Source: Ignavibacteria bacterium
GTDB taxonomy: Bacteria; Bacteroidota; Ignavibacteria; Kapaibacteriales; UBA4661
Reading direction: 5' to 3'
Assembly: GCA_013298775.1 (NCBI GenBank)
Contig: JAAFIV010000026.1
Span: 1-64,000, forward strand
DNA: 64,000 nucleotides
The first letter of the stretch is position 1. Every line of letters begins with the position of its first letter. The position numbers were made by a program, and so were the translations under genes. Below are positions 1 to 64,000 of this stretch, in pieces. The notes under the pieces are model-generated. The model had not been told where the DNA came from, made no database searches, and saw only the letters and a program-made list of their open reading frames with translations.

Positions 1-15
1 TCTCGACCTTATTCT

Positions 16-795
16 TTGCAGGGAGTGTCAATACGTATTTTCGAGAGAATAACATTTCTCCCGAACAGCAAAAACAAATGTTTGAGTTCGCAAATGCCTA
101 TAAACCGTGATTTCCGTAGTTTTCAGCTTAAATATGGAAACGGAACTGCAACTGCATTTTCAGTTGAAGTTGATAATTACCAATTTCTAATTACTGCGAA
201 GCACGCTGTTCCAAATATTGGGCATTCAGGTCAAATAGAAATTTTTCATGATAATAAATGGAAGGCTATCGCTGTAACGGCTATCTATTGTGATAATGAC
301 GCGATAGATATTATCGCCTTATTTTCTCAAGCATCACTTACCCCAACTTTTTCCACCAATTTTGGGGTTACAGACTTATACGTTAGTCAAGATGTTTATT
401 TTTGTGGCTTTCCCTATGGATGGAGCAATTATGCCGGGCAAATAAATAACGGCTACCCATTACCATTTGTTAAAAAAGCAATTTGCTCTGCATTTGGCTT
501 TACCAAAGCACATACAGGAATGATAGCTGAACAGATTTATTTGGATGGGCATAACAATCTAGGTTTTTCTGGCGGTCCAATAAGTTTTCTTAGCAAAGAT
601 ACTGGTAAACAAACAATAGCAGGTGTAATTTCAGGCTATCACTGGCAGGCTGAACCAATCCAATCTAAGAAAAATCCTGAAGAAGCGGAGCAGCTATACT
701 ACCAAGCAAATACAGGAATTATTGTTGCGTATAATATATCCCCAATAATTGCTGCTATTCAAAAATTTATTCTTACTTGGAAGCAAGGAACGTAA
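16..795 (+). CDS. Trypsin-like serine peptidase (S1-like fold)
   Basis: 259 aa ORF with LITAKHAV (His), DAIDIIAL (Asp) and GFSGGP (Ser) in triad order; true start may be internal. Confidence 0.75.
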   Translation: MQGVSIRIFERITFLPNSKNKCLSSQMPINRDFRSFQLKYGNGTATAFSVEVDNYQFLITAKHAVPNIGHSGQIEIFHDNKWKAIAVTAIYCDNDAIDIIALFSQASLTPTFSTNFGVTDLYVSQDVYFCGFPYGWSNYAGQINNGYPLPFVKKAICSAFGFTKAHTGMIAEQIYLDGHNNLGFSGGPISFLSKDTGKQTIAGVISGYHWQAEPIQSKKNPEEAEQLYYQANTGIIVAYNISPIIAAIQKFILTWKQGT

Positions 796-800
796 CACTA

Positions 801-1001
801 ATGCGCTATTCCATGCTCATAAACTACTCTAAGGACGATGAAGCCTTCGTCGTAACATTACCCGAATTTGGCGATCGCAAAACGCATGGTGATACCTACG
901 AAGAAGCCGTGAAAAGCGCAGAAGCAGTTCTTGAATTATTGGTGGAAGCGTATTCTGCTGAAGGCAAGGAGCTTCCTCAGCCGTACTATGCTTTTGCCTA
1001 A
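801..1001 (+). CDS. HicB-like antitoxin-family protein
   Basis: DDEAFVVTLPEFGDRKTHGDTYEEAVKSAEAVLELLVEAYSAEGKELPQP resembles the HicB partial RNase H fold; ATG at 801 preferred to 777. Confidence 0.75.
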   Translation: MRYSMLINYSKDDEAFVVTLPEFGDRKTHGDTYEEAVKSAEAVLELLVEAYSAEGKELPQPYYAFA

Positions 1002-1020
1002 AAAATTTTGAACATCAATT

Positions 1021-1245
1021 TTGAGAATTATGAATTTCGTCATAACCAATTACATCAACGCCGCCTTTGCCAATGCACTCTATGACAAACTTGATGACGG
1101 GAGCTTTGCAGGGCGCATTCCCGCTTGCAAGGGTGTTATCGCATTCGGCGCGTCATTACGCGAGTGTGAGCAAGAGTTACATTCTACGTTGGAAGACTGG
1201 CTGCTACTTGGCTTCAAACTTGGTCATTCGCTGCCTGCACTATGA
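1021..1245 (+). CDS. Second HicB-like small protein
   Basis: DGSFAGRIPACKGVIAFGASLRECEQELHSTLEDWLLLGFKLGHSLPAL matches the HicB pattern; TTG at 1021 or ATG at 1030. Confidence 0.65.
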   Translation: MRIMNFVITNYINAAFANALYDKLDDGSFAGRIPACKGVIAFGASLRECEQELHSTLEDWLLLGFKLGHSLPAL

Positions 1246-2189
1246 AATCCCCCAACAACCGCACCCTCACACTCTCCGAGGCGGAACGCCAGCATTTACG
1301 CGCTTCCCTCAGTTCGCTCTCCGCGCTGGCGACGGTAAATGAGGTGTTGGGAAAAGTTATTCATCAAGACTGCCAGACCGCGCTCCCACACTTGCCGTCA
1401 GGCTTTGTGGATGTACTTTTTCTCGACCCGCCGTATAATCTCACAAAGTCGTTCAATGGCACAACCTTTCGCGCAAGGAATGATGCGGAGTACACGGCGT
1501 GGATGGAATCATGGTTCGGGCAAATGATGCGGCTTTTGAAACCAACGGCAAGCGTGTATATTTGCGGTGATTGGCAGTCGTCGGCAAGTATTGTTGCGGT
1601 GGCGGGGCGGTATGTACATATTCGCAATCGCATTACGTGGGAACGCGAGAAAGGACGCGGCGCGAAAGCGAATTGGAAAAACTCTTCGGAAGATATTTGG
1701 TTCTGCACGAAGTCCGATGAGTACACTTTCAATCCAGATGCGGTGCGGCTTCGGAGGCGCGTCATTGCTCCGTACCGCGAGAATGGTGCGCCCAAAGATT
1801 GGCAGGAAACTGACGATGGTAAATTCCGCGACACCGCACCCTCAAACCTCTGGACAGACATCAGTGTCCCCTTCTGGTCAATGCCCGAAAATACCGAGCA
1901 TCCAACGCAAAAGCCTGAAAAACTCCTTGCAAAACTGCTTCTCGCAAGCAGCAATGCGGGTGACGTGGTACTTGACCCATTCGCAGGCTCTGGCACAACG
2001 GCAGTGGTCGCAAAAAAGCTAGGGAGGCAATTTGTAGCAATTGAACAAGAGGAAGAATACTGCTTGTTCGCCTTGCAACGCCTCGTCAATGCTGGATGCG
2101 ATGCAAGCATACAAGGCTTTTCAGATAGCGTTTTTTGGGAGCGAAATGCCCATGCAACAACGTCTAAACGAGGACAAAAGGCGCAATGA
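1242..2189 (+). CDS. Site-specific DNA methyltransferase (N4-C/N6-A, beta-class motif order)
   Basis: DPPYNL (motif IV) precedes DPFAGSGTT (motif I); overlaps upstream ORF by ATGA. Confidence 0.93.
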   Translation: MKSPNNRTLTLSEAERQHLRASLSSLSALATVNEVLGKVIHQDCQTALPHLPSGFVDVLFLDPPYNLTKSFNGTTFRARNDAEYTAWMESWFGQMMRLLKPTASVYICGDWQSSASIVAVAGRYVHIRNRITWEREKGRGAKANWKNSSEDIWFCTKSDEYTFNPDAVRLRRRVIAPYRENGAPKDWQETDDGKFRDTAPSNLWTDISVPFWSMPENTEHPTQKPEKLLAKLLLASSNAGDVVLDPFAGSGTTAVVAKKLGRQFVAIEQEEEYCLFALQRLVNAGCDASIQGFSDSVFWERNAHATTSKRGQKAQ

Positions 2190-2344
2190 TTGTTCAACAG
2201 GCTTGGTTACTGCGTGACGGAGCTACACTATTTCCCAGCATTCATCGTTCTTTACTGAGAAAATTCTTTTGTATTGTGCCGACCAAACGCTGATAAAATC
2301 TTGCGTTGTGGCTGTACAATTTTCTCTTCATGTTCTCTTTAAGA

Positions 2345-2941
2345 ATGACACCACCTCTGACCACAATTTCCATTGCTGTTGTCTATCACAGTGCGTTTGG
2401 GCATACGAAAAAGCTCGCTGAAGCAGTTGTTCGTGGGGCTGAACAGCCGACAAATACACAGGTTCATCTTATTCGCGCCGAAGAAGCCAGCGAACACTGG
2501 GACACGCTGAACGCCGCCGACGCTCTCATTTTCGGCTCGCCAACCTACATGGGCGCAGTTTCGGCGGGCTTCAAAGATTTTATGGACAAAAGCGGCAATC
2601 TTTGGCTGAAGCAGCTGTGGCGCGATAAACTTGCCGCAGGATTTACCACTTCAGGCAGCTACAACGGCGATAAACTCGCGGTTTTACAGCAACTCGCCGG
2701 ATTCGCCGCGCAGCACGGCATGATTTGGATTAGCCTTGGCTTGAAGCCAGGCGATGCCGAAGAAGATGGCGCGAATTCTCACGTTCTGAACCGTCTCGGT
2801 AGCTATCTTGGCGCAATGGCTCGCTCGGTGAACGACAGTCCCGAAGTCACGCCCCCGCAAGGCGACCTCGACACCGCAGAATTTCTCGGCAAGCGCGTTG
2901 CGGAAATGGCGCACCGATTTCGAGGAAAGGTTGCAGTCTGA
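2345..2941 (+). CDS. Flavodoxin family / NAD(P)H:quinone oxidoreductase (WrbA-like)
   Basis: VVYHSAFGHTKKLAEAV, FGSPTYMGAVSAGFKDFMD, FTTSGSYNGDK; internal ATG chosen. Confidence 0.85.
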   Translation: MTPPLTTISIAVVYHSAFGHTKKLAEAVVRGAEQPTNTQVHLIRAEEASEHWDTLNAADALIFGSPTYMGAVSAGFKDFMDKSGNLWLKQLWRDKLAAGFTTSGSYNGDKLAVLQQLAGFAAQHGMIWISLGLKPGDAEEDGANSHVLNRLGSYLGAMARSVNDSPEVTPPQGDLDTAEFLGKRVAEMAHRFRGKVAV

Positions 2942-2979
2942 AACATACAGTCTGAAACATGAAGTATGAAAAATAAAAT

Positions 2980-4320
2980 ATGAAACACCGCATCTACACT
3001 GGTTTTGTTGCCAATCCTCGTTCTGCTAGCGCACGGGGCGGAATACACGATGGCGCAAATACCACTCGCGCACAAATGGAGTATTTCCCCGATGGCGCAA
3101 TCGTTGTAACAGAAACAGGGCGCATTGATTTTGCGGGAACAAGGAATGACGCGCTTTCCAGCTATCCTGCGGCGGAGGTGCGCGAGTACCCAAATGCACT
3201 CATTATTCCGGGCTTGGTGGATACGCACGTGCATTTGCCGCAGTATGAGGCGGCGGCGATTGGAACAGGCGAATTGCTGGATTGGCTGAATACCTACATT
3301 TTCCCGCTCGAAGCCCGTTTTGCCGACGATTCCTACGCCCGCGAGCAATCCCGCCGCTTCTTTGCCGACGCGCTTTCGCTCGGTACAACAACAATGTCCG
3401 TTTACTGCTCTTCCCAGCGCAATGCCACAGAACGCGCTTTTGAAGCGGCATTCGAGGCAGGTATTCGCGTGTGCATGGGAAAAACGATGATGGATTTTGG
3501 CGCACCAGAAAACATTCTTTTTTCTGCACACCAAAACATTGAGGATAGCTTGGCGATTGCAAAAGCCTGGCACGGCAGCGACGACGGACGGCTTCAATAC
3601 ACGCTTACGCCACGTTTTGCGGGGAGCTGCTCCCGCGAACTTCTCCGTCTCACAGGCGATGCTGCGCGGGCAAATTCTTTGCGCATTCAAACGCATCTTT
3701 CCGAAAATCCCTCTGAACTCCGCTACATTGCTGAACTTTTTCCCGAATTCTCGTCCTACACCGATGTCTATGCAGCGCATGGAATCTTGACGGGGCAAAC
3801 CGTGATGGCGCACTCCATTTACCTCAGCGCACAGGAACGAAGCCTTTTGCGCGAGCATGATTGTGCGTTGTCGCATTGTCCGTGTTCCAATCGTTTTTTG
3901 CAAAGCGGTGTGATGGCATTGCGAAAAAGTATGCGCGAAGGCTTCAAAATCGGCTTGGGAAGCGATGTTGCGGGTGGTTTCTCCTTGTCCATGCTGAATG
4001 AAGCAAAAGAAGCGGCGGAAAGCTCCAAAACGTGGAATATCCTCAATCGCGGCGAAGAAACGCCGCCTGTGAACGCGGAAGAGGCTCTCTGGCTTGCTAC
4101 GCTGGGAGGCGCAGAAGCACTAGGTTTAGAGCAAAATATTGGTAATTTTGTACGTGGCAAAGAAGCAGATTTTGTCGTTCTTTCGCTGAAAGATATTCTT
4201 CCGAATCATTCTTCCTTCAGCGCACCAGAACAGGTGATTTCACGCGCCGTCTATGGCGCAGGACGCGGTGCGGTACTAACAACCTTTGTTCGTGGAAAGC
4301 AAGTATTTACGCGCTCTTGA
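2980..4320 (+). CDS. guaD: Guanine deaminase
   Basis: Amidohydrolase with GLVDTHVHLPQYEAAAIGTGELLDWLNTYIFPLEARF, HLSEN, GLGSDVAGG. Confidence 0.9.
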   Translation: MKHRIYTGFVANPRSASARGGIHDGANTTRAQMEYFPDGAIVVTETGRIDFAGTRNDALSSYPAAEVREYPNALIIPGLVDTHVHLPQYEAAAIGTGELLDWLNTYIFPLEARFADDSYAREQSRRFFADALSLGTTTMSVYCSSQRNATERAFEAAFEAGIRVCMGKTMMDFGAPENILFSAHQNIEDSLAIAKAWHGSDDGRLQYTLTPRFAGSCSRELLRLTGDAARANSLRIQTHLSENPSELRYIAELFPEFSSYTDVYAAHGILTGQTVMAHSIYLSAQERSLLREHDCALSHCPCSNRFLQSGVMALRKSMREGFKIGLGSDVAGGFSLSMLNEAKEAAESSKTWNILNRGEETPPVNAEEALWLATLGGAEALGLEQNIGNFVRGKEADFVVLSLKDILPNHSSFSAPEQVISRAVYGAGRGAVLTTFVRGKQVFTRS

Positions 4321-4400
4321 GGCAAATTGCCTAAATTGTTCCCTTTATTCTTGAATTCAAGATTCTTTTTATTCTCGAAACACCAGATAATTCCTTCAAT

Positions 4401-4478
4401 AGTGGCACAGACATTCTTGTCTGTGAGTATTAGTGCAGGGTTCAGGCAGAGAACACAGACAGGAAGTCTCAAGCTATT
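4401..4478 (+). repeat. Family A double-palindrome element, subtype 2
   Basis: AGTGGCACAGACATTCTTGTCTGTGAG...CACAGACAGGAAGTCTCAAGCTATT. Confidence 0.9.
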
Positions 4479-4554
4479 GAAGTCTGATTTTACGCACTCT
4501 TCAGAGATGTAGCTGTGTGCTAAATTTTTTGTTTGTCTTTCAAGAAAAATACTT

Positions 4555-7500
4555 ATGCTATTTATTAAATACTCAAAAGCTGCACGAATACTTGCTCTCA
4601 CGCTTGAAATTTTCTCTCTCCTTTGCGTAATGTTTTCTGCTCTGTCTGCTTTTGCGCAATCACCTGACACGCTCCGCATCCCCTTCAATCGTAGTGAAAT
4701 CACACAATCAAACATCATCCTTCGCCAAGACGCGCTTTATCGCTGGACAGTACGCGGGCGGGCGCAGGTAGGCGTTTCGGGGCAATCACCCATCATTGTT
4801 GATGCCCGCTTTGCTACGAGCAATCTCGGACTTCCGCAGCTTCCCGAGCAACCAACACGCCTTCCGCTTGATGAGAATACGCCTGTACAGCCGCTCTGTA
4901 CCTCGCTTCAAGAGACATCGCCCGCAAGTTCGCCGTGCAATATTTACTTTGGGACGAATGCTCGGCGAGGCGCATCAAATCTCGCACTCGACCCCGCATT
5001 CCGTCTCGCCGATGCCGCACAAATGAAACAATACGCTTTTCGTCCCGACGACGATACATTTCGCGCAAGCTCTATCTATCAAGCAATCGTGCGGGGTGCA
5101 AACGATTTCGTGAAAGCACTGTTTGTGGAAGGGTTTGGTTTTGGCAATAATCGAAGCTATGCGGATAATCCCGCAGACACCGCACTAGTGCTGACGATTG
5201 AGCGTCTCAGTCCTGAACTTTTACTTACTGCCGAACCCAATTTCAACATTACGGGACGGCTTCCTGTGCGGGTTCTGAACGATATTTCACCAGCAAGCAC
5301 TTTCCGCGACACCACGATTGATTTCGGCTCGGTGCAAGTAAATACGCCGCCTGTACAGGTACGCCGCATTGTCCTGCGCAATCGCGGCGCAGAGCCACTT
5401 CGCATTCTCCGCATCGAAGCACCGATGCTGAATCCCGTCTTTACGGTGGCAAGTTCGGCGGGTGCGCTGGAAAATCCAACATTGCTCGGCGCAATGAGCG
5501 ATTCCATCACGCTTTCCTTTACCTTTTTCGCCCGCGATGCTCGCCAGTACACGCAGGAAATTCGTATTATCACCAACGACCCAGCAAATCCGACCTTCAC
5601 GGTGCGTTTGCAGGGCAGTGGCGCGAGCGGTACACTGAGTCCAGTTCTACCAATGAATTTTGGTAATGTGTACGTGGGGACAACTGCACCAGTACAAACA
5701 CGTGAGTTTTCTCGAACCAATTTTGTGGATGCCTTTGCGATTGATTCCGTGCAGCTGCCCGCGCCGTCCTCAGGCTTTACGGTGATAGGTCTCGCGCCGC
5801 AATCATATCAAGTCGGCACAAATCCTCGCTTTTCACCAAGCGGCACGTTTTCCCCCAGAACTATCGGCGACTTCGCAGATTCTGCCGTGCTTCGCGGCAA
5901 TAATCTCGTTGATTACAAAATTCTCCTCACAGGGCGTGGCGTGAGAGCGGATTTTGCGCTCTTACGGCAAGGAACTCCGCTTGTAGAGCGGGTTCTGGAC
6001 TTCGGAGCGCACGTTTCTGGCGCGAGTACCACGCAGACATTTACCATTCAAAACACAGGCAATCTTCCCCTGAACATTGCACGGAATCTTGCTCCTAGCC
6101 CCAATGGTCGTCCAAGTGATGTCGGCGAATTTGAAATTGTCAGCGCACCAACCACGCTTGGTGAAATGACGGGAACGACGCAAACGTTTGTTCTTCGCTA
6201 CACCGCGAATCCACAAAATCCCGAAGGGCGCAAGGAAGTATTTTTTGACGTAAACATCAACGATGGCAATAATGGTGCTGCTCTCACGCCACAACGCTTC
6301 AGGCTCATTGCGCAGCGTTTGCCCAATGTGATTACACCAAGCCGCACCGACATTCGCTTCGACAGCGTGTACGTCGGCACACAAGTGCGTGATACCGTAC
6401 TTCTTGCCAATACTTCAGCGCGTTTTGCTGGGACAATTCTCCGCCAAACGCCACCAAATGCGCCCTTTAGCGCAGACACGGTGCGTTCTCCACGTGCGTT
6501 GCTGCCAGCAAATTCCGCTCTCGTCAATCTCGGTTTTTCGCCCATGCAAGAAGGTCCGCAAGAAGGCACCTTCACCTTCACAAACCGCGTGGATTCTACG
6601 GGAGCGCAGGAAACCTCCCGTGTGGGTGTGCGCGGTGTGGGTGTGCGCCAGCAATTTACCCTCATTCGCCTCACTTCCGACACCAGCGCAAACACGAATA
6701 CGACCATCAACACCGTATCAACACTGGTGAATGGTAAAACGCGCACCTATACGGCAAATATTGGCTGCGTGCGCGTTGGCGAAAGAAGGGATATAGGCTG
6801 TTTTTTTCGGAATGATGGGAATATTTCCTTTCGAGCATCCGACCGATTTGTGCGCCTAGAACCCGCACAAACACGCGATTTCACGGTTGTTAATCCCTTT
6901 CAAATATCGCGCTCTCTTTTGCCCACCGAACAAGACGGTTCGCTGCGGATACGCTTCACGCCAACTGTGCGCGGACCGCAGGAAATTCAGTACACGCTGC
7001 GAAGCGATATTCGGCAGAATATTGGCGGGCGAATCCGCATTCCTACTGCGCCCGACAGCACCGATGACATTACGATTATTATTCGCGGTGAAGGCATCAC
7101 ACCAAGCATTGAAGCACCGCAAAGCGTAGATTTTGGTGAAATTACGTTTGATGCGGCGGGCGTGGGGTGCAATAGCAGAACCCAAGCCATTCCTTTCACA
7201 AACCCTGCTACGCCCGCATGCGGGACGTTTACACGGCTCTCCAATCCACGCATTGCAAGCGCAAGTGCTACGCCGTTTAGCATTCGTTCTGGCTCGACAG
7301 ACCTCATCGTACGCACAGGCAGTTCGGTGGGGACGATTCAGGTAGAATTTAAGCCCACGCGGCAAGGTGAGTTTCAAGATGAATTGATTGTCAATACCGA
7401 CGCGCCTCCGCCACGTGATGTCCTGCGCATTCGCCTTACGGGGCGTTCTATTCCCTTGCCAAATGTGGTGATGCGCATTGCAACCAATCATACTGCTCGT

Positions 7501-8259
7501 CCAGGTAGCCCAACCCTTGTAACGGTGCCAGTGTTGGTAGAAGCCTCTACCATTGGCACTCTTAGCGCGAACACAGGTGCGCTTCGCCTGACGAACCGCG
7601 TGGCGTTTCAGTTGCAATACAATCGCACCTTGTTGGAATTTGAACGAGCCAATACTAACGGTACAGCATCGGAAGGCGGGCGCGTGGAGGTTACAAAAAG
7701 GGACACCGCTAATCGGGAACAACAAACCCTGTTCGTCAGCATTGAGGCAGCGCGGTCTGATAATTTTCGTCCCTTGGAAACGCTGGTCAATCTTGTTTTT
7801 ACCCCCTATCTCGGCAATGCACCCGCAACAGAACTTTCACTTGCCAGTGTCCGTTTTGGCGATTCCACGTGTCCCAAAATCAACATTGGCTCAAATGATA
7901 TCAAATCTGGGCAATTCCAGCTTGATGGCGTGTGTGATTTGGTCTGGAAAGCAACACTCCTGACACAAAAACCGCCCGCAATGGCAGATATTTCGCCGAA
8001 TCCGATTATCGGCGGGCAAGGTAAAATCAGGTTTTTGGTCAATGAAGCGGCAACGATTACGATTACGATGCGCGACGCGCTTGGCGTGCATTCAGCGCGA
8101 ACGCTCGTGCAGGAACGTAGTTTTGATGCGGGTTTGTACGAAGAAACATTGCCTTTGGAAAACGTGCCAACAGGAACATATTTCTGTGAAATGCGTGCAG
8201 TGTCAGCACATACGCAGGGCGTTTACCGCGAAGTGAAGAAGTTTGTGGTTGTGCGCTGA
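4555..8259 (+). CDS. Choice-of-anchor D / ASH-repeat secreted protein with T9SS C-terminal sorting domain
   Basis: Signal-like N-terminus; repeated IDFGSVQVNT, LDFGAHVSGASTTQTFTIQNTG and VDFGEITF modules; C-terminal ISPNPI...YEETLPLENVPTGTYFCEMR...KKFVVVR. Confidence 0.85.
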   Translation: MLFIKYSKAARILALTLEIFSLLCVMFSALSAFAQSPDTLRIPFNRSEITQSNIILRQDALYRWTVRGRAQVGVSGQSPIIVDARFATSNLGLPQLPEQPTRLPLDENTPVQPLCTSLQETSPASSPCNIYFGTNARRGASNLALDPAFRLADAAQMKQYAFRPDDDTFRASSIYQAIVRGANDFVKALFVEGFGFGNNRSYADNPADTALVLTIERLSPELLLTAEPNFNITGRLPVRVLNDISPASTFRDTTIDFGSVQVNTPPVQVRRIVLRNRGAEPLRILRIEAPMLNPVFTVASSAGALENPTLLGAMSDSITLSFTFFARDARQYTQEIRIITNDPANPTFTVRLQGSGASGTLSPVLPMNFGNVYVGTTAPVQTREFSRTNFVDAFAIDSVQLPAPSSGFTVIGLAPQSYQVGTNPRFSPSGTFSPRTIGDFADSAVLRGNNLVDYKILLTGRGVRADFALLRQGTPLVERVLDFGAHVSGASTTQTFTIQNTGNLPLNIARNLAPSPNGRPSDVGEFEIVSAPTTLGEMTGTTQTFVLRYTANPQNPEGRKEVFFDVNINDGNNGAALTPQRFRLIAQRLPNVITPSRTDIRFDSVYVGTQVRDTVLLANTSARFAGTILRQTPPNAPFSADTVRSPRALLPANSALVNLGFSPMQEGPQEGTFTFTNRVDSTGAQETSRVGVRGVGVRQQFTLIRLTSDTSANTNTTINTVSTLVNGKTRTYTANIGCVRVGERRDIGCFFRNDGNISFRASDRFVRLEPAQTRDFTVVNPFQISRSLLPTEQDGSLRIRFTPTVRGPQEIQYTLRSDIRQNIGGRIRIPTAPDSTDDITIIIRGEGITPSIEAPQSVDFGEITFDAAGVGCNSRTQAIPFTNPATPACGTFTRLSNPRIASASATPFSIRSGSTDLIVRTGSSVGTIQVEFKPTRQGEFQDELIVNTDAPPPRDVLRIRLTGRSIPLPNVVMRIATNHTARPGSPTLVTVPVLVEASTIGTLSANTGALRLTNRVAFQLQYNRTLLEFERANTNGTASEGGRVEVTKRDTANREQQTLFVSIEAARSDNFRPLETLVNLVFTPYLGNAPATELSLASVRFGDSTCPKINIGSNDIKSGQFQLDGVCDLVWKATLLTQKPPAMADISPNPIIGGQGKIRFLVNEAATITITMRDALGVHSARTLVQERSFDAGLYEETLPLENVPTGTYFCEMRAVSAHTQGVYREVKKFVVVR

Positions 8260-8311
8260 GGAATGTAGCAGATGTTGCGGATTTGCATGCACAATTCCTG
8301 TCATTGGTCAT

Positions 8312-8440
8312 GTCTTCCCGTCCTACGCTTTTCTAAGCGTAGAACGGGTTTCGCGGTAATGCTGTCGCGGGAATACTTTTTCCAGAAAAATGGCACCGTG
8401 AAACCCGTTCTATCGTTCAGAAACGGTAGGACGGGAAGAC
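8312..8440. repeat. Family B double-palindrome element, copy 1
   Basis: GTCTTCCCGTCCTACGCTTTTCTAAGCGTAGAACGGGTTTC...GAAACCCGTTCTATCGTTCAGAAACGGTAGGACGGGAAGAC. Confidence 0.9.
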
Positions 8441-8446
8441 CTGAGT

Positions 8447-8576
8447 GACTCGCCTTACGCACACCCTCACCCCTCGCTGCGCGAGATACTCTCCCAGAGG
8501 GCGAGGGTTGATGGAGACTAGCTTTGAAGCCCTCTCCCTCTGGGAGAGGGTTGGGTGAGGGCGATGTGCGTAAGGT
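8447..8576. mobile_element. Family C MITE-like palindromic element, copy 1, flanked by 9-bp direct repeat GACCTGAGT
   Basis: CCTTACGCACACCCTCACCCCTCGC...GGGTGAGGGCGATGTGCGTAAGG; GACCTGAGT at 8438-8446 and 8577-8585. Confidence 0.75.
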
Positions 8577-8796
8577 GACCTGAGTAAGTACCGTACTTCT
8601 AACTTACTTTTATGAAATGCGAAGTATCCTGCTTTGAATGCACCGCGCCATTAACACTTCCTTAACATCCTTTAACGTCTGCTTAACAGCTTCGTATCTT
8701 GCTTTCCCGTATATTTGCAGTATGAACATTACACATACATTTGTTCATCAATATTGCTCACAAAAACTTCATCTTTTCATTTTTCTCCGAACTGCC

Positions 8797-9636
8797 ATGA
8801 AAACCTCTACCTCTCCCCGCAAAACAGCTAGAAAGCTGATTGCCTCTCTCTTCTGCGGCGTTGCTGCTGCGTCAATTATTGCTCTTGCTCCAATCATGAG
8901 TTTTGGACAAGACGCGCCAACATCGCCGTCCGCGCCCGATGCACCGAAAGCACCGAAAAGCCGCGCCAGTGTGACGATTATGAAAGATGGCGAAGTGGTA
9001 TTTTCAAAGTCGGTGGACAAAAATACTGTCTGGCGGTCTTTGGATGAGGCAATCAATAATGAAGTTGCCGATAGCGTGAAACAACGCTTGCGCTCTGCCT
9101 TGCGCGATGCTGGAAAGCGTGTAAACATCAGTGCTACGGGCAATACCATGACGATTGTCGTGGATGACGAAAATAGCAAAGATGGTAAAAATATGGTGAT
9201 GAGCTTCTCCAGCGACGGTTTTGACCAGTGGGGACGCGAATTTGCCGATGGTTTCCGCCGAAATTTTGATGTTGGACGCAATCATTTCCGCTTCGATACG
9301 GGTGCGCTCCGCGACATGGCAAACCGCTTCCGCGTCATGGTCGCGCCTCATGCACGCCGCTTCAATTTCAATAATTTCAACGTAGATGATGAAGATTTTA
9401 CCTCCGATAAAGCCGAGCGCATGGCAGAAGAGGCAAACAATATGAGCCGCGAAGCAGACGCGCTCCGCAAAGAAGCAGAAGCAATGCGCCTTGAAGCAGA
9501 AGCAATGAAAAAACGCGCAGAAGCAACACGCCTTGAAGCACAGGCACGCAAAAAATCATCCAAAGCAACGAGCGAATCACAAAGTGAATCGAAAAGCAAT
9601 GATGCGCAGTCTAGCACGAAAAAGAAGAAGCAATAA
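8797..9636 (+). CDS. Secreted protein with C-terminal Ala/Glu/Lys-rich coiled coil
   Basis: Signal peptide-like start MKTSTSPRKTARKLIASLFCGVAAASIIALAPIMSFGQ; EAEAMRLEAEAMKKRAEATRLEAQARKK. Confidence 0.7.
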   Translation: MKTSTSPRKTARKLIASLFCGVAAASIIALAPIMSFGQDAPTSPSAPDAPKAPKSRASVTIMKDGEVVFSKSVDKNTVWRSLDEAINNEVADSVKQRLRSALRDAGKRVNISATGNTMTIVVDDENSKDGKNMVMSFSSDGFDQWGREFADGFRRNFDVGRNHFRFDTGALRDMANRFRVMVAPHARRFNFNNFNVDDEDFTSDKAERMAEEANNMSREADALRKEAEAMRLEAEAMKKRAEATRLEAQARKKSSKATSESQSESKSNDAQSSTKKKKQ

Positions 9637-9746
9637 TAGCCAAAATACAAGTATTCACGCCTTCTTCCACCTGCACGAAGAACGTAACACAAACGCTGAA
9701 TAGGAAAGCACAACAACTCCATTTTTTTAAGGGGACAAATACAGCG

Positions 9747-9793
9747 AAAATGCCTGTATGCGGCGTAAAATCCGACATACAGGCATTTTTTTT
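9747..9793 (+). terminator. Rho-independent terminator
   Basis: AAAATGCCTGTATG-loop-CATACAGGCATTTTTTTT. Confidence 0.85.
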
Positions 9794-9825
9794 GCGTTAA
9801 AATCATTGAAATTCAAGACTAGTCA

Positions 9826-9868
9826 TTGAGTCCTCGCTAGTCCTCAAAAGTCCTCAAAATCCGCGTTC
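9826..9868 (-). repeat. Partial family H element
   Basis: Reverse complement GAACGCGGATTTTGAGGACTTTTGAGGACTAGCGAGGACT matches the 5' part of 28909-28950. Confidence 0.55.
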
Positions 9869-9983
9869 AAAAAAATGACGTATCCAGTTACAGAAAAAGT
9901 ACAAAAAAGTAAAAAAAACGCCGTAGTTTTCGGAATACAAATGACGTTCCTTTCCTCTCCATTTTCATTTTCAGAAATCTACC

Positions 9984-10529
9984 ATGAGAATTCGCCGCGA
10001 CAATGCTATCACCGTCGTGATTGACGTTCAAGACCGCTTATTTCCTCATATTGACGGGCATGCCGAGCTTGAACAGCGTCTGGAAAAATATATCGTTGGG
10101 ATGCAGATTCTCAATATGCCAATGATTGTTACCGAGCAATATCCACAAGGCTTAGGTCGCACCATTCCTAGTCTGCAAGCGGCTTTGGCGGATTATTACT
10201 CACCGATGGAAAAGATGACCTTTAGTTGCTGTGGCGAACAAGAATTTACGGATTCATTGGAAAACCTTGGGCGGAAACAAGTCCTGCTCATTGGCGTGGA
10301 AGCACACATTTGCGTTCTGCAAACCGCATTAGACCTGCGTGCGGCGGGCTATCGCCCTGTGATTCTTGAAGATTGCGTTTCCTCACGAAATCCAAACGAC
10401 AAACGCGTGGCGATAGAACGGATGCGGCGTGCAGGCTGCGTTATTACCACGATGGAGTCCGCTATCTTTGAATTATGCGGCGTTGCGGGAACAGAGACTT
10501 TTAAAAGAATTTCCAAATTGCTGAAATAA
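9984..10529 (+). CDS. Isochorismatase-family hydrolase
   Basis: VVIDVQDRLFPHI, MIVTEQYPQGLG, LLIGVEAHICVLQTALDLRAAGY. Confidence 0.9.
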   Translation: MRIRRDNAITVVIDVQDRLFPHIDGHAELEQRLEKYIVGMQILNMPMIVTEQYPQGLGRTIPSLQAALADYYSPMEKMTFSCCGEQEFTDSLENLGRKQVLLIGVEAHICVLQTALDLRAAGYRPVILEDCVSSRNPNDKRVAIERMRRAGCVITTMESAIFELCGVAGTETFKRISKLLK

Positions 10530-10550
10530 CGTACCTGTAAAGCAATCATT

Positions 10551-11540
10551 ATGGCAGAAATTCACCTTGTAACAGGATATTTAGGAAGCGGCAAAACCCA
10601 GTTTTTAAGCGCACTTTTGGAGCGAAAGCTCTTCCGCGAAAAAATTGCGGTCATTGTAAACGATTTCGGCGCGGTGATGTTCGATGGCTTACGTTTGCAA
10701 GCGGCTTCGGGTGCAGAAGGCTTGGAAATTTTGGATGTTCCGGGCGGCTGTTTATGCTGCTCGGCAATTGAAGATTTCCGTGAAGCATTGCAGAATGTGC
10801 TTTCGCGTGGCGTGGAGCGAGTATTTATCGAAGCCACAGGGCTTGCCGATGCAGCACAGGTACAGCGCGACCTCGCATTTATGCGCTTTCCGATAGATTC
10901 CACGCTGTGCATCGTTGATGTACGCAATATCCATCGTTTTCAAAAGCTCTTTCATATTGTCAATGCACAAATTGCCGCCGCCGATGTCCTGCTTTTTTCA
11001 AAAACTGACCTCGCCACTGAAGAACGTTTCCTGACAGTCCAAAGCGATGTAGAGCGCATCAATCCTCGCGCGAAGAAACTTGTTTTGGAGAAAGGGCGTT
11101 TACCCGCCGACGCGCTTTTGCAGCTTTTTGCCCCTCGGCATCGCTTCGTTTCTGATGCGCAGACCGCACACCAAGAACACCTGCTTCAGGAAAACATCAC
11201 CGCTTTTCGTATTTTTTTAGCAGAGAATGTTGATTTTACCTTGTTTGAGCAAGTATTGAAGCGGCTTCCAAATGATTTATTTCGCCTCAAAGGTGTGCTG
11301 CGTTTTGATGATTCCTCCAAGGTGCTTTTGTGCAATTACATCGCTGGAGCGTGGAATTATCAGCCTTTGGAGGAATCCCATGCCACAAGCGAATTGTTTG
11401 CGATTGGTCAAAATCTTGATGCGAACGCATTGCACGAGGTATTTGCTTTGCTGGGTGCCCGCATAGAATCAGGAACAGTGAGGAGTTTCGGTCTGGTCGA
11501 GCCTCACGAGCATGCGCATCATCATTCTCATAGCGAGTAA
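10551..11540 (+). CDS. CobW/G3E-family GTPase with His-rich C-terminus
   Basis: VTGYLGSGKTQFL, GGCLCCSA; C-terminal HEHAHHHSHSE. Confidence 0.9.
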   Translation: MAEIHLVTGYLGSGKTQFLSALLERKLFREKIAVIVNDFGAVMFDGLRLQAASGAEGLEILDVPGGCLCCSAIEDFREALQNVLSRGVERVFIEATGLADAAQVQRDLAFMRFPIDSTLCIVDVRNIHRFQKLFHIVNAQIAAADVLLFSKTDLATEERFLTVQSDVERINPRAKKLVLEKGRLPADALLQLFAPRHRFVSDAQTAHQEHLLQENITAFRIFLAENVDFTLFEQVLKRLPNDLFRLKGVLRFDDSSKVLLCNYIAGAWNYQPLEESHATSELFAIGQNLDANALHEVFALLGARIESGTVRSFGLVEPHEHAHHHSHSE

Positions 11541-11762
11541 GCCAAACATAAGATTGCACAAGCCTTTGCTTGATTATTCAGCAAAAATGGGCTTCAAAAA
11601 AGCAGCTTGAAAATTCCTTCTCCCTGCGTATATTGCCAGACTTTCGTGCAATGCAATCTCGGCGATGCACGGCACACTCGAACAGTACACTCTAACAGTG
11701 TTTCACAACATTTTGCATAACACTTTTGCATAACACTTTTGCATTCCATTCAGGAGTTTTCC

Positions 11763-12119
11763 ATGACACAAGACATCACTTTTTCGCAGCATCCTGCTTC
11801 TCCCACGCTGGCGATTGTTACCTTGAAAGGGCATATTACGGGCGGTCCGCAAGCGGTAGAATTTTCCACACATATCAATAAATTGGTAGCAACGGGTACA
11901 CGACATTTAATTGCCGATTTATCGGGTATTCAACTTATCAATAGTTCTGGCTTGGGAATGCTCGTCGGCGGACTGACAACCTTGCGTAAGAATGGCGGAG
12001 TGATGCGCTTTGCAGCCACACCACCCAATGTGATGAACCTCCTCGAAATGACCCGCCTCAATACCGTTTTTGAAATGTATGATTCGGTGGATGCTGCGGT
12101 GGCGAAAGTGCAAAAATAA
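11763..12119 (+). CDS. STAS-domain anti-sigma-factor antagonist
   Basis: LIADLSGIQLINSSGLGMLVGGLTTLRKNGG. Confidence 0.9.
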   Translation: MTQDITFSQHPASPTLAIVTLKGHITGGPQAVEFSTHINKLVATGTRHLIADLSGIQLINSSGLGMLVGGLTTLRKNGGVMRFAATPPNVMNLLEMTRLNTVFEMYDSVDAAVAKVQK

Positions 12120-12205
12120 GAAAGCAATATTGCCGAAGTACCATTGCCGTATTCTAGTATTATTGTCGTATTTCTCGTGTTGATTATTCATTTTATTCCC
12201 CAAAC

Positions 12206-13465
12206 ATGTCTTCAAATCTTACTTACACGACACTGTCAAATGGTCTTCGCGTCGTCGTTATTCCGCGTATGAATGCTCCTGTTGTTTCGGTTGCGGTGAC
12301 GTACAATGTGGGTTCGTATTCTGAACAGCCCGTCAATACTGGCTTTGCACACCTTTTTGAACACTTGATGTTTGAAGGTTCCGAAAACGTTGCACACGGA
12401 ATGTTCGATAAATACTGCTCCGAAGCCGGTGGCGACAACAATGCGTACACGACCTTTGATAAAACTACCTACTACATGTCCTTGCCCGCGCACCAGTTGG
12501 AGCTTGGTTTGTGGCTCGAAGCCGACCGCATGGGAGCCTTTGGTATTGATGAAGAAGCATTGCAAGTGCAGAAAAATGTGGTCTTGGAGGAAATCAATCA
12601 AAACGTAGAAAACTCGCCCTACGGCACGTATTCACGGGTATTGGCACGAACAGCGTATAGCAATGAAGCGGGATATAGCTGGGAAGTCTATGGCGAACCC
12701 AAGCACGTTGCGTCTTCGACGCTTCAGGATGTGCGGAATTTTTTCACGAGCTTCTATCGCCCTGACAATGCGTGTTTAGTCGTGTGTGGTGCCGTCGAAA
12801 CACAAGAAGCAATGCGGCTTGCGGAAAAGCATTTTGGGAAAATTGCACCACAAGGCGCATTACAAGGGGAAAAGAAATTTGCGCAGAACTATCGTAAAGG
12901 AAAAGGCTACGCACGTGTTCCAGACACGGTTGCGGCAGATTCTCTCTTTTGCTCATACCATTTTGAGGGCTATATGCTTGAGCGCGATGTCCATACGGCA
13001 GATGTGCTGTGCAGTATCATCTCCGACGGCATGAGTTCTCGGTTGTATAAGAAATTGGTGTACGATGAGCAAATTGCGAGCGAAGTAAATGCCTACGTGG
13101 ACGACCGCCGCTTTTCAAGTCTTTTCACTATGTACGCCATTGCCAATGGCAAAGAATATAGCTGCGACGCGCTCTACGCGTCATGGCAGGCAGTGATGCG
13201 AGATATAGTTGAACAGGGAATTAGCGAGCGGGAACTCACCAAAGCGAAAAATCGTATCAAAACACGCATTGCGCGGACAATGCAGCGCGTATCAGGCATT
13301 GCAGATGAGGCAGCACACCAAGCACTCTTTTTCAACACGCCAGAGCGCGTTTTTACTCTCGCCGATGCCTATTCCGATGTGGATGCCGCTCGTGTACACG
13401 ATTTCGCCAAGCGCATTTTTACGACCGAAAATGAAGTGCGCATAGATTTTGTACCGAAAGAGTAA
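12206..13465 (+). CDS. M16-family zinc metallopeptidase
   Basis: HLFEHLMFEGSENV (HxxEH), LEEINQNVENSPYG. Confidence 0.92.
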   Translation: MSSNLTYTTLSNGLRVVVIPRMNAPVVSVAVTYNVGSYSEQPVNTGFAHLFEHLMFEGSENVAHGMFDKYCSEAGGDNNAYTTFDKTTYYMSLPAHQLELGLWLEADRMGAFGIDEEALQVQKNVVLEEINQNVENSPYGTYSRVLARTAYSNEAGYSWEVYGEPKHVASSTLQDVRNFFTSFYRPDNACLVVCGAVETQEAMRLAEKHFGKIAPQGALQGEKKFAQNYRKGKGYARVPDTVAADSLFCSYHFEGYMLERDVHTADVLCSIISDGMSSRLYKKLVYDEQIASEVNAYVDDRRFSSLFTMYAIANGKEYSCDALYASWQAVMRDIVEQGISERELTKAKNRIKTRIARTMQRVSGIADEAAHQALFFNTPERVFTLADAYSDVDAARVHDFAKRIFTTENEVRIDFVPKE

Positions 13466-13558
13466 AGGGCGTACTGATTTCAAGCTCCTTCAAACTCTCT
13501 TCTCGGCGAATTCTGCGCCCTCTGTGGCGAATACCCTCAAGTACGACATTCTTTCAGT

Positions 13559-13636
13559 AGTGGCACAGACATTCCTGTCTGTGTTTATCACGTAAAACCA
13601 GCACCAATACTCACAGACAAGAATGTCTGTGCCACT
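13559..13636 (-). repeat. Family A element
   Basis: AGTGGCACAGACATTCCTGTCTGTG...CACAGACAAGAATGTCTGTGCCACT. Confidence 0.95.
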
Positions 13637-14028
13637 AAATAAACATTGTGAAGTTTGTCCATTTCGTTTTGTAGCTTTCCTCATACAGCTTTTTTTCGCA
13701 CACCTCCTGTTTCCTTTTTGCTATACGTATGTACCGACCCCGAAGATAAAAATGCCTCAAGCCTAGTTCCTGTCTGGCTTGCAGAAGATATTGCCTCAAA
13801 GTGTAAAAAGCAAAAAACAGCCTTCCTTCGCTGATAGAATCTTGCGTTGAAGCATCTTGAAAAGGATGGAAATACTTGCCAAAAACGTACCTTCAGAAAA
13901 TGGCTTCAAATCATGCGTTTCTGCGTAACGTTTTATTGCGTATTTTGCCATGTCGCACAGAGTATGATGTTCTCATCACAGGTGCGGCAAACGTATTTTC
14001 TCATCTTTTCTTTGTTGATGTATTGCCG

Positions 14029-15336
14029 ATGAATATACCGTTTTCCATTCAAAAAAAAGTCTTGGTTCTTGCCTATTATTTTCCGCCGATGGGACTGAGC
14101 GGCGTGCAACGCACCTTGAAATTTGTCAAGTATTTGCGCCGTTTTCATTGGGAGCCGACCGTGATAACGACCGGTCCTGTTGGATATTACGCGCTTGACA
14201 AATCGCTACAAGCGGAATTAGAATCCACTGGCATTCCCGTTATCCGAACAAGTGGTGGCGATGTAAACGCGATGCTTGCGGGCAATGGCGACTACAAACA
14301 ACGCGCCATGCCGCCAGAATTTCTCCGCAAAATTCTCTCGCGCATAAGTAGCTTTTTTTTCGTGCCAGATAACAAACGCTCGTGGGCAAAACAAGCCTTC
14401 AAAGCCGCATCAAAGCTCATGGAAGAAGAGCAATTTGATTTAATTTTCGTAAGTGGTCCGCCTTTTTCCGCGATGCAAGCTGGAGCGCGATTGAAGAAAA
14501 AATTTGGTGTGCCGCTCGTGGTGGATTACCGCGATTTGTGGTACGGCAATCAATTCACCACCGACCCAACCCCGCTTCATTCCTTTTTGAATCACAAAAT
14601 GGAATACAACATGCTCACGGCATCGGATAAAATCGTGGTCACGAATCGCAACATGAAAGCCCGCATGCTTGAGCATCACCCCTTTTTGAGCCACGACGAT
14701 ATTACGATTATTTCACAAGGCTACGACCCTGAAGATATGCTGCTACCAGCCGCGCCGCGCCAAAACGGGAAGTTTCGTCTTGGCTACGCAGGAATGTTTT
14801 ACGATTTTATTACGCCAAAGTATTTTTTGAAGGCATTCCAGCAAATTGTACATGAGCAACCGCAGCTTGCCGCCGATATGGAATTGCACTTTTTAGGACT
14901 GTTCCGCAAAGAAAATACGCGGCTTGTCAAGAAATTTGGGCTAGACAATTATGTGCATCAATACGGCTACCTCGACCACAAAAACGCTGTTTCCATGCTC
15001 CAATCCTTCGACGCACTCTGGATGATGGCGGGCAAAACCCGCAACGTGGATACGCACTCAAGCGGCAAGCTCTACGAATACTTTGGCACAAAAAAACCGC
15101 TCATTGTCAGCGTGCCAGAAGGCGCATTAACACAGGCGGCGCGAAAGTACGGCGCGGCAATTGTGACCGAACCCGACAACGTTTTCCAAATCAAACTTGC
15201 CATTCTTCAGTTGTATCAGCAATATAAAAACCGTGATGTTTTTCAACCAAACATTGAGTTTGTCGAACAGCATCGGCGTGATTACTTGACCGAGCAGCTC
15301 AGTAAAGAATTCAATTTCGCGCTCGACCATCCGTAA
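14029..15336 (+). CDS. GT4-like glycosyltransferase
   Basis: VLVLAYYFPPMGLSGVQRTLKFVKYL, LGYAGMFYDF, HSSGKLYEYFGTKKPLIV. Confidence 0.85.
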   Translation: MNIPFSIQKKVLVLAYYFPPMGLSGVQRTLKFVKYLRRFHWEPTVITTGPVGYYALDKSLQAELESTGIPVIRTSGGDVNAMLAGNGDYKQRAMPPEFLRKILSRISSFFFVPDNKRSWAKQAFKAASKLMEEEQFDLIFVSGPPFSAMQAGARLKKKFGVPLVVDYRDLWYGNQFTTDPTPLHSFLNHKMEYNMLTASDKIVVTNRNMKARMLEHHPFLSHDDITIISQGYDPEDMLLPAAPRQNGKFRLGYAGMFYDFITPKYFLKAFQQIVHEQPQLAADMELHFLGLFRKENTRLVKKFGLDNYVHQYGYLDHKNAVSMLQSFDALWMMAGKTRNVDTHSSGKLYEYFGTKKPLIVSVPEGALTQAARKYGAAIVTEPDNVFQIKLAILQLYQQYKNRDVFQPNIEFVEQHRRDYLTEQLSKEFNFALDHP

Positions 15337-15405
15337 AAAGAATAGCGAAACGCAGACAAGCGATAAGGAACGATGAAAAGACAAATGCGCGACTCCCCTT
15401 TCATT

Positions 15406-15479
15406 AGTGGCACAGACATTCTTGTCTGTGGAGCTTACATGCTGCTTCAGGACTCACAGACAAGAATGTCTGTGCCACC
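15406..15479. repeat. Family A element
   Basis: AGTGGCACAGACATTCTTGTCTGTGG...CACAGACAAGAATGTCTGTGCCACC. Confidence 0.95.
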
Positions 15480-15566
15480 GAAGCCTAAAGAAACTGACAC
15501 GTTATTTTTCAACCATTCCTAAGCGTTTAATGCTGTTTTTTTTGAACATAAAAACCCACAATAATA

Positions 15567-16703
15567 ATGATGAATACCGTTACAATACTGTGTTTGCTTG
15601 CGGCGAGCGTGTATCTTGTGCGAACACTCATTTTTGTGCTGGGAGTGATATTGGCGCGGCGCAAACAGGTTCAGTACGGCACAAATACTGGTTTTCAGCC
15701 TTTTGTTTCGGTAGTAGTGCCAGCGAGAAATGAAGAGGGAAACATTGAACGGTGCGTGCGCTCACTGATGCAAAGCACGTATCCTTCCACTGCGTTTGAA
15801 GTAATTATTGTCAATGACCGCTCGGAAGACCGCACGGGCGAGATTTTGTCAGGCTTGCAAGCGGAATTTCCTCACTTGGTGGTGCATAATACAACAGTGA
15901 ATGAAGGGGAACAGAAATCGAATTTACAAGGCAAACCACGCGCTGTACATCAAGGAATCATGCGCTCTCGCGGGGAAGTTGTGTGCATGACCGATGCCGA
16001 TTGCGAAATTCCTCCAACATGGATTCGTGCCATTGCAACCATGTATGCACGCCCTGAAGTTGGCTTGGTAGCTGCCTTTACGCTTGTTTCTGGGAATCGT
16101 TTTTTTGATAAATTGCAAATGCTGGAATGGACAATCAACAACACGATGGCAAGCGCGGGCGTAGGTTTGAAGCAGCCTCTGGGCTGTTTTGGGAATAATC
16201 TCAGCGTCCGCCGTAGCGTATATGAAGCTCTTGGCGGCTATGAGCGCATTCGCTTTTCGGTAACAGAAGACCTCGCCTTGCTCCAAGCGGTATTTCATGC
16301 GGGACATGAAGTGTGCTACGTTTGCAGTGCCGAAACGGGAATCCAAACAATGCCGTGTCCCGACCTTGCGAGCTTCTCCAAGCAGCACCAACGCTGGGTA
16401 AATGGTGGGAAAGCTCTCGGATGGCGAGGGCAGATATTCGTAGTGTCGTCGGTGTTGGTGTGGATTGGCATCGTTCTGGCATTGCTACAAAGCTCGTGGT
16501 TATTGGCATTGGGGCTTGTTGCTGTACGGATAGTTGCAAATATGGCACTTACGCTGCCTTCCTTTGCTACACTCCGCATGAAATCTCGCTTGTGGATGAT
16601 GCCGCTTGCCGAACCATTTTTCTTACTTATTGAACTTGCTATGCCTTTTTGGGCAATGAAATCAAGCGTGGAATGGAAAGGGCAAATTCTGCGCAATCAC
16701 TAG
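15567..16703 (+). CDS. GT2-family glycosyltransferase, membrane-associated
   Basis: FVSVVVPARNEEGNIERCVRSL, VNDRSEDRT, TDADCEIP, KQHQRWVNGG; C-terminal TM segments. Confidence 0.9.
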   Translation: MMNTVTILCLLAASVYLVRTLIFVLGVILARRKQVQYGTNTGFQPFVSVVVPARNEEGNIERCVRSLMQSTYPSTAFEVIIVNDRSEDRTGEILSGLQAEFPHLVVHNTTVNEGEQKSNLQGKPRAVHQGIMRSRGEVVCMTDADCEIPPTWIRAIATMYARPEVGLVAAFTLVSGNRFFDKLQMLEWTINNTMASAGVGLKQPLGCFGNNLSVRRSVYEALGGYERIRFSVTEDLALLQAVFHAGHEVCYVCSAETGIQTMPCPDLASFSKQHQRWVNGGKALGWRGQIFVVSSVLVWIGIVLALLQSSWLLALGLVAVRIVANMALTLPSFATLRMKSRLWMMPLAEPFFLLIELAMPFWAMKSSVEWKGQILRNH

Positions 16704-16803
16704 ATTCTATGCAGTCTGGACGCTCGTTTTCTCATTCAATATGTATTGCATATTTATTGAATATTTGTTGAATATCTATTGACCATTTACGGAGGATGAT
16801 GTT

Positions 16804-17175
16804 ATGAAAGCCCGTACTTTTGCTCGCTCACCGCATCCCGTTCTTGATAGAAACTCTCTGAAAAATAATGCTTCGTCTGGCATGGATATTACGCTTGAGC
16901 TGGTTGGAAGCAAGTGGAAAATCTTGATATTGTGGAATTTACGCAATGGTGCAAAACGCTTTACCGACATCCGAAAGCACATCCCCACTATCACCGAAAA
17001 AATGCTTTCTTTGCAATTAAAACAACTCGAAGCCGACCATTTTCTTTCCCGTGAAGTCTTCGCCGAAGTGCCACCACGCGTGGAATACTCGCTCACAGAC
17101 GAAGGAAAAACACTACTCCCCATGCTCGAAGCAATGTCCGCTTGGGGCGAGCAGAGGACGAAAACTATCGTTTGA
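16804..17175 (+). CDS. HxlR-family winged-helix regulator
   Basis: LELVGSKWKILILWNLRNGAKRFTDIRKHIPTITEKMLSLQLKQLEADHFLSREVFAEVPPRVEYSLTDEG. Confidence 0.93.
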   Translation: MKARTFARSPHPVLDRNSLKNNASSGMDITLELVGSKWKILILWNLRNGAKRFTDIRKHIPTITEKMLSLQLKQLEADHFLSREVFAEVPPRVEYSLTDEGKTLLPMLEAMSAWGEQRTKTIV

Positions 17176-17214
17176 GCAATTCGCTCTCGCAGAAACAATT
17201 CCACTACAAAAGCA

Positions 17215-17256
17215 AACGCCGAAGCGCACAGATTGTGTTCTTCGGCGTTGTTGTTT
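17215..17256 (+). terminator. Terminator after HxlR gene
   Basis: AACGCCGAAG...CTTCGGCGTTGTTGTTT. Confidence 0.7.
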
Positions 17257-17330
17257 ATTCTACTCGTGTTGCCTTATACAATTGCTTGAATTAGACATTA
17301 ATCTGGATTAGTCATTTTTACTCTGTCAAT

Positions 17331-17408
17331 AGTGGCACAGACATTCTTGTCTGTGAGTGTGAGTACAGGATTCAAGCGACAAACACAGACAAGAAGTCTC
17401 AAGCCACT
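17331..17408 (+). repeat. Family A element, subtype 2
   Basis: AGTGGCACAGACATTCTTGTCTGTGAG...CACAGACAAGAAGTCTCAAGCCACT. Confidence 0.95.
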
Positions 17409-17500
17409 GAAGCCAGTATTTACGCTACTTGCAACGTAAAAATTTTTAATCTGTAATATGTCCATTTGGATTCACATTGTACACGTTCAACTTCAAAAAC

Positions 17501-18313
17501 TTAAAACTTATACTTCACCGAAACGCCCACACGCGCTGAACTTGCCGTCCAGACCGTGTTTTGGGGCAAATCGCTGACAAGCGGCATGATACCATACGCA
17601 AAGAACGCTTCTGGCGTAAGAATGAGGCGGTCGGTGAGATTGATATTGTAGCTGAGTCCCGCCATTGGTGCGACCGTTAGGCTGCTCACATTTGGCAACG
17701 CGCCTGTACGCTCATTGCGGATGCGCCCGCCTGTTGTGAAAAAGCCACCATCGGCAGGAGCCGTGAGGGTTTCTTTTTGGGTGTATGCCGAGCCGACAGT
17801 TATATTCACCCGTGCGCCCAAATGCACATTCAAACCCGCAACGATATTGTACCCAACCATTGGTTCAATAGCAACGGATTGGACATTTGCATCCAGCGTA
17901 AATTCGCTCGTTGCGTTGTCGAATGAGCCATCCGAACGACCAACGCGGTAGTTCGAGCGTGTGAGTAAATTACTATTCTGTACGGAGTACGCGCCGCGCA
18001 AGCCCACACTGAGCTGCTCGGTAATCAAGTATTCCATCACGATTCCCGCCGACCATGTGCCAATGTTTGTCGCGCCAGCGTAAGCAGCCGGCTCATTGGA
18101 GCCGCCTGTACGGGGAGTGAAAATCGGCGCAGTCGGAAGCTCTAGGAAATTTGCCGTACCAAGGTCGGCACCAAAACCGCCATACACGCCGAGCGAGAAC
18201 TTACGCGGTCGTTGGATTTGTGCTTCTGCCGTTTCCACGCCAATTCCAATGCCTGTAAGCAGCATCGCAGCAAGCGCAGTAGCGGAAAAGAGAGATTTCA
18301 AAGATAATTTCAT
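17501..18313 (-). CDS. Outer-membrane beta-barrel protein
   Basis: Signal peptide MKLSLKSLFSATALAAMLLTGIGIGVETAEAQ, alternating beta strands, terminal ARVGVSVKYKF. Confidence 0.7.
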   Translation of the reverse strand: MKLSLKSLFSATALAAMLLTGIGIGVETAEAQIQRPRKFSLGVYGGFGADLGTANFLELPTAPIFTPRTGGSNEPAAYAGATNIGTWSAGIVMEYLITEQLSVGLRGAYSVQNSNLLTRSNYRVGRSDGSFDNATSEFTLDANVQSVAIEPMVGYNIVAGLNVHLGARVNITVGSAYTQKETLTAPADGGFFTTGGRIRNERTGALPNVSSLTVAPMAGLSYNINLTDRLILTPEAFFAYGIMPLVSDLPQNTVWTASSARVGVSVKYKF

Positions 18314-18360
18314 AAGTGTTTCTGTACATGATGAAGAAAATTGTTTGGGTTTGCGCTCTT

Positions 18361-18404
18361 GTGAGGGTCTCACGCCACGAAGACGTGGTACGTGAGACCC
18401 TCAC
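18361..18404. repeat. Family E single-arm hairpin
   Basis: GTGAGGGTCTCACG-CCACGAAGACGTGGTA-CGTGAGACCCTCAC. Confidence 0.75.
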
Positions 18405-18421
18405 AATCATGCGTCTCTTGA

Positions 18422-21400
18422 TTACCGAATCACCGTTATCGTCAGCGATTCTTTATCCAGCGTGTTGCGCAGCGTGAGCAGGTATGCGCCAGAAGGCAAG
18501 CCTGTAAGCGGCACGCGTGCTGTATGCTCGCCCGCACTTTGCTCGCGGAATGTCTGCTCGAAAACGACTGTTCCTGCGGCATTGCTGAGGCTGAGTGTTA
18601 CGGTGCTGTTGTCCTTCAAGCTGTACAGCACTGAAGCCGCGTCGTTTGCGGGGTTCGGGCTGACGGTGCTTAATTGCAAGGTGCGTCCTGAGGAGAAGTA
18701 CAACTGCTGTCCGCCAGACTGATTCAAGCCTTGCAGCGTAAACCGCGCCCCTGCTTGATTTTGCACAAGAGATTCGGGGAAACCAAGCGAAATGAAATTC
18801 GATAGCGAAATGAACGTACTTGCCGCATTACCAATACCTGCACGGAAATTCAGCGTAACGGTCGTATCTGCCGCCGCGCCGCGTGGAACGGTGATGGTAA
18901 TACCACGCGAACCAGCAGCAACGCTCGTTGTAACGATACCACCTGCATTCAAGAATTCCAGCAAACTCGCATTGTAGCTCAATTGAACGAGCATTGGCGC
19001 ATTTGCAGGAATATTTTGACGATTACGGATGACGATGGGCAAACTAAGTGCGTCGCCAGCACGTCCTGTGAGTTCAACGCGAGTTGCGGGCGTGGTGGTG
19101 GTTGCATTTGGAACATCAGTCAAATCTAAACGTCCCGATGCCGCACGGAGACTTGCATTTGGCGAGAACACGCCATCCAAGCGGAGGGGGCTGCCCACAT
19201 CATTACCAAGCAGCGTGCGGAAACGCAAGCGCGTCAGCACGGTATCGCCCGCGCCTGTGGAGGCGGGAACTTGCAGTGTGAGCGGAATCACGCGCTGCCC
19301 ATCAATCAGCTGTCCTTGCGGCGTTGTACCAACGGGTTGTAAAACGCTCGCATTCACGCGCAAGGTCGCGTAAATCTGCGTTCCGGGCGTGAAACGGCGG
19401 GCATTGCGCAGCGTAACCGGCACGTCAATTTCTTGACCAATTCCTGCACGTACATCTAAGGTTGCAATCGTCGCGCTGGCTGGCGGAGCTGCGGCTGTAC
19501 CGCGAATGTCCACGAACTGCACGGGGAATTCCGCATCACTGCGTACTTCTACCCGTGCTTCTTTTACGCCCAGAGTTGCGTCTGGTGCAAAGAAAATCGT
19601 TGCCGTCGAAGAACCAGTATTGCGAATGAGCGTGCCGTCAGGAATGGTGCGGGCAAAACGGAATTGTGACGAATCTTTGCCAACAATTCTGAGCGACGTA
19701 ATGCGCACGGTATCGCGTCCCGTGCTGGAGAGCGTGAAATTGATAGTGTTTGAGGTTGTAAGCGGTTCGGTGCTTGGTAAGACCAGCGTTTGGATTGGCG
19801 TAATGAGGCGTTTCGCCGCTACACCCGTTCCCCAAACTTCAACTGCATCTACGCCGTATGCGATATTGTGCGCAACCGTAAGTTGCGTTGTGCGGAAGCC
19901 AGCTTGCACGGGACGGAAGCGAACAACAATCGCGCTGGTAGAGCCAGAAGCAATCATTGTTGGCAAGGGAGCATCCACGCTGAAATCGCCTGCATTATCG
20001 CCCACAAAGCCGATAGAACTGATGTTCATCGTGGCAGTGCTGCTATTGCGCAAAATAATGGTGCGCGTTGCAGACGTGTTCGTAGCCACTGTTCCGAAGG
20101 GGAAGCGGAATTGCTGCGGTGTGGAGTTGATAATGGTTGGCGTGAGCGCACGTAGCACTGGCGTAACATCAATCGAAGCTGGCACTGCTGCACGGCTGCC
20201 GAGCCGCGTGATGCTTTCTGCCGCTTCACTGCTGAAGAGGCGCATATCCACCATTTTTTCTTCGGGGAATTTCGGTGCAAAAACCAGCGTCAGCGTTTGC
20301 TGCGTTGCGGGCTGCACAGTGAAAGGGAATTGCGTGAGGAAATAGAAATCATTCGAGGTAACGGCTGCATTCGTCGCAACAGTAAACGTGCCGCCTGTAA
20401 CCGTTACGGGCGCGGTGCCGAAGTTCCGCACTGAGTATTGGCGAACAATGCGCGATGTGCCAGTGGTAACGAATACTTCTGGCGGATTCGGCATCGTGGA
20501 GCCAGCCGGTGGGAATGGCGGCAAGCGGTCAATACGCGAGAAATTGCCTGAACCGCTCGTCAAATCTACGCCTTGGTCTTGCACGACGCGCAGCACAAAG
20601 TTTTGCGCAATACCACTGCCCAAAAGCGGCAACAATGCTTGCACGCCGTCGTGGACAATGCGTACATTCGCCAGAAGCGGGGATGTGGTGGTGAGCGAAG
20701 AAAGATTATCTCGTGTGGTCGGAGAATAGCGTACTTGCAGAACGCGTGTGCTGTTCGCGGGAAGAACAAGCGGCAGCGCGGGCGCGTCCATAATCGTAAA
20801 ATCATTCTCCGTAATGTTTGCTGCGGGAGAAACTCTCAGCTCGGTAATGGTCATCGGATTCGGGCTGTAATTTGCCAAAGTCACGGGCAAGGTACGCACT
20901 GTACCGACGGTAACAGCACCGAAATCCACGCCACGCGCAAGCGTCGGCAGCGTTCCCAAGTAGCCGCCTGTGCGAGCGGTTGCGTTGAGCTGCGCGGTGC
21001 GTGTGAAAGCGGTTACACGCGGTGCGGCAAGTGCGGCGAAATCGCCTGGGGTGTAGGTATAGAGGTAGCCATTCGGAACAGTGAGTGTGAAGGAATTCAA
21101 GCGGCAAAGGTCGGTTACGTTTGTTCCGAGGACGCTTGTTGTCCAATTATTGTTATCGGCGGTGGTAACGCGGCGGGTGTTGAAATCTCCTGTGGACGCG
21201 CCGCGCAAGCCTACTTGCGTTGGTGAGGAGAAGTCCGCACCGCGTGTAAAACTCATTTGTCCGTAATGGAATTCAATACGGTTCGATGTTTCGTAGAGTT
21301 TGATTTGGAAATTGAAGTTCGCGTCGGGTGCGGGCGGCGGATTATCAATCAACGACGCATTTTTCCACTGCACAATAAACACGCGATTCGGCGCAGTTCC

Positions 21401-24112
21401 TTGTGTTTCGTGGGTAATGGTTCCGCTTGCGGTCATGAACAAATCATATCCAAATGCTGAAACCACGCCTTCTGCTGAATATGTTGGATGGCTGATAGGG
21501 AAGGTAACGAAATCCGATTCGAGAATGGACGAGCCTTGTTGCCCAAAAGCAAGAAAGCCATTCGACACTACTTTTGCTGTCGTGTATGTTTTCGCGCCGA
21601 ATTGGAAGCTGAATCCAAGTGGAACGTCAAATTCTTCGTCGTCTATTCCTGCGCCCAAGCGGGTGAAGGGGGAATTGTTTGCGGTGATTTCTTGATACGC
21701 TTGCGCCCGTGCCGAGAAGGTATAACCATTGGCAATAGGAGTGCCACCGCCGCTTGATTTTCCATCCGATAGTGCGCTAACGTTAAAGTTTGCCGTGCGG
21801 CTGCCCGTCGCGCCCGTTGTGGGCGTAAAGCGAATTGAGCGAGTAATAAACTCACCTGCGCCGAGCGGCACATTATTCAATTCCGTTGCCAAGCTAAACT
21901 CGCCAGCATTCGCGCCCGTAAAGGTCGCGTTGGAGACCGTCAAGCCTTGATTGCCTGTATTGGTAATGCGCACTGTTGCGAGCGTTGCAACGGGAGCAGC
22001 AGGGAAATTCACAACCGGAGAGACAACAAGCCCGGGTAACGCGCTTCCAGAACGCAAGCGCAAAGGAATCGAAATACGCTCGTAGTTGATGTAATTTCCA
22101 GAGCGCACGACGGCGACGAATTCTGTTACATCTATGCCCGTTGCCGTCAGCGCGGCACTTTGCAACTGCACTTGGAATTCCACTTCTTTTTGCTGATTGG
22201 TGTTCAGTGCGCCTAGTTGTTGCGTGGGTTGGAGGGCGATAGCAAACGGGTCGAGCGGCACAAGTGTTACGCTCACATTGTTCGCATTGGAGAGAATATT
22301 TTTGAAGGACAGTACAAGACGTTTTGGCTCCATGTCCGTAATCACGCCATTGTCTGCGCTGATGGCATCATCTTCCAACACAATACCAGGCGTGAGGTCG
22401 CCAGAGGCAGCATTCAGCGTGCGGTTTGTGTTCAAAGCGCGAAACATGTTGATACGTCCGAAGTAGTTGAAGGGACGCTCTGCCGCGCCTGGTTGCAAGA
22501 CGTTATCGGAGGTTGCGCGGATTTGCTGTGCTACTTGGCGTGGTGTCCAATCGGGATGAATAGACAACACCAAGCCCGCCAAACCTGCCGTCATGGGCGA
22601 TGCCATTGATGTTCCGCCAATCACGCCATAGTTTTCTTGGCTGAAGGTCGAAAAAATATCGTCACCAGGTGCGAAGACGGTTGTTTTTATGCCAAAATTA
22701 GAAAAGCCTGCTGGGAGGTCGCTTGGGTCGGACGCACCGACAGACAAGACATTACCATAGCTACCAGGGAAGTAATCGTCGTCCATAAGTGAGGCATCAT
22801 TACCAGCCGCCGCAACCACAAGCGTACCCATGTTGGTGGCGGTATTAATCATATCTTGAAGGGTTTGGTTATAAAAACTAAGCCCGCCCCAACTACAATT
22901 CACCACTTTTGCCCGCATTTGCGCAGCATACAGAATACCTTCGTAACCGCGAAAAACACTACGAGGAGAATTTGCGTCGTCAATGCTGTGCTTGAGCGCG
23001 AGAATGTGGCAATTGAAGCCAGAACCCGCTCCACCTTTGTCGTTGTCGGTGGTTGCTGCTGCAATACCCGCTACGTGAACGCCGTGATTCACTCCGTCGA
23101 ACGCACCGCCATCGCTCGAAAGTCCGCGTCTGGGGCGGGGTGTGGGGTCGTTGTCGGTGCGGTAAACGCCACCATTTGCTTCGATAGACGTTGTATTGCC
23201 GCCAAAGTCCCAACCGCGGAAGTCATCCACTTTGCCATTTGCGTCGTCATCAATGTTGTTGGTACGTTTATCGCGTCCCATAGCATCCATACCGGTTTCG
23301 CCTGGATTGAACCAAATATTATCTTTCAAATCTTCATGGAATAAATCCACACCGCTATCGCAAATAGCAATTACTACGTTTGTATCGCCGCGTGTTATTG
23401 CCCACGCACGCTCAGCTTCTATCAAACGCCATTGGTATTGCTGCGAATACAAGGGGTCGCGCGGGCGCACACGGTCGGTTTGCAAGAGTTGGTGAATAGG
23501 AATCGGCTCGGCGTATTCGACTTCGGGATTACGCGAAAGCTCTTCGCAAGCGCGAAGTACGTCCATTCCCGCCTCAAACTGCACTTCGTAAATGCGCCCT
23601 ACACCGAAGTCGTCCGAAGCCGCCAACGTGCCGCTATTGTGCCACGCAGACACGGGCTTGATAGCTTTGACATTGATGCCATCCAAGCTGCCCATAATGC
23701 CAGAGGATTGGAAACTGCGCGAGCCTTTGCCCAACACAAAACGCTCACGGGTTTTTATGTAGATTGCGCCTGTTTCGTATTCGCCACTTTTCCATGCGTG
23801 GCGGCGGACGCTCTTTGCAAGGCTGTACATTCCTGCGCCGCGTTCCTTGCCGGGCAAGAGAATACGAGCGTTTGTGCCACTCAAGGTTTCCTTGAGGGAT
23901 TCTTGGAGCGATGCCTGAAGCGACGCTTTTTTAGCGGAAGAAAGAGTGTTTTGGCTTTGTGCGTGTGCCGTTGGAGCAAGGAATATCGCTACTCCAAGCG
24001 CTATGCTGCCCACAACGCCCAATACAGAATGCTTAACACGCGAAAAACGCCCCGAAGCAGCATTAGGACTGGCTTGCAAGGCGTTCTCGGTGATGGGTCG
24101 AACGTGATTCAT
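18422..24112 (-). CDS. S8 subtilisin-like peptidase with ASH/choice-of-anchor D repeats and T9SS sorting domain
   Basis: AICDSGVD, GVNHGVHVAGI, GGTSMASPMTAGL triad; C-terminal VSPNPANDAASVLYSL...LPSGAYLLTLRNTLDKESLTITVIR. Confidence 0.92.
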   Translation of the reverse strand: MNHVRPITENALQASPNAASGRFSRVKHSVLGVVGSIALGVAIFLAPTAHAQSQNTLSSAKKASLQASLQESLKETLSGTNARILLPGKERGAGMYSLAKSVRRHAWKSGEYETGAIYIKTRERFVLGKGSRSFQSSGIMGSLDGINVKAIKPVSAWHNSGTLAASDDFGVGRIYEVQFEAGMDVLRACEELSRNPEVEYAEPIPIHQLLQTDRVRPRDPLYSQQYQWRLIEAERAWAITRGDTNVVIAICDSGVDLFHEDLKDNIWFNPGETGMDAMGRDKRTNNIDDDANGKVDDFRGWDFGGNTTSIEANGGVYRTDNDPTPRPRRGLSSDGGAFDGVNHGVHVAGIAAATTDNDKGGAGSGFNCHILALKHSIDDANSPRSVFRGYEGILYAAQMRAKVVNCSWGGLSFYNQTLQDMINTATNMGTLVVAAAGNDASLMDDDYFPGSYGNVLSVGASDPSDLPAGFSNFGIKTTVFAPGDDIFSTFSQENYGVIGGTSMASPMTAGLAGLVLSIHPDWTPRQVAQQIRATSDNVLQPGAAERPFNYFGRINMFRALNTNRTLNAASGDLTPGIVLEDDAISADNGVITDMEPKRLVLSFKNILSNANNVSVTLVPLDPFAIALQPTQQLGALNTNQQKEVEFQVQLQSAALTATGIDVTEFVAVVRSGNYINYERISIPLRLRSGSALPGLVVSPVVNFPAAPVATLATVRITNTGNQGLTVSNATFTGANAGEFSLATELNNVPLGAGEFITRSIRFTPTTGATGSRTANFNVSALSDGKSSGGGTPIANGYTFSARAQAYQEITANNSPFTRLGAGIDDEEFDVPLGFSFQFGAKTYTTAKVVSNGFLAFGQQGSSILESDFVTFPISHPTYSAEGVVSAFGYDLFMTASGTITHETQGTAPNRVFIVQWKNASLIDNPPPAPDANFNFQIKLYETSNRIEFHYGQMSFTRGADFSSPTQVGLRGASTGDFNTRRVTTADNNNWTTSVLGTNVTDLCRLNSFTLTVPNGYLYTYTPGDFAALAAPRVTAFTRTAQLNATARTGGYLGTLPTLARGVDFGAVTVGTVRTLPVTLANYSPNPMTITELRVSPAANITENDFTIMDAPALPLVLPANSTRVLQVRYSPTTRDNLSSLTTTSPLLANVRIVHDGVQALLPLLGSGIAQNFVLRVVQDQGVDLTSGSGNFSRIDRLPPFPPAGSTMPNPPEVFVTTGTSRIVRQYSVRNFGTAPVTVTGGTFTVATNAAVTSNDFYFLTQFPFTVQPATQQTLTLVFAPKFPEEKMVDMRLFSSEAAESITRLGSRAAVPASIDVTPVLRALTPTIINSTPQQFRFPFGTVATNTSATRTIILRNSSTATMNISSIGFVGDNAGDFSVDAPLPTMIASGSTSAIVVRFRPVQAGFRTTQLTVAHNIAYGVDAVEVWGTGVAAKRLITPIQTLVLPSTEPLTTSNTINFTLSSTGRDTVRITSLRIVGKDSSQFRFARTIPDGTLIRNTGSSTATIFFAPDATLGVKEARVEVRSDAEFPVQFVDIRGTAAAPPASATIATLDVRAGIGQEIDVPVTLRNARRFTPGTQIYATLRVNASVLQPVGTTPQGQLIDGQRVIPLTLQVPASTGAGDTVLTRLRFRTLLGNDVGSPLRLDGVFSPNASLRAASGRLDLTDVPNATTTTPATRVELTGRAGDALSLPIVIRNRQNIPANAPMLVQLSYNASLLEFLNAGGIVTTSVAAGSRGITITVPRGAAADTTVTLNFRAGIGNAASTFISLSNFISLGFPESLVQNQAGARFTLQGLNQSGGQQLYFSSGRTLQLSTVSPNPANDAASVLYSLKDNSTVTLSLSNAAGTVVFEQTFREQSAGEHTARVPLTGLPSGAYLLTLRNTLDKESLTITVIR

Positions 24113-24393
24113 GAAAAATCCTTTAAGAGATAAAACGAATGGTGAAAATACATCGTGAAAAATGTGATTTGGTCTGCAAACGTGAGTGTGGAAGCGGGAA
24201 AATGTCCCGTGCAAGAGTGTGAGAGAAGGAGAACAGATGCTTCGCAAAAAAGCAGAACAGGAAACTAGGGAATTTTTTGGTCAAAATCAATGGTAGCGGG
24301 CGTGAAGTGGAGGAATTAACAAAAATAAATTGGTACTAAATGATTTCAGTTGGAAATCAAGCGCGGTATTGGATTAAAAAGAAAAAAAACAAT

Positions 24394-24467
24394 AGTGGCA
24401 CAGACATTCTTGTCTGTGAGTCCTAATGAGGCTTTGAAGCCTCACAGACAAGAATGTCTGTGCCACT
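24394..24467. repeat. Family A element
   Basis: AGTGGCACAGACATTCTTGTCTGTGAG...CACAGACAAGAATGTCTGTGCCACT. Confidence 0.95.
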
Positions 24468-24504
24468 AATGAAGAGAAATCGCACATTTATTTCAACATC
24501 GTTC

Positions 24505-25545
24505 CTAATATGTTTCTCCTGCTGGAAGCGGCGTAATACCGACCCAGCCTTTTTCTGCGAGCTTTTCTGCAATTTGTACCGCATTCGTTGCCGCGCCTTT
24601 GCGAATATTGTCCGAGACCACCCACATATACGCGCCGTTTTCGACCGAATCATCCGTGCGGATGCGCCCGACGAACACTTCATCACGTCCGTCGCTTTTT
24701 TGCGGTGTTGGGTAGATGGCATTGTGCGGCTCGTCGTGGACAATCACTCCTGGAGCGGCTTTTAGGGTATTGGTCATGGCTTCGGGGGAAATTGCTTTTT
24801 CGGTTTCGATGTTTACCGATTCCGCATGACCGCCCAGCGTCGGGACGCGCACACAGGTTACGGCGAGTTTGAGCGTTGGCAATTCCATAATTTTCCGAAT
24901 TTCATTCAGCATTTTTGTTTCTTCTTCGGAAAAACCGTACTGCTCTTTGATAGTGTGAAACACCGTGTTGAACGCCATTGGCGCGGAAAAGGGCGATGCA
25001 ATTTTTTCGCCTTGTAATTCCGCTCGCAAGACTTCCACGCCTTGATTGCCCGCGCCGCTTGGCGACTGATACGTGGAAACAACCACACGCTTCAAACCAA
25101 ACGTCTCGTGGAGCGGCTTCAAAGCAACAACGAGTTGAATAGTCGAACAATTTGGATTGGCAATGATGCCATGATGCCCCTGAAGCGCGTGGGGATTGAC
25201 TTCCGGCACACCAAGCGGCACATTTTTGTTCATACGCCACGCGCTGCTGTTATCAATTGCAACGCAGCCCGCTTTTGCCGCAGAGGGCGCGAATTCTTTG
25301 CTCGCCGAGCCGCCGGCTGAGAAGAGCGCAATATCTACGCCCGTGAAAGAATCGTGGGTAAGTTCTTCAACGGTATAGGTTGTGCCTTTGAAGGTCATGG
25401 TTGTTCCCGCAGACCGCTTGGAAGCAAGGAGTTTGAGGCTTTTGATAGGGAAATTGCGTTCTTCCAGAACCTTGAGCATCGTCCGCCCAACAAGTCCTGT
25501 TGCGCCCGCAACGGCAACAACATATCCAGATGATACTTGACTCAT
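24505..25545 (-). CDS. asd: Aspartate-semialdehyde dehydrogenase
   Basis: VAVAGATGLVGRTMLKVLEERNFP, NPNCSTIQLVVALKPL, YQSPSGAGNQG. Confidence 0.95.
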   Translation of the reverse strand: MSQVSSGYVVAVAGATGLVGRTMLKVLEERNFPIKSLKLLASKRSAGTTMTFKGTTYTVEELTHDSFTGVDIALFSAGGSASKEFAPSAAKAGCVAIDNSSAWRMNKNVPLGVPEVNPHALQGHHGIIANPNCSTIQLVVALKPLHETFGLKRVVVSTYQSPSGAGNQGVEVLRAELQGEKIASPFSAPMAFNTVFHTIKEQYGFSEEETKMLNEIRKIMELPTLKLAVTCVRVPTLGGHAESVNIETEKAISPEAMTNTLKAAPGVIVHDEPHNAIYPTPQKSDGRDEVFVGRIRTDDSVENGAYMWVVSDNIRKGAATNAVQIAEKLAEKGWVGITPLPAGETY

Positions 25546-25628
25546 AACAAGAAAAAAAAGTGTGAAAAAAAGCCTTGTTATGCCGTAGCATGAAGACTAC
25601 GCGGCATGACAAGACTTGGAAAGGTTGT

Positions 25629-25689
25629 ACTAAAGATTTTACTAAAAATTTTACTAAAGATTTTACTAAAAAATTTTACTAAAAAATTA
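25629..25689. repeat. AT-rich tandem repeat, five 12-13 bp units
   Basis: (ACTAAA[G/A]ATTTT)n at 25629, 25641, 25653, 25665, 25678. Confidence 0.9.
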
Positions 25690-25854
25690 TCGAAACGTGG
25701 AATGTCCTGTTCACAAATGTAGGAAATCTGCGCGTGCAATAAAACGAAATTCCGTGAAAACTTCGTTTCGCGTCGTGCTTTCTGTGGCTGCCACGCAGAC
25801 GGCAACAATTCCCACGACAGCGCGGAACAATAAATATTATCTACGTTAATTCTC

Positions 25855-25927
25855 AGTGGCACAGACATTCTTGTCTGTGAGTCTTGATGAGGGTTTGAAG
25901 AATCACAGGCAAGAATGTCTGTACCAC
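25855..25927. repeat. Family A element, slightly diverged
   Basis: AGTGGCACAGACATTCTTGTCTGTGAG...CACAGGCAAGAATGTCTGTACCAC. Confidence 0.9.
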
Positions 25928-26088
25928 GAAAGGCAGATTTTACGCGCTTTCAGTGTAATCTCGTTTGTAATTTTCCTAACGTAGAGAAAGTCTAATGCAC
26001 GTTCGTTTTTGCCGGCAAGTATTCATGAGCTATTACGCACAATACAGACGCAAGTACGACAAATACAAGGCGATATTTCTCCACACCG

Positions 26089-27864
26089 TCAAAAATCCTC
26101 AAATCGCACCGTGCAACCGACAAAATGTACTAGTTGTGCGGCATTCAGGCTACTTGCGCGGTATAGCACTTGTACATTCCATTGCCGCGCAAGCTCAAAT
26201 CCCGCCGAAAGCGTGATAATAAGTCGGTCTTGGCGATTTCCGTCGAGAAACGTGATGGACTCGGAATCAATAAAATTGTTATTGCGGTCGCGGCGCAAGG
26301 TTTGGCGGACATCGCCACCAACGTTGCGTACGAGTTTACCTTGTGCATCATACACATTTTCACCATGCCGACGAAAGGCAGCCGTGAGGGCAATTGGATA
26401 ACGTCCGCCCCACCACCACCGTGCTTGCGCCTTGATTTCATCGGAGTTCGGTGGCAACGCTCCAGCAAAAAGCACACCGTCTTGGGTGAGAATGTTTTGC
26501 GGGTCGAAGTGCGTGTACGTGTATGGCGCGACGAGTGCGTATTCAAGCGTTGCATCAAGCGGGATTCCGGCTGGACTAACCATTGCGCCAAGGTTCCACG
26601 CAATTTTATTTTGCCACCATCCCTGAAATATTTTTCCAAATTCTATATCATCCAGTGTGAACGTCCCTTTGAGTTGCAAACCTCGAAACGGTCGGACGGT
26701 TGCATCCACGCCAAGCAAGCCGTTATCGCGGTCGCGGAGGTCGTCAGCGTTGGTTTTGAGGAATGAAAATGGTGTGATGTAGGCAAATTCTATTCCACGT
26801 CCTGAATACACCATTGATTCCCATACGCCGATTTCGCCCCATTCTTCACGCAAGGCAGCACGATGAAACGCGAGAAACTTCGGTGGCAAGACGGTTTGTG
26901 CGCCGTAAGAATTGACGTTGATATTGCCGTTCAAATCTAGCGGGTCGGAAATAAGCCCCATGTGCATTGTGCGATACTCAAAGCCCTCGAAGCGTGCGCC
27001 AAGCGTGATTGCACTTGCTGGAATGGGATTATCCGAAAACATTGCTCGCGTAAAATAGCCCGAACCAATTTGCCGTGCTTCACGCCCCAGAACCGCATAA
27101 AACCAGCGATTGTCGTAGCGAACACTGGCTTCGGCGGTATTGAAAAAGTTTGGATTGTAAATGCGAAAGGTTGGATTTTTTACCAACTCTGGGTCTTGAA
27201 GTAAAAACGAGCGTTCACCTTGCACCCGTGCGGCACTGGTAGCTTGGAGGAAGTAGCCAAGCGTATTTTCAATCGTACCAAAAATACGTCCACCATAGCC
27301 CGCGATAACGCCTGTCTGCAACGCCGCTTGACTACCTGCGCCGTTGCTTGCATTGGGTGAAAATTGCGCACGCGCATTTACTGAAAAAAGCGGTACAACG
27401 CTGACGTTGGTGGCGTGGCTGGAATCGGTGTAAAAGGTGAGGAATTTGTCGTCATTGCTAAAAAGTCGCTCAAAGAGAACCTGCGTGGAGTCGCTGGGAC
27501 TAAAAAATACAACTGCCCGCGATTGAGCAATGATGCGGAATTCACGCTCATAGCCCGCCAATGTTTGTCGCTCTGCATCGGAAAGCAATGTGCCTTGTTG
27601 CACGGAATCGCGCACGCGCATTTCGCGGAGCGCAGCAACGATTTCCTTGCGTTGAAGCGGAAACGCACTCGACGAAAAGAAGCGTGGAAGCGCACCGCGA
27701 GCCTCGCTGTGCATGAGAAAATCATACACGGGATTGGCGATTGGGACGTGTTCTACCTGTGCGCTTATCGGCACAACAGCACAATAGCAACTAGCAATGA
27801 AGACGCAAAGCACGTATCGAAGGAGTGAACTGCAGGTATGATGGCTGTTTGGTAGTCGAAGCAT
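26089..27864 (-). CDS. Outer-membrane protein, possibly capsule-assembly Wzi-like
   Basis: Signal peptide, then VPIANPVYDFLMHSEARGALPRFFSSSAFPLQRKEIVAAL; beta-barrel-like body. Confidence 0.5.
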   Translation of the reverse strand: MLRLPNSHHTCSSLLRYVLCVFIASCYCAVVPISAQVEHVPIANPVYDFLMHSEARGALPRFFSSSAFPLQRKEIVAALREMRVRDSVQQGTLLSDAERQTLAGYEREFRIIAQSRAVVFFSPSDSTQVLFERLFSNDDKFLTFYTDSSHATNVSVVPLFSVNARAQFSPNASNGAGSQAALQTGVIAGYGGRIFGTIENTLGYFLQATSAARVQGERSFLLQDPELVKNPTFRIYNPNFFNTAEASVRYDNRWFYAVLGREARQIGSGYFTRAMFSDNPIPASAITLGARFEGFEYRTMHMGLISDPLDLNGNINVNSYGAQTVLPPKFLAFHRAALREEWGEIGVWESMVYSGRGIEFAYITPFSFLKTNADDLRDRDNGLLGVDATVRPFRGLQLKGTFTLDDIEFGKIFQGWWQNKIAWNLGAMVSPAGIPLDATLEYALVAPYTYTHFDPQNILTQDGVLFAGALPPNSDEIKAQARWWWGGRYPIALTAAFRRHGENVYDAQGKLVRNVGGDVRQTLRRDRNNNFIDSESITFLDGNRQDRLIITLSAGFELARQWNVQVLYRASSLNAAQLVHFVGCTVRFEDF

Positions 27865-27945
27865 GTGTTTGATAATGATGGATGTGTAAATGACGTAGCC
27901 CAAGAAACACCGTGAACAATACACGCGAGAGCGCGAAATCAAGCA

Positions 27946-28500
27946 CTATTGCCAAAAGCGTGTTTTTTCAACCATGCGCAACATGGACTCTTCTTGAGTA
28001 AGCAAAGAAACCTCCGCAAGGTGAACCCAACGCAAATCCCTGGATTCCGAGCTTATCTGCAAGGGAGTCTGCTCATTTGCTTGCAAGAGAAATCGTGCGT
28101 CGTAATGGAGGTGTTCTGGCTCAACGCTTGATTCTGTGCGGCGTTCGGGAATGGAATGAATGTCAAGGTCGAAAATATGCGGTACAATCGGAATAATATC
28201 GTACACACCAGATTCCTCCACTGCTTCGCGCAAAGCAACGCGCAGAACATCGTTGTCGCCATCGCAGTGTCCGCCCAGCTGCAGCCATTTATCGAGCTTT
28301 CGGTGGTGTGTGAGCAAAACTTTATTGCGTGCGGCATTCACCACCCACGCCGAACCAGTGATATGCCCAATCTGCAATTCTCGCTTGAAGCAATCAGGAT
28401 TCGCTTGCACAAATGCTATCATTTCATTGCGTTTTGTTTGTTCGTCTGGCGTTGATGCGTGATATTGTTGCAAAAGCTGAAGAAATGTCTGTCGGAACAT
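27946..28500 (-). CDS. NUDIX hydrolase
   Basis: LGGHCDGDNDVLRVALREAVEESGV approximates the Nudix box. Confidence 0.88.
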   Translation of the reverse strand: MFRQTFLQLLQQYHASTPDEQTKRNEMIAFVQANPDCFKRELQIGHITGSAWVVNAARNKVLLTHHRKLDKWLQLGGHCDGDNDVLRVALREAVEESGVYDIIPIVPHIFDLDIHSIPERRTESSVEPEHLHYDARFLLQANEQTPLQISSESRDLRWVHLAEVSLLTQEESMLRMVEKTRFWQ

Positions 28501-28716
28501 AATCGGAACAGAATAATTGCTATGAAGTGAGGAATTATGAGGCGGTGAGTGCTGTTTGTCTGAAGAGAACCATTATCAGTACGCTGCAAGTTACGAAAAA
28601 CACTTCCACTTGGAAACAAGCATTTTTGAGATATTCCGATGGCAATGAACTTTTGATAAAGTCTCTGCTTGAAGATATTTTCCCGCAAACGCACTTCAAA
28701 AAAGGAGGTACTAACT

Positions 28717-28854
28717 CACCTTACGCAAAAGACCCTCACCCAACCCTCTCCCAGAGGGAGAGGGCTTCAGAGCTAGTCTTCATCAACCCTCGCCCTCTGG
28801 GAGAGGGTCTCGCGTAGCGAGGGGTGAGGGCGGCGTGAGAGTTTGCGTAAGGTG
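28717..28854. mobile_element. Family C MITE-like palindromic element, copy 2
   Basis: CACCTTACGCAAAAGACCCTCACCC...GTTTGCGTAAGGTG; flanks GAGGTACTAA / GAAGTACTAA (9/10). Confidence 0.7.
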
Positions 28855-28863
28855 AAGTACTAA

Positions 28864-29027
28864 ATACGTGATTCTGGAATGACGCAGTGATAATAAAAAT
28901 GTGAGTAAGGAACGCGGATTTGAGGACTCACGAGGACTTTGAGGATGGAAAAAAGTCCTCAACGTCCTGACAGTCTGGGCTTCATCGGCGTTCCAAATAA
29001 TCGGTGCATAATTCAAGAATCGTGTAC
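28864..29027 (+). repeat. Family H palindromic element, copy 1
   Basis: GGAACGCGGATTTGAGGAC...GGACTTTGAGGATGGAAAAAAGTCCTCAACGTCCT...CGGCGTTCC aligns to the reverse complement of 55301-55467. Confidence 0.75.
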
Positions 29028-29084
29028 TGCATGTTCAGTTGGAAACCAGGTATGGTATTGGGTTGAAAAGGTAAAAAAACAAAG

Positions 29085-29162
29085 AGTGGCACAGACATTC
29101 TTGTCTGTGTTTTCCACCCGAATTCCGTACTACCACTCACAGACAAGAACGTCTGTGCCACT
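29085..29162 (-). repeat. Family A element
   Basis: AGTGGCACAGACATTCTTGTCTGTG...CACAGACAAGAACGTCTGTGCCACT. Confidence 0.95.
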
Positions 29163-29264
29163 CATGAGGTAAGGATTTTTTAAACTGAAATCATTGAGTA
29201 GCAAAAAAGAAATACTTGGCGCATCTAAAAAGCCTTTTGCACAATAAGCCCCACTCCAAAAAAC

Positions 29265-29323
29265 AAAAATGGAGACCACTTTCCAGCGCACACGCGCTTT
29301 TGAAGGTAGTCTCCATTTTTTTT
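29265..29323. terminator. Hairpin terminator, probably bidirectional
   Basis: AAAAATGGAGACCAC...GGTAGTCTCCATTTTTTTT. Confidence 0.75.
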
Positions 29324-29361
29324 GATTTTTTTGTGCCGATGTTTCGAGGCGAATAGTGCCT

Positions 29362-30945
29362 TTACCGAGCCACAATCATCTTCCCACTCGCCACACCACG
29401 CTCGGTCTGCAAGCGATACAAATACGTTCCTGCTGCAAGCGATTCCGCATTGAACGCCACACGGTGTGTGCCGCTTGCTTGCTGCTCTTCGAGCGAAGTA
29501 ATCACGCCGCCAAGCCCGTCGAATATCGTCAGGCGGACGTTGGAGGAAGCTGGTAGAACGTACTCAATCGTGGTTGTGCTGCTGACGGGATTAGGATAAT
29601 TCTGTAACTGCAAGGTCGTCGCATTCATCACGGTTTGCGTATCGTTCACCGATGTAGAAGCGGTGCTGATAAGCGGAAGCGTGTTGTAATCTTTCCCCAG
29701 AATCGCCTTGTATTCGGTGCTGTCGGTGGCAAACCATTGCTTCAAAATAGAGGCGTAGATTTGGCGGAAATCGGTTTGCATTTGCAAATTTCCACCGTTC
29801 AAATTGGTCAAACTTGGGTTGCCGTTCAGTACGCCGCCTTTTATTGCCGAGCCAAAGACAAAGACGGGAGCCGATGTGCCGTGGTCGGTGCCAGACGAAA
29901 CGTTTGAACCCGGGCGGCGACCAAATTCGGAGAACGTCATACCGACAACTTTATTATCCACGCGGTTCAGCTTCAAATCTTGCTGGAAGGAAGCAATACC
30001 TTCGGAGAGCCGTGCAAGCAAGGTTGCGTGCGTGCCGAGCGTTCTGTCCGCCATACTTACTTGCTGCGCGTGGGTATCGAAGCCGCCGAGCGTTACCAAA
30101 TAGACCCGCGTTTTCAAGCCGCCTGCAATGAGCCGCGCTACAATCGCTAGTTGGTCGGCGAGCGGGTTTACGTTCATTGGCGTATAGGTTGCGAGATTTT
30201 TTGCTTTGTCGTAGGCAGATTTTATAACGCTTGCGTAAGTTTCGGATTGCCCTTGAATTTGGCGAATGTACGCAATTTGCTTGCCTGCATCAGTGTTGGG
30301 CGCAGTATCGAAGCCATCTACCGCCGAGCCTTGCACGAGGCGAAGGAATGCGGCTGGGTCTTGCACATTCACACCCATTGGCGTACTGGTGCCTTTCAGC
30401 GTCAGCGAAGGCGTTGCGCTGATTTGAATTGCCAAGGGGTCAGGCATTTCCCGACTTGGATAGCCAACGGGATAATTCGGAAATTGCGAATCCAAATAGC
30501 GTCCTGCCCAGCCTGTACCGAGATATTCATTGAAATCCGCACCCGACATCCAAATATCGGTTGAGCGGAAGTGCGAAAAGTTAGAGTTTGGGTAGGCAAC
30601 ACCTTGAATGACGGCGAGATTTCCCGCATCAAACAAGGATTTCATCCCAACCATTGATGGGTGCAAGCCCGTGGCATTTGTCAATTTCAAAACACGATTC
30701 TCTGGCAGGGCGATATTGCTGCGAATGCGGTTATATTCCGACATTTGGTCGAGCGGAATGACCGTATTGATGCCGTCGTTCCCACCTGCAAGCTGAATCA
30801 GCACCAAATAGCGGTCGGCGGCGGCAGACGCAACGGCAAGACTTTCCAACAAAGGAGAAAGCCCCATTGCTTTAGCGGAATAGCCCGACAGTGCGAGCGG
30901 CAGCGTAACGGCGGTCGCGCCACGAATAAAGTCTCTGCGTTCCAT
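29362..30945 (-). CDS. DUF1501-family protein with T9SS sorting domain
   Basis: MERRDFIRGATAVTLPLAL, LIQLAGGNDGINTVIP, GGFDTHAQQ, FSEFGRRPGSNVSSGTDHGTSAPVFVFG; C-terminal NYPNPVSSTTTIEYVLP...GKMIVAR. Confidence 0.92.
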   Translation of the reverse strand: MERRDFIRGATAVTLPLALSGYSAKAMGLSPLLESLAVASAAADRYLVLIQLAGGNDGINTVIPLDQMSEYNRIRSNIALPENRVLKLTNATGLHPSMVGMKSLFDAGNLAVIQGVAYPNSNFSHFRSTDIWMSGADFNEYLGTGWAGRYLDSQFPNYPVGYPSREMPDPLAIQISATPSLTLKGTSTPMGVNVQDPAAFLRLVQGSAVDGFDTAPNTDAGKQIAYIRQIQGQSETYASVIKSAYDKAKNLATYTPMNVNPLADQLAIVARLIAGGLKTRVYLVTLGGFDTHAQQVSMADRTLGTHATLLARLSEGIASFQQDLKLNRVDNKVVGMTFSEFGRRPGSNVSSGTDHGTSAPVFVFGSAIKGGVLNGNPSLTNLNGGNLQMQTDFRQIYASILKQWFATDSTEYKAILGKDYNTLPLISTASTSVNDTQTVMNATTLQLQNYPNPVSSTTTIEYVLPASSNVRLTIFDGLGGVITSLEEQQASGTHRVAFNAESLAAGTYLYRLQTERGVASGKMIVAR

Positions 30946-31000
30946 GATGTTTCCTTGATGAAAGATTGAGTAAGATGGTATTCGGAAAGAAAGGTTTTGA

Positions 31001-32638
31001 TTACATGATTTGATATTCCGCAATTTTCATCATGTAAATAAGCAGAGCATCTAATCTGGCTTTGACGGTATTCTTCTTGATTGGGTCAAGTGGTGTTAGT
31101 AAGTACGCATTCCATTCTTCGCTCCAGATGTAGCGATTATCTGTCCATACCGAACTTGACTTTGGGTTTGACATTAGAATAGTATGCACAAGGTAATCCT
31201 TCTGGTCATCGGTTAAATCAATTGCATAAAAATGCTCAGTAAAATTTTCCACAACTATATCTGCAGTAGCAAAACGTGGAGTAGGAAGCGATTCCAAAAA
31301 TTTTACTGAATCAAAGGGCATAAAGACTGTGTCTCTTGAGAGTCTCCATCCTTTTACAAAATAGTCCGTAAATTTCCCTCGTAGCGGCATGGTTGCTGTA
31401 TTTATCCATGTTTGATAGAAGAGAGGCTCTTGATAATATGCTTGCCAGCCAGCAACATTCGGCAAGCCGAAAATATCTTGTTGCAGTACCGCCAAGGTTT
31501 GGAGAACCCCCCCCGTATTTGAGCTGCCATACCAGAATGTATTGTACTCGTTTAACAGTGTTTGGAGGGTCGTTGGTACCGGAATCGTGTACATTGGAGA
31601 TTTTGTTGAGCGAAATGCACCAACAATCAAATCCAACGGCGTTTTTATCATGCAGCCAACGATTTTTTCATCGAAGAAATGTATGCTGCCAAAAAGTGCG
31701 CGGAGAACAGGTTTGATTTCATAGCCACTATCGCGGAAAATCTTTGCAAGTGGCTTGATGAATTCGTTGGTAATAGCTGGCGTAATGTTAGAATTAACAA
31801 AAAAGCGATAGAATTTTGAAACAATGTATTCCGACGTTGCATTCTGTTTGAAAATCATTGTAAGCATATCATCAATCTCTGCCAGACCATCCGCTTCTGT
31901 CGTTCCTGTTCGTCCTGTAATGATGGTATTTTGGTATGCTGCCGAGAATTGTTTGTTCTTATTATCATGCAGTGCAGGGCGAAATCTGGAAGTAACCGTA
32001 TCATTTACATCTATCCAGCCCGTGAGTACCCGTGCAGCAGCTTTTACGTCATCTTCGGTGTACGTCGTATAATTTCCTTGCGAAATCTCTGGACCTTTAC
32101 CAATCGTAAATAATTCTTGCAGTTCACGTGCATAGTTTTCTTGCGGCGCACCAGCTACATTCCGATTACCATTCAAATAAACCAGCATTGCGGGGTCAAT
32201 AGTAATCTCGCGGACGAAGGTTTTGAAATTGCCAAGAACGTTTCTGCGCAAGGTTTGATGCTGCTTGTAGAGATACCGTGTGTCATTCACTGCCCCAAAG
32301 GTAGAGACAAAATGATTATGCCAGAAAACCGTCATTTTTTCTGTAATTGATAGCGACTCATTCGCCATACGGCTAATCCACCATGCTTTCGTATGATTGT
32401 TGTACTCTCCTTCTGCTTGCGAGCGAGATGTATTACCAATCCATGTCGTACTTTGACCAGGTATAGTAGGCGGTGGCGGTGCTGGCTGGTCTTTAAGCAA
32501 AGTATCAAGTGCTTGGTCAATCGTTTTTCCCGTGAGCGCGGTAATGTCTGTACGGGAAGCACCGAACATAGTCCGCCGGAGCAGATGTTCTGCGGCTTTA
32601 GCGGTCAGTGGTGCGGAATATTTGTCTAAGAGAGGCAT
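31001..32638 (-). CDS. DUF1800-family protein
   Basis: AAEHLLRRTMFGASRTDI, MTVFWHNHFVST, ENYARELQELFTIG, VLTGW. Confidence 0.92.
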   Translation of the reverse strand: MPLLDKYSAPLTAKAAEHLLRRTMFGASRTDITALTGKTIDQALDTLLKDQPAPPPPTIPGQSTTWIGNTSRSQAEGEYNNHTKAWWISRMANESLSITEKMTVFWHNHFVSTFGAVNDTRYLYKQHQTLRRNVLGNFKTFVREITIDPAMLVYLNGNRNVAGAPQENYARELQELFTIGKGPEISQGNYTTYTEDDVKAAARVLTGWIDVNDTVTSRFRPALHDNKNKQFSAAYQNTIITGRTGTTEADGLAEIDDMLTMIFKQNATSEYIVSKFYRFFVNSNITPAITNEFIKPLAKIFRDSGYEIKPVLRALFGSIHFFDEKIVGCMIKTPLDLIVGAFRSTKSPMYTIPVPTTLQTLLNEYNTFWYGSSNTGGVLQTLAVLQQDIFGLPNVAGWQAYYQEPLFYQTWINTATMPLRGKFTDYFVKGWRLSRDTVFMPFDSVKFLESLPTPRFATADIVVENFTEHFYAIDLTDDQKDYLVHTILMSNPKSSSVWTDNRYIWSEEWNAYLLTPLDPIKKNTVKARLDALLIYMMKIAEYQIM

Positions 32639-33212
32639 AACGAGATTCTCCAAAACAAGGTCAAATGAAAAATAAGATAGTGTTTATTGTGTGCGTTTGC
32701 ATGAGCGACGGAGGGAAATCTACAAGAATTAGACCAATTCTGTGAGCGAAATATTCACGTGGGGTGTGATGGCTGTTCGGACGGGCGTTTTTGTGCAGAA
32801 AAGGCAAGGGGAAATCACATTGCCACGATATTCTTCGAGGTCTGGTGTGAGATGTTCACCGCCCACGTGAGCGAAAAAACGCCTAAAAAGCGCGTCATTT
32901 CTTCCTCCGTGAGCAATGAGCATCCCACGCGACCACCCCGAATATACCCTGACAACTTCCTTGACAATTTCTTTTCTATCAAAACCCTTGCCGTTCTTGC
33001 TGAAGGAACGGGGAAAACACTACCTATCCTACGTGTGCCGTTCCGATACGCTTGCTTGCTGTGCTGTCTCATCGTGGAGAACAGTATCGGAATCCAATAT
33101 GAGTCGAAAAACGAAGACGTGCTTGCTTGCTAGAAGAGAAAAACAAGAGAAATGGAAAAGAGTTACACAGGAAACGTATTTTTTTTATGCAGGTCTCATG
33201 GTAATTGCACTC

Positions 33213-33329
33213 ATTCGCCCCCTTGATAAAGGGGGAACGGGGGATTTTGTCGCATATGCGCGAGCAAGGAGTGCTGGAGACCGCACAAAACCGTAAATCC
33301 CCCGTTCCCCCTTTATCAAGGGGGCGAAT
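33213..33329. repeat. Family F double-palindrome element
   Basis: ATTCGCCCCCTTGATAAAGGGGGAACGGGGGATT ... AATCCCCCGTTCCCCCTTTATCAAGGGGGCGAAT, perfect inverted arms. Confidence 0.95.
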
Positions 33330-33606
33330 TCGACAACATTCCGTTGCTTTCGTGATTGCTTCGAGTAACTCGTTGCGAAGATGTGTGGCTGCCAAACTGT
33401 CATTTTATCCTGCCAGCTTGGCAGCCGCACCACATCTTGCTCCTGAGCGATTCTGCCAAATTGACGCAGCATTCTCATTTCCCTGTCAAAATGGCACGAA
33501 ACCCGCATCAAAACTGCCATTGAAACACTTTGGCACGTTTTTCGTAAATATCTCCTGCGAAAGCAAATCAATACATTCCCATCAACATTTCTCAAGGAGA
33601 CGCACC

Positions 33607-34083
33607 ATGCGCAATTTCTCATATAACTTCGACCCGCGTGATTTCCAACGCTTCCAAAATGCTGCTGAAACGGTCGCTGACCGCCTCGGTGATTTCTTCA
33701 ACGAGATGAACAAAAACATCAATGTTGATGTGGACATCACCAAGCAGAAACACGGCGTAAAATCTCGCATTGACGTTATCGAAGACGAAAACAACGTGTA
33801 CGTTCATGCAGAACTTCCAGGCATCGCAAAAGAAGATGTTTCGGTATCGGTAAGCGAGGAAAAAGTCCTCACCATTAAAGCAAATAAGCGTCGTTTGTAC
33901 GATGACAATGTTCGCTCTATCCGCAACGAACGCGCCTTTGGCGAATACACCCGCAATATCACGATTGAGCAAGAAATCAAAACGGACAGCATCTCCGCAA
34001 CCTTCCGCGATGGCGTTCTCACCATCACGCTTCCGAAGCCGGAATCTGCTCGTCCGAAAACAGTAAACATCAACATTCAATAA
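33607..34083 (+). CDS. Hsp20/alpha-crystallin small heat-shock protein
   Basis: VYVHAELPGIAKEDVSVSVSEEKVLTIKANK...GVLTITLPKPE. Confidence 0.95.
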   Translation: MRNFSYNFDPRDFQRFQNAAETVADRLGDFFNEMNKNINVDVDITKQKHGVKSRIDVIEDENNVYVHAELPGIAKEDVSVSVSEEKVLTIKANKRRLYDDNVRSIRNERAFGEYTRNITIEQEIKTDSISATFRDGVLTITLPKPESARPKTVNINIQ

Positions 34084-34118
34084 ACACACTCAACATTTTT
34101 TCATAAGGAATTACCACA

Positions 34119-34619
34119 ATGGCAACAAGCATCTATCATCCAATGAACCGCGTTATCAACGAATTGAACCTCCGCATCAACAATATGCCGCGCTATGCTG
34201 GCGAAGTTGTGCAAATCGCAAATGCGTACGTTCCGAAAATGGACGTGGTTTTGAACAACGCTTTTAATAACGGTGTCCTTGGCAATATCGTTCTCGCGCC
34301 CCGCGTGGATGCGATTGAAGATACAGCAGCATACATCATCGTTGCAGAGCTTGCGGGCGTTGCAAAAGAAGATGTAACAATTACCGTAAAAGAGCGCGTT
34401 CTCACGATTGCTGGCGAGAAAAAACGCCCAGCAAGCGCAGAAAATATACAATTCCTTGCAAAAGGTCGTCGCTTCGGCAAATTCGAGCGTTCATTTGAAT
34501 TGCCAGAAAATGCCACTGCAGACGGCATCAAAGCTGAATTTGCACATGGTCTCTTGACCTTGACCGTACCAAAAGTTGCTGCAAAACAACCAGAAACTAT
34601 CACGGTTGCGATTCAATAA
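34119..34619 (+). CDS. Hsp20 small heat-shock protein, paralogue 2
   Basis: AYIIVAELAGVAKEDVTITVKERVLTIAGEKK...GLLTLTVPK. Confidence 0.93.
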   Translation: MATSIYHPMNRVINELNLRINNMPRYAGEVVQIANAYVPKMDVVLNNAFNNGVLGNIVLAPRVDAIEDTAAYIIVAELAGVAKEDVTITVKERVLTIAGEKKRPASAENIQFLAKGRRFGKFERSFELPENATADGIKAEFAHGLLTLTVPKVAAKQPETITVAIQ

Positions 34620-34639
34620 GAGCAGCAATCTTTAGCATG

Positions 34640-34679
34640 GAAGCGGTGTTGATTCACCACATTTTATCAACACCGCTTC
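34640..34679 (+). terminator. Intercistronic terminator-like hairpin
   Basis: GAAGCGGTGTTGAT-TCACCACATTTT-ATCAACACCGCTTC, 14-bp perfect stem. Confidence 0.7.
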
Positions 34680-34756
34680 GTTGCTTGATACTTCTCCTCA
34701 ACTCACCTTTCACACTACCACAACGATTTATTCACTTTTTTGGAGGTCATTGCAGA

Positions 34757-35461
34757 ATGAATTCCGAAACAAACCCAGTAAACACTATGGAATCTCAAAC
34801 AGAATTTCAAACAGAACAAACAACACCAAACACGCAAGCGGCAGAAGCCGTACAAGCGGCTGGTGTAGCGGTTGGTAAAGCGGTCAATCACACGGTTAAT
34901 CAGGTTGTAAACGAAGCGCGTAGCACGTTCCAACGCTTCGAGGCGTTCCGTGAATTAGAGCGCATCAGCAATGAAGTTGGCAGCAAAGTGAGCAGCCAAG
35001 CAAGCTCATTCTTCACCCGCGAATCGCTTACAAACCTCTTGAATACAGACTTCATTGGCGGAACAGCTCTCAGCGAAGTAGCAAAGCGTTTCACAATGGG
35101 TAATCTTATTCAAAACCCGATTTCGGTGCCGTTTTCACTCCGCGCCGATGTTGCTGAAGACCACGACAACGTGTATATGCACCTCGAACTTCCGGGCATC
35201 GAAAAAGAACACGTAAGCGTGAACGTCAGCAATGACCGCGTTCTCACCATCAAAGGCGAGCGCAAAAATGAGTTCAAAGAAGAAGGTAAATCCTTCCTTC
35301 GCATGGAACGCAGCTATGGCTCATTCGAGCGCAGCTTCACGCTTCCAGCAAATGTGAAAACAGACAGCATCAATGCGCAGTTTGAGCATGGTGTTCTCAG
35401 CCTTACGCTTCCAAAAACGGAAGAATCAAAGCCAAAAATGATTGCAATTGAAGTAAAGTAA
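34757..35461 (+). CDS. Hsp20 small heat-shock protein, paralogue 3, with long N-terminal extension
   Basis: VYMHLELPGIEKEHVSVNVSNDRVLTIKGERK...GVLSLTLPK; TGGAGG before ATG 34757. Confidence 0.93.
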   Translation: MNSETNPVNTMESQTEFQTEQTTPNTQAAEAVQAAGVAVGKAVNHTVNQVVNEARSTFQRFEAFRELERISNEVGSKVSSQASSFFTRESLTNLLNTDFIGGTALSEVAKRFTMGNLIQNPISVPFSLRADVAEDHDNVYMHLELPGIEKEHVSVNVSNDRVLTIKGERKNEFKEEGKSFLRMERSYGSFERSFTLPANVKTDSINAQFEHGVLSLTLPKTEESKPKMIAIEVK

Positions 35462-35477
35462 TTGCATCTACTGTTCC

Positions 35478-35585
35478 CTCGTCGGGCGGCTGTTATCACA
35501 AGCACAGTAGCCGTCCGGCGGGTGCTGTGTAAGCGGCTCACCCGCCGGACGGCAGCGTACTGGCACTCCTCAGCCGCCCGACGAG
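35478..35585. repeat. Family D GC-rich double-palindrome element
   Basis: CTCGTCGGGCGGCTG...CCGTCCGGCGGGT...ACCCGCCGGACGG...CAGCCGCCCGACGAG. Confidence 0.85.
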
Positions 35586-35967
35586 AGTACGTGAATAGCA
35601 GTAAGATAATTGCAGGAATATGATTGCCGCGTGGCGATTTTTTGGTAAATTGAAGGCTGTTTTGCAAATGCTTCCACGTACATTTTTACAACGAGCATTT
35701 GCATGAAAAGGTAAGTTTCACAAACGACAGGTTTTGAATGAAGAATGGTTTTCTCTGTGCTGTGGGAAGTTTTTTATTTGACTTCTTCAACGGCACACCG
35801 CCCCAGCAATCAAGCCCTCTTTGCAAACACGATTCCTTGCTTTTTGGCGATGGATTCTTAGCACAAGCGGAAGATTAGCGAAAGAGGCGGCAAAGAGAAC
35901 AAAAGATTTATCCGCACCCTGCTTCACAAGCAAGCATTCATGCGGCATCCGTGAAAAGACACCACCA

Positions 35968-36035
35968 ACATTACGGATGACGGCTTACACGAAACGCACG
36001 TAACGGTGCAGCTTGTAGGCGGTCATCCGTAATGT
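35968..36035. repeat. Palindromic element upstream of the HEPN ORF (family I)
   Basis: ACATTACGGATGACGGCTTACA...TTGTAGGCGGTCATCCGTAATGT; outer 14 bp perfect; inner GCAC/GTGC. Confidence 0.8.
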
Positions 36036-36060
36036 GCGTAAAAGACGAAAAGGTAGGATT

Positions 36061-36438
36061 ATGAAAGAATCGTTTATTGCGCGAGCAAAAGAGAATATCC
36101 TCGATGCAGAAATAGCCTTCAACGGCGGCAGATACAATGCTTGTGCGAACCGTGCATATTACGCGGCGTTTCATGCGGCGATTGCGGCACTCAAGCACTT
36201 CGGGCATACACCGCCGAGTATTGATCATTCGCCTGTTAGTGGGAATTTTAGCAAATATCTTATCCATGAGCGGAAAGTATTTCCCTCAACGATAACAAAT
36301 GAACTAAAAGAAATCATGAAGATTCGTGGCAAAGCGGATTACAGCGAGACAGGAATTGGCAAGCAACTCGCCGCAGCACAGCTAAAACGTGCAACAATTT
36401 TTGTTCATCTTGTACTACAAAAAATTGAAGAACCATGA
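36061..36438 (+). CDS. HEPN-domain protein
   Basis: FIARAKENILDAEIAFNGGRYNACANRAYYAAFHAAIAALKHFG typical HEPN. Confidence 0.85.
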   Translation: MKESFIARAKENILDAEIAFNGGRYNACANRAYYAAFHAAIAALKHFGHTPPSIDHSPVSGNFSKYLIHERKVFPSTITNELKEIMKIRGKADYSETGIGKQLAAAQLKRATIFVHLVLQKIEEP

Positions 36439-36776
36439 AAACTAAACACGACATTGCTGAATTTCGCAAGATGATGGTTTCTGCTGAGGGCAGAATGAAT
36501 CATCGGCAGCAGGAGTTTGCCGATGAGTTATTCCAGACCGTGAAAGCGCAGTATCCCGAAATTGAGTTTATTTCCTACGCGCTCAATCCCGATGATAAAC
36601 AACACGTTTGGATTTGGGTAGAAGCCCCTATGAGCGAAGAACGCGAGATGGAACTGATGTCATTTATTTCGCCGAGAGAAGGTGAAATTTTCATGGAATA
36701 CGGCTACGATCTTTCCATTATGACCTACAATACACTCGTGGACATTCCCTTGTATGGCAGCCTGGAAGCAGCGTAA
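36435..36776 (+). CDS. Uncharacterised partner of HEPN protein
   Basis: 113 aa; ATGA overlap with HEPN ORF; no MNT GSxxxG motif. Confidence 0.7.
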   Translation: MKTKHDIAEFRKMMVSAEGRMNHRQQEFADELFQTVKAQYPEIEFISYALNPDDKQHVWIWVEAPMSEEREMELMSFISPREGEIFMEYGYDLSIMTYNTLVDIPLYGSLEAA

Positions 36777-36790
36777 AAACTACATTTTAA

Positions 36791-38755
<1,965 letters not shown>

Positions 38756-38785
38756 GGCGTGAAGGTGTGTATGCACCTTTGCAGG

Positions 38786-38836
38786 AAAAAGCCCTGTATG
38801 CAAGATATTGTCTTGTGTACAGGGCTTTTAGTTTTT
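38786..38836 (+). terminator. Terminator after dnaK
   Basis: AAAAGCCCTGTATGCAAGATATTGTCTTGTGTACAGGGCTTTTAGTTTTT. Confidence 0.85.
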
Positions 38837-38984
38837 ATATATGCGGCAGATATGAGTGTTTGCAATAAAAAACGTCTTCCGTGAAATGTATTCATCTTCC
38901 TGCGAAATGTTTACGTGTAAGGCATACAATAAGCTGTACCTTTGTGCCAATACATCGTTTCATCAATCATTAACAAACCACATC

Positions 38985-39398
38985 ATGAATGAACGAACAA
39001 CATGGAAAAAAGTGCTTACCGCATTATTGGTTTTTCAAATTCTGGTAGCATTTTCTCTTGGAACGCTGGCGTTGGTCAATTTCCCGATGCTCATTGAACA
39101 ATTTGGGTCGAAATTCCAGTCTGACATGGGCATTTTGCGGCTCATTGTAGCCTATAACCTCTTCCTGTCGGTGAGCATCTGCGCATGGAGTGTGATCTGG
39201 ATTCGCAAAGGTAATATCGCCGGAATTCAAGCGGGTACAACCGTTGGCTTCCTCATATTTGTTGTGAGTATGATTGTCTTTATTCTTTTTGACAGAATTG
39301 ATATGTTCTATTTTGATAGTATTCGCGCCTTTTTAATGGTCGTTTTTGGCGTACTTGCTTATCGTGAGCAAATGAAGCACCAAATACTTATTTCTTAA
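38985..39398 (+). CDS. Small integral membrane protein
   Basis: Four hydrophobic segments from MNERTTWKKVLTALLVFQILVAF. Confidence 0.6.
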   Translation: MNERTTWKKVLTALLVFQILVAFSLGTLALVNFPMLIEQFGSKFQSDMGILRLIVAYNLFLSVSICAWSVIWIRKGNIAGIQAGTTVGFLIFVVSMIVFILFDRIDMFYFDSIRAFLMVVFGVLAYREQMKHQILIS

Positions 39399-39402
39399 CT
39401 CA

Positions 39403-40305
39403 ATGACTACCTTCCATCACACAAAAAGCATTTCCGAAGTTCATCAATTCTTTGGAATAAAGCCACCTGCGCATCCACTGATTACGATTATTAGGGAGTG
39501 GCCGGGAGTGGAGTTCGATTTTACGAATATCAAAATGACGAGCGATTTGTACATCATTGGCTGTAAGGGAGGAACAGGCTCTCTGCGGTATGGGCGAAAT
39601 ACCTACGACTTTGAAGAAGGAACGATGGTATTCACCTCGCCCAAACAAGCCATAACGATTGATAGGGTTGATGAGCATAGTAGTTACGCGGGCTGGACGA
39701 TTCTTTTTCATCCCAATTTGATTCGTAAATCTGAGCTGGGCAGAACTATCAATGAATATGCTTTTTTTGAGTATGCTGTCCACGAGGCACTGCATGTGTC
39801 CGAAAAAGAAAAGCAAATCCTGAGCGATTTTGTTGGACATATTGAAATCGAAATCAACCAAAACATTGATAAACACTCGCAAGAGTTGATTATTACTAAC
39901 GTTCAGTCTATTCTCAAATACTGCCAACGCTTTTACGACCGACAGTTTTTTACCCGCACGAATCTGAATAAAGATTACGTCATGCGTTTTGAGCAATATT
40001 TGGAAGAATACTTCTCTTCTGAAAATTTGACGGAAAAAGGTTTGCCGACTGTTGCTGAATGCGGTGAAGCACTCAATATGTCCGCAGGGTATTTGAGTGA
40101 TGTACTCAAAGCAGAAACAGGCAGAAGTGCGAAAGACCACATCCATGATTGTATCATCGAACGAGCCAAAACCTTATTGCTCGGCTCGAATACTTCTGTG
40201 AGTGAAATTGCTTTTGGATTAGGTTTTGAATACCCCCAACATTTTACAAAATTATTTAAGGCGAAAACGGGTTTCAATCCATCGGATTACAGAAGAAGTA
40301 ATTGA
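39403..40305 (+). CDS. AraC-family transcriptional regulator
   Basis: C-terminal NMSAGYLSDVLKAETGRSAKDHIHDCIIERAKTLLLGSNTSVSEIAFGLGFEYPQHFTKLFKAKTGFNPSDYR. Confidence 0.95.
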   Translation: MTTFHHTKSISEVHQFFGIKPPAHPLITIIREWPGVEFDFTNIKMTSDLYIIGCKGGTGSLRYGRNTYDFEEGTMVFTSPKQAITIDRVDEHSSYAGWTILFHPNLIRKSELGRTINEYAFFEYAVHEALHVSEKEKQILSDFVGHIEIEINQNIDKHSQELIITNVQSILKYCQRFYDRQFFTRTNLNKDYVMRFEQYLEEYFSSENLTEKGLPTVAECGEALNMSAGYLSDVLKAETGRSAKDHIHDCIIERAKTLLLGSNTSVSEIAFGLGFEYPQHFTKLFKAKTGFNPSDYRRSN

Positions 40306-40331
40306 TAGCTCATTATATGCGCCTCTGCGCT

Positions 40332-40382
40332 AAAAAAGCCCTGTACACAAGATTACATCGTATGTACAGGGCTTTTAGTTTT
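40332..40382 (+). terminator. Terminator after AraC gene, similar to the dnaK terminator
   Basis: AAAAAAGCCCTGTACACAAGATTACATCGTATGTACAGGGCTTTTAGTTTTT. Confidence 0.85.
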
Positions 40383-40415
40383 TGATAGGGGAGCAAATTT
40401 TGTAACTGGTCAGGT

Positions 40416-40540
40416 GTCTTCCCGTCCTACGCTTTCGTAAGCCTAGAATAGGTTTCATGGTAATGCTGTCGCAGTAATGTGTTTCCCAGAAAAATATCAC
40501 CGTGAAACCCTACCGTTCAGAAACAGTAGGACGAGAAGAC
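40416..40540. repeat. Family B double-palindrome element, copy 2
   Basis: GTCTTCCCGTCCTACGCTTTCGTAAGCCTAGAATAGG...CCTACCGTTCAGAAACAGTAGGACGAGAAGAC. Confidence 0.9.
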
Positions 40541-40658
40541 CAGACGAGTTGCAAATCAAGTAAACAATGCAATAGTTCCGCATACCTCTTCCTATGTCTC
40601 GCATGAGGGTAGTTTGGATATGGCAATTTTGCATTCAATGAGTGAGCTGTTACTGTAT

Positions 40659-43600
40659 TCAGGGCTTCCGCGTCGCACCATTTCGTGCGCGATTGTTCCA
40701 AATGCGGTTCAGGTCTTTGGTGGTAATAATACCGTTCAGGTCGGCATCGGCGCGAAGATAGCCTTCTTGAAACACTTGATTCCATGCTGCTTGTGGGACG
40801 GCATCGTAATCGAAACGGTTGATTTCTCCTTCTTTGCCAAAAATGTCGCCACTACGCATTCCAAGTCGCGCAATGCCAAGTGCCGATAACTCCAGTACAC
40901 GAGCCGATTGGACGCTATTTGCAAGTGCGCTCGCCTGGCGGAAGTCAAGATTAATGCGGCTTGCGGGCAATATTTTTACGAGCGAACTCAAGCCCACCGT
41001 CGTATGATTGCGATGATGCACGAAGACTTGAAAATCCTCATTCTCGTTGGGAAGTTCGATTTGAAGCGGTGTTTGGAGGTTTGTGCCAAGCACTTCGCCA
41101 TCCGAGCGGACAAGCGCGGGCAACCACAGACTTTGCGCATCGAAGCGGAAGGGGCGCAATTCTAGGAGCAGCCAATCCGTAATGCCCAGATTCGGTGCGG
41201 TGTTTGGCGGTGGCAAAGGAGCAATGAAGCGCGTATTTGCAAGCTGGGAAATCTGCGCGGTTTCGGTCGCGTTAAAATCATTTGGCAAAAGATTCAGTGC
41301 CGCGAGCGTCGTGCGCATTCGCCCTTCGGCAAGCACCGAACCCAGTAAATATGCGGGTTCAAACGCTCCTTCCAACAACACTTTTCCTGCAAGAAAGGCT
41401 CGTGGCAAGACCGTAAAAGCAGTATCTACGCCGAGTGCAAGGCGGAACGGTTCATCATTTCTCTCATCGTTCCTTGTGCGAAGCCCTGTCCACGTAACGC
41501 TATCCATCACGCCCCATTGCCAAAAACCGCTCTCCGATGCACGATTCCACGCCGTGCGAATTGTGGGGCGCAAGGGAATACCAAGCGTTGTCCACGAATT
41601 TACTTGTGAAGATGCTGTCTGCGGAAGAGCGCATTGCAACACAATACGAGATTTCTCCACGTCCGCACTTTCGTCAAAATCCTGCACACGCCACGCATAG
41701 CCAAGCCGCATGAAACCTAGTTCTGCAAGCTCATTTGCATTCATTGGCGTAGCATTATTGTTCCGAAATTGCAAAAAGAGTGCGCGGCGAACTTTTGTTG
41801 TGTCGTTCTCTTCCAACGCTGTGTTTGTGCGAAGGATACGCGGCAAGGTTTGAGGAATAACGCGGCTTTCGAGCAATATTTCGCTTGGAGAAGTCTGTGC
41901 TTGAAGAAAGCGGACGCTGGTAAAACGATTATTCAAAAGCCGCGAAAGCGTGTCGCGGAGCGCGGTACGGCGGAATGTGCCGATAATTGCCGCAGAATCA
42001 GTCAGGAACTCAGGACTGATGCGGGGATTGCGGAAATGGAGTATTGTGCGAGGATTGGCTGCAGTATCGGTAAAAATAGCCGAAGCAATGCGCAGAGAAT
42101 CCAGCACCGACGCGCTCTGCGTGAGCGTGTAGCCGCGAGCATTGAGAACGCTGAGTGTGCGAAGCGCGGTGGAATCCTGCGGAAGTTCGCCCGTTGCTGT
42201 CATTGCGCGTTGTCCAAGCGTTTGCACGTGAATACGCCCTGTGCGGAGCGGCTCGGTCGAAAGGCTGCTTTCGGCGCGGCGCGTGATGCGGAGGTCATCT
42301 TCCAAAAGCAAATTCGCTCGCTCACGAAGGCGGAACGCGCCTTGCACGAGATTCAACCGCGCCCTGAGGACAAGGCTGCGTCCCGCTTCTGGGCTTTCGG
42401 CAATCACAACGCCGCGTGGATTTTCAATCGAACAACCATCCAACGTACCAAAGCCCTGAATGCTCTGCGTTTGCGAGCCAACAAGACGCAACAGCGAGCT
42501 TTTACGCGGCGCAGAGAGCGTTCCATTGAAGAGCATTCCGCCGAAAAGATTGCACTCGCCATTGGCGGCAAGGCTCATATTTGCTTGTGCCGAGACGAAA
42601 AGCGAGTCGGAAATGAGGATTGGTGCGGTTTCAGCATTGAATTTCTCGGAGCGTCCTTCGAGTGCGAGCCGCGCATAGCGCAGGGACGGGACGTTTTGGC
42701 GTTCTGCGGGCAAAATGGCGGTATTTTCCATGCGCACAGAATCACCCACAAAGCGCGTCCAGCCTTGTATTGCGGCTTGTTGGAATTGCGTCCGCGTGCC
42801 GCGCTGCCTGAGCGTTCCAGCATTGTGAATGATTCCCGAACTCTCCAGTGTTTGTGCGGTTTCTAGGCGTATTCCGTTGAATATTGTTCCAGCATTTGAG
42901 CAGCTTTGTACAGCAAAAATGGCTGAGTCCGCGCCTTCTTTTGGAGTGAATAGCACCACGCCGCGCAGCGCGGGATTGAGATTTGGTGAGGCTTTAAGGC
43001 GTTGTAGTTCGCTGAATCCAACAAGTGCCGCCAGCGTGGAATCAGCAAAAAGTGTATCACGGGAAATTGAGCCAGATTGCCCTGTAAGCCTGATTGTACC
43101 TGATTTCCACGTGCGCACAAGCGGCGGGCGTTCATCGGCAAACGTGCTGTCATCGCTTGTGGGCAGAAAACCTAGGAGTAGTGAGGCATTTGGGGCAGAC
43201 GTGCAAGCAATATCTTGTGCAAGGAGTGTTCCCTCATCGGAAGCCGTTTCGCGGATTTGCCCCAGTGCTGACGCGCCATCCAGCGCGGTGCGGCGAAATC
43301 CAAGATGAACGGTGTGCCGCACTTCCACGCAATCGCTCGGCGTGGGCTGCCTGAGGAGATTCCACGTGAGCGGATTCGACCAGCGACCATTTGCCACAGA
43401 CCGCATCAGTTCTTGCTTGCCGCGCATAATGATTTCCTCGCCAGAGCGAATCCGAAACGCAGATTGCGCTTCATTACTCATTGCAAATTGCTCGACAATT
43501 CCAAAGCCAAGTGCTGATGCGGTGTCGCGGAGAAGCTGCGTTGTGGCAATGCGCCGTGCGGTGTCGCGTGGAGCGGGATTGCTTGGTATTGCAAAAAAGG

Positions 43601-45308
43601 AAAGGTGCGCTTCATTGGAGGACCGAAAAGGCGGTAAAATCTCGCTTGCGCGGTAGGCGAGTTGTAGATTTCCTGACCACGTTTGTCCTTGCGGCAACGT
43701 TTCGGAATATTGAACCCGAATGCGGCGGCGGACATCGTTTTCCGCCAAGTACGCAAGCGGCTCTGCGCCTTGCAGAAGGCTGATGGTGAGCGTGTCGGGC
43801 GCGGTACGGCTGGTGAAGAGCATTCGCGTGGCGGCATTGGAAAAAACGTAATTACCCGAAAGCCCAGCAAGGACGCGCTTTACCGAGCCGCGCACTTCTG
43901 AAAGTGCGGTGTATTCGACGCGAGCATCGGGATTCATCACCAAGAGAACTGCGCTAGAATCAAGATTTGGAACGGTGTTTGGGAGAATACTTACGTTTTG
44001 CAAAGGAAGTAAATCTAGGAAGCTACTATTCATGCGAAAATCGCCTGCAATGCTGATAATTGCTGTGGTTTGCGACGGTACGGGCGTGGAGGCAATTCGT
44101 TTTTCTGAGAAGTCGCAGTGCAGATTACCGTAGGGCGCAGTGGGCAAGGTACGCATGATTTCTTGCGGAAAGGATTGCACTGCTCTGGAATCCGCAGTAT
44201 TCCTTGCTTCATAGACAACGAGACTTTGCGTGTGGAATTGCGTATTGCCGAGCGCGGCGCGTTCATTCATCAGATTGCCACGAATGCGAAGTGTCTGTGA
44301 AGCAGTTGTGAGGCGGAGTTCAGCAAGGGCAGGAGCGGCAGCACTTGTGGGAATGCGGCTTATGTCAGCAAGACGAAGCGTTGAGCCTGTTTGGATGAGT
44401 ATTTCTGCGGTGTTCAGGCGTGGCGAAAAAAGACCATGCACAACGCGAACTTCGCGCACAGCAAAGATGGATTGCCCAGAACCTAGCATGAGTGCGCCTT
44501 GTAGCAGACCTGTGGTTGCAAGCGTTCCAATTTCAATGTTTCCGCGCTGCAAGGTCGTGGCGGGAAAGTCTGCCGTTGTGCCGATATTGAGCGTTCCCCA
44601 AACCTGTAAACCTGCTTCATTGCTGGGGTTTTGACGAAAACTTCCGCGCGTGGTAAGTGTTGTTCTGGCTTCAACGCGCTTGGCGGCTTGTGTGCCGCGT
44701 TGAATCTCGACGTTGTTGTAGGCTTCATCGCCCAAAAGCGTTTGCAATGCGCTGTTGTCGAAATAGAGCGTTCCCTCGTAAAGCCGCGTCCCACCTTGCG
44801 CGGTGAAGCGTCCTGCTTGCGCATCATCGCCGCCGATATAGACGGCATCAGGGATGCGTTTTGCGGATGCGCCGCTGAGGTCGAGATTGCTATACCAGCG
44901 AGCGTGGAGGTTTTGCGTGAGAGCGACATTTGCATTCGTGTAGCGCACCATTCCGCCAATGCGTGATGCTGCCTGCGCTCCAAGCGGTGCATTGCCTGTG
45001 AAGCGATTCGTTGTACCGAGAAATTCTATTGTTCCCGCATTGCGGACGTTGATGAGATTGGCATTGGTATTGCGTACTTCGCCCGTATTGGAGCGTATGC
45101 GGAGCGTTGCGCCTGTGCCATTCAGGAAATTTCCTTGCTGGTCGTTCAGGAAATGTTGGGCGTGGAGAGTGGGGAGAATCCAGCAGTGAAGCACCCCGAA
45201 GAGGAATGCAACAGAGATTCTCTCCAACAGGGAATGCTTGAAGAAACGACGGAGATGTGGCGCACAAACCTTGTATTGGCGCGGGTTCTGAACTTCAGCC
45301 TTCATCAT
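40659..45308 (-). CDS. Very large secreted/surface protein with dockerin/EF-hand-like C-terminus
   Basis: 1549 aa; N-terminal hydrophobic segment ending LHAQ; NTNANLINVRNAGTIEFLG repeats; C-terminal RADADLNGIITTKDLNRIWNNR. Confidence 0.75.
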   Translation of the reverse strand: MMKAEVQNPRQYKVCAPHLRRFFKHSLLERISVAFLFGVLHCWILPTLHAQHFLNDQQGNFLNGTGATLRIRSNTGEVRNTNANLINVRNAGTIEFLGTTNRFTGNAPLGAQAASRIGGMVRYTNANVALTQNLHARWYSNLDLSGASAKRIPDAVYIGGDDAQAGRFTAQGGTRLYEGTLYFDNSALQTLLGDEAYNNVEIQRGTQAAKRVEARTTLTTRGSFRQNPSNEAGLQVWGTLNIGTTADFPATTLQRGNIEIGTLATTGLLQGALMLGSGQSIFAVREVRVVHGLFSPRLNTAEILIQTGSTLRLADISRIPTSAAAPALAELRLTTASQTLRIRGNLMNERAALGNTQFHTQSLVVYEARNTADSRAVQSFPQEIMRTLPTAPYGNLHCDFSEKRIASTPVPSQTTAIISIAGDFRMNSSFLDLLPLQNVSILPNTVPNLDSSAVLLVMNPDARVEYTALSEVRGSVKRVLAGLSGNYVFSNAATRMLFTSRTAPDTLTISLLQGAEPLAYLAENDVRRRIRVQYSETLPQGQTWSGNLQLAYRASEILPPFRSSNEAHLSFFAIPSNPAPRDTARRIATTQLLRDTASALGFGIVEQFAMSNEAQSAFRIRSGEEIIMRGKQELMRSVANGRWSNPLTWNLLRQPTPSDCVEVRHTVHLGFRRTALDGASALGQIRETASDEGTLLAQDIACTSAPNASLLLGFLPTSDDSTFADERPPLVRTWKSGTIRLTGQSGSISRDTLFADSTLAALVGFSELQRLKASPNLNPALRGVVLFTPKEGADSAIFAVQSCSNAGTIFNGIRLETAQTLESSGIIHNAGTLRQRGTRTQFQQAAIQGWTRFVGDSVRMENTAILPAERQNVPSLRYARLALEGRSEKFNAETAPILISDSLFVSAQANMSLAANGECNLFGGMLFNGTLSAPRKSSLLRLVGSQTQSIQGFGTLDGCSIENPRGVVIAESPEAGRSLVLRARLNLVQGAFRLRERANLLLEDDLRITRRAESSLSTEPLRTGRIHVQTLGQRAMTATGELPQDSTALRTLSVLNARGYTLTQSASVLDSLRIASAIFTDTAANPRTILHFRNPRISPEFLTDSAAIIGTFRRTALRDTLSRLLNNRFTSVRFLQAQTSPSEILLESRVIPQTLPRILRTNTALEENDTTKVRRALFLQFRNNNATPMNANELAELGFMRLGYAWRVQDFDESADVEKSRIVLQCALPQTASSQVNSWTTLGIPLRPTIRTAWNRASESGFWQWGVMDSVTWTGLRTRNDERNDEPFRLALGVDTAFTVLPRAFLAGKVLLEGAFEPAYLLGSVLAEGRMRTTLAALNLLPNDFNATETAQISQLANTRFIAPLPPPNTAPNLGITDWLLLELRPFRFDAQSLWLPALVRSDGEVLGTNLQTPLQIELPNENEDFQVFVHHRNHTTVGLSSLVKILPASRINLDFRQASALANSVQSARVLELSALGIARLGMRSGDIFGKEGEINRFDYDAVPQAAWNQVFQEGYLRADADLNGIITTKDLNRIWNNRARNGATRKP

Positions 45309-45326
45309 TCAGATTTCATCCTTCTC

Positions 45327-46001
45327 TTACGTCATAAACAAATATGGTTTCCAGCGTTCATCAATTTCGCCGCCCATATTTTTGATGAAGGTTACGTGGC
45401 TAGGACGGCGCGGTGTTTTGAGGAGCTTCAGCCCAGCTTCTTCGGGTGTGCGATTACCCTTTTTTGTGTTGCAGCGAATACACGCCGTTGCAAGGTTTTC
45501 CCACGTGTCTGTGCCGCCTTTGGATTTTGGCTGAATGTGGTCGAGCGTAAGTGGGGGCTTGGTTGAGCCGCAGTATTGGCAACGGTGCGCGTCGCGGCGC
45601 ATGACGTTTTTGCGAGAAAGCTCCACCTTTTTCACAGGAACATGGATGTAGCGGCTCAGGCGAATCACGCTTGGATGCTTGAACATATTGCGTACCGAGC
45701 GGATAGAGCGGTTCTCATTGCTGATGACAATTTCAGCTTTCATCAGAAAGAGCAAACTCATTGCTTTTTTGACGTTGCAAACGCTAATCGGCTCGTAGCT
45801 TTGGTTCAAGACTAGCACACGCCCGCTCATGGAGTACGATACTTGTTCGTAATCGTCGCTATCATGGAGAAAAGCAAGGGGGTGAAAATCGTGGAGAGCA
45901 GCCGAGTACGCGGTATGTGCGGTGAATTGTGGGAAAGCAGCACCTTGATAGATATGGTTTACCATTAGAAACCGATTGAAAAAACTGCGTTTACAGTGCA
46001 T
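45327..46001 (-). CDS. HNH endonuclease; start uncertain (45830 possible)
   Basis: RDAHRCQYCGSTKPPLTLDHIQPKSKGGTDTWENLATACIRCNTKKGNRTPEEA. Confidence 0.9.
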   Translation of the reverse strand: MHCKRSFFNRFLMVNHIYQGAAFPQFTAHTAYSAALHDFHPLAFLHDSDDYEQVSYSMSGRVLVLNQSYEPISVCNVKKAMSLLFLMKAEIVISNENRSIRSVRNMFKHPSVIRLSRYIHVPVKKVELSRKNVMRRDAHRCQYCGSTKPPLTLDHIQPKSKGGTDTWENLATACIRCNTKKGNRTPEEAGLKLLKTPRRPSHVTFIKNMGGEIDERWKPYLFMT

Positions 46002-46241
46002 AAAATACAGAGGAAGTTCGACAAATTCAAGTCTGGAAGTGATTGTGATGAAAGATTTATTTTGGTGAGAAATACCATAATAACCGTTGTTATTGTTCTA
46101 GCGACAAAGCCTGTATTGTTGCGCCTTCCAGATGTTTAGATGTATTGTTCTTCTTCTTCGATATAGCGCGAATGCACTTCATTAACAGAAATAGTTTGGA
46201 TAGTAATAAAAAAACCATTACTTTAGTATTCTATCTAAGAC

Positions 46242-46314
<73 letters not shown>

Positions 46315-46315
46315 C

Positions 46316-46355
46316 AAAAAAAGCCGCATGAACATACGTGTTTATGCGGCTTTTC
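46316..46355 (+). terminator. Terminator after initiator tRNA
   Basis: AAAAAAAGCCGCATGAACATACGTGTTTATGCGGCTTTT. Confidence 0.8.
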
Positions 46356-46855
46356 TCTTGTAATGCGCTACAAGACAGATATTTCAAGCAATACAGAGGA
46401 CTTTTAGGCAAACGCCCGCTCTTCAAACATTCCGAAGCGTTCCAAATACGCTGTAATAATTGAAACCGATTGCGGAAATGGCAATCCTGCACCACCACAA
46501 GCACCAAAGAATGACATGGAAATTATACCTGCGCGAGGCGTAATTGCAGGAATTATTGTGTTTGATTGTTTGACCACGTACACGAGTTCCGAAGCCAGAT
46601 ACAGACGCGGATTGACGAAAAAAAAACTATTCCCCAAAGAGCATACCGTCATAGGTATTGAAAATTTTTCTGACGCGCTCCTTCTGCTCTTTCGCGGAGA
46701 GAATTTCGGGAAACTGGTGCTGGAAGTTGCATAAGTAGCGGCGTGAATACACGCCCTTTTTATACCAGAAAAAGTGAGGTTTATCCCATATTGTACGTTT
46801 GGATTTATGTAGCTTTGTAGCAAGTACAGTCTCAGTAACCCAAAAGTATTTTCCC

Positions 46856-47473
46856 ATGAACATCACAATTATCGGCTCCGGCAACGTCGGTGGCGCACTT
46901 GCCATCGGCTTTCGCAAAGAAGGACACAGCGTCATTTTGGGCGTGAAAGACCCCGCGATTCCTTTCAAGGGCAAAGACATTGCACTTGAATACAACTTCC
47001 CATTTTACGCCATTTCGGAGGCGGCGCAAAAAAGCGAGGTGATTGTGATTGCCGCGCCTGCGCATTTTGCCCACGACATTGCACAAAAGCTCGGTGATGT
47101 GAAAGGGAAAGTTATCATTGACACCATGAATGCGGTGATGAAAAAGCCCGCCAATTACGCCAACGCAAGCGAAGCAATTTTAGATAATTGCAACTGTACC
47201 GACGTTGTGAAATGCTTCAATACAACAGGTGCAGAAAATATGGCAAACCCTCATTACAACGGCGTTTCGCTGGATATGTTCGTCGCAGGAGACAGCACAA
47301 AAGGAAAGCAAATAGCGATGCAGCTTGCAAAGGATATTGGCTTTGAAAATTGCTACGATTTTGGTGGGAATGATAAATTTTCTGCGTTAGAAAACTTCGC
47401 TTTTGCATGGATAAACCTTGCCATGATGCAGAAAATGGGGCGTAACATCGGTTTCAAACTTCTCAAACGCTGA
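46856..47473 (+). CDS. NADPH-dependent oxidoreductase, F420-reductase-like Rossmann protein
   Basis: MNITIIGSGNVGGALAIGFRKEGHSVILGVKDP; VVKCFNTTGAENMANP. Confidence 0.85.
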   Translation: MNITIIGSGNVGGALAIGFRKEGHSVILGVKDPAIPFKGKDIALEYNFPFYAISEAAQKSEVIVIAAPAHFAHDIAQKLGDVKGKVIIDTMNAVMKKPANYANASEAILDNCNCTDVVKCFNTTGAENMANPHYNGVSLDMFVAGDSTKGKQIAMQLAKDIGFENCYDFGGNDKFSALENFAFAWINLAMMQKMGRNIGFKLLKR

Positions 47474-47495
47474 TTCTATCTCCTTTCCAAGCAAA

Positions 47496-48425
47496 ATGGC
47501 ACAATCACTCCAAACCATCCCAACCTTCAACCTTGACACTGACTATCGCTCCGTTCATAAAGAAAAAACGGTGGTGAGCAGTTTTGGTATGGATAGCACG
47601 AACAGCCTGCTGGATAGCGGCTTTGGGCTGTATTCGTCGGAAGGAGTGAAAGCGAAAATTGGTCCTCTGAAATCGCAGTTTTACCGTGTAGCTCTGTGTT
47701 TGCGGGGCGAGGTGGATGTGGAGTGTGGTTTGGAGCGGTTTCGACACAGCGCAGGAACGATTCATTTCAATTTTCCCGGACAGCTTTTTTCGCTTGAAAA
47801 CAAGACCGACGATATGTTTGCCTACTACGCGCTTTTCACGCAAGAATTTATCGAAGAAGTTCTGCAAGCAACGAGAATACAGCTTGCGTACCCGTTTTTG
47901 GACTATGCTGGAGTACCGTTTTTTCAGCTTTCCGATGATGAAGCACGGGAAATTGAAGAGATTTTTCTAGAAATGAACGAGGAACTCCTGCGCAATTTTC
48001 CCGACAGAAACCGAGCAATCAAGCTGCTTCTAGCGATACTGCTTCTGAAAGCAAAGCGAAGTTACGTGCGGCAGGAACTCACGATGCTGTACCACAATCC
48101 GAAAGCCTCATCGCTCGTGGTACGTTTCAAAAAGCTGGTGGCACAGCACTTTTTAACCATTCGCAGCGTCAGCGACTACGCCAGCAAACTTGCCGTTTCC
48201 CCGAAACATTTGAGCAAAATTATCAAGCATGAATCGGGCAAAAATCCCAGTGATTTTATTGATGAAATGCTGCTTATGGAAGTCCAATGTATGCTGCGTT
48301 ATACCGACCTCAGCGTCGCCGAAATCTCCTACCAACTTGAATTTGCAGACCCGTCGCATCTAACCAAATTTTTTAAGAAACACACAAACACAACGCCACT
48401 TCAGTATCGAAATGACGTTGTGTAA
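47496..48425 (+). CDS. AraC-family transcriptional regulator
   Basis: KLAVSPKHLSKIIKHESGKNPSDFIDEMLLMEVQCMLRYTDLSVAEISYQLEFADPSHLTKFFKKHTNTTPLQYR. Confidence 0.95.
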   Translation: MAQSLQTIPTFNLDTDYRSVHKEKTVVSSFGMDSTNSLLDSGFGLYSSEGVKAKIGPLKSQFYRVALCLRGEVDVECGLERFRHSAGTIHFNFPGQLFSLENKTDDMFAYYALFTQEFIEEVLQATRIQLAYPFLDYAGVPFFQLSDDEAREIEEIFLEMNEELLRNFPDRNRAIKLLLAILLLKAKRSYVRQELTMLYHNPKASSLVVRFKKLVAQHFLTIRSVSDYASKLAVSPKHLSKIIKHESGKNPSDFIDEMLLMEVQCMLRYTDLSVAEISYQLEFADPSHLTKFFKKHTNTTPLQYRNDVV

Positions 48426-48540
48426 TGGGGTTTTCACGGATTTGATTAGAATTTCTCACCTACCATCAATAGCGAAAAAATCCATCCCATTTCTAATGCG
48501 GGTAGGTGTTCTAAAGGGCGCGTAAAAACTAGCTTTCTGC

Positions 48541-48626
48541 GTGAGGGTCTGACTTCTTCGTCAGGCTCTCACTTCCTTTGGGTGTAAAAACAAAGTGAGA
48601 GCCTCAATAGGAATTGAGACCCTCAC
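48541..48626. repeat. Family E double-palindrome element
   Basis: GTGAGGGTCTGAC-TTCTTC-GTCAGGCTCTCAC ... GTGAGAGCCTCAA-TAGGAA-TTGAGACCCTCAC. Confidence 0.9.
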
Positions 48627-48661
48627 AGCCCGCATAATCTCTGTAAAATGATGTAATTTCC

Positions 48662-50434
48662 CTACGCCGATAATACTTTCATACGACGCAGTGGTACGGT
48701 ATTCAGCGATTCGGAAGAGATAAATCGTAGCGAACCGACGTTAAATTGGCTTACTGAGCGTTGAACATTGTCCATGCCTGTTGAAAGTCCTTGAATCGTG
48801 CGCGAAATATCTGCAATCCCTGATGCAGTCTGCTGTGTAAAGGTGCTGATAAAGTCCATATTTCGGGCGATGTCGTTGCTGGTCGCGCTTTGCTGAACAC
48901 TTGCCGTCGCTGCGTGTGCGATAGAATCTGCTACTGAACGTGTGCGGTTGATAATGTGTTTGAACGTCTCTACGGCTTGCTCTGCGGCTTGTTTACTGCG
49001 CCGGACGTGGGTATCGCCTTCGTGCATTGCTTTTACTGCTGTTTGAGTATCGGTTTGTACTTTCTTCAGCATGGTCGAAATTTCTTTTGTTGCCTTTTGT
49101 GTGCGCTCAGCGAGTTTCCGAACTTCATCGGCAACAACCGCAAAGCCGCGTCCCGCCTCACCTGCACGTGCCGCTTCGATAGCTGCATTCAACGCAAGGA
49201 GATTTGTTTGGTCAGCGATTTCCTCAATCGTTTGCGTGATTTCTCCAATTTCTTCGCTGGATTTTCCGAGATTGTCAATCATTGCAGCAGAGCGTTGAGC
49301 GGAGTTCGCCAAGGCAGACATTCCCTCAATCGTGGCAAGAATAACCGCCCCACCATTATGCGCTTCTTCACTGGTTTCGTTTGCCTCACGAGCCGCTTCC
49401 GATGCGTGGTGCGAGGTTTCTTCAATGGTTTTCGACATTTGCTGCATCGCGCCAGCGATTTGCATTACTCGCGCACTTTGCTCATGCACACCCGAATCCA
49501 GTGCAAATGCTTGCTCGGAGATATGTTCACCAGAAGTGGATGCCGTCAAAAGAGCTTCAAATGTGGTTTGTACCATTTGCTGGAAGTTTTCAATTGACGT
49601 ATTCAAGCCTTGCGCAAGTCTTCCCAAATCACCCGAATACTGCTCGCTAAAGCGCACAGTTAGGTCGCCGGAAGCAAATCGTTCAATTCCCATCAGCATT
49701 TGCTCAATACTTTCGGTGAGATAGGTGCGCTCCTGCTCACTTTGGCGGGCAAGCGTTTCTGCATTTTCTTTTTCGCGCTGAACTTCCACAGCAAGGTTTT
49801 GAGCGTGTTCCAGCGAATCTTGTACGGCTGCTTTTGCTTTTGCGGCGGAGGCTAAGGCGCGGTCTTTGCTTGTTTCTAAAAGGCTTGTGAAAAGATAAAT
49901 GATAATCACTCCGCCCGGAAAGCCCATGAGTGCGAGCGGGAAACGCGCTGAATCAGCGACGAGTTTTGGTAACGTAACACCGTACCATTGCGCTCCAACA
50001 ATGGCTGTACATCCGATGATGACTACTCCCACCCAAAATTTGCCTGCCTCTTTACCAACGAGCAAAACGGCAACTATCGGGGAGACCAGTATCCACGCGA
50101 ACGTAGCGGGAGTATCAATACCGCCTGTGGTGAGAATGAGCGTGAGCATCGTTACACAAAAAATTCCGGCGAGATTATGCCCGATAACCTTTTCGGATGA
50201 GGTCCACCGAAGCAAAGGAAAATTCGACAGTGCTTGAAAAGCAACGAAAAGAATAAACGTCCCAAGAATGGGCGCATTGAAGGTAAAAAAGTACGTTGGA
50301 GCATACAGCAAACCTGCGACAAAAGAAATAGCAGCGATATTCAAGCCAAGACGAGCCTTGCGATAGGTTTCGGTATTGGGCTGAATCGTTGCGGGTATTT
50401 GGCGTTCAATGAATGAACTAACTGCGGAAAACAT
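48662..50434 (-). CDS. Methyl-accepting chemotaxis protein
   Basis: [50 protein letters not shown]-terminal TM segments. Confidence 0.97.
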
Positions 50435-50648
50435 ATTTTCATCACAAATTGTGAAACAGAGTGTTTTCCTAAAGAACGCACAATTTGCTTTCAGGTTACA
50501 AAAAAAATGAAAATTGTTTGAGAAACCGGATGGGTGGGCGTAATGAAGAGCAGGGAAAGTGTTTTGATTATAGCATTTGAATTCAAATTACAAGTGAATT
50601 GCTTTCATGGGCGCAACAGTGAGAATTCCTGAAAAACGAGTAAAAATT

Positions 50649-51269
50649 TTATTCGTGTGTGTGCGGTGTATGGTCGCGCATCCACGTCCGCACTCGGTCA
50701 GGCAGCGAGTAGTAGAGAGCTATTCCGCCGAAAATAGCAAATGAGATAAATGGCGAAACGTATGCTAATGCTCCACCAAGCGCGTACAAAAGAAACGAGC
50801 GAATATTTCCGCGCAATACTTTGCGTTCTAATTCTTCCGAAGCGTGGTCGTGCATGAGTTGTGCCTTCAATCCAGCGTGTCTGCGAAGCATCATAAAACC
50901 CAGCGATGCGCCGGAAAACACCAAGCCGTAACACAAACTCGCAACAGGGCGAAACGGGTATTTTCCGACCAAATTATTCACAAACGGAATGAGCGTACAC
51001 CAAAACAGCAGGTGAAGATTATGCCACAGAAGCGGCATATCCACACGCTTTATCAGCCCCAGCACGTGATGGTGATTTATCCAAATAATCGCAACAGTTA
51101 CAAAACTCAGCGCGTAGGCGATGAACTGCGGCGCAAGCATAGGAACAAGTGTCCGAAAGGATGTTTGGTCATCTATTTGCGGCAGCTTGATTTCAAAAAC
51201 CATAAGCGTAATGATAATCGAAAAAACGCCATCGCTGAAGGCTTCTAAGCGAGATTTGGAGATGGTCAT
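50649..51269 (-). CDS. TMEM175-family potassium channel-like protein
   Basis: SRLEAFSDGVFSIIITLMVFEIKLP; multiple TM. Confidence 0.9.
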   Translation of the reverse strand: MTISKSRLEAFSDGVFSIIITLMVFEIKLPQIDDQTSFRTLVPMLAPQFIAYALSFVTVAIIWINHHHVLGLIKRVDMPLLWHNLHLLFWCTLIPFVNNLVGKYPFRPVASLCYGLVFSGASLGFMMLRRHAGLKAQLMHDHASEELERKVLRGNIRSFLLYALGGALAYVSPFISFAIFGGIALYYSLPDRVRTWMRDHTPHTHE

Positions 51270-51307
51270 GGCAATTTCTGCAACCTAAAAACATCAATGA
51301 AAGAAAC

Positions 51308-51934
51308 TTACTTTTTTCGTCCAACAAACCGTATAACCGAGCCTTTTCCAACATGAAATAGACCTTCGTTCAACTCAATTTCTTTTTCTACCAGTTCGAT
51401 AATTTCATACTGAGGAAAATCTGATTGCAGTTCTTCAATTGAGAACAAGGATGCAATATCCTTCGGACCACCAACGCTTGGGTTTTGAGAAACGTACTCA
51501 AAATGATTTTTGCTAAAAGCCTCAAAAATAACGAATCCGCCCGTACGCAAGTATTTGTCGAATGTTCTGTGATACAACGATTTAATCTCCGCAGGAAAGT
51601 GTGCGTAGATGAGCGCAATCGCATCAAATTGTTCGGCGGCATACATCAACGTTTGCAATTCACCGACCTGATAATCAATCGCTACATTTTTAGCTTCTGC
51701 AAGCCGCAGGGCTTTGTTTTTCCCTTCTATGCTGATGTCAAATGCTGAAACCGTCCAGCCCAGCGAAGCTGCAAACACTGCATTGCGCCCCTCACCTTCA
51801 GCTGGAAACAGTATTGTTCCAACGTCAGGCAGTTTTTCCAACTGTTCCTTGAGATAATTGTTCGGCTCTGTGCCAAAAGCAAACTCTTCTTTGCTATATC
51901 TGTCATTCCATCGGTCAAGCCAGGATTCATTCAT
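51308..51934 (-). CDS. Class I SAM-dependent methyltransferase
   Basis: [60 protein letters not shown]. Confidence 0.88.
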
Positions 51935-52208
51935 AGTGTCGCTTATTGAACGGGTGTTGTGGGTGATGGAGCCAGCGCACTGGGGCGTGGCGTTGATTGG
52001 AAATGAGTATCCCCCACAAGTTTGAATAGCAATATAACGGAAAACACCTTCATCGGTCAATCGGAAAAACTTTTATTCCAACGCCAACGAAAGCCCAAAC
52101 GTCAAGAGCAAATCCGCCCGCTTTCGCGCCTATAAGCACCATACTTCGCAGGGCGAAATATGGTATGAAAGGTGCTTTGTGTGGTATAATTGAGCTAACC
52201 GAAACAGA

Positions 52209-52853
52209 TTATTTCACAGCATATAATTCCTCTGAAAATCGCATAAAATCTGCTTTTGCCGCCTTCAAGAGGCTGAGAATATTACTCGCTTCAGGCTGCG
52301 TAACGTCATACGCCAAACTCACCGCATATTTCCTGCCTTCCAAGACTACAAAAAACCACGACCTACCCACAATGTACGAGCCATAGAGGGGATGCGGAAC
52401 GGTGTTCAGTTCCTGCGCGGCAACCATCTCCGCGAGAAGTTGCGCAAGGGGATTGTTATTAGGCGCGAAGGTTTTTTTGTACTCGTGCAGAAAGAAAAAT
52501 GGGCGAATAGGCTTCGATTTGCCCGTAGCGACCATAAAATCTACGCGCCCCGACATTTGAACGTCGCCAACAGTAGCGGATAAGGTGCGCTGGGTAAAGG
52601 TGTGGAAGTATTGCGTATCGTAGCGAACAAGATTCACAAATGGCGCAATAAACTTGAACTTGAGTTCGTCTTCATTCCACAAATCAATTTCCGCCGCAAG
52701 ATTTTCTTGCAACGCCGCGATGATAGTGCGCTCTACTTCATTCATCGGAAAGTCGGCACGAAGCCAGTTTGCCAGCGTTGGCAGATTGGGTACGCGCTCC
52801 AGCGAAAAGGTTTGTTCAAGGTCGTCTATGTCCCATTGGTCAAAGGTTTTCAT
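52209..52853 (-). CDS. Conserved hypothetical, possible PD-(D/E)XK-like nuclease fold
   Basis: GRVDFMVATGKSKPIRPFFFLHEYKK...NPLAQLLAEMVAAQELN. Confidence 0.45.
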   Translation of the reverse strand: MKTFDQWDIDDLEQTFSLERVPNLPTLANWLRADFPMNEVERTIIAALQENLAAEIDLWNEDELKFKFIAPFVNLVRYDTQYFHTFTQRTLSATVGDVQMSGRVDFMVATGKSKPIRPFFFLHEYKKTFAPNNNPLAQLLAEMVAAQELNTVPHPLYGSYIVGRSWFFVVLEGRKYAVSLAYDVTQPEASNILSLLKAAKADFMRFSEELYAVK

Positions 52854-52983
52854 GGTTGTTGTAACGTTGATGGTACGTTTTTTTTGCTACTTACGTTCAA
52901 GTTGTAAATTACGAAAATTTTGAGAAGGAAATATGTAGAATGCTACGATTTACCGTATATTCGAGTAAACGAATCAAGTTCAA

Positions 52984-53037
52984 CAAACAAGTAACGGCGC
53001 GGCTTCCAAAGTGAAAATCGCGCCGTTTGTTTTTGGT
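52984..53037. terminator. Conserved hairpin, copy 1
   Basis: AACAAGTAACGGCGCGGCTTCCAAAGTGAAAATCGCGCCGTTTGTTTTT. Confidence 0.7.
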
Positions 53038-53045
53038 ATCAGTAA

Positions 53046-53405
53046 TTACCATGATTCCGTCTTGTAATGATGCCGCTCGTGAACAATGCGCCCATTTTTC
53101 CAACGCTGCACGGAAATTTGCTTAAAATCGCGTTGCCCCCAATCTTTGTGAAGAAAGGAGTATCGCCATTCAATGACCGAAACATCATCGCCAAGTAAGG
53201 TTTGAAGAGGTGTTGCGCTTGCACTACTGATGCTTGCCAGAAAATGCTCCATTTCTTTGCGGTGTATTTCTAAGCCAATGGTTGGGGCGCTTTCATTCTC
53301 GTGCTTGACAAAATGTTCGTCATAAAAGATATTATGAGCATCTTCATATCTGAACTCTTGCACGAGGCGCGTGAATTCTGCTATGGTTTCGGGGAATGTT
53401 TTCAT
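53046..53405 (-). CDS. NTF2/SnoaL-like protein
   Basis: FPETIAEFTRLVQEFRYEDAHNIFYDEHFVKHENESAPTIG, EWRYSFLHKDWGQRDFKQISVQRWKNGRIVHERHHY. Confidence 0.7.
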   Translation of the reverse strand: MKTFPETIAEFTRLVQEFRYEDAHNIFYDEHFVKHENESAPTIGLEIHRKEMEHFLASISSASATPLQTLLGDDVSVIEWRYSFLHKDWGQRDFKQISVQRWKNGRIVHERHHYKTESW

Positions 53406-53414
53406 TGTTTGCTC

Positions 53415-53819
53415 CTAGCTAGAATGTGTTGTGGATAGAAATGGTGAACTATCTGATGCAAACAATTGTCCGTACATCAACGCTGCGCCGCACATTGCCG
53501 TGTCCCGCGCAATGGCGATGATTCCTTTGAAATCACCGCTTATTGCCGCCGGAATATGCACAAGGAATACAAACAAAAGGAGCATGAGCGCAAGGAGTAA
53601 TGAGGCAAGCATGTCCATTTTGCGGAGTATCGCACTTGCCACAAACAGCAGCATACAGACTCCAACCAGATACACCCACAATGCCCGAAACGGCAACCAC
53701 ACAGGGACGTAGGGCAAACTGAATTCCAAAGGTCCAAAATGCAATAATCCAAACAATGCAAACGGTGCGACAAAGAGCCATTTTGCAAAGAGAGCCGGGC
53801 TATCAACAAAGTTTTTCAT
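53415..53819 (-). CDS. DoxX-like membrane protein
   Basis: Four TM: FAPFALFGLLHFGPLEFSLPYVP, LVGVCMLLFVASAIL. Confidence 0.6.
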   Translation of the reverse strand: MKNFVDSPALFAKWLFVAPFALFGLLHFGPLEFSLPYVPVWLPFRALWVYLVGVCMLLFVASAILRKMDMLASLLLALMLLLFVFLVHIPAAISGDFKGIIAIARDTAMCGAALMYGQLFASDSSPFLSTTHSS

Positions 53820-53982
53820 AGTGGTATCAAAAGTGGAAAATGTCGTGATTTATGACGGTACAAAAATGCACAACATGGAAATGAAAAACATTGACCTATA
53901 TCAACGTTTTCATTTTCCCCATCATCTTGAATCACTGATAAAGGCTGAGGTAGCACGAAAGAAAGGGCGAGATAAAGCGCTA

Positions 53983-54588
53983 TCACAATTTCATCTTGAG
54001 GCGGCTGAGAGTTTCAGGCGAAAGACCCAAATACGAGGCGATAACTTTATTGGAGAGACGGGAGAAAATAAGAGGTTGAAATGATAAAAGCCACCGAACA
54101 CGCTCCAAAGCGTCCATTCCGAGTAGCGACATCACACGCTGTGTGGAATGTACATACGATTCCTCCAAAAGCGCACGGTAGATAGTTTCAAAGGGTGGAA
54201 CGGTTTTGACAAGATGCTGGAATGCATCGAATGAAATGGCGTACAGCTGGCTTGATTCTAAGGCTTGAATACGCTCATTCGCGGGTTGCCGATTGACAAA
54301 ACTTTGAATAGACGTTACCCATTCCTGCTCAAAAATGAGGTTCGAGGTAGATTCTTCACCATTGCGATTGTAGGTAACAAGACGCAAGCAACCTTCGACA
54401 ACAAAATAGCACCGGTGACAAATTTTGCCCTCTTCCAACAAGACATGATTACGCTTGATGCGAAGTTCGGTAAATTGTGCGAGAACAAGGTCGAGTCCTA
54501 CAGGTCTCTCGCCAATTTTACGGCAGATGTAGTCTTCAAGCGGATGCGTCATTGCGGCATACATTGTGTGTGAGATGTCTTTAGGCAC
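53983..54588 (-). CDS. Crp/Fnr-family regulator
   Basis: LRIKRNHVLLEEGKICHRCYFVVEGCLRLV; FSRLSNKVIASYLGLSPETLSRLKMKL helix-turn-helix. Confidence 0.9.
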   Translation of the reverse strand: MPKDISHTMYAAMTHPLEDYICRKIGERPVGLDLVLAQFTELRIKRNHVLLEEGKICHRCYFVVEGCLRLVTYNRNGEESTSNLIFEQEWVTSIQSFVNRQPANERIQALESSQLYAISFDAFQHLVKTVPPFETIYRALLEESYVHSTQRVMSLLGMDALERVRWLLSFQPLIFSRLSNKVIASYLGLSPETLSRLKMKL

Positions 54589-54613
54589 ATAAAATAGAAA
54601 AACAAAATGATAG

Positions 54614-54660
54614 AAACAAGTAACGGCGCAGCTTTCAAAGTGAAATTCGCGCCGTTCTTC
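54614..54660. terminator. Conserved hairpin, copy 2
   Basis: AACAAGTAACGGCGCAGCTTTCAAAGTGAAATTCGCGCCGTT. Confidence 0.7.
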
Positions 54661-54684
54661 ATTTCTAGTGGTTCTATGTTCTGT

Positions 54685-55119
54685 TTATGCTAACGTCGCC
54701 GAAAGTGAAACTTCAATCGCCCCCAGCGCCCGTGAAACGGGGCAGGTTTTCTTTGCATTATCAGCAATGGTCTGGAATTGCTCGTTGGAAATGGCGGGGA
54801 CGCTTGCTTTCAAGTTCAAATGAATACCTTTAATAGTGAATCCGCCATTTTCATTGACCATCGTCAAGTCCGCATTAACACTGAGTTTTTCGGGTGGAAA
54901 GCCTGCGCCCGTGAGTTGAAAACTGAGTGCCATTGCGTAGCAGCCCGCATGAGCCGCCGCAATCAATTCTTCAGGATTTGTGCCTGCTTTGCCGTCTTCG
55001 CTTGTGAAGCGGGTTGCGAAAGAATACGGCGTTTGGGATAGTACGCCGCTTGTAGAGGTGAGGCTGCCAGAGCCGTCTTTGCCAGTGCCGTTCCATTCGG
55101 CAGATGCTTTGCGAATCAT
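54685..55119 (-). CDS. OsmC-family peroxiredoxin
   Basis: SAEWNGTGKDGSGSLTSTSGV, TNPEELIAAAHAGCYAMALSFQL, CPVSRALGAIEVSLSA. Confidence 0.93.
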   Translation of the reverse strand: MIRKASAEWNGTGKDGSGSLTSTSGVLSQTPYSFATRFTSEDGKAGTNPEELIAAAHAGCYAMALSFQLTGAGFPPEKLSVNADLTMVNENGGFTIKGIHLNLKASVPAISNEQFQTIADNAKKTCPVSRALGAIEVSLSATLA

Positions 55120-55267
55120 AGTATTTTCAAAAAATGTAGTGAAATAGTGAATTGATGAACGATACAAAAATATCAATCTTCTCCGTGCGCACTATTGTAT
55201 GAATGGTGCTTTGTGTGGTACGGAAGATATTGGAATGTTGCAGGACACATTCTACCGCAGCATAGAA

Positions 55268-55308
55268 ACATGTCTTACGCTTCATACATGTCTTACGCTT
55301 CATACATG
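55268..55308. repeat. Two-unit 18-bp tandem repeat
   Basis: ACATGTCTTACGCTTCAT x2 then ACATGG. Confidence 0.85.
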
Positions 55309-55467
55309 GTTCTTGAAATACGTAATGATTATTGGAACGCGGATGAGGTTCCAGACTCTCAGGATATTGAGGACTTTTTGCCGTCCTTAACATCCTCTCC
55401 GTCCTCCAGTCCGCGTTCCTTTCTCACATTGTGTAGTATCATTGCATAATGTAAGAATCATGTACTT
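55301..55467 (-). repeat. Family H palindromic element, copy 2
   Basis: TACATGGTTCTTGAAATACGTAATGAT...GGAACGCGGA...AGGATATTGAGGAC/GTCCTTAACATCCT...TCCGCGTTCC...ATCATTGCATAATGTAAGAATCATGTA. Confidence 0.75.
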
Positions 55468-55690
55468 AATCTTGGGGCAACAAATGAGAAAATGCAATAA
55501 AATCTGTTCACTACCGTACTAAAATTGTGAACGGACAATGTGAACGGACAAAGAGTTCTCCCTTTCGGGTGGTAGAGTTTATCGGTGCAGAGAGAAGGTT
55601 CGACCTGTCTCTGCGTTTCAATCGCCAAGAGACGTTCCGTAGATTAAGCTCCGAGAGGCTAGAACGAGAAGTGGCGTAGATACTGGCTTG

Positions 55691-55770
55691 ATTGGCTTGA
55701 GACTTCTTGTCTGTTTTTATCGCCTGAACTCCGCATCAACACTCACTGACAAAATGATGTTCCTGTCACT
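55691..55770 (-). repeat. Degraded family A element, subtype 2
   Basis: ATTGGCTTGAGACTTCTTGTCTGTTTTTATCGCCTGAACTCCG...ACTCACTGACAAAATGATGTTCCTGTCACT aligns to the reverse complement of 17331-17408. Confidence 0.75.
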
Positions 55771-55837
55771 CTTTGAAGAAATTTTGTCGTGTACTGAAGT
55801 TTGCAACCGTAACACAAAACAACGTTATATTTCCGTC

Positions 55838-57430
55838 ATGCACTTTGCTACTACTCGTTGGTCGTTTTTTTTGTGGTGCTGCGCAATGCTGTTTCTGACG
55901 GCAATAGTACAGCATCATAGCTTTTTCTGGGATACCGTTATGCTTGCCTCACAGCAAGCACAGTGGTTCTACACGCATGGTATAAAGCCCTTTCCCAGCT
56001 CAATTGACGTGGGACATCCACCGCTATTGCCAGCATATTTGGCGATTGTGTGGCACATGTTCGGGCAATCTCTTGAGGTAAGCCATTGGGCAATGCTCCC
56101 TTTCTTGTGGCTGATTGTTTGGGCTATTCATCACCTTGCAGAGCTGATTAGTTCTCGCTTTTGGGATGATTCCCCGCTTCTTGTTCTCGCACTTTCCGCG
56201 CTGCTTCTCCTGCAACCAACGCTTCTCGCACAGGCAACACTCATTTCCCCTGATATTCCATTGTGCGCTTTTTTTCTGTGTGCTTTGTGGCATTTTTTGC
56301 AACCGAAGAGCAAGCAGTGGCGCGGACTCTATGCTGTTTGGCTTGTGTTGCTTTCTTTTACAAGTTTACGCGGAATGATTGCCGTCGCGCTCTTTGCTGG
56401 TGCAGAATGTGTGTGCTTGTTTCTTGAAAATACGCCCTCGCTAAAAAATTGGAAGAGTTTGGCGCAAGTATTGGTGCGCTCTGCAAGCGTGTACTTGCCC
56501 GCTTTGTTCCTTTTCAGTTTGTGGTATCGGTGGCACAGCGCGACGACCGGCAATATTGGCTGGCACGACACCTCGTCAAGCGAGTTTTATCGCGCTGTTT
56601 GGGATATTTCTGGGCTTGTGAAAAATGAAGCTGTATTTGTGTGGCGATTGGTGGATTTTGGCGCAGGTGCAGTTTGGATTGTATTGGGAGCTAGTCTATA
56701 TCAGTTGTGGAAGCAATCTCGCGCATTCGGGCAATCATTTTCAATAACACTTTTCGATGCTCTTCCCCAGCGTTTATGCGTATTGGCGGCACTTTCGCTT
56801 GCTGCATGGATGCTCATTGTTGCGGTGTTGCCGATATATTCCATTAGCCATCGATATTTTCTGCCGTTGCAGCTTTTGGTGAGTATTAGTGCGGTGTTGG
56901 GGTTGTTTGGGCAGATGAAATTTGGGCAGATGAAATTTGGGCAGAAAAAATTTAGGCAGACAGAAGTGTCCGCCCTACCGAAGCCCAACACTGTTCGTAG
57001 CGCGAACACTCTTGTCTGCGCCTCAAAGCGAAGCATTTATGCGGTGTTGTGTGTAGTTTTGCTGACGGGGCATTGTTGGGCGTGGCTCTATCCGCCTACA
57101 CTTGCCAAGGGCTGGGATGCAACCTTAGCGTATTTGCCGTATGATGGTCTTAGAAAGCAGGTTTTACGCAGTATTCAGGTGCGAGGTATTGCCGCAAAAG
57201 ATATTCATTCTCGCAACTTCGCCATTTTTTCCGCCCGCGACCTCGACCTCGTCTCAAATGCCGATACGCTTGGGTACGGCGCATCAACATTCGGCAGCAC
57301 GCGTTATGTGTTTTTTGCCTCTGTGCTGAATGGCTTCAAAGATGAGGAAATACGCGCCTTGCAGAAGTGGAAGTGTCTGGAACGGGCAGAAGCGTGGGGA
57401 ATGGTGGTGGAGCTGCGGGAACGCCCGTAA
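55838..57430 (+). CDS. GT39/ArnT-like polytopic membrane glycosyltransferase
   Basis: Multiple TM; SIDVGHPPLLPAYLAIVWHMFGQSLEVSHWAMLPF. Confidence 0.7.
   Translation: MHFATTRWSFFLWCCAMLFLTAIVQHHSFFWDTVMLASQQAQWFYTHGIKPFPSSIDVGHPPLLPAYLAIVWHMFGQSLEVSHWAMLPFLWLIVWAIHHLAELISSRFWDDSPLLVLALSALLLLQPTLLAQATLISPDIPLCAFFLCALWHFLQPKSKQWRGLYAVWLVLLSFTSLRGMIAVALFAGAECVCLFLENTPSLKNWKSLAQVLVRSASVYLPALFLFSLWYRWHSATTGNIGWHDTSSSEFYRAVWDISGLVKNEAVFVWRLVDFGAGAVWIVLGASLYQLWKQSRAFGQSFSITLFDALPQRLCVLAALSLAAWMLIVAVLPIYSISHRYFLPLQLLVSISAVLGLFGQMKFGQMKFGQKKFRQTEVSALPKPNTVRSANTLVCASKRSIYAVLCVVLLTGHCWAWLYPPTLAKGWDATLAYLPYDGLRKQVLRSIQVRGIAAKDIHSRNFAIFSARDLDLVSNADTLGYGASTFGSTRYVFFASVLNGFKDEEIRALQKWKCLERAEAWGMVVELRERP
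56906..57023. repeat. In-frame 15-bp tandem repeat plus family G double-palindrome element inside CDS
   Basis: (TTTGGGCAGATGAAA)x3.7 then AGGCAGACAGAAGTGTCCGCC...GCGCGAACACTCTTGTCTGCGCCT. Confidence 0.85.
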
Positions 57431-57437
57431 AGGCTGA

Positions 57438-60326
57438 TCATTCCTTCTGCGCAGCTTCTTTTTTCTCTGTCAATGTTTTTTCTGGCAATAAAATAAACTC
57501 CACCGCATTTTCCTTTTTGAGCCAAACCCGTATGAGTGCTGCAACGTCAGTTTTTTTTACAGCATTGATGCGTTTCGTAAAATCAAGCAACAAGCTAGGT
57601 TTGTCAAGGTGTTGAGCCATTTCAACGAGTGTTGTTTGCCAGAAGCTATTTGTTCTGAGGTCGGTTTCGTGCGTTGCAAGGAGTTTTGCCTTTGCATCGT
57701 CTAAATAACGGTCTGGAAAGCGAGCATTGGCAAGGTTTTCAAGCACAGTGTACATTTGCGCGGTAAGCTGCCGTGCGCGATCTGGTGCGCAGGGAAAATA
57801 GAGCGTTGCGGTGTACTCTTCATGCGGGATGCGGCTCATTTCCACTGCGTTGTACACGTAGTACACACCCGAAGAATCCTCGCGCAAAGATTCCGACAAA
57901 CTTGTTTGCAAAATATCATTCGCAACCCTCATCACTGCGTCTTTCTCAGGCGACCACGTGCAGGTATCGCCCCACATCACCATCGCGACACTTTTGGCAT
58001 CAACTCCAGCATATACCTCGCGTCGAATGCCTTTTGCATAGCGAATCTCCATGTCTTTCCACCGCGTTTTTTCTTGGAGCGATGAAGGCAAGCTAGCGAT
58101 ATACTGCTCTACAAACGGCTTCATATCTTGTTCCTTGAACCCACCAACAAAAACAAATGTCATACCATTCGCGTTAGCGAAGCGTTGTTTGTAGAATGGG
58201 AAGCCCACGCCAGCATGATTCCAAGCGTCGAAATCGGCTTTGGTACTGGGTTTGGCGATAAAATGATAGTTGTGAAAATTGTACCATGCCGAATCGGTCA
58301 AAACTGATTCAGGGTCTGCGCCGCGATTTTGCGCGGCAAGTCCTTTGGAAAATCGCTGCGCTTGGATAATGGCGGTATCAAGGCGAGGGCGTGTACATGC
58401 TGCGTGGAGAAACTGAACGTATGTTTTTATATCTGCAAGGCGCGTACTGCCCTTGAAGCCATGAAACGAGCGCGTAATTTCTGGCGCGAGCGTTGCCGAA
58501 ATGCCCGCTAATTTTTTCTCAATATCTGCTGCCGAGAGTGTTCCCACGCCGCTTGTGAGCGGTGATTGGATGTCATCTGTTTCCGTGAGATCCATAAAAT
58601 TTTCTGGTGTTACGCGCTCCGAGTAGCCACCTGCGGCGAAGCATTGCATGAGAATTTCTTCCTTGTTCCACGTCGTCGGTTTCAGAATCACGCTTGCGCC
58701 ATTGGAGAGTGTCCACTTCGTGATGCCAAGCGATTTCACGGTTTCGGTGCGAACAATTTTTCCAGCTCTCGGCTCGTGTTCCAAGAACGGAGCATCTACA
58801 AAGGTTTCTCGGTATGGCGCGAGTTCTAGAGCGCGGACACTTTTTACAACATCCAAAAATTCCTGCTTTTCTGGCACCCGCATTCCTTCGCGGTCTGGGT
58901 ATGCGCAGAGAATAACTTGATTCGAGTCGCGGAGCATTTCTCTCGCAAAAGCATGTATTTCTGCGCTTGTCAGGCTTTGCAGAATTGCTTTGTCCAAGCG
59001 ACATTGTTCCGCCGCACTTCGCACTGCTCCTTGCCCTAAGGCGTGTGCAACGTATATTTCAGCATACACGGCGGAAGTTGTATTTTCGCGCTGTTTGTAC
59101 TGCTGTTCTGTTCCTTCAATCAGGCTGCGTTGCAAGCGTTGTATTTCCGCCTCCAAAAAGCCGAAACGCAGCACTCGCTCTATCTCCGCGAGTGCTGCCG
59201 AAAAACCTGAAACAACAGCAAGTTTGGCTTCTACATTCAACGTAATGGTCTTCAAAAGGCGTGTTTGGGTCGCGGTTTGCAGCACTGCCCTATTTATGGG
59301 ATGCGTAGGGTTGTTTCGCACAATATCGGTAAAACGGTTGTTCATCAAATTCACCAAAACAGCACGAAGAACTTCATGGCGACGTGAGGCAGAATCGGGT
59401 CGCACGGGGATTTCATGTTTCCAAATAAGTTCTGTTGCCGAAGCAGGAATTTCCTTGTCGAGCAATACGGCTATTTGCGGTTCAGAGCGTTGTTTCATGC
59501 TCTGTGGCGGTATGAATGCTTGTTCTGTTGTTCGTGCTTGCATTCCTGCGAAATGCGTTTTTATCAAGAATTCAATACGGCGTGGGTCAATGTCGCCGAC
59601 AACAATAGCAGCCATGCGGCTTGGGCGATACCACGTCTCGTAAAAATCACGCACACGCTGAAGGCGAAACGTATCAATGATTGCTTTTTTGCCAATAGGC
59701 AAGCGGGTTTGGTGTATCAATCCTTCCCACAAAATTGGCAAGGTCTGACGGCGCAAACGCCCCGCCACGCCTTGCTCTTGCAGTCGCCATTCTTCGACAA
59801 CTACGCCGCGCTCTTTGTTTGTTTCGAGCGTGTCGAAGCGGATATTTTCTGCCCAATCGTGCAAAATCTGCACACCTTTTCGGATAACACTTGTATCGTT
59901 TGTCGGAATTTGCAGTTGATACACAGTTTCCTCGCAGCTTGTGTAGGCGTTGGTGTGCGCACCAAAAGTCATGCCGACGCTCTCCAGAAAGCCGACCAAT
60001 TCTCGCTTGGGGAAGTTTTTTGTGCCATTGAAAGCGAGATGCTCTAGCACATGTGCTAATCCTTGTTGGTCGTCGTCTTCGTAAATTGAGCCAACATCCA
60101 CTACAAGGCGCATCTCTGCTCGCTTCTCTGGCTTTGCATTCTTGCGAATGTAATACGAAAATCCATTCGGTAAGCGTCCGAAAATGACGGCAGAGTCTTG
60201 TATTGTCGTGTTTTTAGGAGTTTGGGAAAAAACATTATGTGGCAAAAATAAGAGCATAGAGACCGCGTACACACCAGCAGAAACAAGGTATGTAGCACAA
60301 GATTTGACGAGCGTTTTCATAAGCAC
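57438..60326 (-). CDS. M16-family zinc protease, two-domain
   Basis: GLAHVLEHLAFNGTKNFPKRELV (HxxEH); 962 aa with signal-like N-terminus. Confidence 0.95.
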   Translation of the reverse strand: MLMKTLVKSCATYLVSAGVYAVSMLLFLPHNVFSQTPKNTTIQDSAVIFGRLPNGFSYYIRKNAKPEKRAEMRLVVDVGSIYEDDDQQGLAHVLEHLAFNGTKNFPKRELVGFLESVGMTFGAHTNAYTSCEETVYQLQIPTNDTSVIRKGVQILHDWAENIRFDTLETNKERGVVVEEWRLQEQGVAGRLRRQTLPILWEGLIHQTRLPIGKKAIIDTFRLQRVRDFYETWYRPSRMAAIVVGDIDPRRIEFLIKTHFAGMQARTTEQAFIPPQSMKQRSEPQIAVLLDKEIPASATELIWKHEIPVRPDSASRRHEVLRAVLVNLMNNRFTDIVRNNPTHPINRAVLQTATQTRLLKTITLNVEAKLAVVSGFSAALAEIERVLRFGFLEAEIQRLQRSLIEGTEQQYKQRENTTSAVYAEIYVAHALGQGAVRSAAEQCRLDKAILQSLTSAEIHAFAREMLRDSNQVILCAYPDREGMRVPEKQEFLDVVKSVRALELAPYRETFVDAPFLEHEPRAGKIVRTETVKSLGITKWTLSNGASVILKPTTWNKEEILMQCFAAGGYSERVTPENFMDLTETDDIQSPLTSGVGTLSAADIEKKLAGISATLAPEITRSFHGFKGSTRLADIKTYVQFLHAACTRPRLDTAIIQAQRFSKGLAAQNRGADPESVLTDSAWYNFHNYHFIAKPSTKADFDAWNHAGVGFPFYKQRFANANGMTFVFVGGFKEQDMKPFVEQYIASLPSSLQEKTRWKDMEIRYAKGIRREVYAGVDAKSVAMVMWGDTCTWSPEKDAVMRVANDILQTSLSESLREDSSGVYYVYNAVEMSRIPHEEYTATLYFPCAPDRARQLTAQMYTVLENLANARFPDRYLDDAKAKLLATHETDLRTNSFWQTTLVEMAQHLDKPSLLLDFTKRINAVKKTDVAALIRVWLKKENAVEFILLPEKTLTEKKEAAQKE

Positions 60327-60388
60327 AAGCGGTAGAGTGGTTGTAAATGCAAGGAATGGAAAGCCAGAAATTGTAACGATATAGAAAG

Positions 60389-60432
60389 AACAAAGCCCCT
60401 GTAATACAAATGATTACAAGGGCTTTGTTTTG
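60389..60432. terminator. Terminator-like hairpin between M16 gene and tRNA-Ser
   Basis: AACAAAGCCCCTGTAATACAAATGATTACAAGGGCTTTGTTTT. Confidence 0.75.
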
Positions 60433-60438
60433 AATGAG

Positions 60439-60527
60439 CGGAGAGAGAGGGATTCGAACCCTCGGTAGATCTTGCGAACTACGACGGTTTAGCAAACCGT
60501 TGGTTTCAGCCACTCACCCATCTCTCC
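60439..60527 (-). tRNA. tRNA-Ser (GCT)
   Basis: GGAGAGATGGGTGAGTGGCTGAAACCAACGGTTTGCTAAACCGT...long variable arm...GGGTTCGAATCCCTCTCTCTCCG. Confidence 0.95.
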
Positions 60528-60708
60528 GAAGGGGGCGTTTGAAACATTTTTAGCAATGTTTTGAAACCAATAAGAACCGCAATATGGGAAATATTTTTGA
60601 TACTGCCAAAGTTTTTTTCTGGTATGAAAAAGGTGTAAGTTTGTAGTTGCTTCTCTTTCTCGCTTTTGTTGAGGTTTCTTCTTTCGACAATACAAAACGT
60701 TTGCAGCA

Positions 60709-61890
60709 ATGATTATTTCTCATCTTACACTCAAGAATTGGCGTAACTTCCGCAGTATTGACATTGACCTCCAGCCGCGTACTTTCATTGTCGGGGCAAA
60801 TGCTTCCGGGAAATCAAACATCTTAGATGCTATTCGTTTCTTGCGTGATATTGTCAAGTCTGGTGGCGGTTTACAAAAGGCAGTGAGCGAAAGAGATGGT
60901 ATCTCGAAAATACGATGCCTCTCGGCGAAAGGCACTTCAGATATTGAAATCCATATCCACCTTGCCGAGCGAGAAAATATGCCGCCCTTATGGAAATATG
61001 AACTTGGATTTCGGCAAGAAAATATTGGTGGTTCGGTTGGTGCAAGCGGCACACGGGCTGCGGTTGTGTATGAGCGTGTGTACAAGGCTAATGATAGCAA
61101 ACCGCTATTCAGCCGCCCAGATAAAGAAGATAAGGATGATTCTTTTCTCCTTCAATCCACATCTTTAGAGCAGCCGCGCAGTAATCGCGCTTTTCGTCCT
61201 ATTGCGGAATTTTTGGAATCTATTCAGTATCTCCACGTTGTACCGCAGCTTCTCCGTGCACCCGATTCATACTTAAAAGCAAGTAATCAAGAGGATGTAT
61301 ATGGGCGTGATTTTTTTGAGCGCATCAGCAACACGCCAGAACGGACGCGCACTGCATTTCTGAAGCGCATTGAAAAAGCATTGCAATTTGCTGTTCCACA
61401 GTTTGTTAAGTTAGATTTTATTCGCGGAGATGATAGCAAGCCACACCTACAAGCCTCGTACAAGCATTGGCGAGCAACAGACGCTTTGCAACAAGAAAAT
61501 CAGTTTTCTGATGGTACATTGCGCTTAATTGGCTTTCTCTGGTCGCTGCAAGACGGTTCAAAGCCACTTTTGCTGGAAGAACCTGAGCTTTCTTTGCATT
61601 CAGGCGTGGTGCGACAGTTACCAGAAATTATTGCTGCTGTGCAGCACAAACGCCATTCTACACCGCGTCAGGTCATTTTAACAACGCATAGTGCGGATAT
61701 TCTCTCCAATTCTGGTATTGCTTTGGAAGAAGTTGTTATTTTAGAAACAACAAAAAATGGTACAGAGGCATATTCTCCTGCTACACTCAAAGATGCAAGG
61801 GCATTACTGAACGCTAAAATAAGTGTCGCTGATATTGTTCGCCCGCGAACAGAGCCAAAAAATATTGAGCAAATGACATTCGACTTTTGA
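60709..61890 (+). CDS. AAA-family ATPase (RecF/OLD/RloA-like)
   Basis: LKNWRNFRSIDIDLQPRTFIVGANASGKSNILDAIRFL; LLLEEPELSLHSG; ILTTHSADIL. Confidence 0.92.
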   Translation: MIISHLTLKNWRNFRSIDIDLQPRTFIVGANASGKSNILDAIRFLRDIVKSGGGLQKAVSERDGISKIRCLSAKGTSDIEIHIHLAERENMPPLWKYELGFRQENIGGSVGASGTRAAVVYERVYKANDSKPLFSRPDKEDKDDSFLLQSTSLEQPRSNRAFRPIAEFLESIQYLHVVPQLLRAPDSYLKASNQEDVYGRDFFERISNTPERTRTAFLKRIEKALQFAVPQFVKLDFIRGDDSKPHLQASYKHWRATDALQQENQFSDGTLRLIGFLWSLQDGSKPLLLEEPELSLHSGVVRQLPEIIAAVQHKRHSTPRQVILTTHSADILSNSGIALEEVVILETTKNGTEAYSPATLKDARALLNAKISVADIVRPRTEPKNIEQMTFDF

Positions 61891-61900
61891 AAGTGGCACA

Positions 61901-62545
61901 ATGAAAAGAGCGCAAACGCCGATTATACTGGTGATTGAGGATCAGTTACAACGATTGGTTGCACGAAAACTTATTGAGCAGCAGAATATGCTGAGTATCT
62001 CGCGAGAACTTAGCGAGGGTGGTAATCAGTACATCAAGAGCAATCTTAAAAAATTCAATGAAGCCGCTGAATTCGCGCTCCCATTTGTTGTGCTGACAGA
62101 CTTAGATGCTTACGATTGCCCGCTTGTGCTGCTGCGGGAGTGGTTACCATTCAAACGGCATAAAAACTTGCTTTTTCGCATTGCCGTTCGTGAAGTAGAA
62201 GCATGGCTTTTGGCAGATAGAATAAATTTTGCAAAATTTTTAGGTGTACCTGTATCGCGCATCACAACTGATCCAGAAGGTATTCCAAAACCAAAAGAGT
62301 TTATTTTTGAGTTGGCGAGAAGGTCAAAAAAGCACAGCATCAAAGAAGGTATTCCGCCGAAAGGTACGGCGAAGACTGGGCAACTCTACAATCCTTTGTT
62401 GGCGCAATTTGTCCTTCAACATTGGTCGCTGGAAACCGCAGCAGAACACGCTCCGAGTCTTGCTAAATTTGCACTACGTTTGGAAGAATTTTCAACAATG
62501 CTCGCCTTAGAAGGGCGAAACGTAGAAGCACAAGCACGTAAATAA
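61901..62545 (+). CDS. TOPRIM-like/DUF4276-like partner of AAA ATPase
   Basis: PIILVIEDQLQRLVARKLI; VVLTDLDAYDCP; AVREVEAWLLADRINFAKFLGVP. Confidence 0.65.
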   Translation: MKRAQTPIILVIEDQLQRLVARKLIEQQNMLSISRELSEGGNQYIKSNLKKFNEAAEFALPFVVLTDLDAYDCPLVLLREWLPFKRHKNLLFRIAVREVEAWLLADRINFAKFLGVPVSRITTDPEGIPKPKEFIFELARRSKKHSIKEGIPPKGTAKTGQLYNPLLAQFVLQHWSLETAAEHAPSLAKFALRLEEFSTMLALEGRNVEAQARK

Positions 62546-62569
62546 TCGCATATACTCTCTCTTTTCACC

Positions 62570-64000
62570 ATGAACAACGTTTTTGATATTCTCGTCATCG
62601 GTGGCGGACACGCAGGCATAGAAGCCAGCGTTGCTGCCGCGACGATGGGCGTGTGCAATCCCGTACACCGCTTCCATGCTCGTCCTTTGCGCGTTGGTTT
62701 AATTTCAATGGATATTTCCTCCATTGGGCGTTTGTCGTGCAATCCTGCTGTTGGCGGGACGGCAAAAGGGCATTTGGTGAAGGAATTAGACGCGCTTGGT
62801 GGCGTAATGGGCATCATTGCTGACAAAAGCGGTGTGCAGTTCAAAATGCTCAATCGCTCGAAAGGTCCTGCGGTGTGGTCGCCGCGCTCGCAAAATGACA
62901 AAGATTTGTATCCACAGTATGCGCAGGAATTGGTACAAAATACCCCAAACCTCAGTATTATTCAGGGTTCGGCGGTGAATATCACGGTACAGCACGACAA
63001 GGTAACGGGCGTAGAACTTGCAGACGGCTCAGAACTCACAGCGCAAGCAGTGGTGCTGTGTGGCGGCACATTTTTGAATGGCATCATGCACACTGGAATG
63101 TGCCAAACGGCTGGCGGACGCTTTGGCGAGCAAGCAGCGACGGGCATTTCCGATATGTTAGCGAGTTACGGTTTGGAGAAAGGTCGCTTGAAAACAGGTA
63201 CTCCGCCGCGTGTTGCCGCCGAAAGTATTGATTTTTCCAAAACACATCCCGCGCCCGGTGACGAGCCGCCCATTCCCTTCTCGCATCGCACGAAATCGGT
63301 GAAAAATACGATTACCTGCTGGGGAACGGAAACAAGCGAAACCACGCACGACATCTTGCGTACAGGCTTCGACCGCTCGCCCATGTTTACTGGGCGCATC
63401 AAGGGAAGTGGTCCGCGCTATTGTCCTTCGATTGAAGATAAAATCAATCGCTTTTCGGAGCGCACCTCGCACCACATCATGCTTGAGCCAGAGGGCTTAC
63501 ACACAAACTCTGTGTATGTGAACGGCTTTTCGACAAGTTTACCAGATGACGTGCAATTACGTGGCTTGCAGACGATTCCGGGTTTGGAAAATGTGCAGCT
63601 TCTCCGCGCTGGCTATGCGGTGGAATACGATTTCTTTTTCCCTTTTCAACTAAAATTTTCCCTTGAAACAAAAGCAATTTCGGGCTTGTTTTTTGCGGGA
63701 CAAATCAACGGCACATCGGGCTATGAAGAAGCTGCAACGCAAGGTTTTATCGCAGGTGTGAACGCGGCAATGAAGGTGCGCGGCGAGGACGAATTTACGC
63801 TCAAACGCTCCGAAGCGTATATCGGCGTACTCATTGACGACCTCGTGAACAAAAGCACCGAAGAGCCGTACCGCATTTTTACCTCCGCCGCCGAGTATCG
63901 CTTGCTGTTGCGCCAAGACAACGCCGACCGACGATTGATGAAATACGGACAAGAGCTTGGTTTAATCGAATCGGCGAGCTACGAGCAAATGCTTCAGCGC
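62570..64000 (+). CDS. mnmG: tRNA uridine-5-carboxymethylaminomethyl(34) synthesis enzyme MnmG, 3'-truncated by window end
   Basis: Own translation from ATG 62570: [28 protein letters not shown]...[23 protein letters not shown]; open to 64000; absent from the ORF track because it has no stop. Confidence 0.95.

Follow-up and report, generated by a model that had tools for sequence, protein, structure and literature searches.

Hairpin repeats of the window

The window, by which we mean the whole 64,000-nucleotide stretch analyzed here from contig JAAFIV010000026.1 of an Ignavibacteria bacterium, contains short repeats built as inverted pairs of hairpins and belonging to families of different sequence (Table 1). 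All of the hairpin sequences quoted in a sequence-only reading of this DNA were found where it had placed them. Furthermore, a genome pattern search and a 464-kb sample (400 kb plus the window, or 9% of the genome) confirm families A, B, C, E, F, and G as genuine repeats that occur in multiple copies across the genome, nearly always between genes. Family J, a GTAG-tagged sister of family A, was missing from the list in that reading and explains its right-hand limit at 57023. No counterpart to the family D of that reading was recognized among the repeats.

Table 1. Repeat elements of the window, by family
Element	Position	Strand	Remarks
Family A inverted pair	4402..4477	+	Arm 4402-4425; partner 4454-4477 of variant GTGGCTTGAGACTTCTTGTCTGTG
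Family A inverted pair	13560..13635		
Family A inverted pair	15407..15478		
Family A pair, variant-type second arm	17332..17407		
Family A inverted pair	24395..24466		
Family A inverted pair	25856..25927		
Family A inverted pair	29086..29161		
Family A pair, decayed	55692..55768	+	Variant arm 55692-55715
Family B inverted pair	8308..8444		Family B also adjoins a RAYT gene in congener G002
Family B second copy, partly decayed	40415..40510	+	
Family C pair	8448..8582		CCCTCTCCCTCTGGGAGAGGG arms 8487-8507 and 8530-8550; outer ends CTCGCCTTACGCA / TGCGTAAGGTGA
Family C pair	28709..28862		Arms 28744-28764 and 28787-28807; outer ends like those of 8448..8582
Family E inverted pair	48541..48626		Family E RAYT in the window's genome at G000:C8:8052-8396 (L002)
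Short family E-type element	18359..18406		GTGAGGGTCTCACG ... CGTGAGACCCTCAC
Family F inverted pair	33213..33329		Perfect arms of 35 nt
Family G element	35473..35590		
Family J pair	56957..57022	+	In frame within ORF 55688-57430; encodes KFRQTEVSALPKPNTVRSANTLVCASK

Perfect stems of at least 8 bp with loops of 3 to 6 number 13 in the window, compared with a mean of 5.25 and a maximum of 10 in 20 dinucleotide shuffles, and three inverted pairs of such hairpins are present where each of the 20 shuffles had none. The remaining hairpin pairs of the window mostly contain mismatches or G-T pairs. Three further hairpins (29262-29323, 38786-38836, and 40333-40383) resemble ordinary intrinsic terminators and lie outside the REP families. 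An Rfam scan of the window returned two tRNAs and nothing else.

The family A arm GTGGCACAGACATTCNTGTCTGTG has 632 matches genome-wide with at most three mismatches (330 + 302), and its reversed control has none. Arms in the 464-kb sample number 92 for A, 42 for C, 32 for E, 31 for J, 21 for F, 9 for G, 8 for B, and 2 for H, with a partial overlap between the A and J counts owing to the similarity of their arms. Coding sequence is called over 86% of the sample, yet just 2 of the 92 family A arms are located well within genes. Arms of this family are plentiful in the window's genome (G000) and in G005, G007, G001, and G006 and are near absent in the other congeners.

The sequence-only reading had named compensatory stem changes as a check, and these are present in both groups in which they were counted: 21 cells changed on both sides in family E and 14 in A/J, versus 5.8 in the shuffles of each, with 0 of 500 shuffles as high in either case. 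Nearly all copies of family E share two G-T pairs, and thus its two strands are not equivalent. A GTGG or GTAG foot is found in all but 1 of the 31 distinct A/J arms, the foot-bearing strand of the family A hairpin being GTGG-CACAGACATTCTTGTCTGTG.

Transposases associated with the families

The earlier reading had proposed a search for RAYT genes lying among palindromes of the family concerned. Such genes were found for families E and H in the window's own genome, for B in congener G002, and for A in G005, G006, and G007 and in other phyla. The family E RAYT is intact (192 amino acids, with THFH and YIHDNP motifs) and has E pairs on both sides. The family H gene (L001) also has H on both sides, but it is broken by one stop. 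In G002, a family B pair lies on one side of the RAYT, while on the other the contig stops a short way beyond the gene. Family A arms bracket a Y1 gene inside recG in the three congeners and also occur near related RAYTs of other phyla (L131, L132, L133, and L137). RAYT identity is 50% between E and B but only about 20 to 28% between these and the A RAYTs. No transposase for family A is present in the window's own genome, where A is an orphan, and a relaxed Y1 search of that genome gave no further transposase; among the loci examined, none carried a RAYT for C, F, or G. Overall, these repeats are REP/REPIN families, with C, F, and G as candidates; A and E, and probably B, are each tied to their own Y1 (RAYT) transposase.

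The family E arm starts with GTGAGGG and does not carry the GT[AG]G foot. Family E is thus a RAYT-associated palindrome outside the canonical GT[AG]G REP. Atypical palindromes lacking this foot are described for RAYT subclass 2.6 (PMC6006769), which may be the home of the family E RAYT.

The sequence-only reading had noted a resemblance to REP/BIME pairs mobilized by RAYTs and left a choice between several independent single-strand systems and a single machinery guided by structure rather than by sequence. The REP/BIME-RAYT reading is supported, and so is the first option, since the A RAYTs differ from those of B and E and each lies beside or between its own palindrome, which favors several independent RAYT/REP systems. 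The second, in which one transposase or host factor would spread all families whatever their sequence, accounts for the inverted-pair plan common to them all, but it is very improbable: every RAYT found sits with its own sequence family, the A RAYTs have low identity to those of E and B, and within families conservation extends beyond the pairing to the sequence itself, down to the GTGG/GTAG foot that stays unpaired in A and J.

The repeats could instead be RNA elements, such as terminators or mRNA stabilizers, kept for their function rather than mobile DNA. Their intergenic position, the G-T pairs in their stems, and the terminators nearby (38786 and 40333) are consistent with this explanation. 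However, the same pairs bracket RAYT genes, certain congeners have hundreds of near-identical copies while others lack them altogether, and pairs are found in frame inside genes, all of which makes it unlikely, although the repeats may have a secondary RNA role.

A RAYT inside recG

Our preferred reading, to which we assign a probability of roughly 0.83, is that these are unrelated REP/REPIN families, each spread by its own RAYT, with the RAYT of family A forming a complete REPtron within recG of sister species. Each family would have been spread, now or earlier, by an HUH/Y1 single-strand RAYT reading the hairpin together with its foot sequence. Family E would be served by the intact RAYT of the window's genome, B by a RAYT that a congener carries today, and both A and its sister J by a RAYT missing from the window's genome.

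In G005, G006, and G007, the family A RAYT lies in frame within recG, in the stretch that separates helicase motifs II and III, with A arms around it. In a single ORF, matches to RecG flank a central match to NF047646 (REP-associated tyrosine transposase). In these three congeners, the transposase of family A is thus a predicted internal domain of RecG with no gene of its own. We also considered a family A RAYT in recG of the window's own genome; this was rejected, as a family C pair is found at that place. Sister species without the insert have RecGs 98% and 96% identical to the insert-bearing RecG, and thus the insert is dispensable. AlphaFold models RecG with confidence and places the RAYT as a separate domain, with the arm regions at a pLDDT below 50. 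An arm, a transposase, and an inverted arm in recG would be made as an extra RecG domain, the palindrome arms encoding disordered linkers that join the RAYT to RecG.

The inserted domain belongs to the RAYT protein family (NF047646, PF01797; TnpA_REP fold), with HUH, a single Tyr, and Asn in a Y1 fold. Its NF047646 matches range from somewhat below to above the curated cutoff, and its top structure match is REP-bound TnpA_REP (4er8; E = 5.6e-8). H55 and H57 (HUH), Y116, and N120 are invariant across 46 RAYT cores, and dN/dS is about 0.1 to 0.2 in the cores embedded in AlaRS. The domain thus retains the residues needed for catalysis, and purifying selection acts on it; it may be active and move the repeats.

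Embedded RAYTs in other phyla

Related RAYTs occur in frame within AlaRS, ThrRS, IleRS, LeuRS, MetH, PurH, GcvP, IspG, CarB, and other housekeeping genes of other phyla, although those embedded in genes are a minority of RAYTs overall. Inverted arms bracket 36 of 37 embedded RAYTs. The Y1 domains in type IIG methylases of G001 and G027 may represent a different, older domain fusion and were left out of the embedded RAYTs. In AlaRS, the insertion is at the same site (model position about 373 to 380) in many independent genomes, and none of the 11 genomes checked has a further copy besides the interrupted gene. The in-gene lifestyle recurs in essential single-copy genes of other phyla.

Nearly all of the genomes compared are drafts or MAGs, and in G007 a contig break falls at the repeat, so assembly artifacts, contamination, or pseudogene remnants with an intact host copy elsewhere have to be weighed. 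The shared AlaRS site in genomes with no other alaS, the lack of a second RecG above the cutoff in G005, G006, or G007, the complete open frames with dN/dS far below 1, and the bracketing arms leave such an origin scarcely credible.

A mature enzyme freed of the insert by protein splicing, translational bypass, or RNA-level removal would suit the essentiality of the hosts and the strong inverted repeats that bound the inserts. This is nonetheless doubtful. The frame is unbroken across the arms and the core, the evolution of the core is that of a protein, and the insertion points resemble tolerant loops; moreover, intein models matched none of ten fused ORFs, and inspection by eye revealed no shared junction residues at the insert ends.

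The fusion might also be a co-opted device by which RecG or RarA carries the transposase domain to replication forks, where both act, given that Y1 transposases require single-stranded DNA (PMC6006769). The same RAYT groups are found in AlaRS, ThrRS, IleRS, LeuRS, MetH, PurH, GcvP, IspG, and CarB, enzymes with no role at forks in common, and co-option is accordingly improbable. Fork targeting by RecG was dropped as the reason for embedding, the hosts being mostly metabolic enzymes and tRNA synthetases.

Comparison with known systems

REPtrons combine REP/REPIN sequences with RAYT (TnpA_REP) genes (Nunvar 2010, PMC2817692; Bertels and Rainey 2011, PMC3116915; Quentin 2018, PMC6006769). The present systems share with them the short inverted-pair hairpins, the hundreds of intergenic copies, the RAYT gene between the same pair, and the coexistence of several families, each with its own RAYT. 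They differ in that the A RAYT is an internal RecG domain in three congeners and in that a GT[AG]G foot is missing from the palindromes of E and B. In-frame REP dimers of the GTAG/CGTC type have been described within genes, among them genes for repair and for tRNA synthetases, also in the verrucomicrobium Opitutus terrae (Di Nocera 2013, PMC3733652); those insertions are palindromes of 20 to 30 (up to 82) amino acids, whereas here a whole transposase lies in the host gene. REPs inside tnpA_REP genes (subclass 2.4) are likewise frame-preserving insertions (Quentin 2018, PMC6006769), but there REPs enter a transposase gene, while here a transposase and its REPs enter other genes. Rickettsia palindromic elements (as cited in PMC3733652) are also palindromes translated within host proteins. 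Unlike the recG insert, they encode no transposase. Intragenic REPs are therefore already known, but no report of a RAYT inside host genes was found in the open-access literature.

Inteins with homing endonucleases place a DNA-cutting domain in frame in essential genes at recurrent sites. The embedded RAYTs resemble them in all three respects but differ in having no splicing domain found, no sign of removal from the product, and REP palindromes as ends.

Implications

The long survival of low-copy, non-jumping transposases such as RAYTs in bacterial genomes calls for an explanation. Living in an essential gene offers a concrete, testable one, intein-like but without splicing: an embedded RAYT would persist because the host gene would be destroyed along with it by most changes. 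The chances are about even that RAYT REPtrons persist in this way, in tolerant loops of essential single-copy enzymes, borrowing host expression and locked in by host essentiality, with the working chimera carrying an active transposase that seeds REP populations. If true, RecG, AlaRS, ThrRS, MetH, and other housekeeping enzymes of many uncultured lineages carry a DNA-cutting domain, with consequences for annotation and enzyme biochemistry, and the source transposase of a seemingly orphan REP family could be overlooked when its annotation is absorbed into that of a different gene.

REP families in the window and across the genome

All of the sequences quoted in the sequence-only reading, which described several families of inverted hairpin pairs, were found where it placed them. 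The window contains 13 perfect hairpins (stem ≥ 8, loop 3 to 6) versus a mean of 5.25 in 20 dinucleotide shuffles, and three inverted pairs of perfect hairpins versus none in each of 20 shuffles. The families are multicopy rather than single occurrences: the A arm (one hairpin half of the pair) has 632 matches genome-wide at ≤3 mismatches, and the reversed control has none. In 464 kb of the genome, we counted 92 A, 42 C, 32 E, 31 J, 21 F, 9 G, 8 B, and 2 H arms; J, a GTAG-tagged sister of A, and H were added in this analysis, and the A and J counts partly overlap. Two of the 92 A arms lie well inside genes in this sample, 86% of which is called coding, indicating that A arms are intergenic repeats.

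Compensatory stem changes, also anticipated in that reading, are strong in family E, where 97.2% of cells are paired and 21 have changed on both sides. They are present in A/J as well (94.0% and 14 cells). In neither case was any of 500 shuffles as high. Two E stem pairs are G-T in nearly all copies, which suggests better folding on one strand than on the other, as would be expected of a strand-specific single-strand substrate. Other features of the window are listed separately.

Other repeat features of the window
Position	Feature	Sequence	Remark
33807-35233	Hsp20-like (small heat-shock) direct repeat		Three neighboring genes
35968-36035	Inverted repeat	ACATTACGGATGACGGCTTACA / TGTAGGCGGTCATCCGTAATGT	91% complementary
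55270-55310	Small tandem duplication	TCTTACGCTTCATACATG	Near REP copies
56908-56945	Small tandem duplication	GGGCAGATGAAATTT	Near REP copies

Transposases and their cognate palindromes

The window's own genome (G000, 5.19 Mb) contains two Y1 genes, and a search of it with a RAYT-specific model likewise returned two matches only. The first (L002, contig C8) is an intact 192-aa RAYT that carries THFH, an HUH-type motif, and YIHDNP, and it is flanked on both sides by family E pairs; the second (L001, contig C1) is interrupted by a single in-frame stop and lies between family H copies. Since these are the only Y1 genes, A, the commonest family, is without a transposase in this genome. Among congeners, a family B pair adjoins a RAYT in G002 (L123), and a RAYT in G004 (L125) has E-like pairs to either side; the E, B, and E-like RAYTs share 50 to 62% identity. 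A arms number in the hundreds in G000 and G005, about 275 in G007, 213 in G001, 104 in G006, and 0 to 2 in G002, G003, and G004. In G005, G006, and G007, A arms enclose a different RAYT with about 20 to 28% identity to the E/B type. Y1 transposases flanked by their own palindromes were found for E, H, and A; among the loci retrieved, none was found for C, F, or G.

A transposase inside recG

In G005 (1060 aa) and G006 (997 aa), the arm, RAYT, and inverted arm share a single open frame with RecG, inserted between motif II (DEQHRFGV) and motif III (SATPIPRT), and the A arms are translated as VAQTFLSV and QTRMSVP. In G007, the halves of recG are on two contigs, both broken at the repeat. NCBIfam matches on the G006 ORF split RecG into two parts, one on each side of the RAYT model. 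No second recG was found in these three genomes, where the remaining matches are weaker helicase relatives. AlphaFold predicts the RAYT of the fusion as its own domain, with pLDDT mostly 85 to 97 for RecG and <50 for the arm regions; the RAYT domain alone is predicted to fold at 93.5, with REP-bound TnpA_REP (4er8) as the best match by structure and in a sequence search.

The insertion site is a variable loop whose length is always a multiple of three. In G000, recG (L112, contig C78) carries at this site an in-frame family C REP pair (SLIPTLLPEGEGQDTELSLKPSPSGRGLGEGLAQGE). In a RecG tree that excludes the insert, the RAYT-bearing G005 is sister to G000, which has the C pair (96% identical), and the RAYT-bearing G006 is sister to G001, which has no RAYT (98% identical); this indicates that the site gained or lost the insert in frame more than once.

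RAYTs inside other genes and phyla

Scanning named genomes with four A-type cores gave 80 loci, 79 of them readable; in 38 of the 79, which are best matches to A-type queries and not a measure of prevalence, the RAYT is in frame inside a longer gene. Hosts are AlaRS (12), RecG at another site (5), ThrRS (3), PurH (3), MetH (2), and RdgB (2), along with DUF1156 methylases, restriction-type methylases, RarA, IleRS, GcvP, archease, and an SNF2-like protein. For ten ORFs, NCBIfam confirmed both the host and the RAYT match; the remaining hosts were named from flanking sequence. The same genomes hold extra cases in IspG, LeuRS, and CarB and more in MetH, PurH, RecG, IleRS, and AlaRS; in some of these, the RAYT is of a second type (NHVH). 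A single Akkermansiaceae genome (G334) has three embedded RAYTs, in AlaRS, IspG, and MetH. The inverted repeat bracketing the embedded RAYT is stronger than in 20 shuffles in 36 of 37 cases, indicating that the embedded units are whole REPtrons (arm, transposase, and inverted arm).

In bacterium B46_G16 (L131), runs of tandem A arms, read as repeated PVGQTFLSVP peptides, flank an A-type RAYT inside a restriction-type methylase. Type IIG restriction-modification methylases at L118 (G001, contig C239) and L120 (G027, contig C11) contain a different Y1 domain (AYHVTW...DHVH), in frame and directly ahead of the NPPY motif; at L118, there is a break in the frame close by, and the domain has GGGAGCATGCTCCC repeats around it.

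Across the window's phylum (297 genomes), nearly all listed RAYT matches over the cutoff are in frames of ~130 to 290 aa, and about four are in frames >450 aa. In the class of G334 (93 genomes), 18 of ~155 RAYT matches listed, spread over 11 genomes, are in frames ≥590 aa, a count of frame length rather than of confirmed embedding, as only part were checked for a host gene.

Integrity and selection

The interrupted alaS is the sole alaS in all 11 genomes checked, although two drafts have apparent end pieces of the same alaS on other contigs; the genomes compared are mostly MAGs. The main break in AlaRS falls at one shared model position (about 373 to 380) throughout. Because AlaRS is essential and the interrupted copy is the only one, its product must work or be processed. 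Embedded RAYTs are under purifying selection and retain their active-site residues. By Nei-Gojobori estimates, in which the higher dS values are near saturation, dN and dS are 0.10 to 0.18 and 0.79 to 1.70 for AlaRS-embedded cores (clade L174/L186/L201/L210), 0.41 to 0.47 and ≥1.6 for recG, 0.35 and 1.42 for MetH, and 0.52 and 1.28 for IspG. The HUH histidines, Tyr, and Asn are invariant across 46 cores; L201 has apparently lost the Tyr. On a tree of 81 cores, the embedded or free label needs 11 changes, at least six of them forced by well-supported branches.

Implications

Earlier work describes genomes with several REP families and their cognate RAYTs, as well as REP dimers within genes, repair and tRNA-synthetase genes among them (PMC2817692, PMC3116915, PMC3733652, PMC6006769). 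REPs within tnpA_REP genes have also been described (PMC6006769). The families in the window are thus known in kind. We found no report in the open-access literature of the transposase itself housed in frame in housekeeping genes, and we therefore take this residence to be new.

While the repeat families, their RAYT association, the embedding, the conserved active site, and purifying selection are observed, the mechanism is inferred. The RAYT would act at the foot of the hairpin in single-stranded DNA, as is known for TnpA_REP. Insertion into tolerant loops of essential genes would be survivable only in frame. Thereafter, frameshifts, stops, and most deletions would hit the host protein, which would block RAYT decay, and the host gene would supply RAYT expression. 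Loss would then require near-precise in-frame removal; the G000/G005 and G001/G006 pairs may illustrate such loss, unless the gains are recent.
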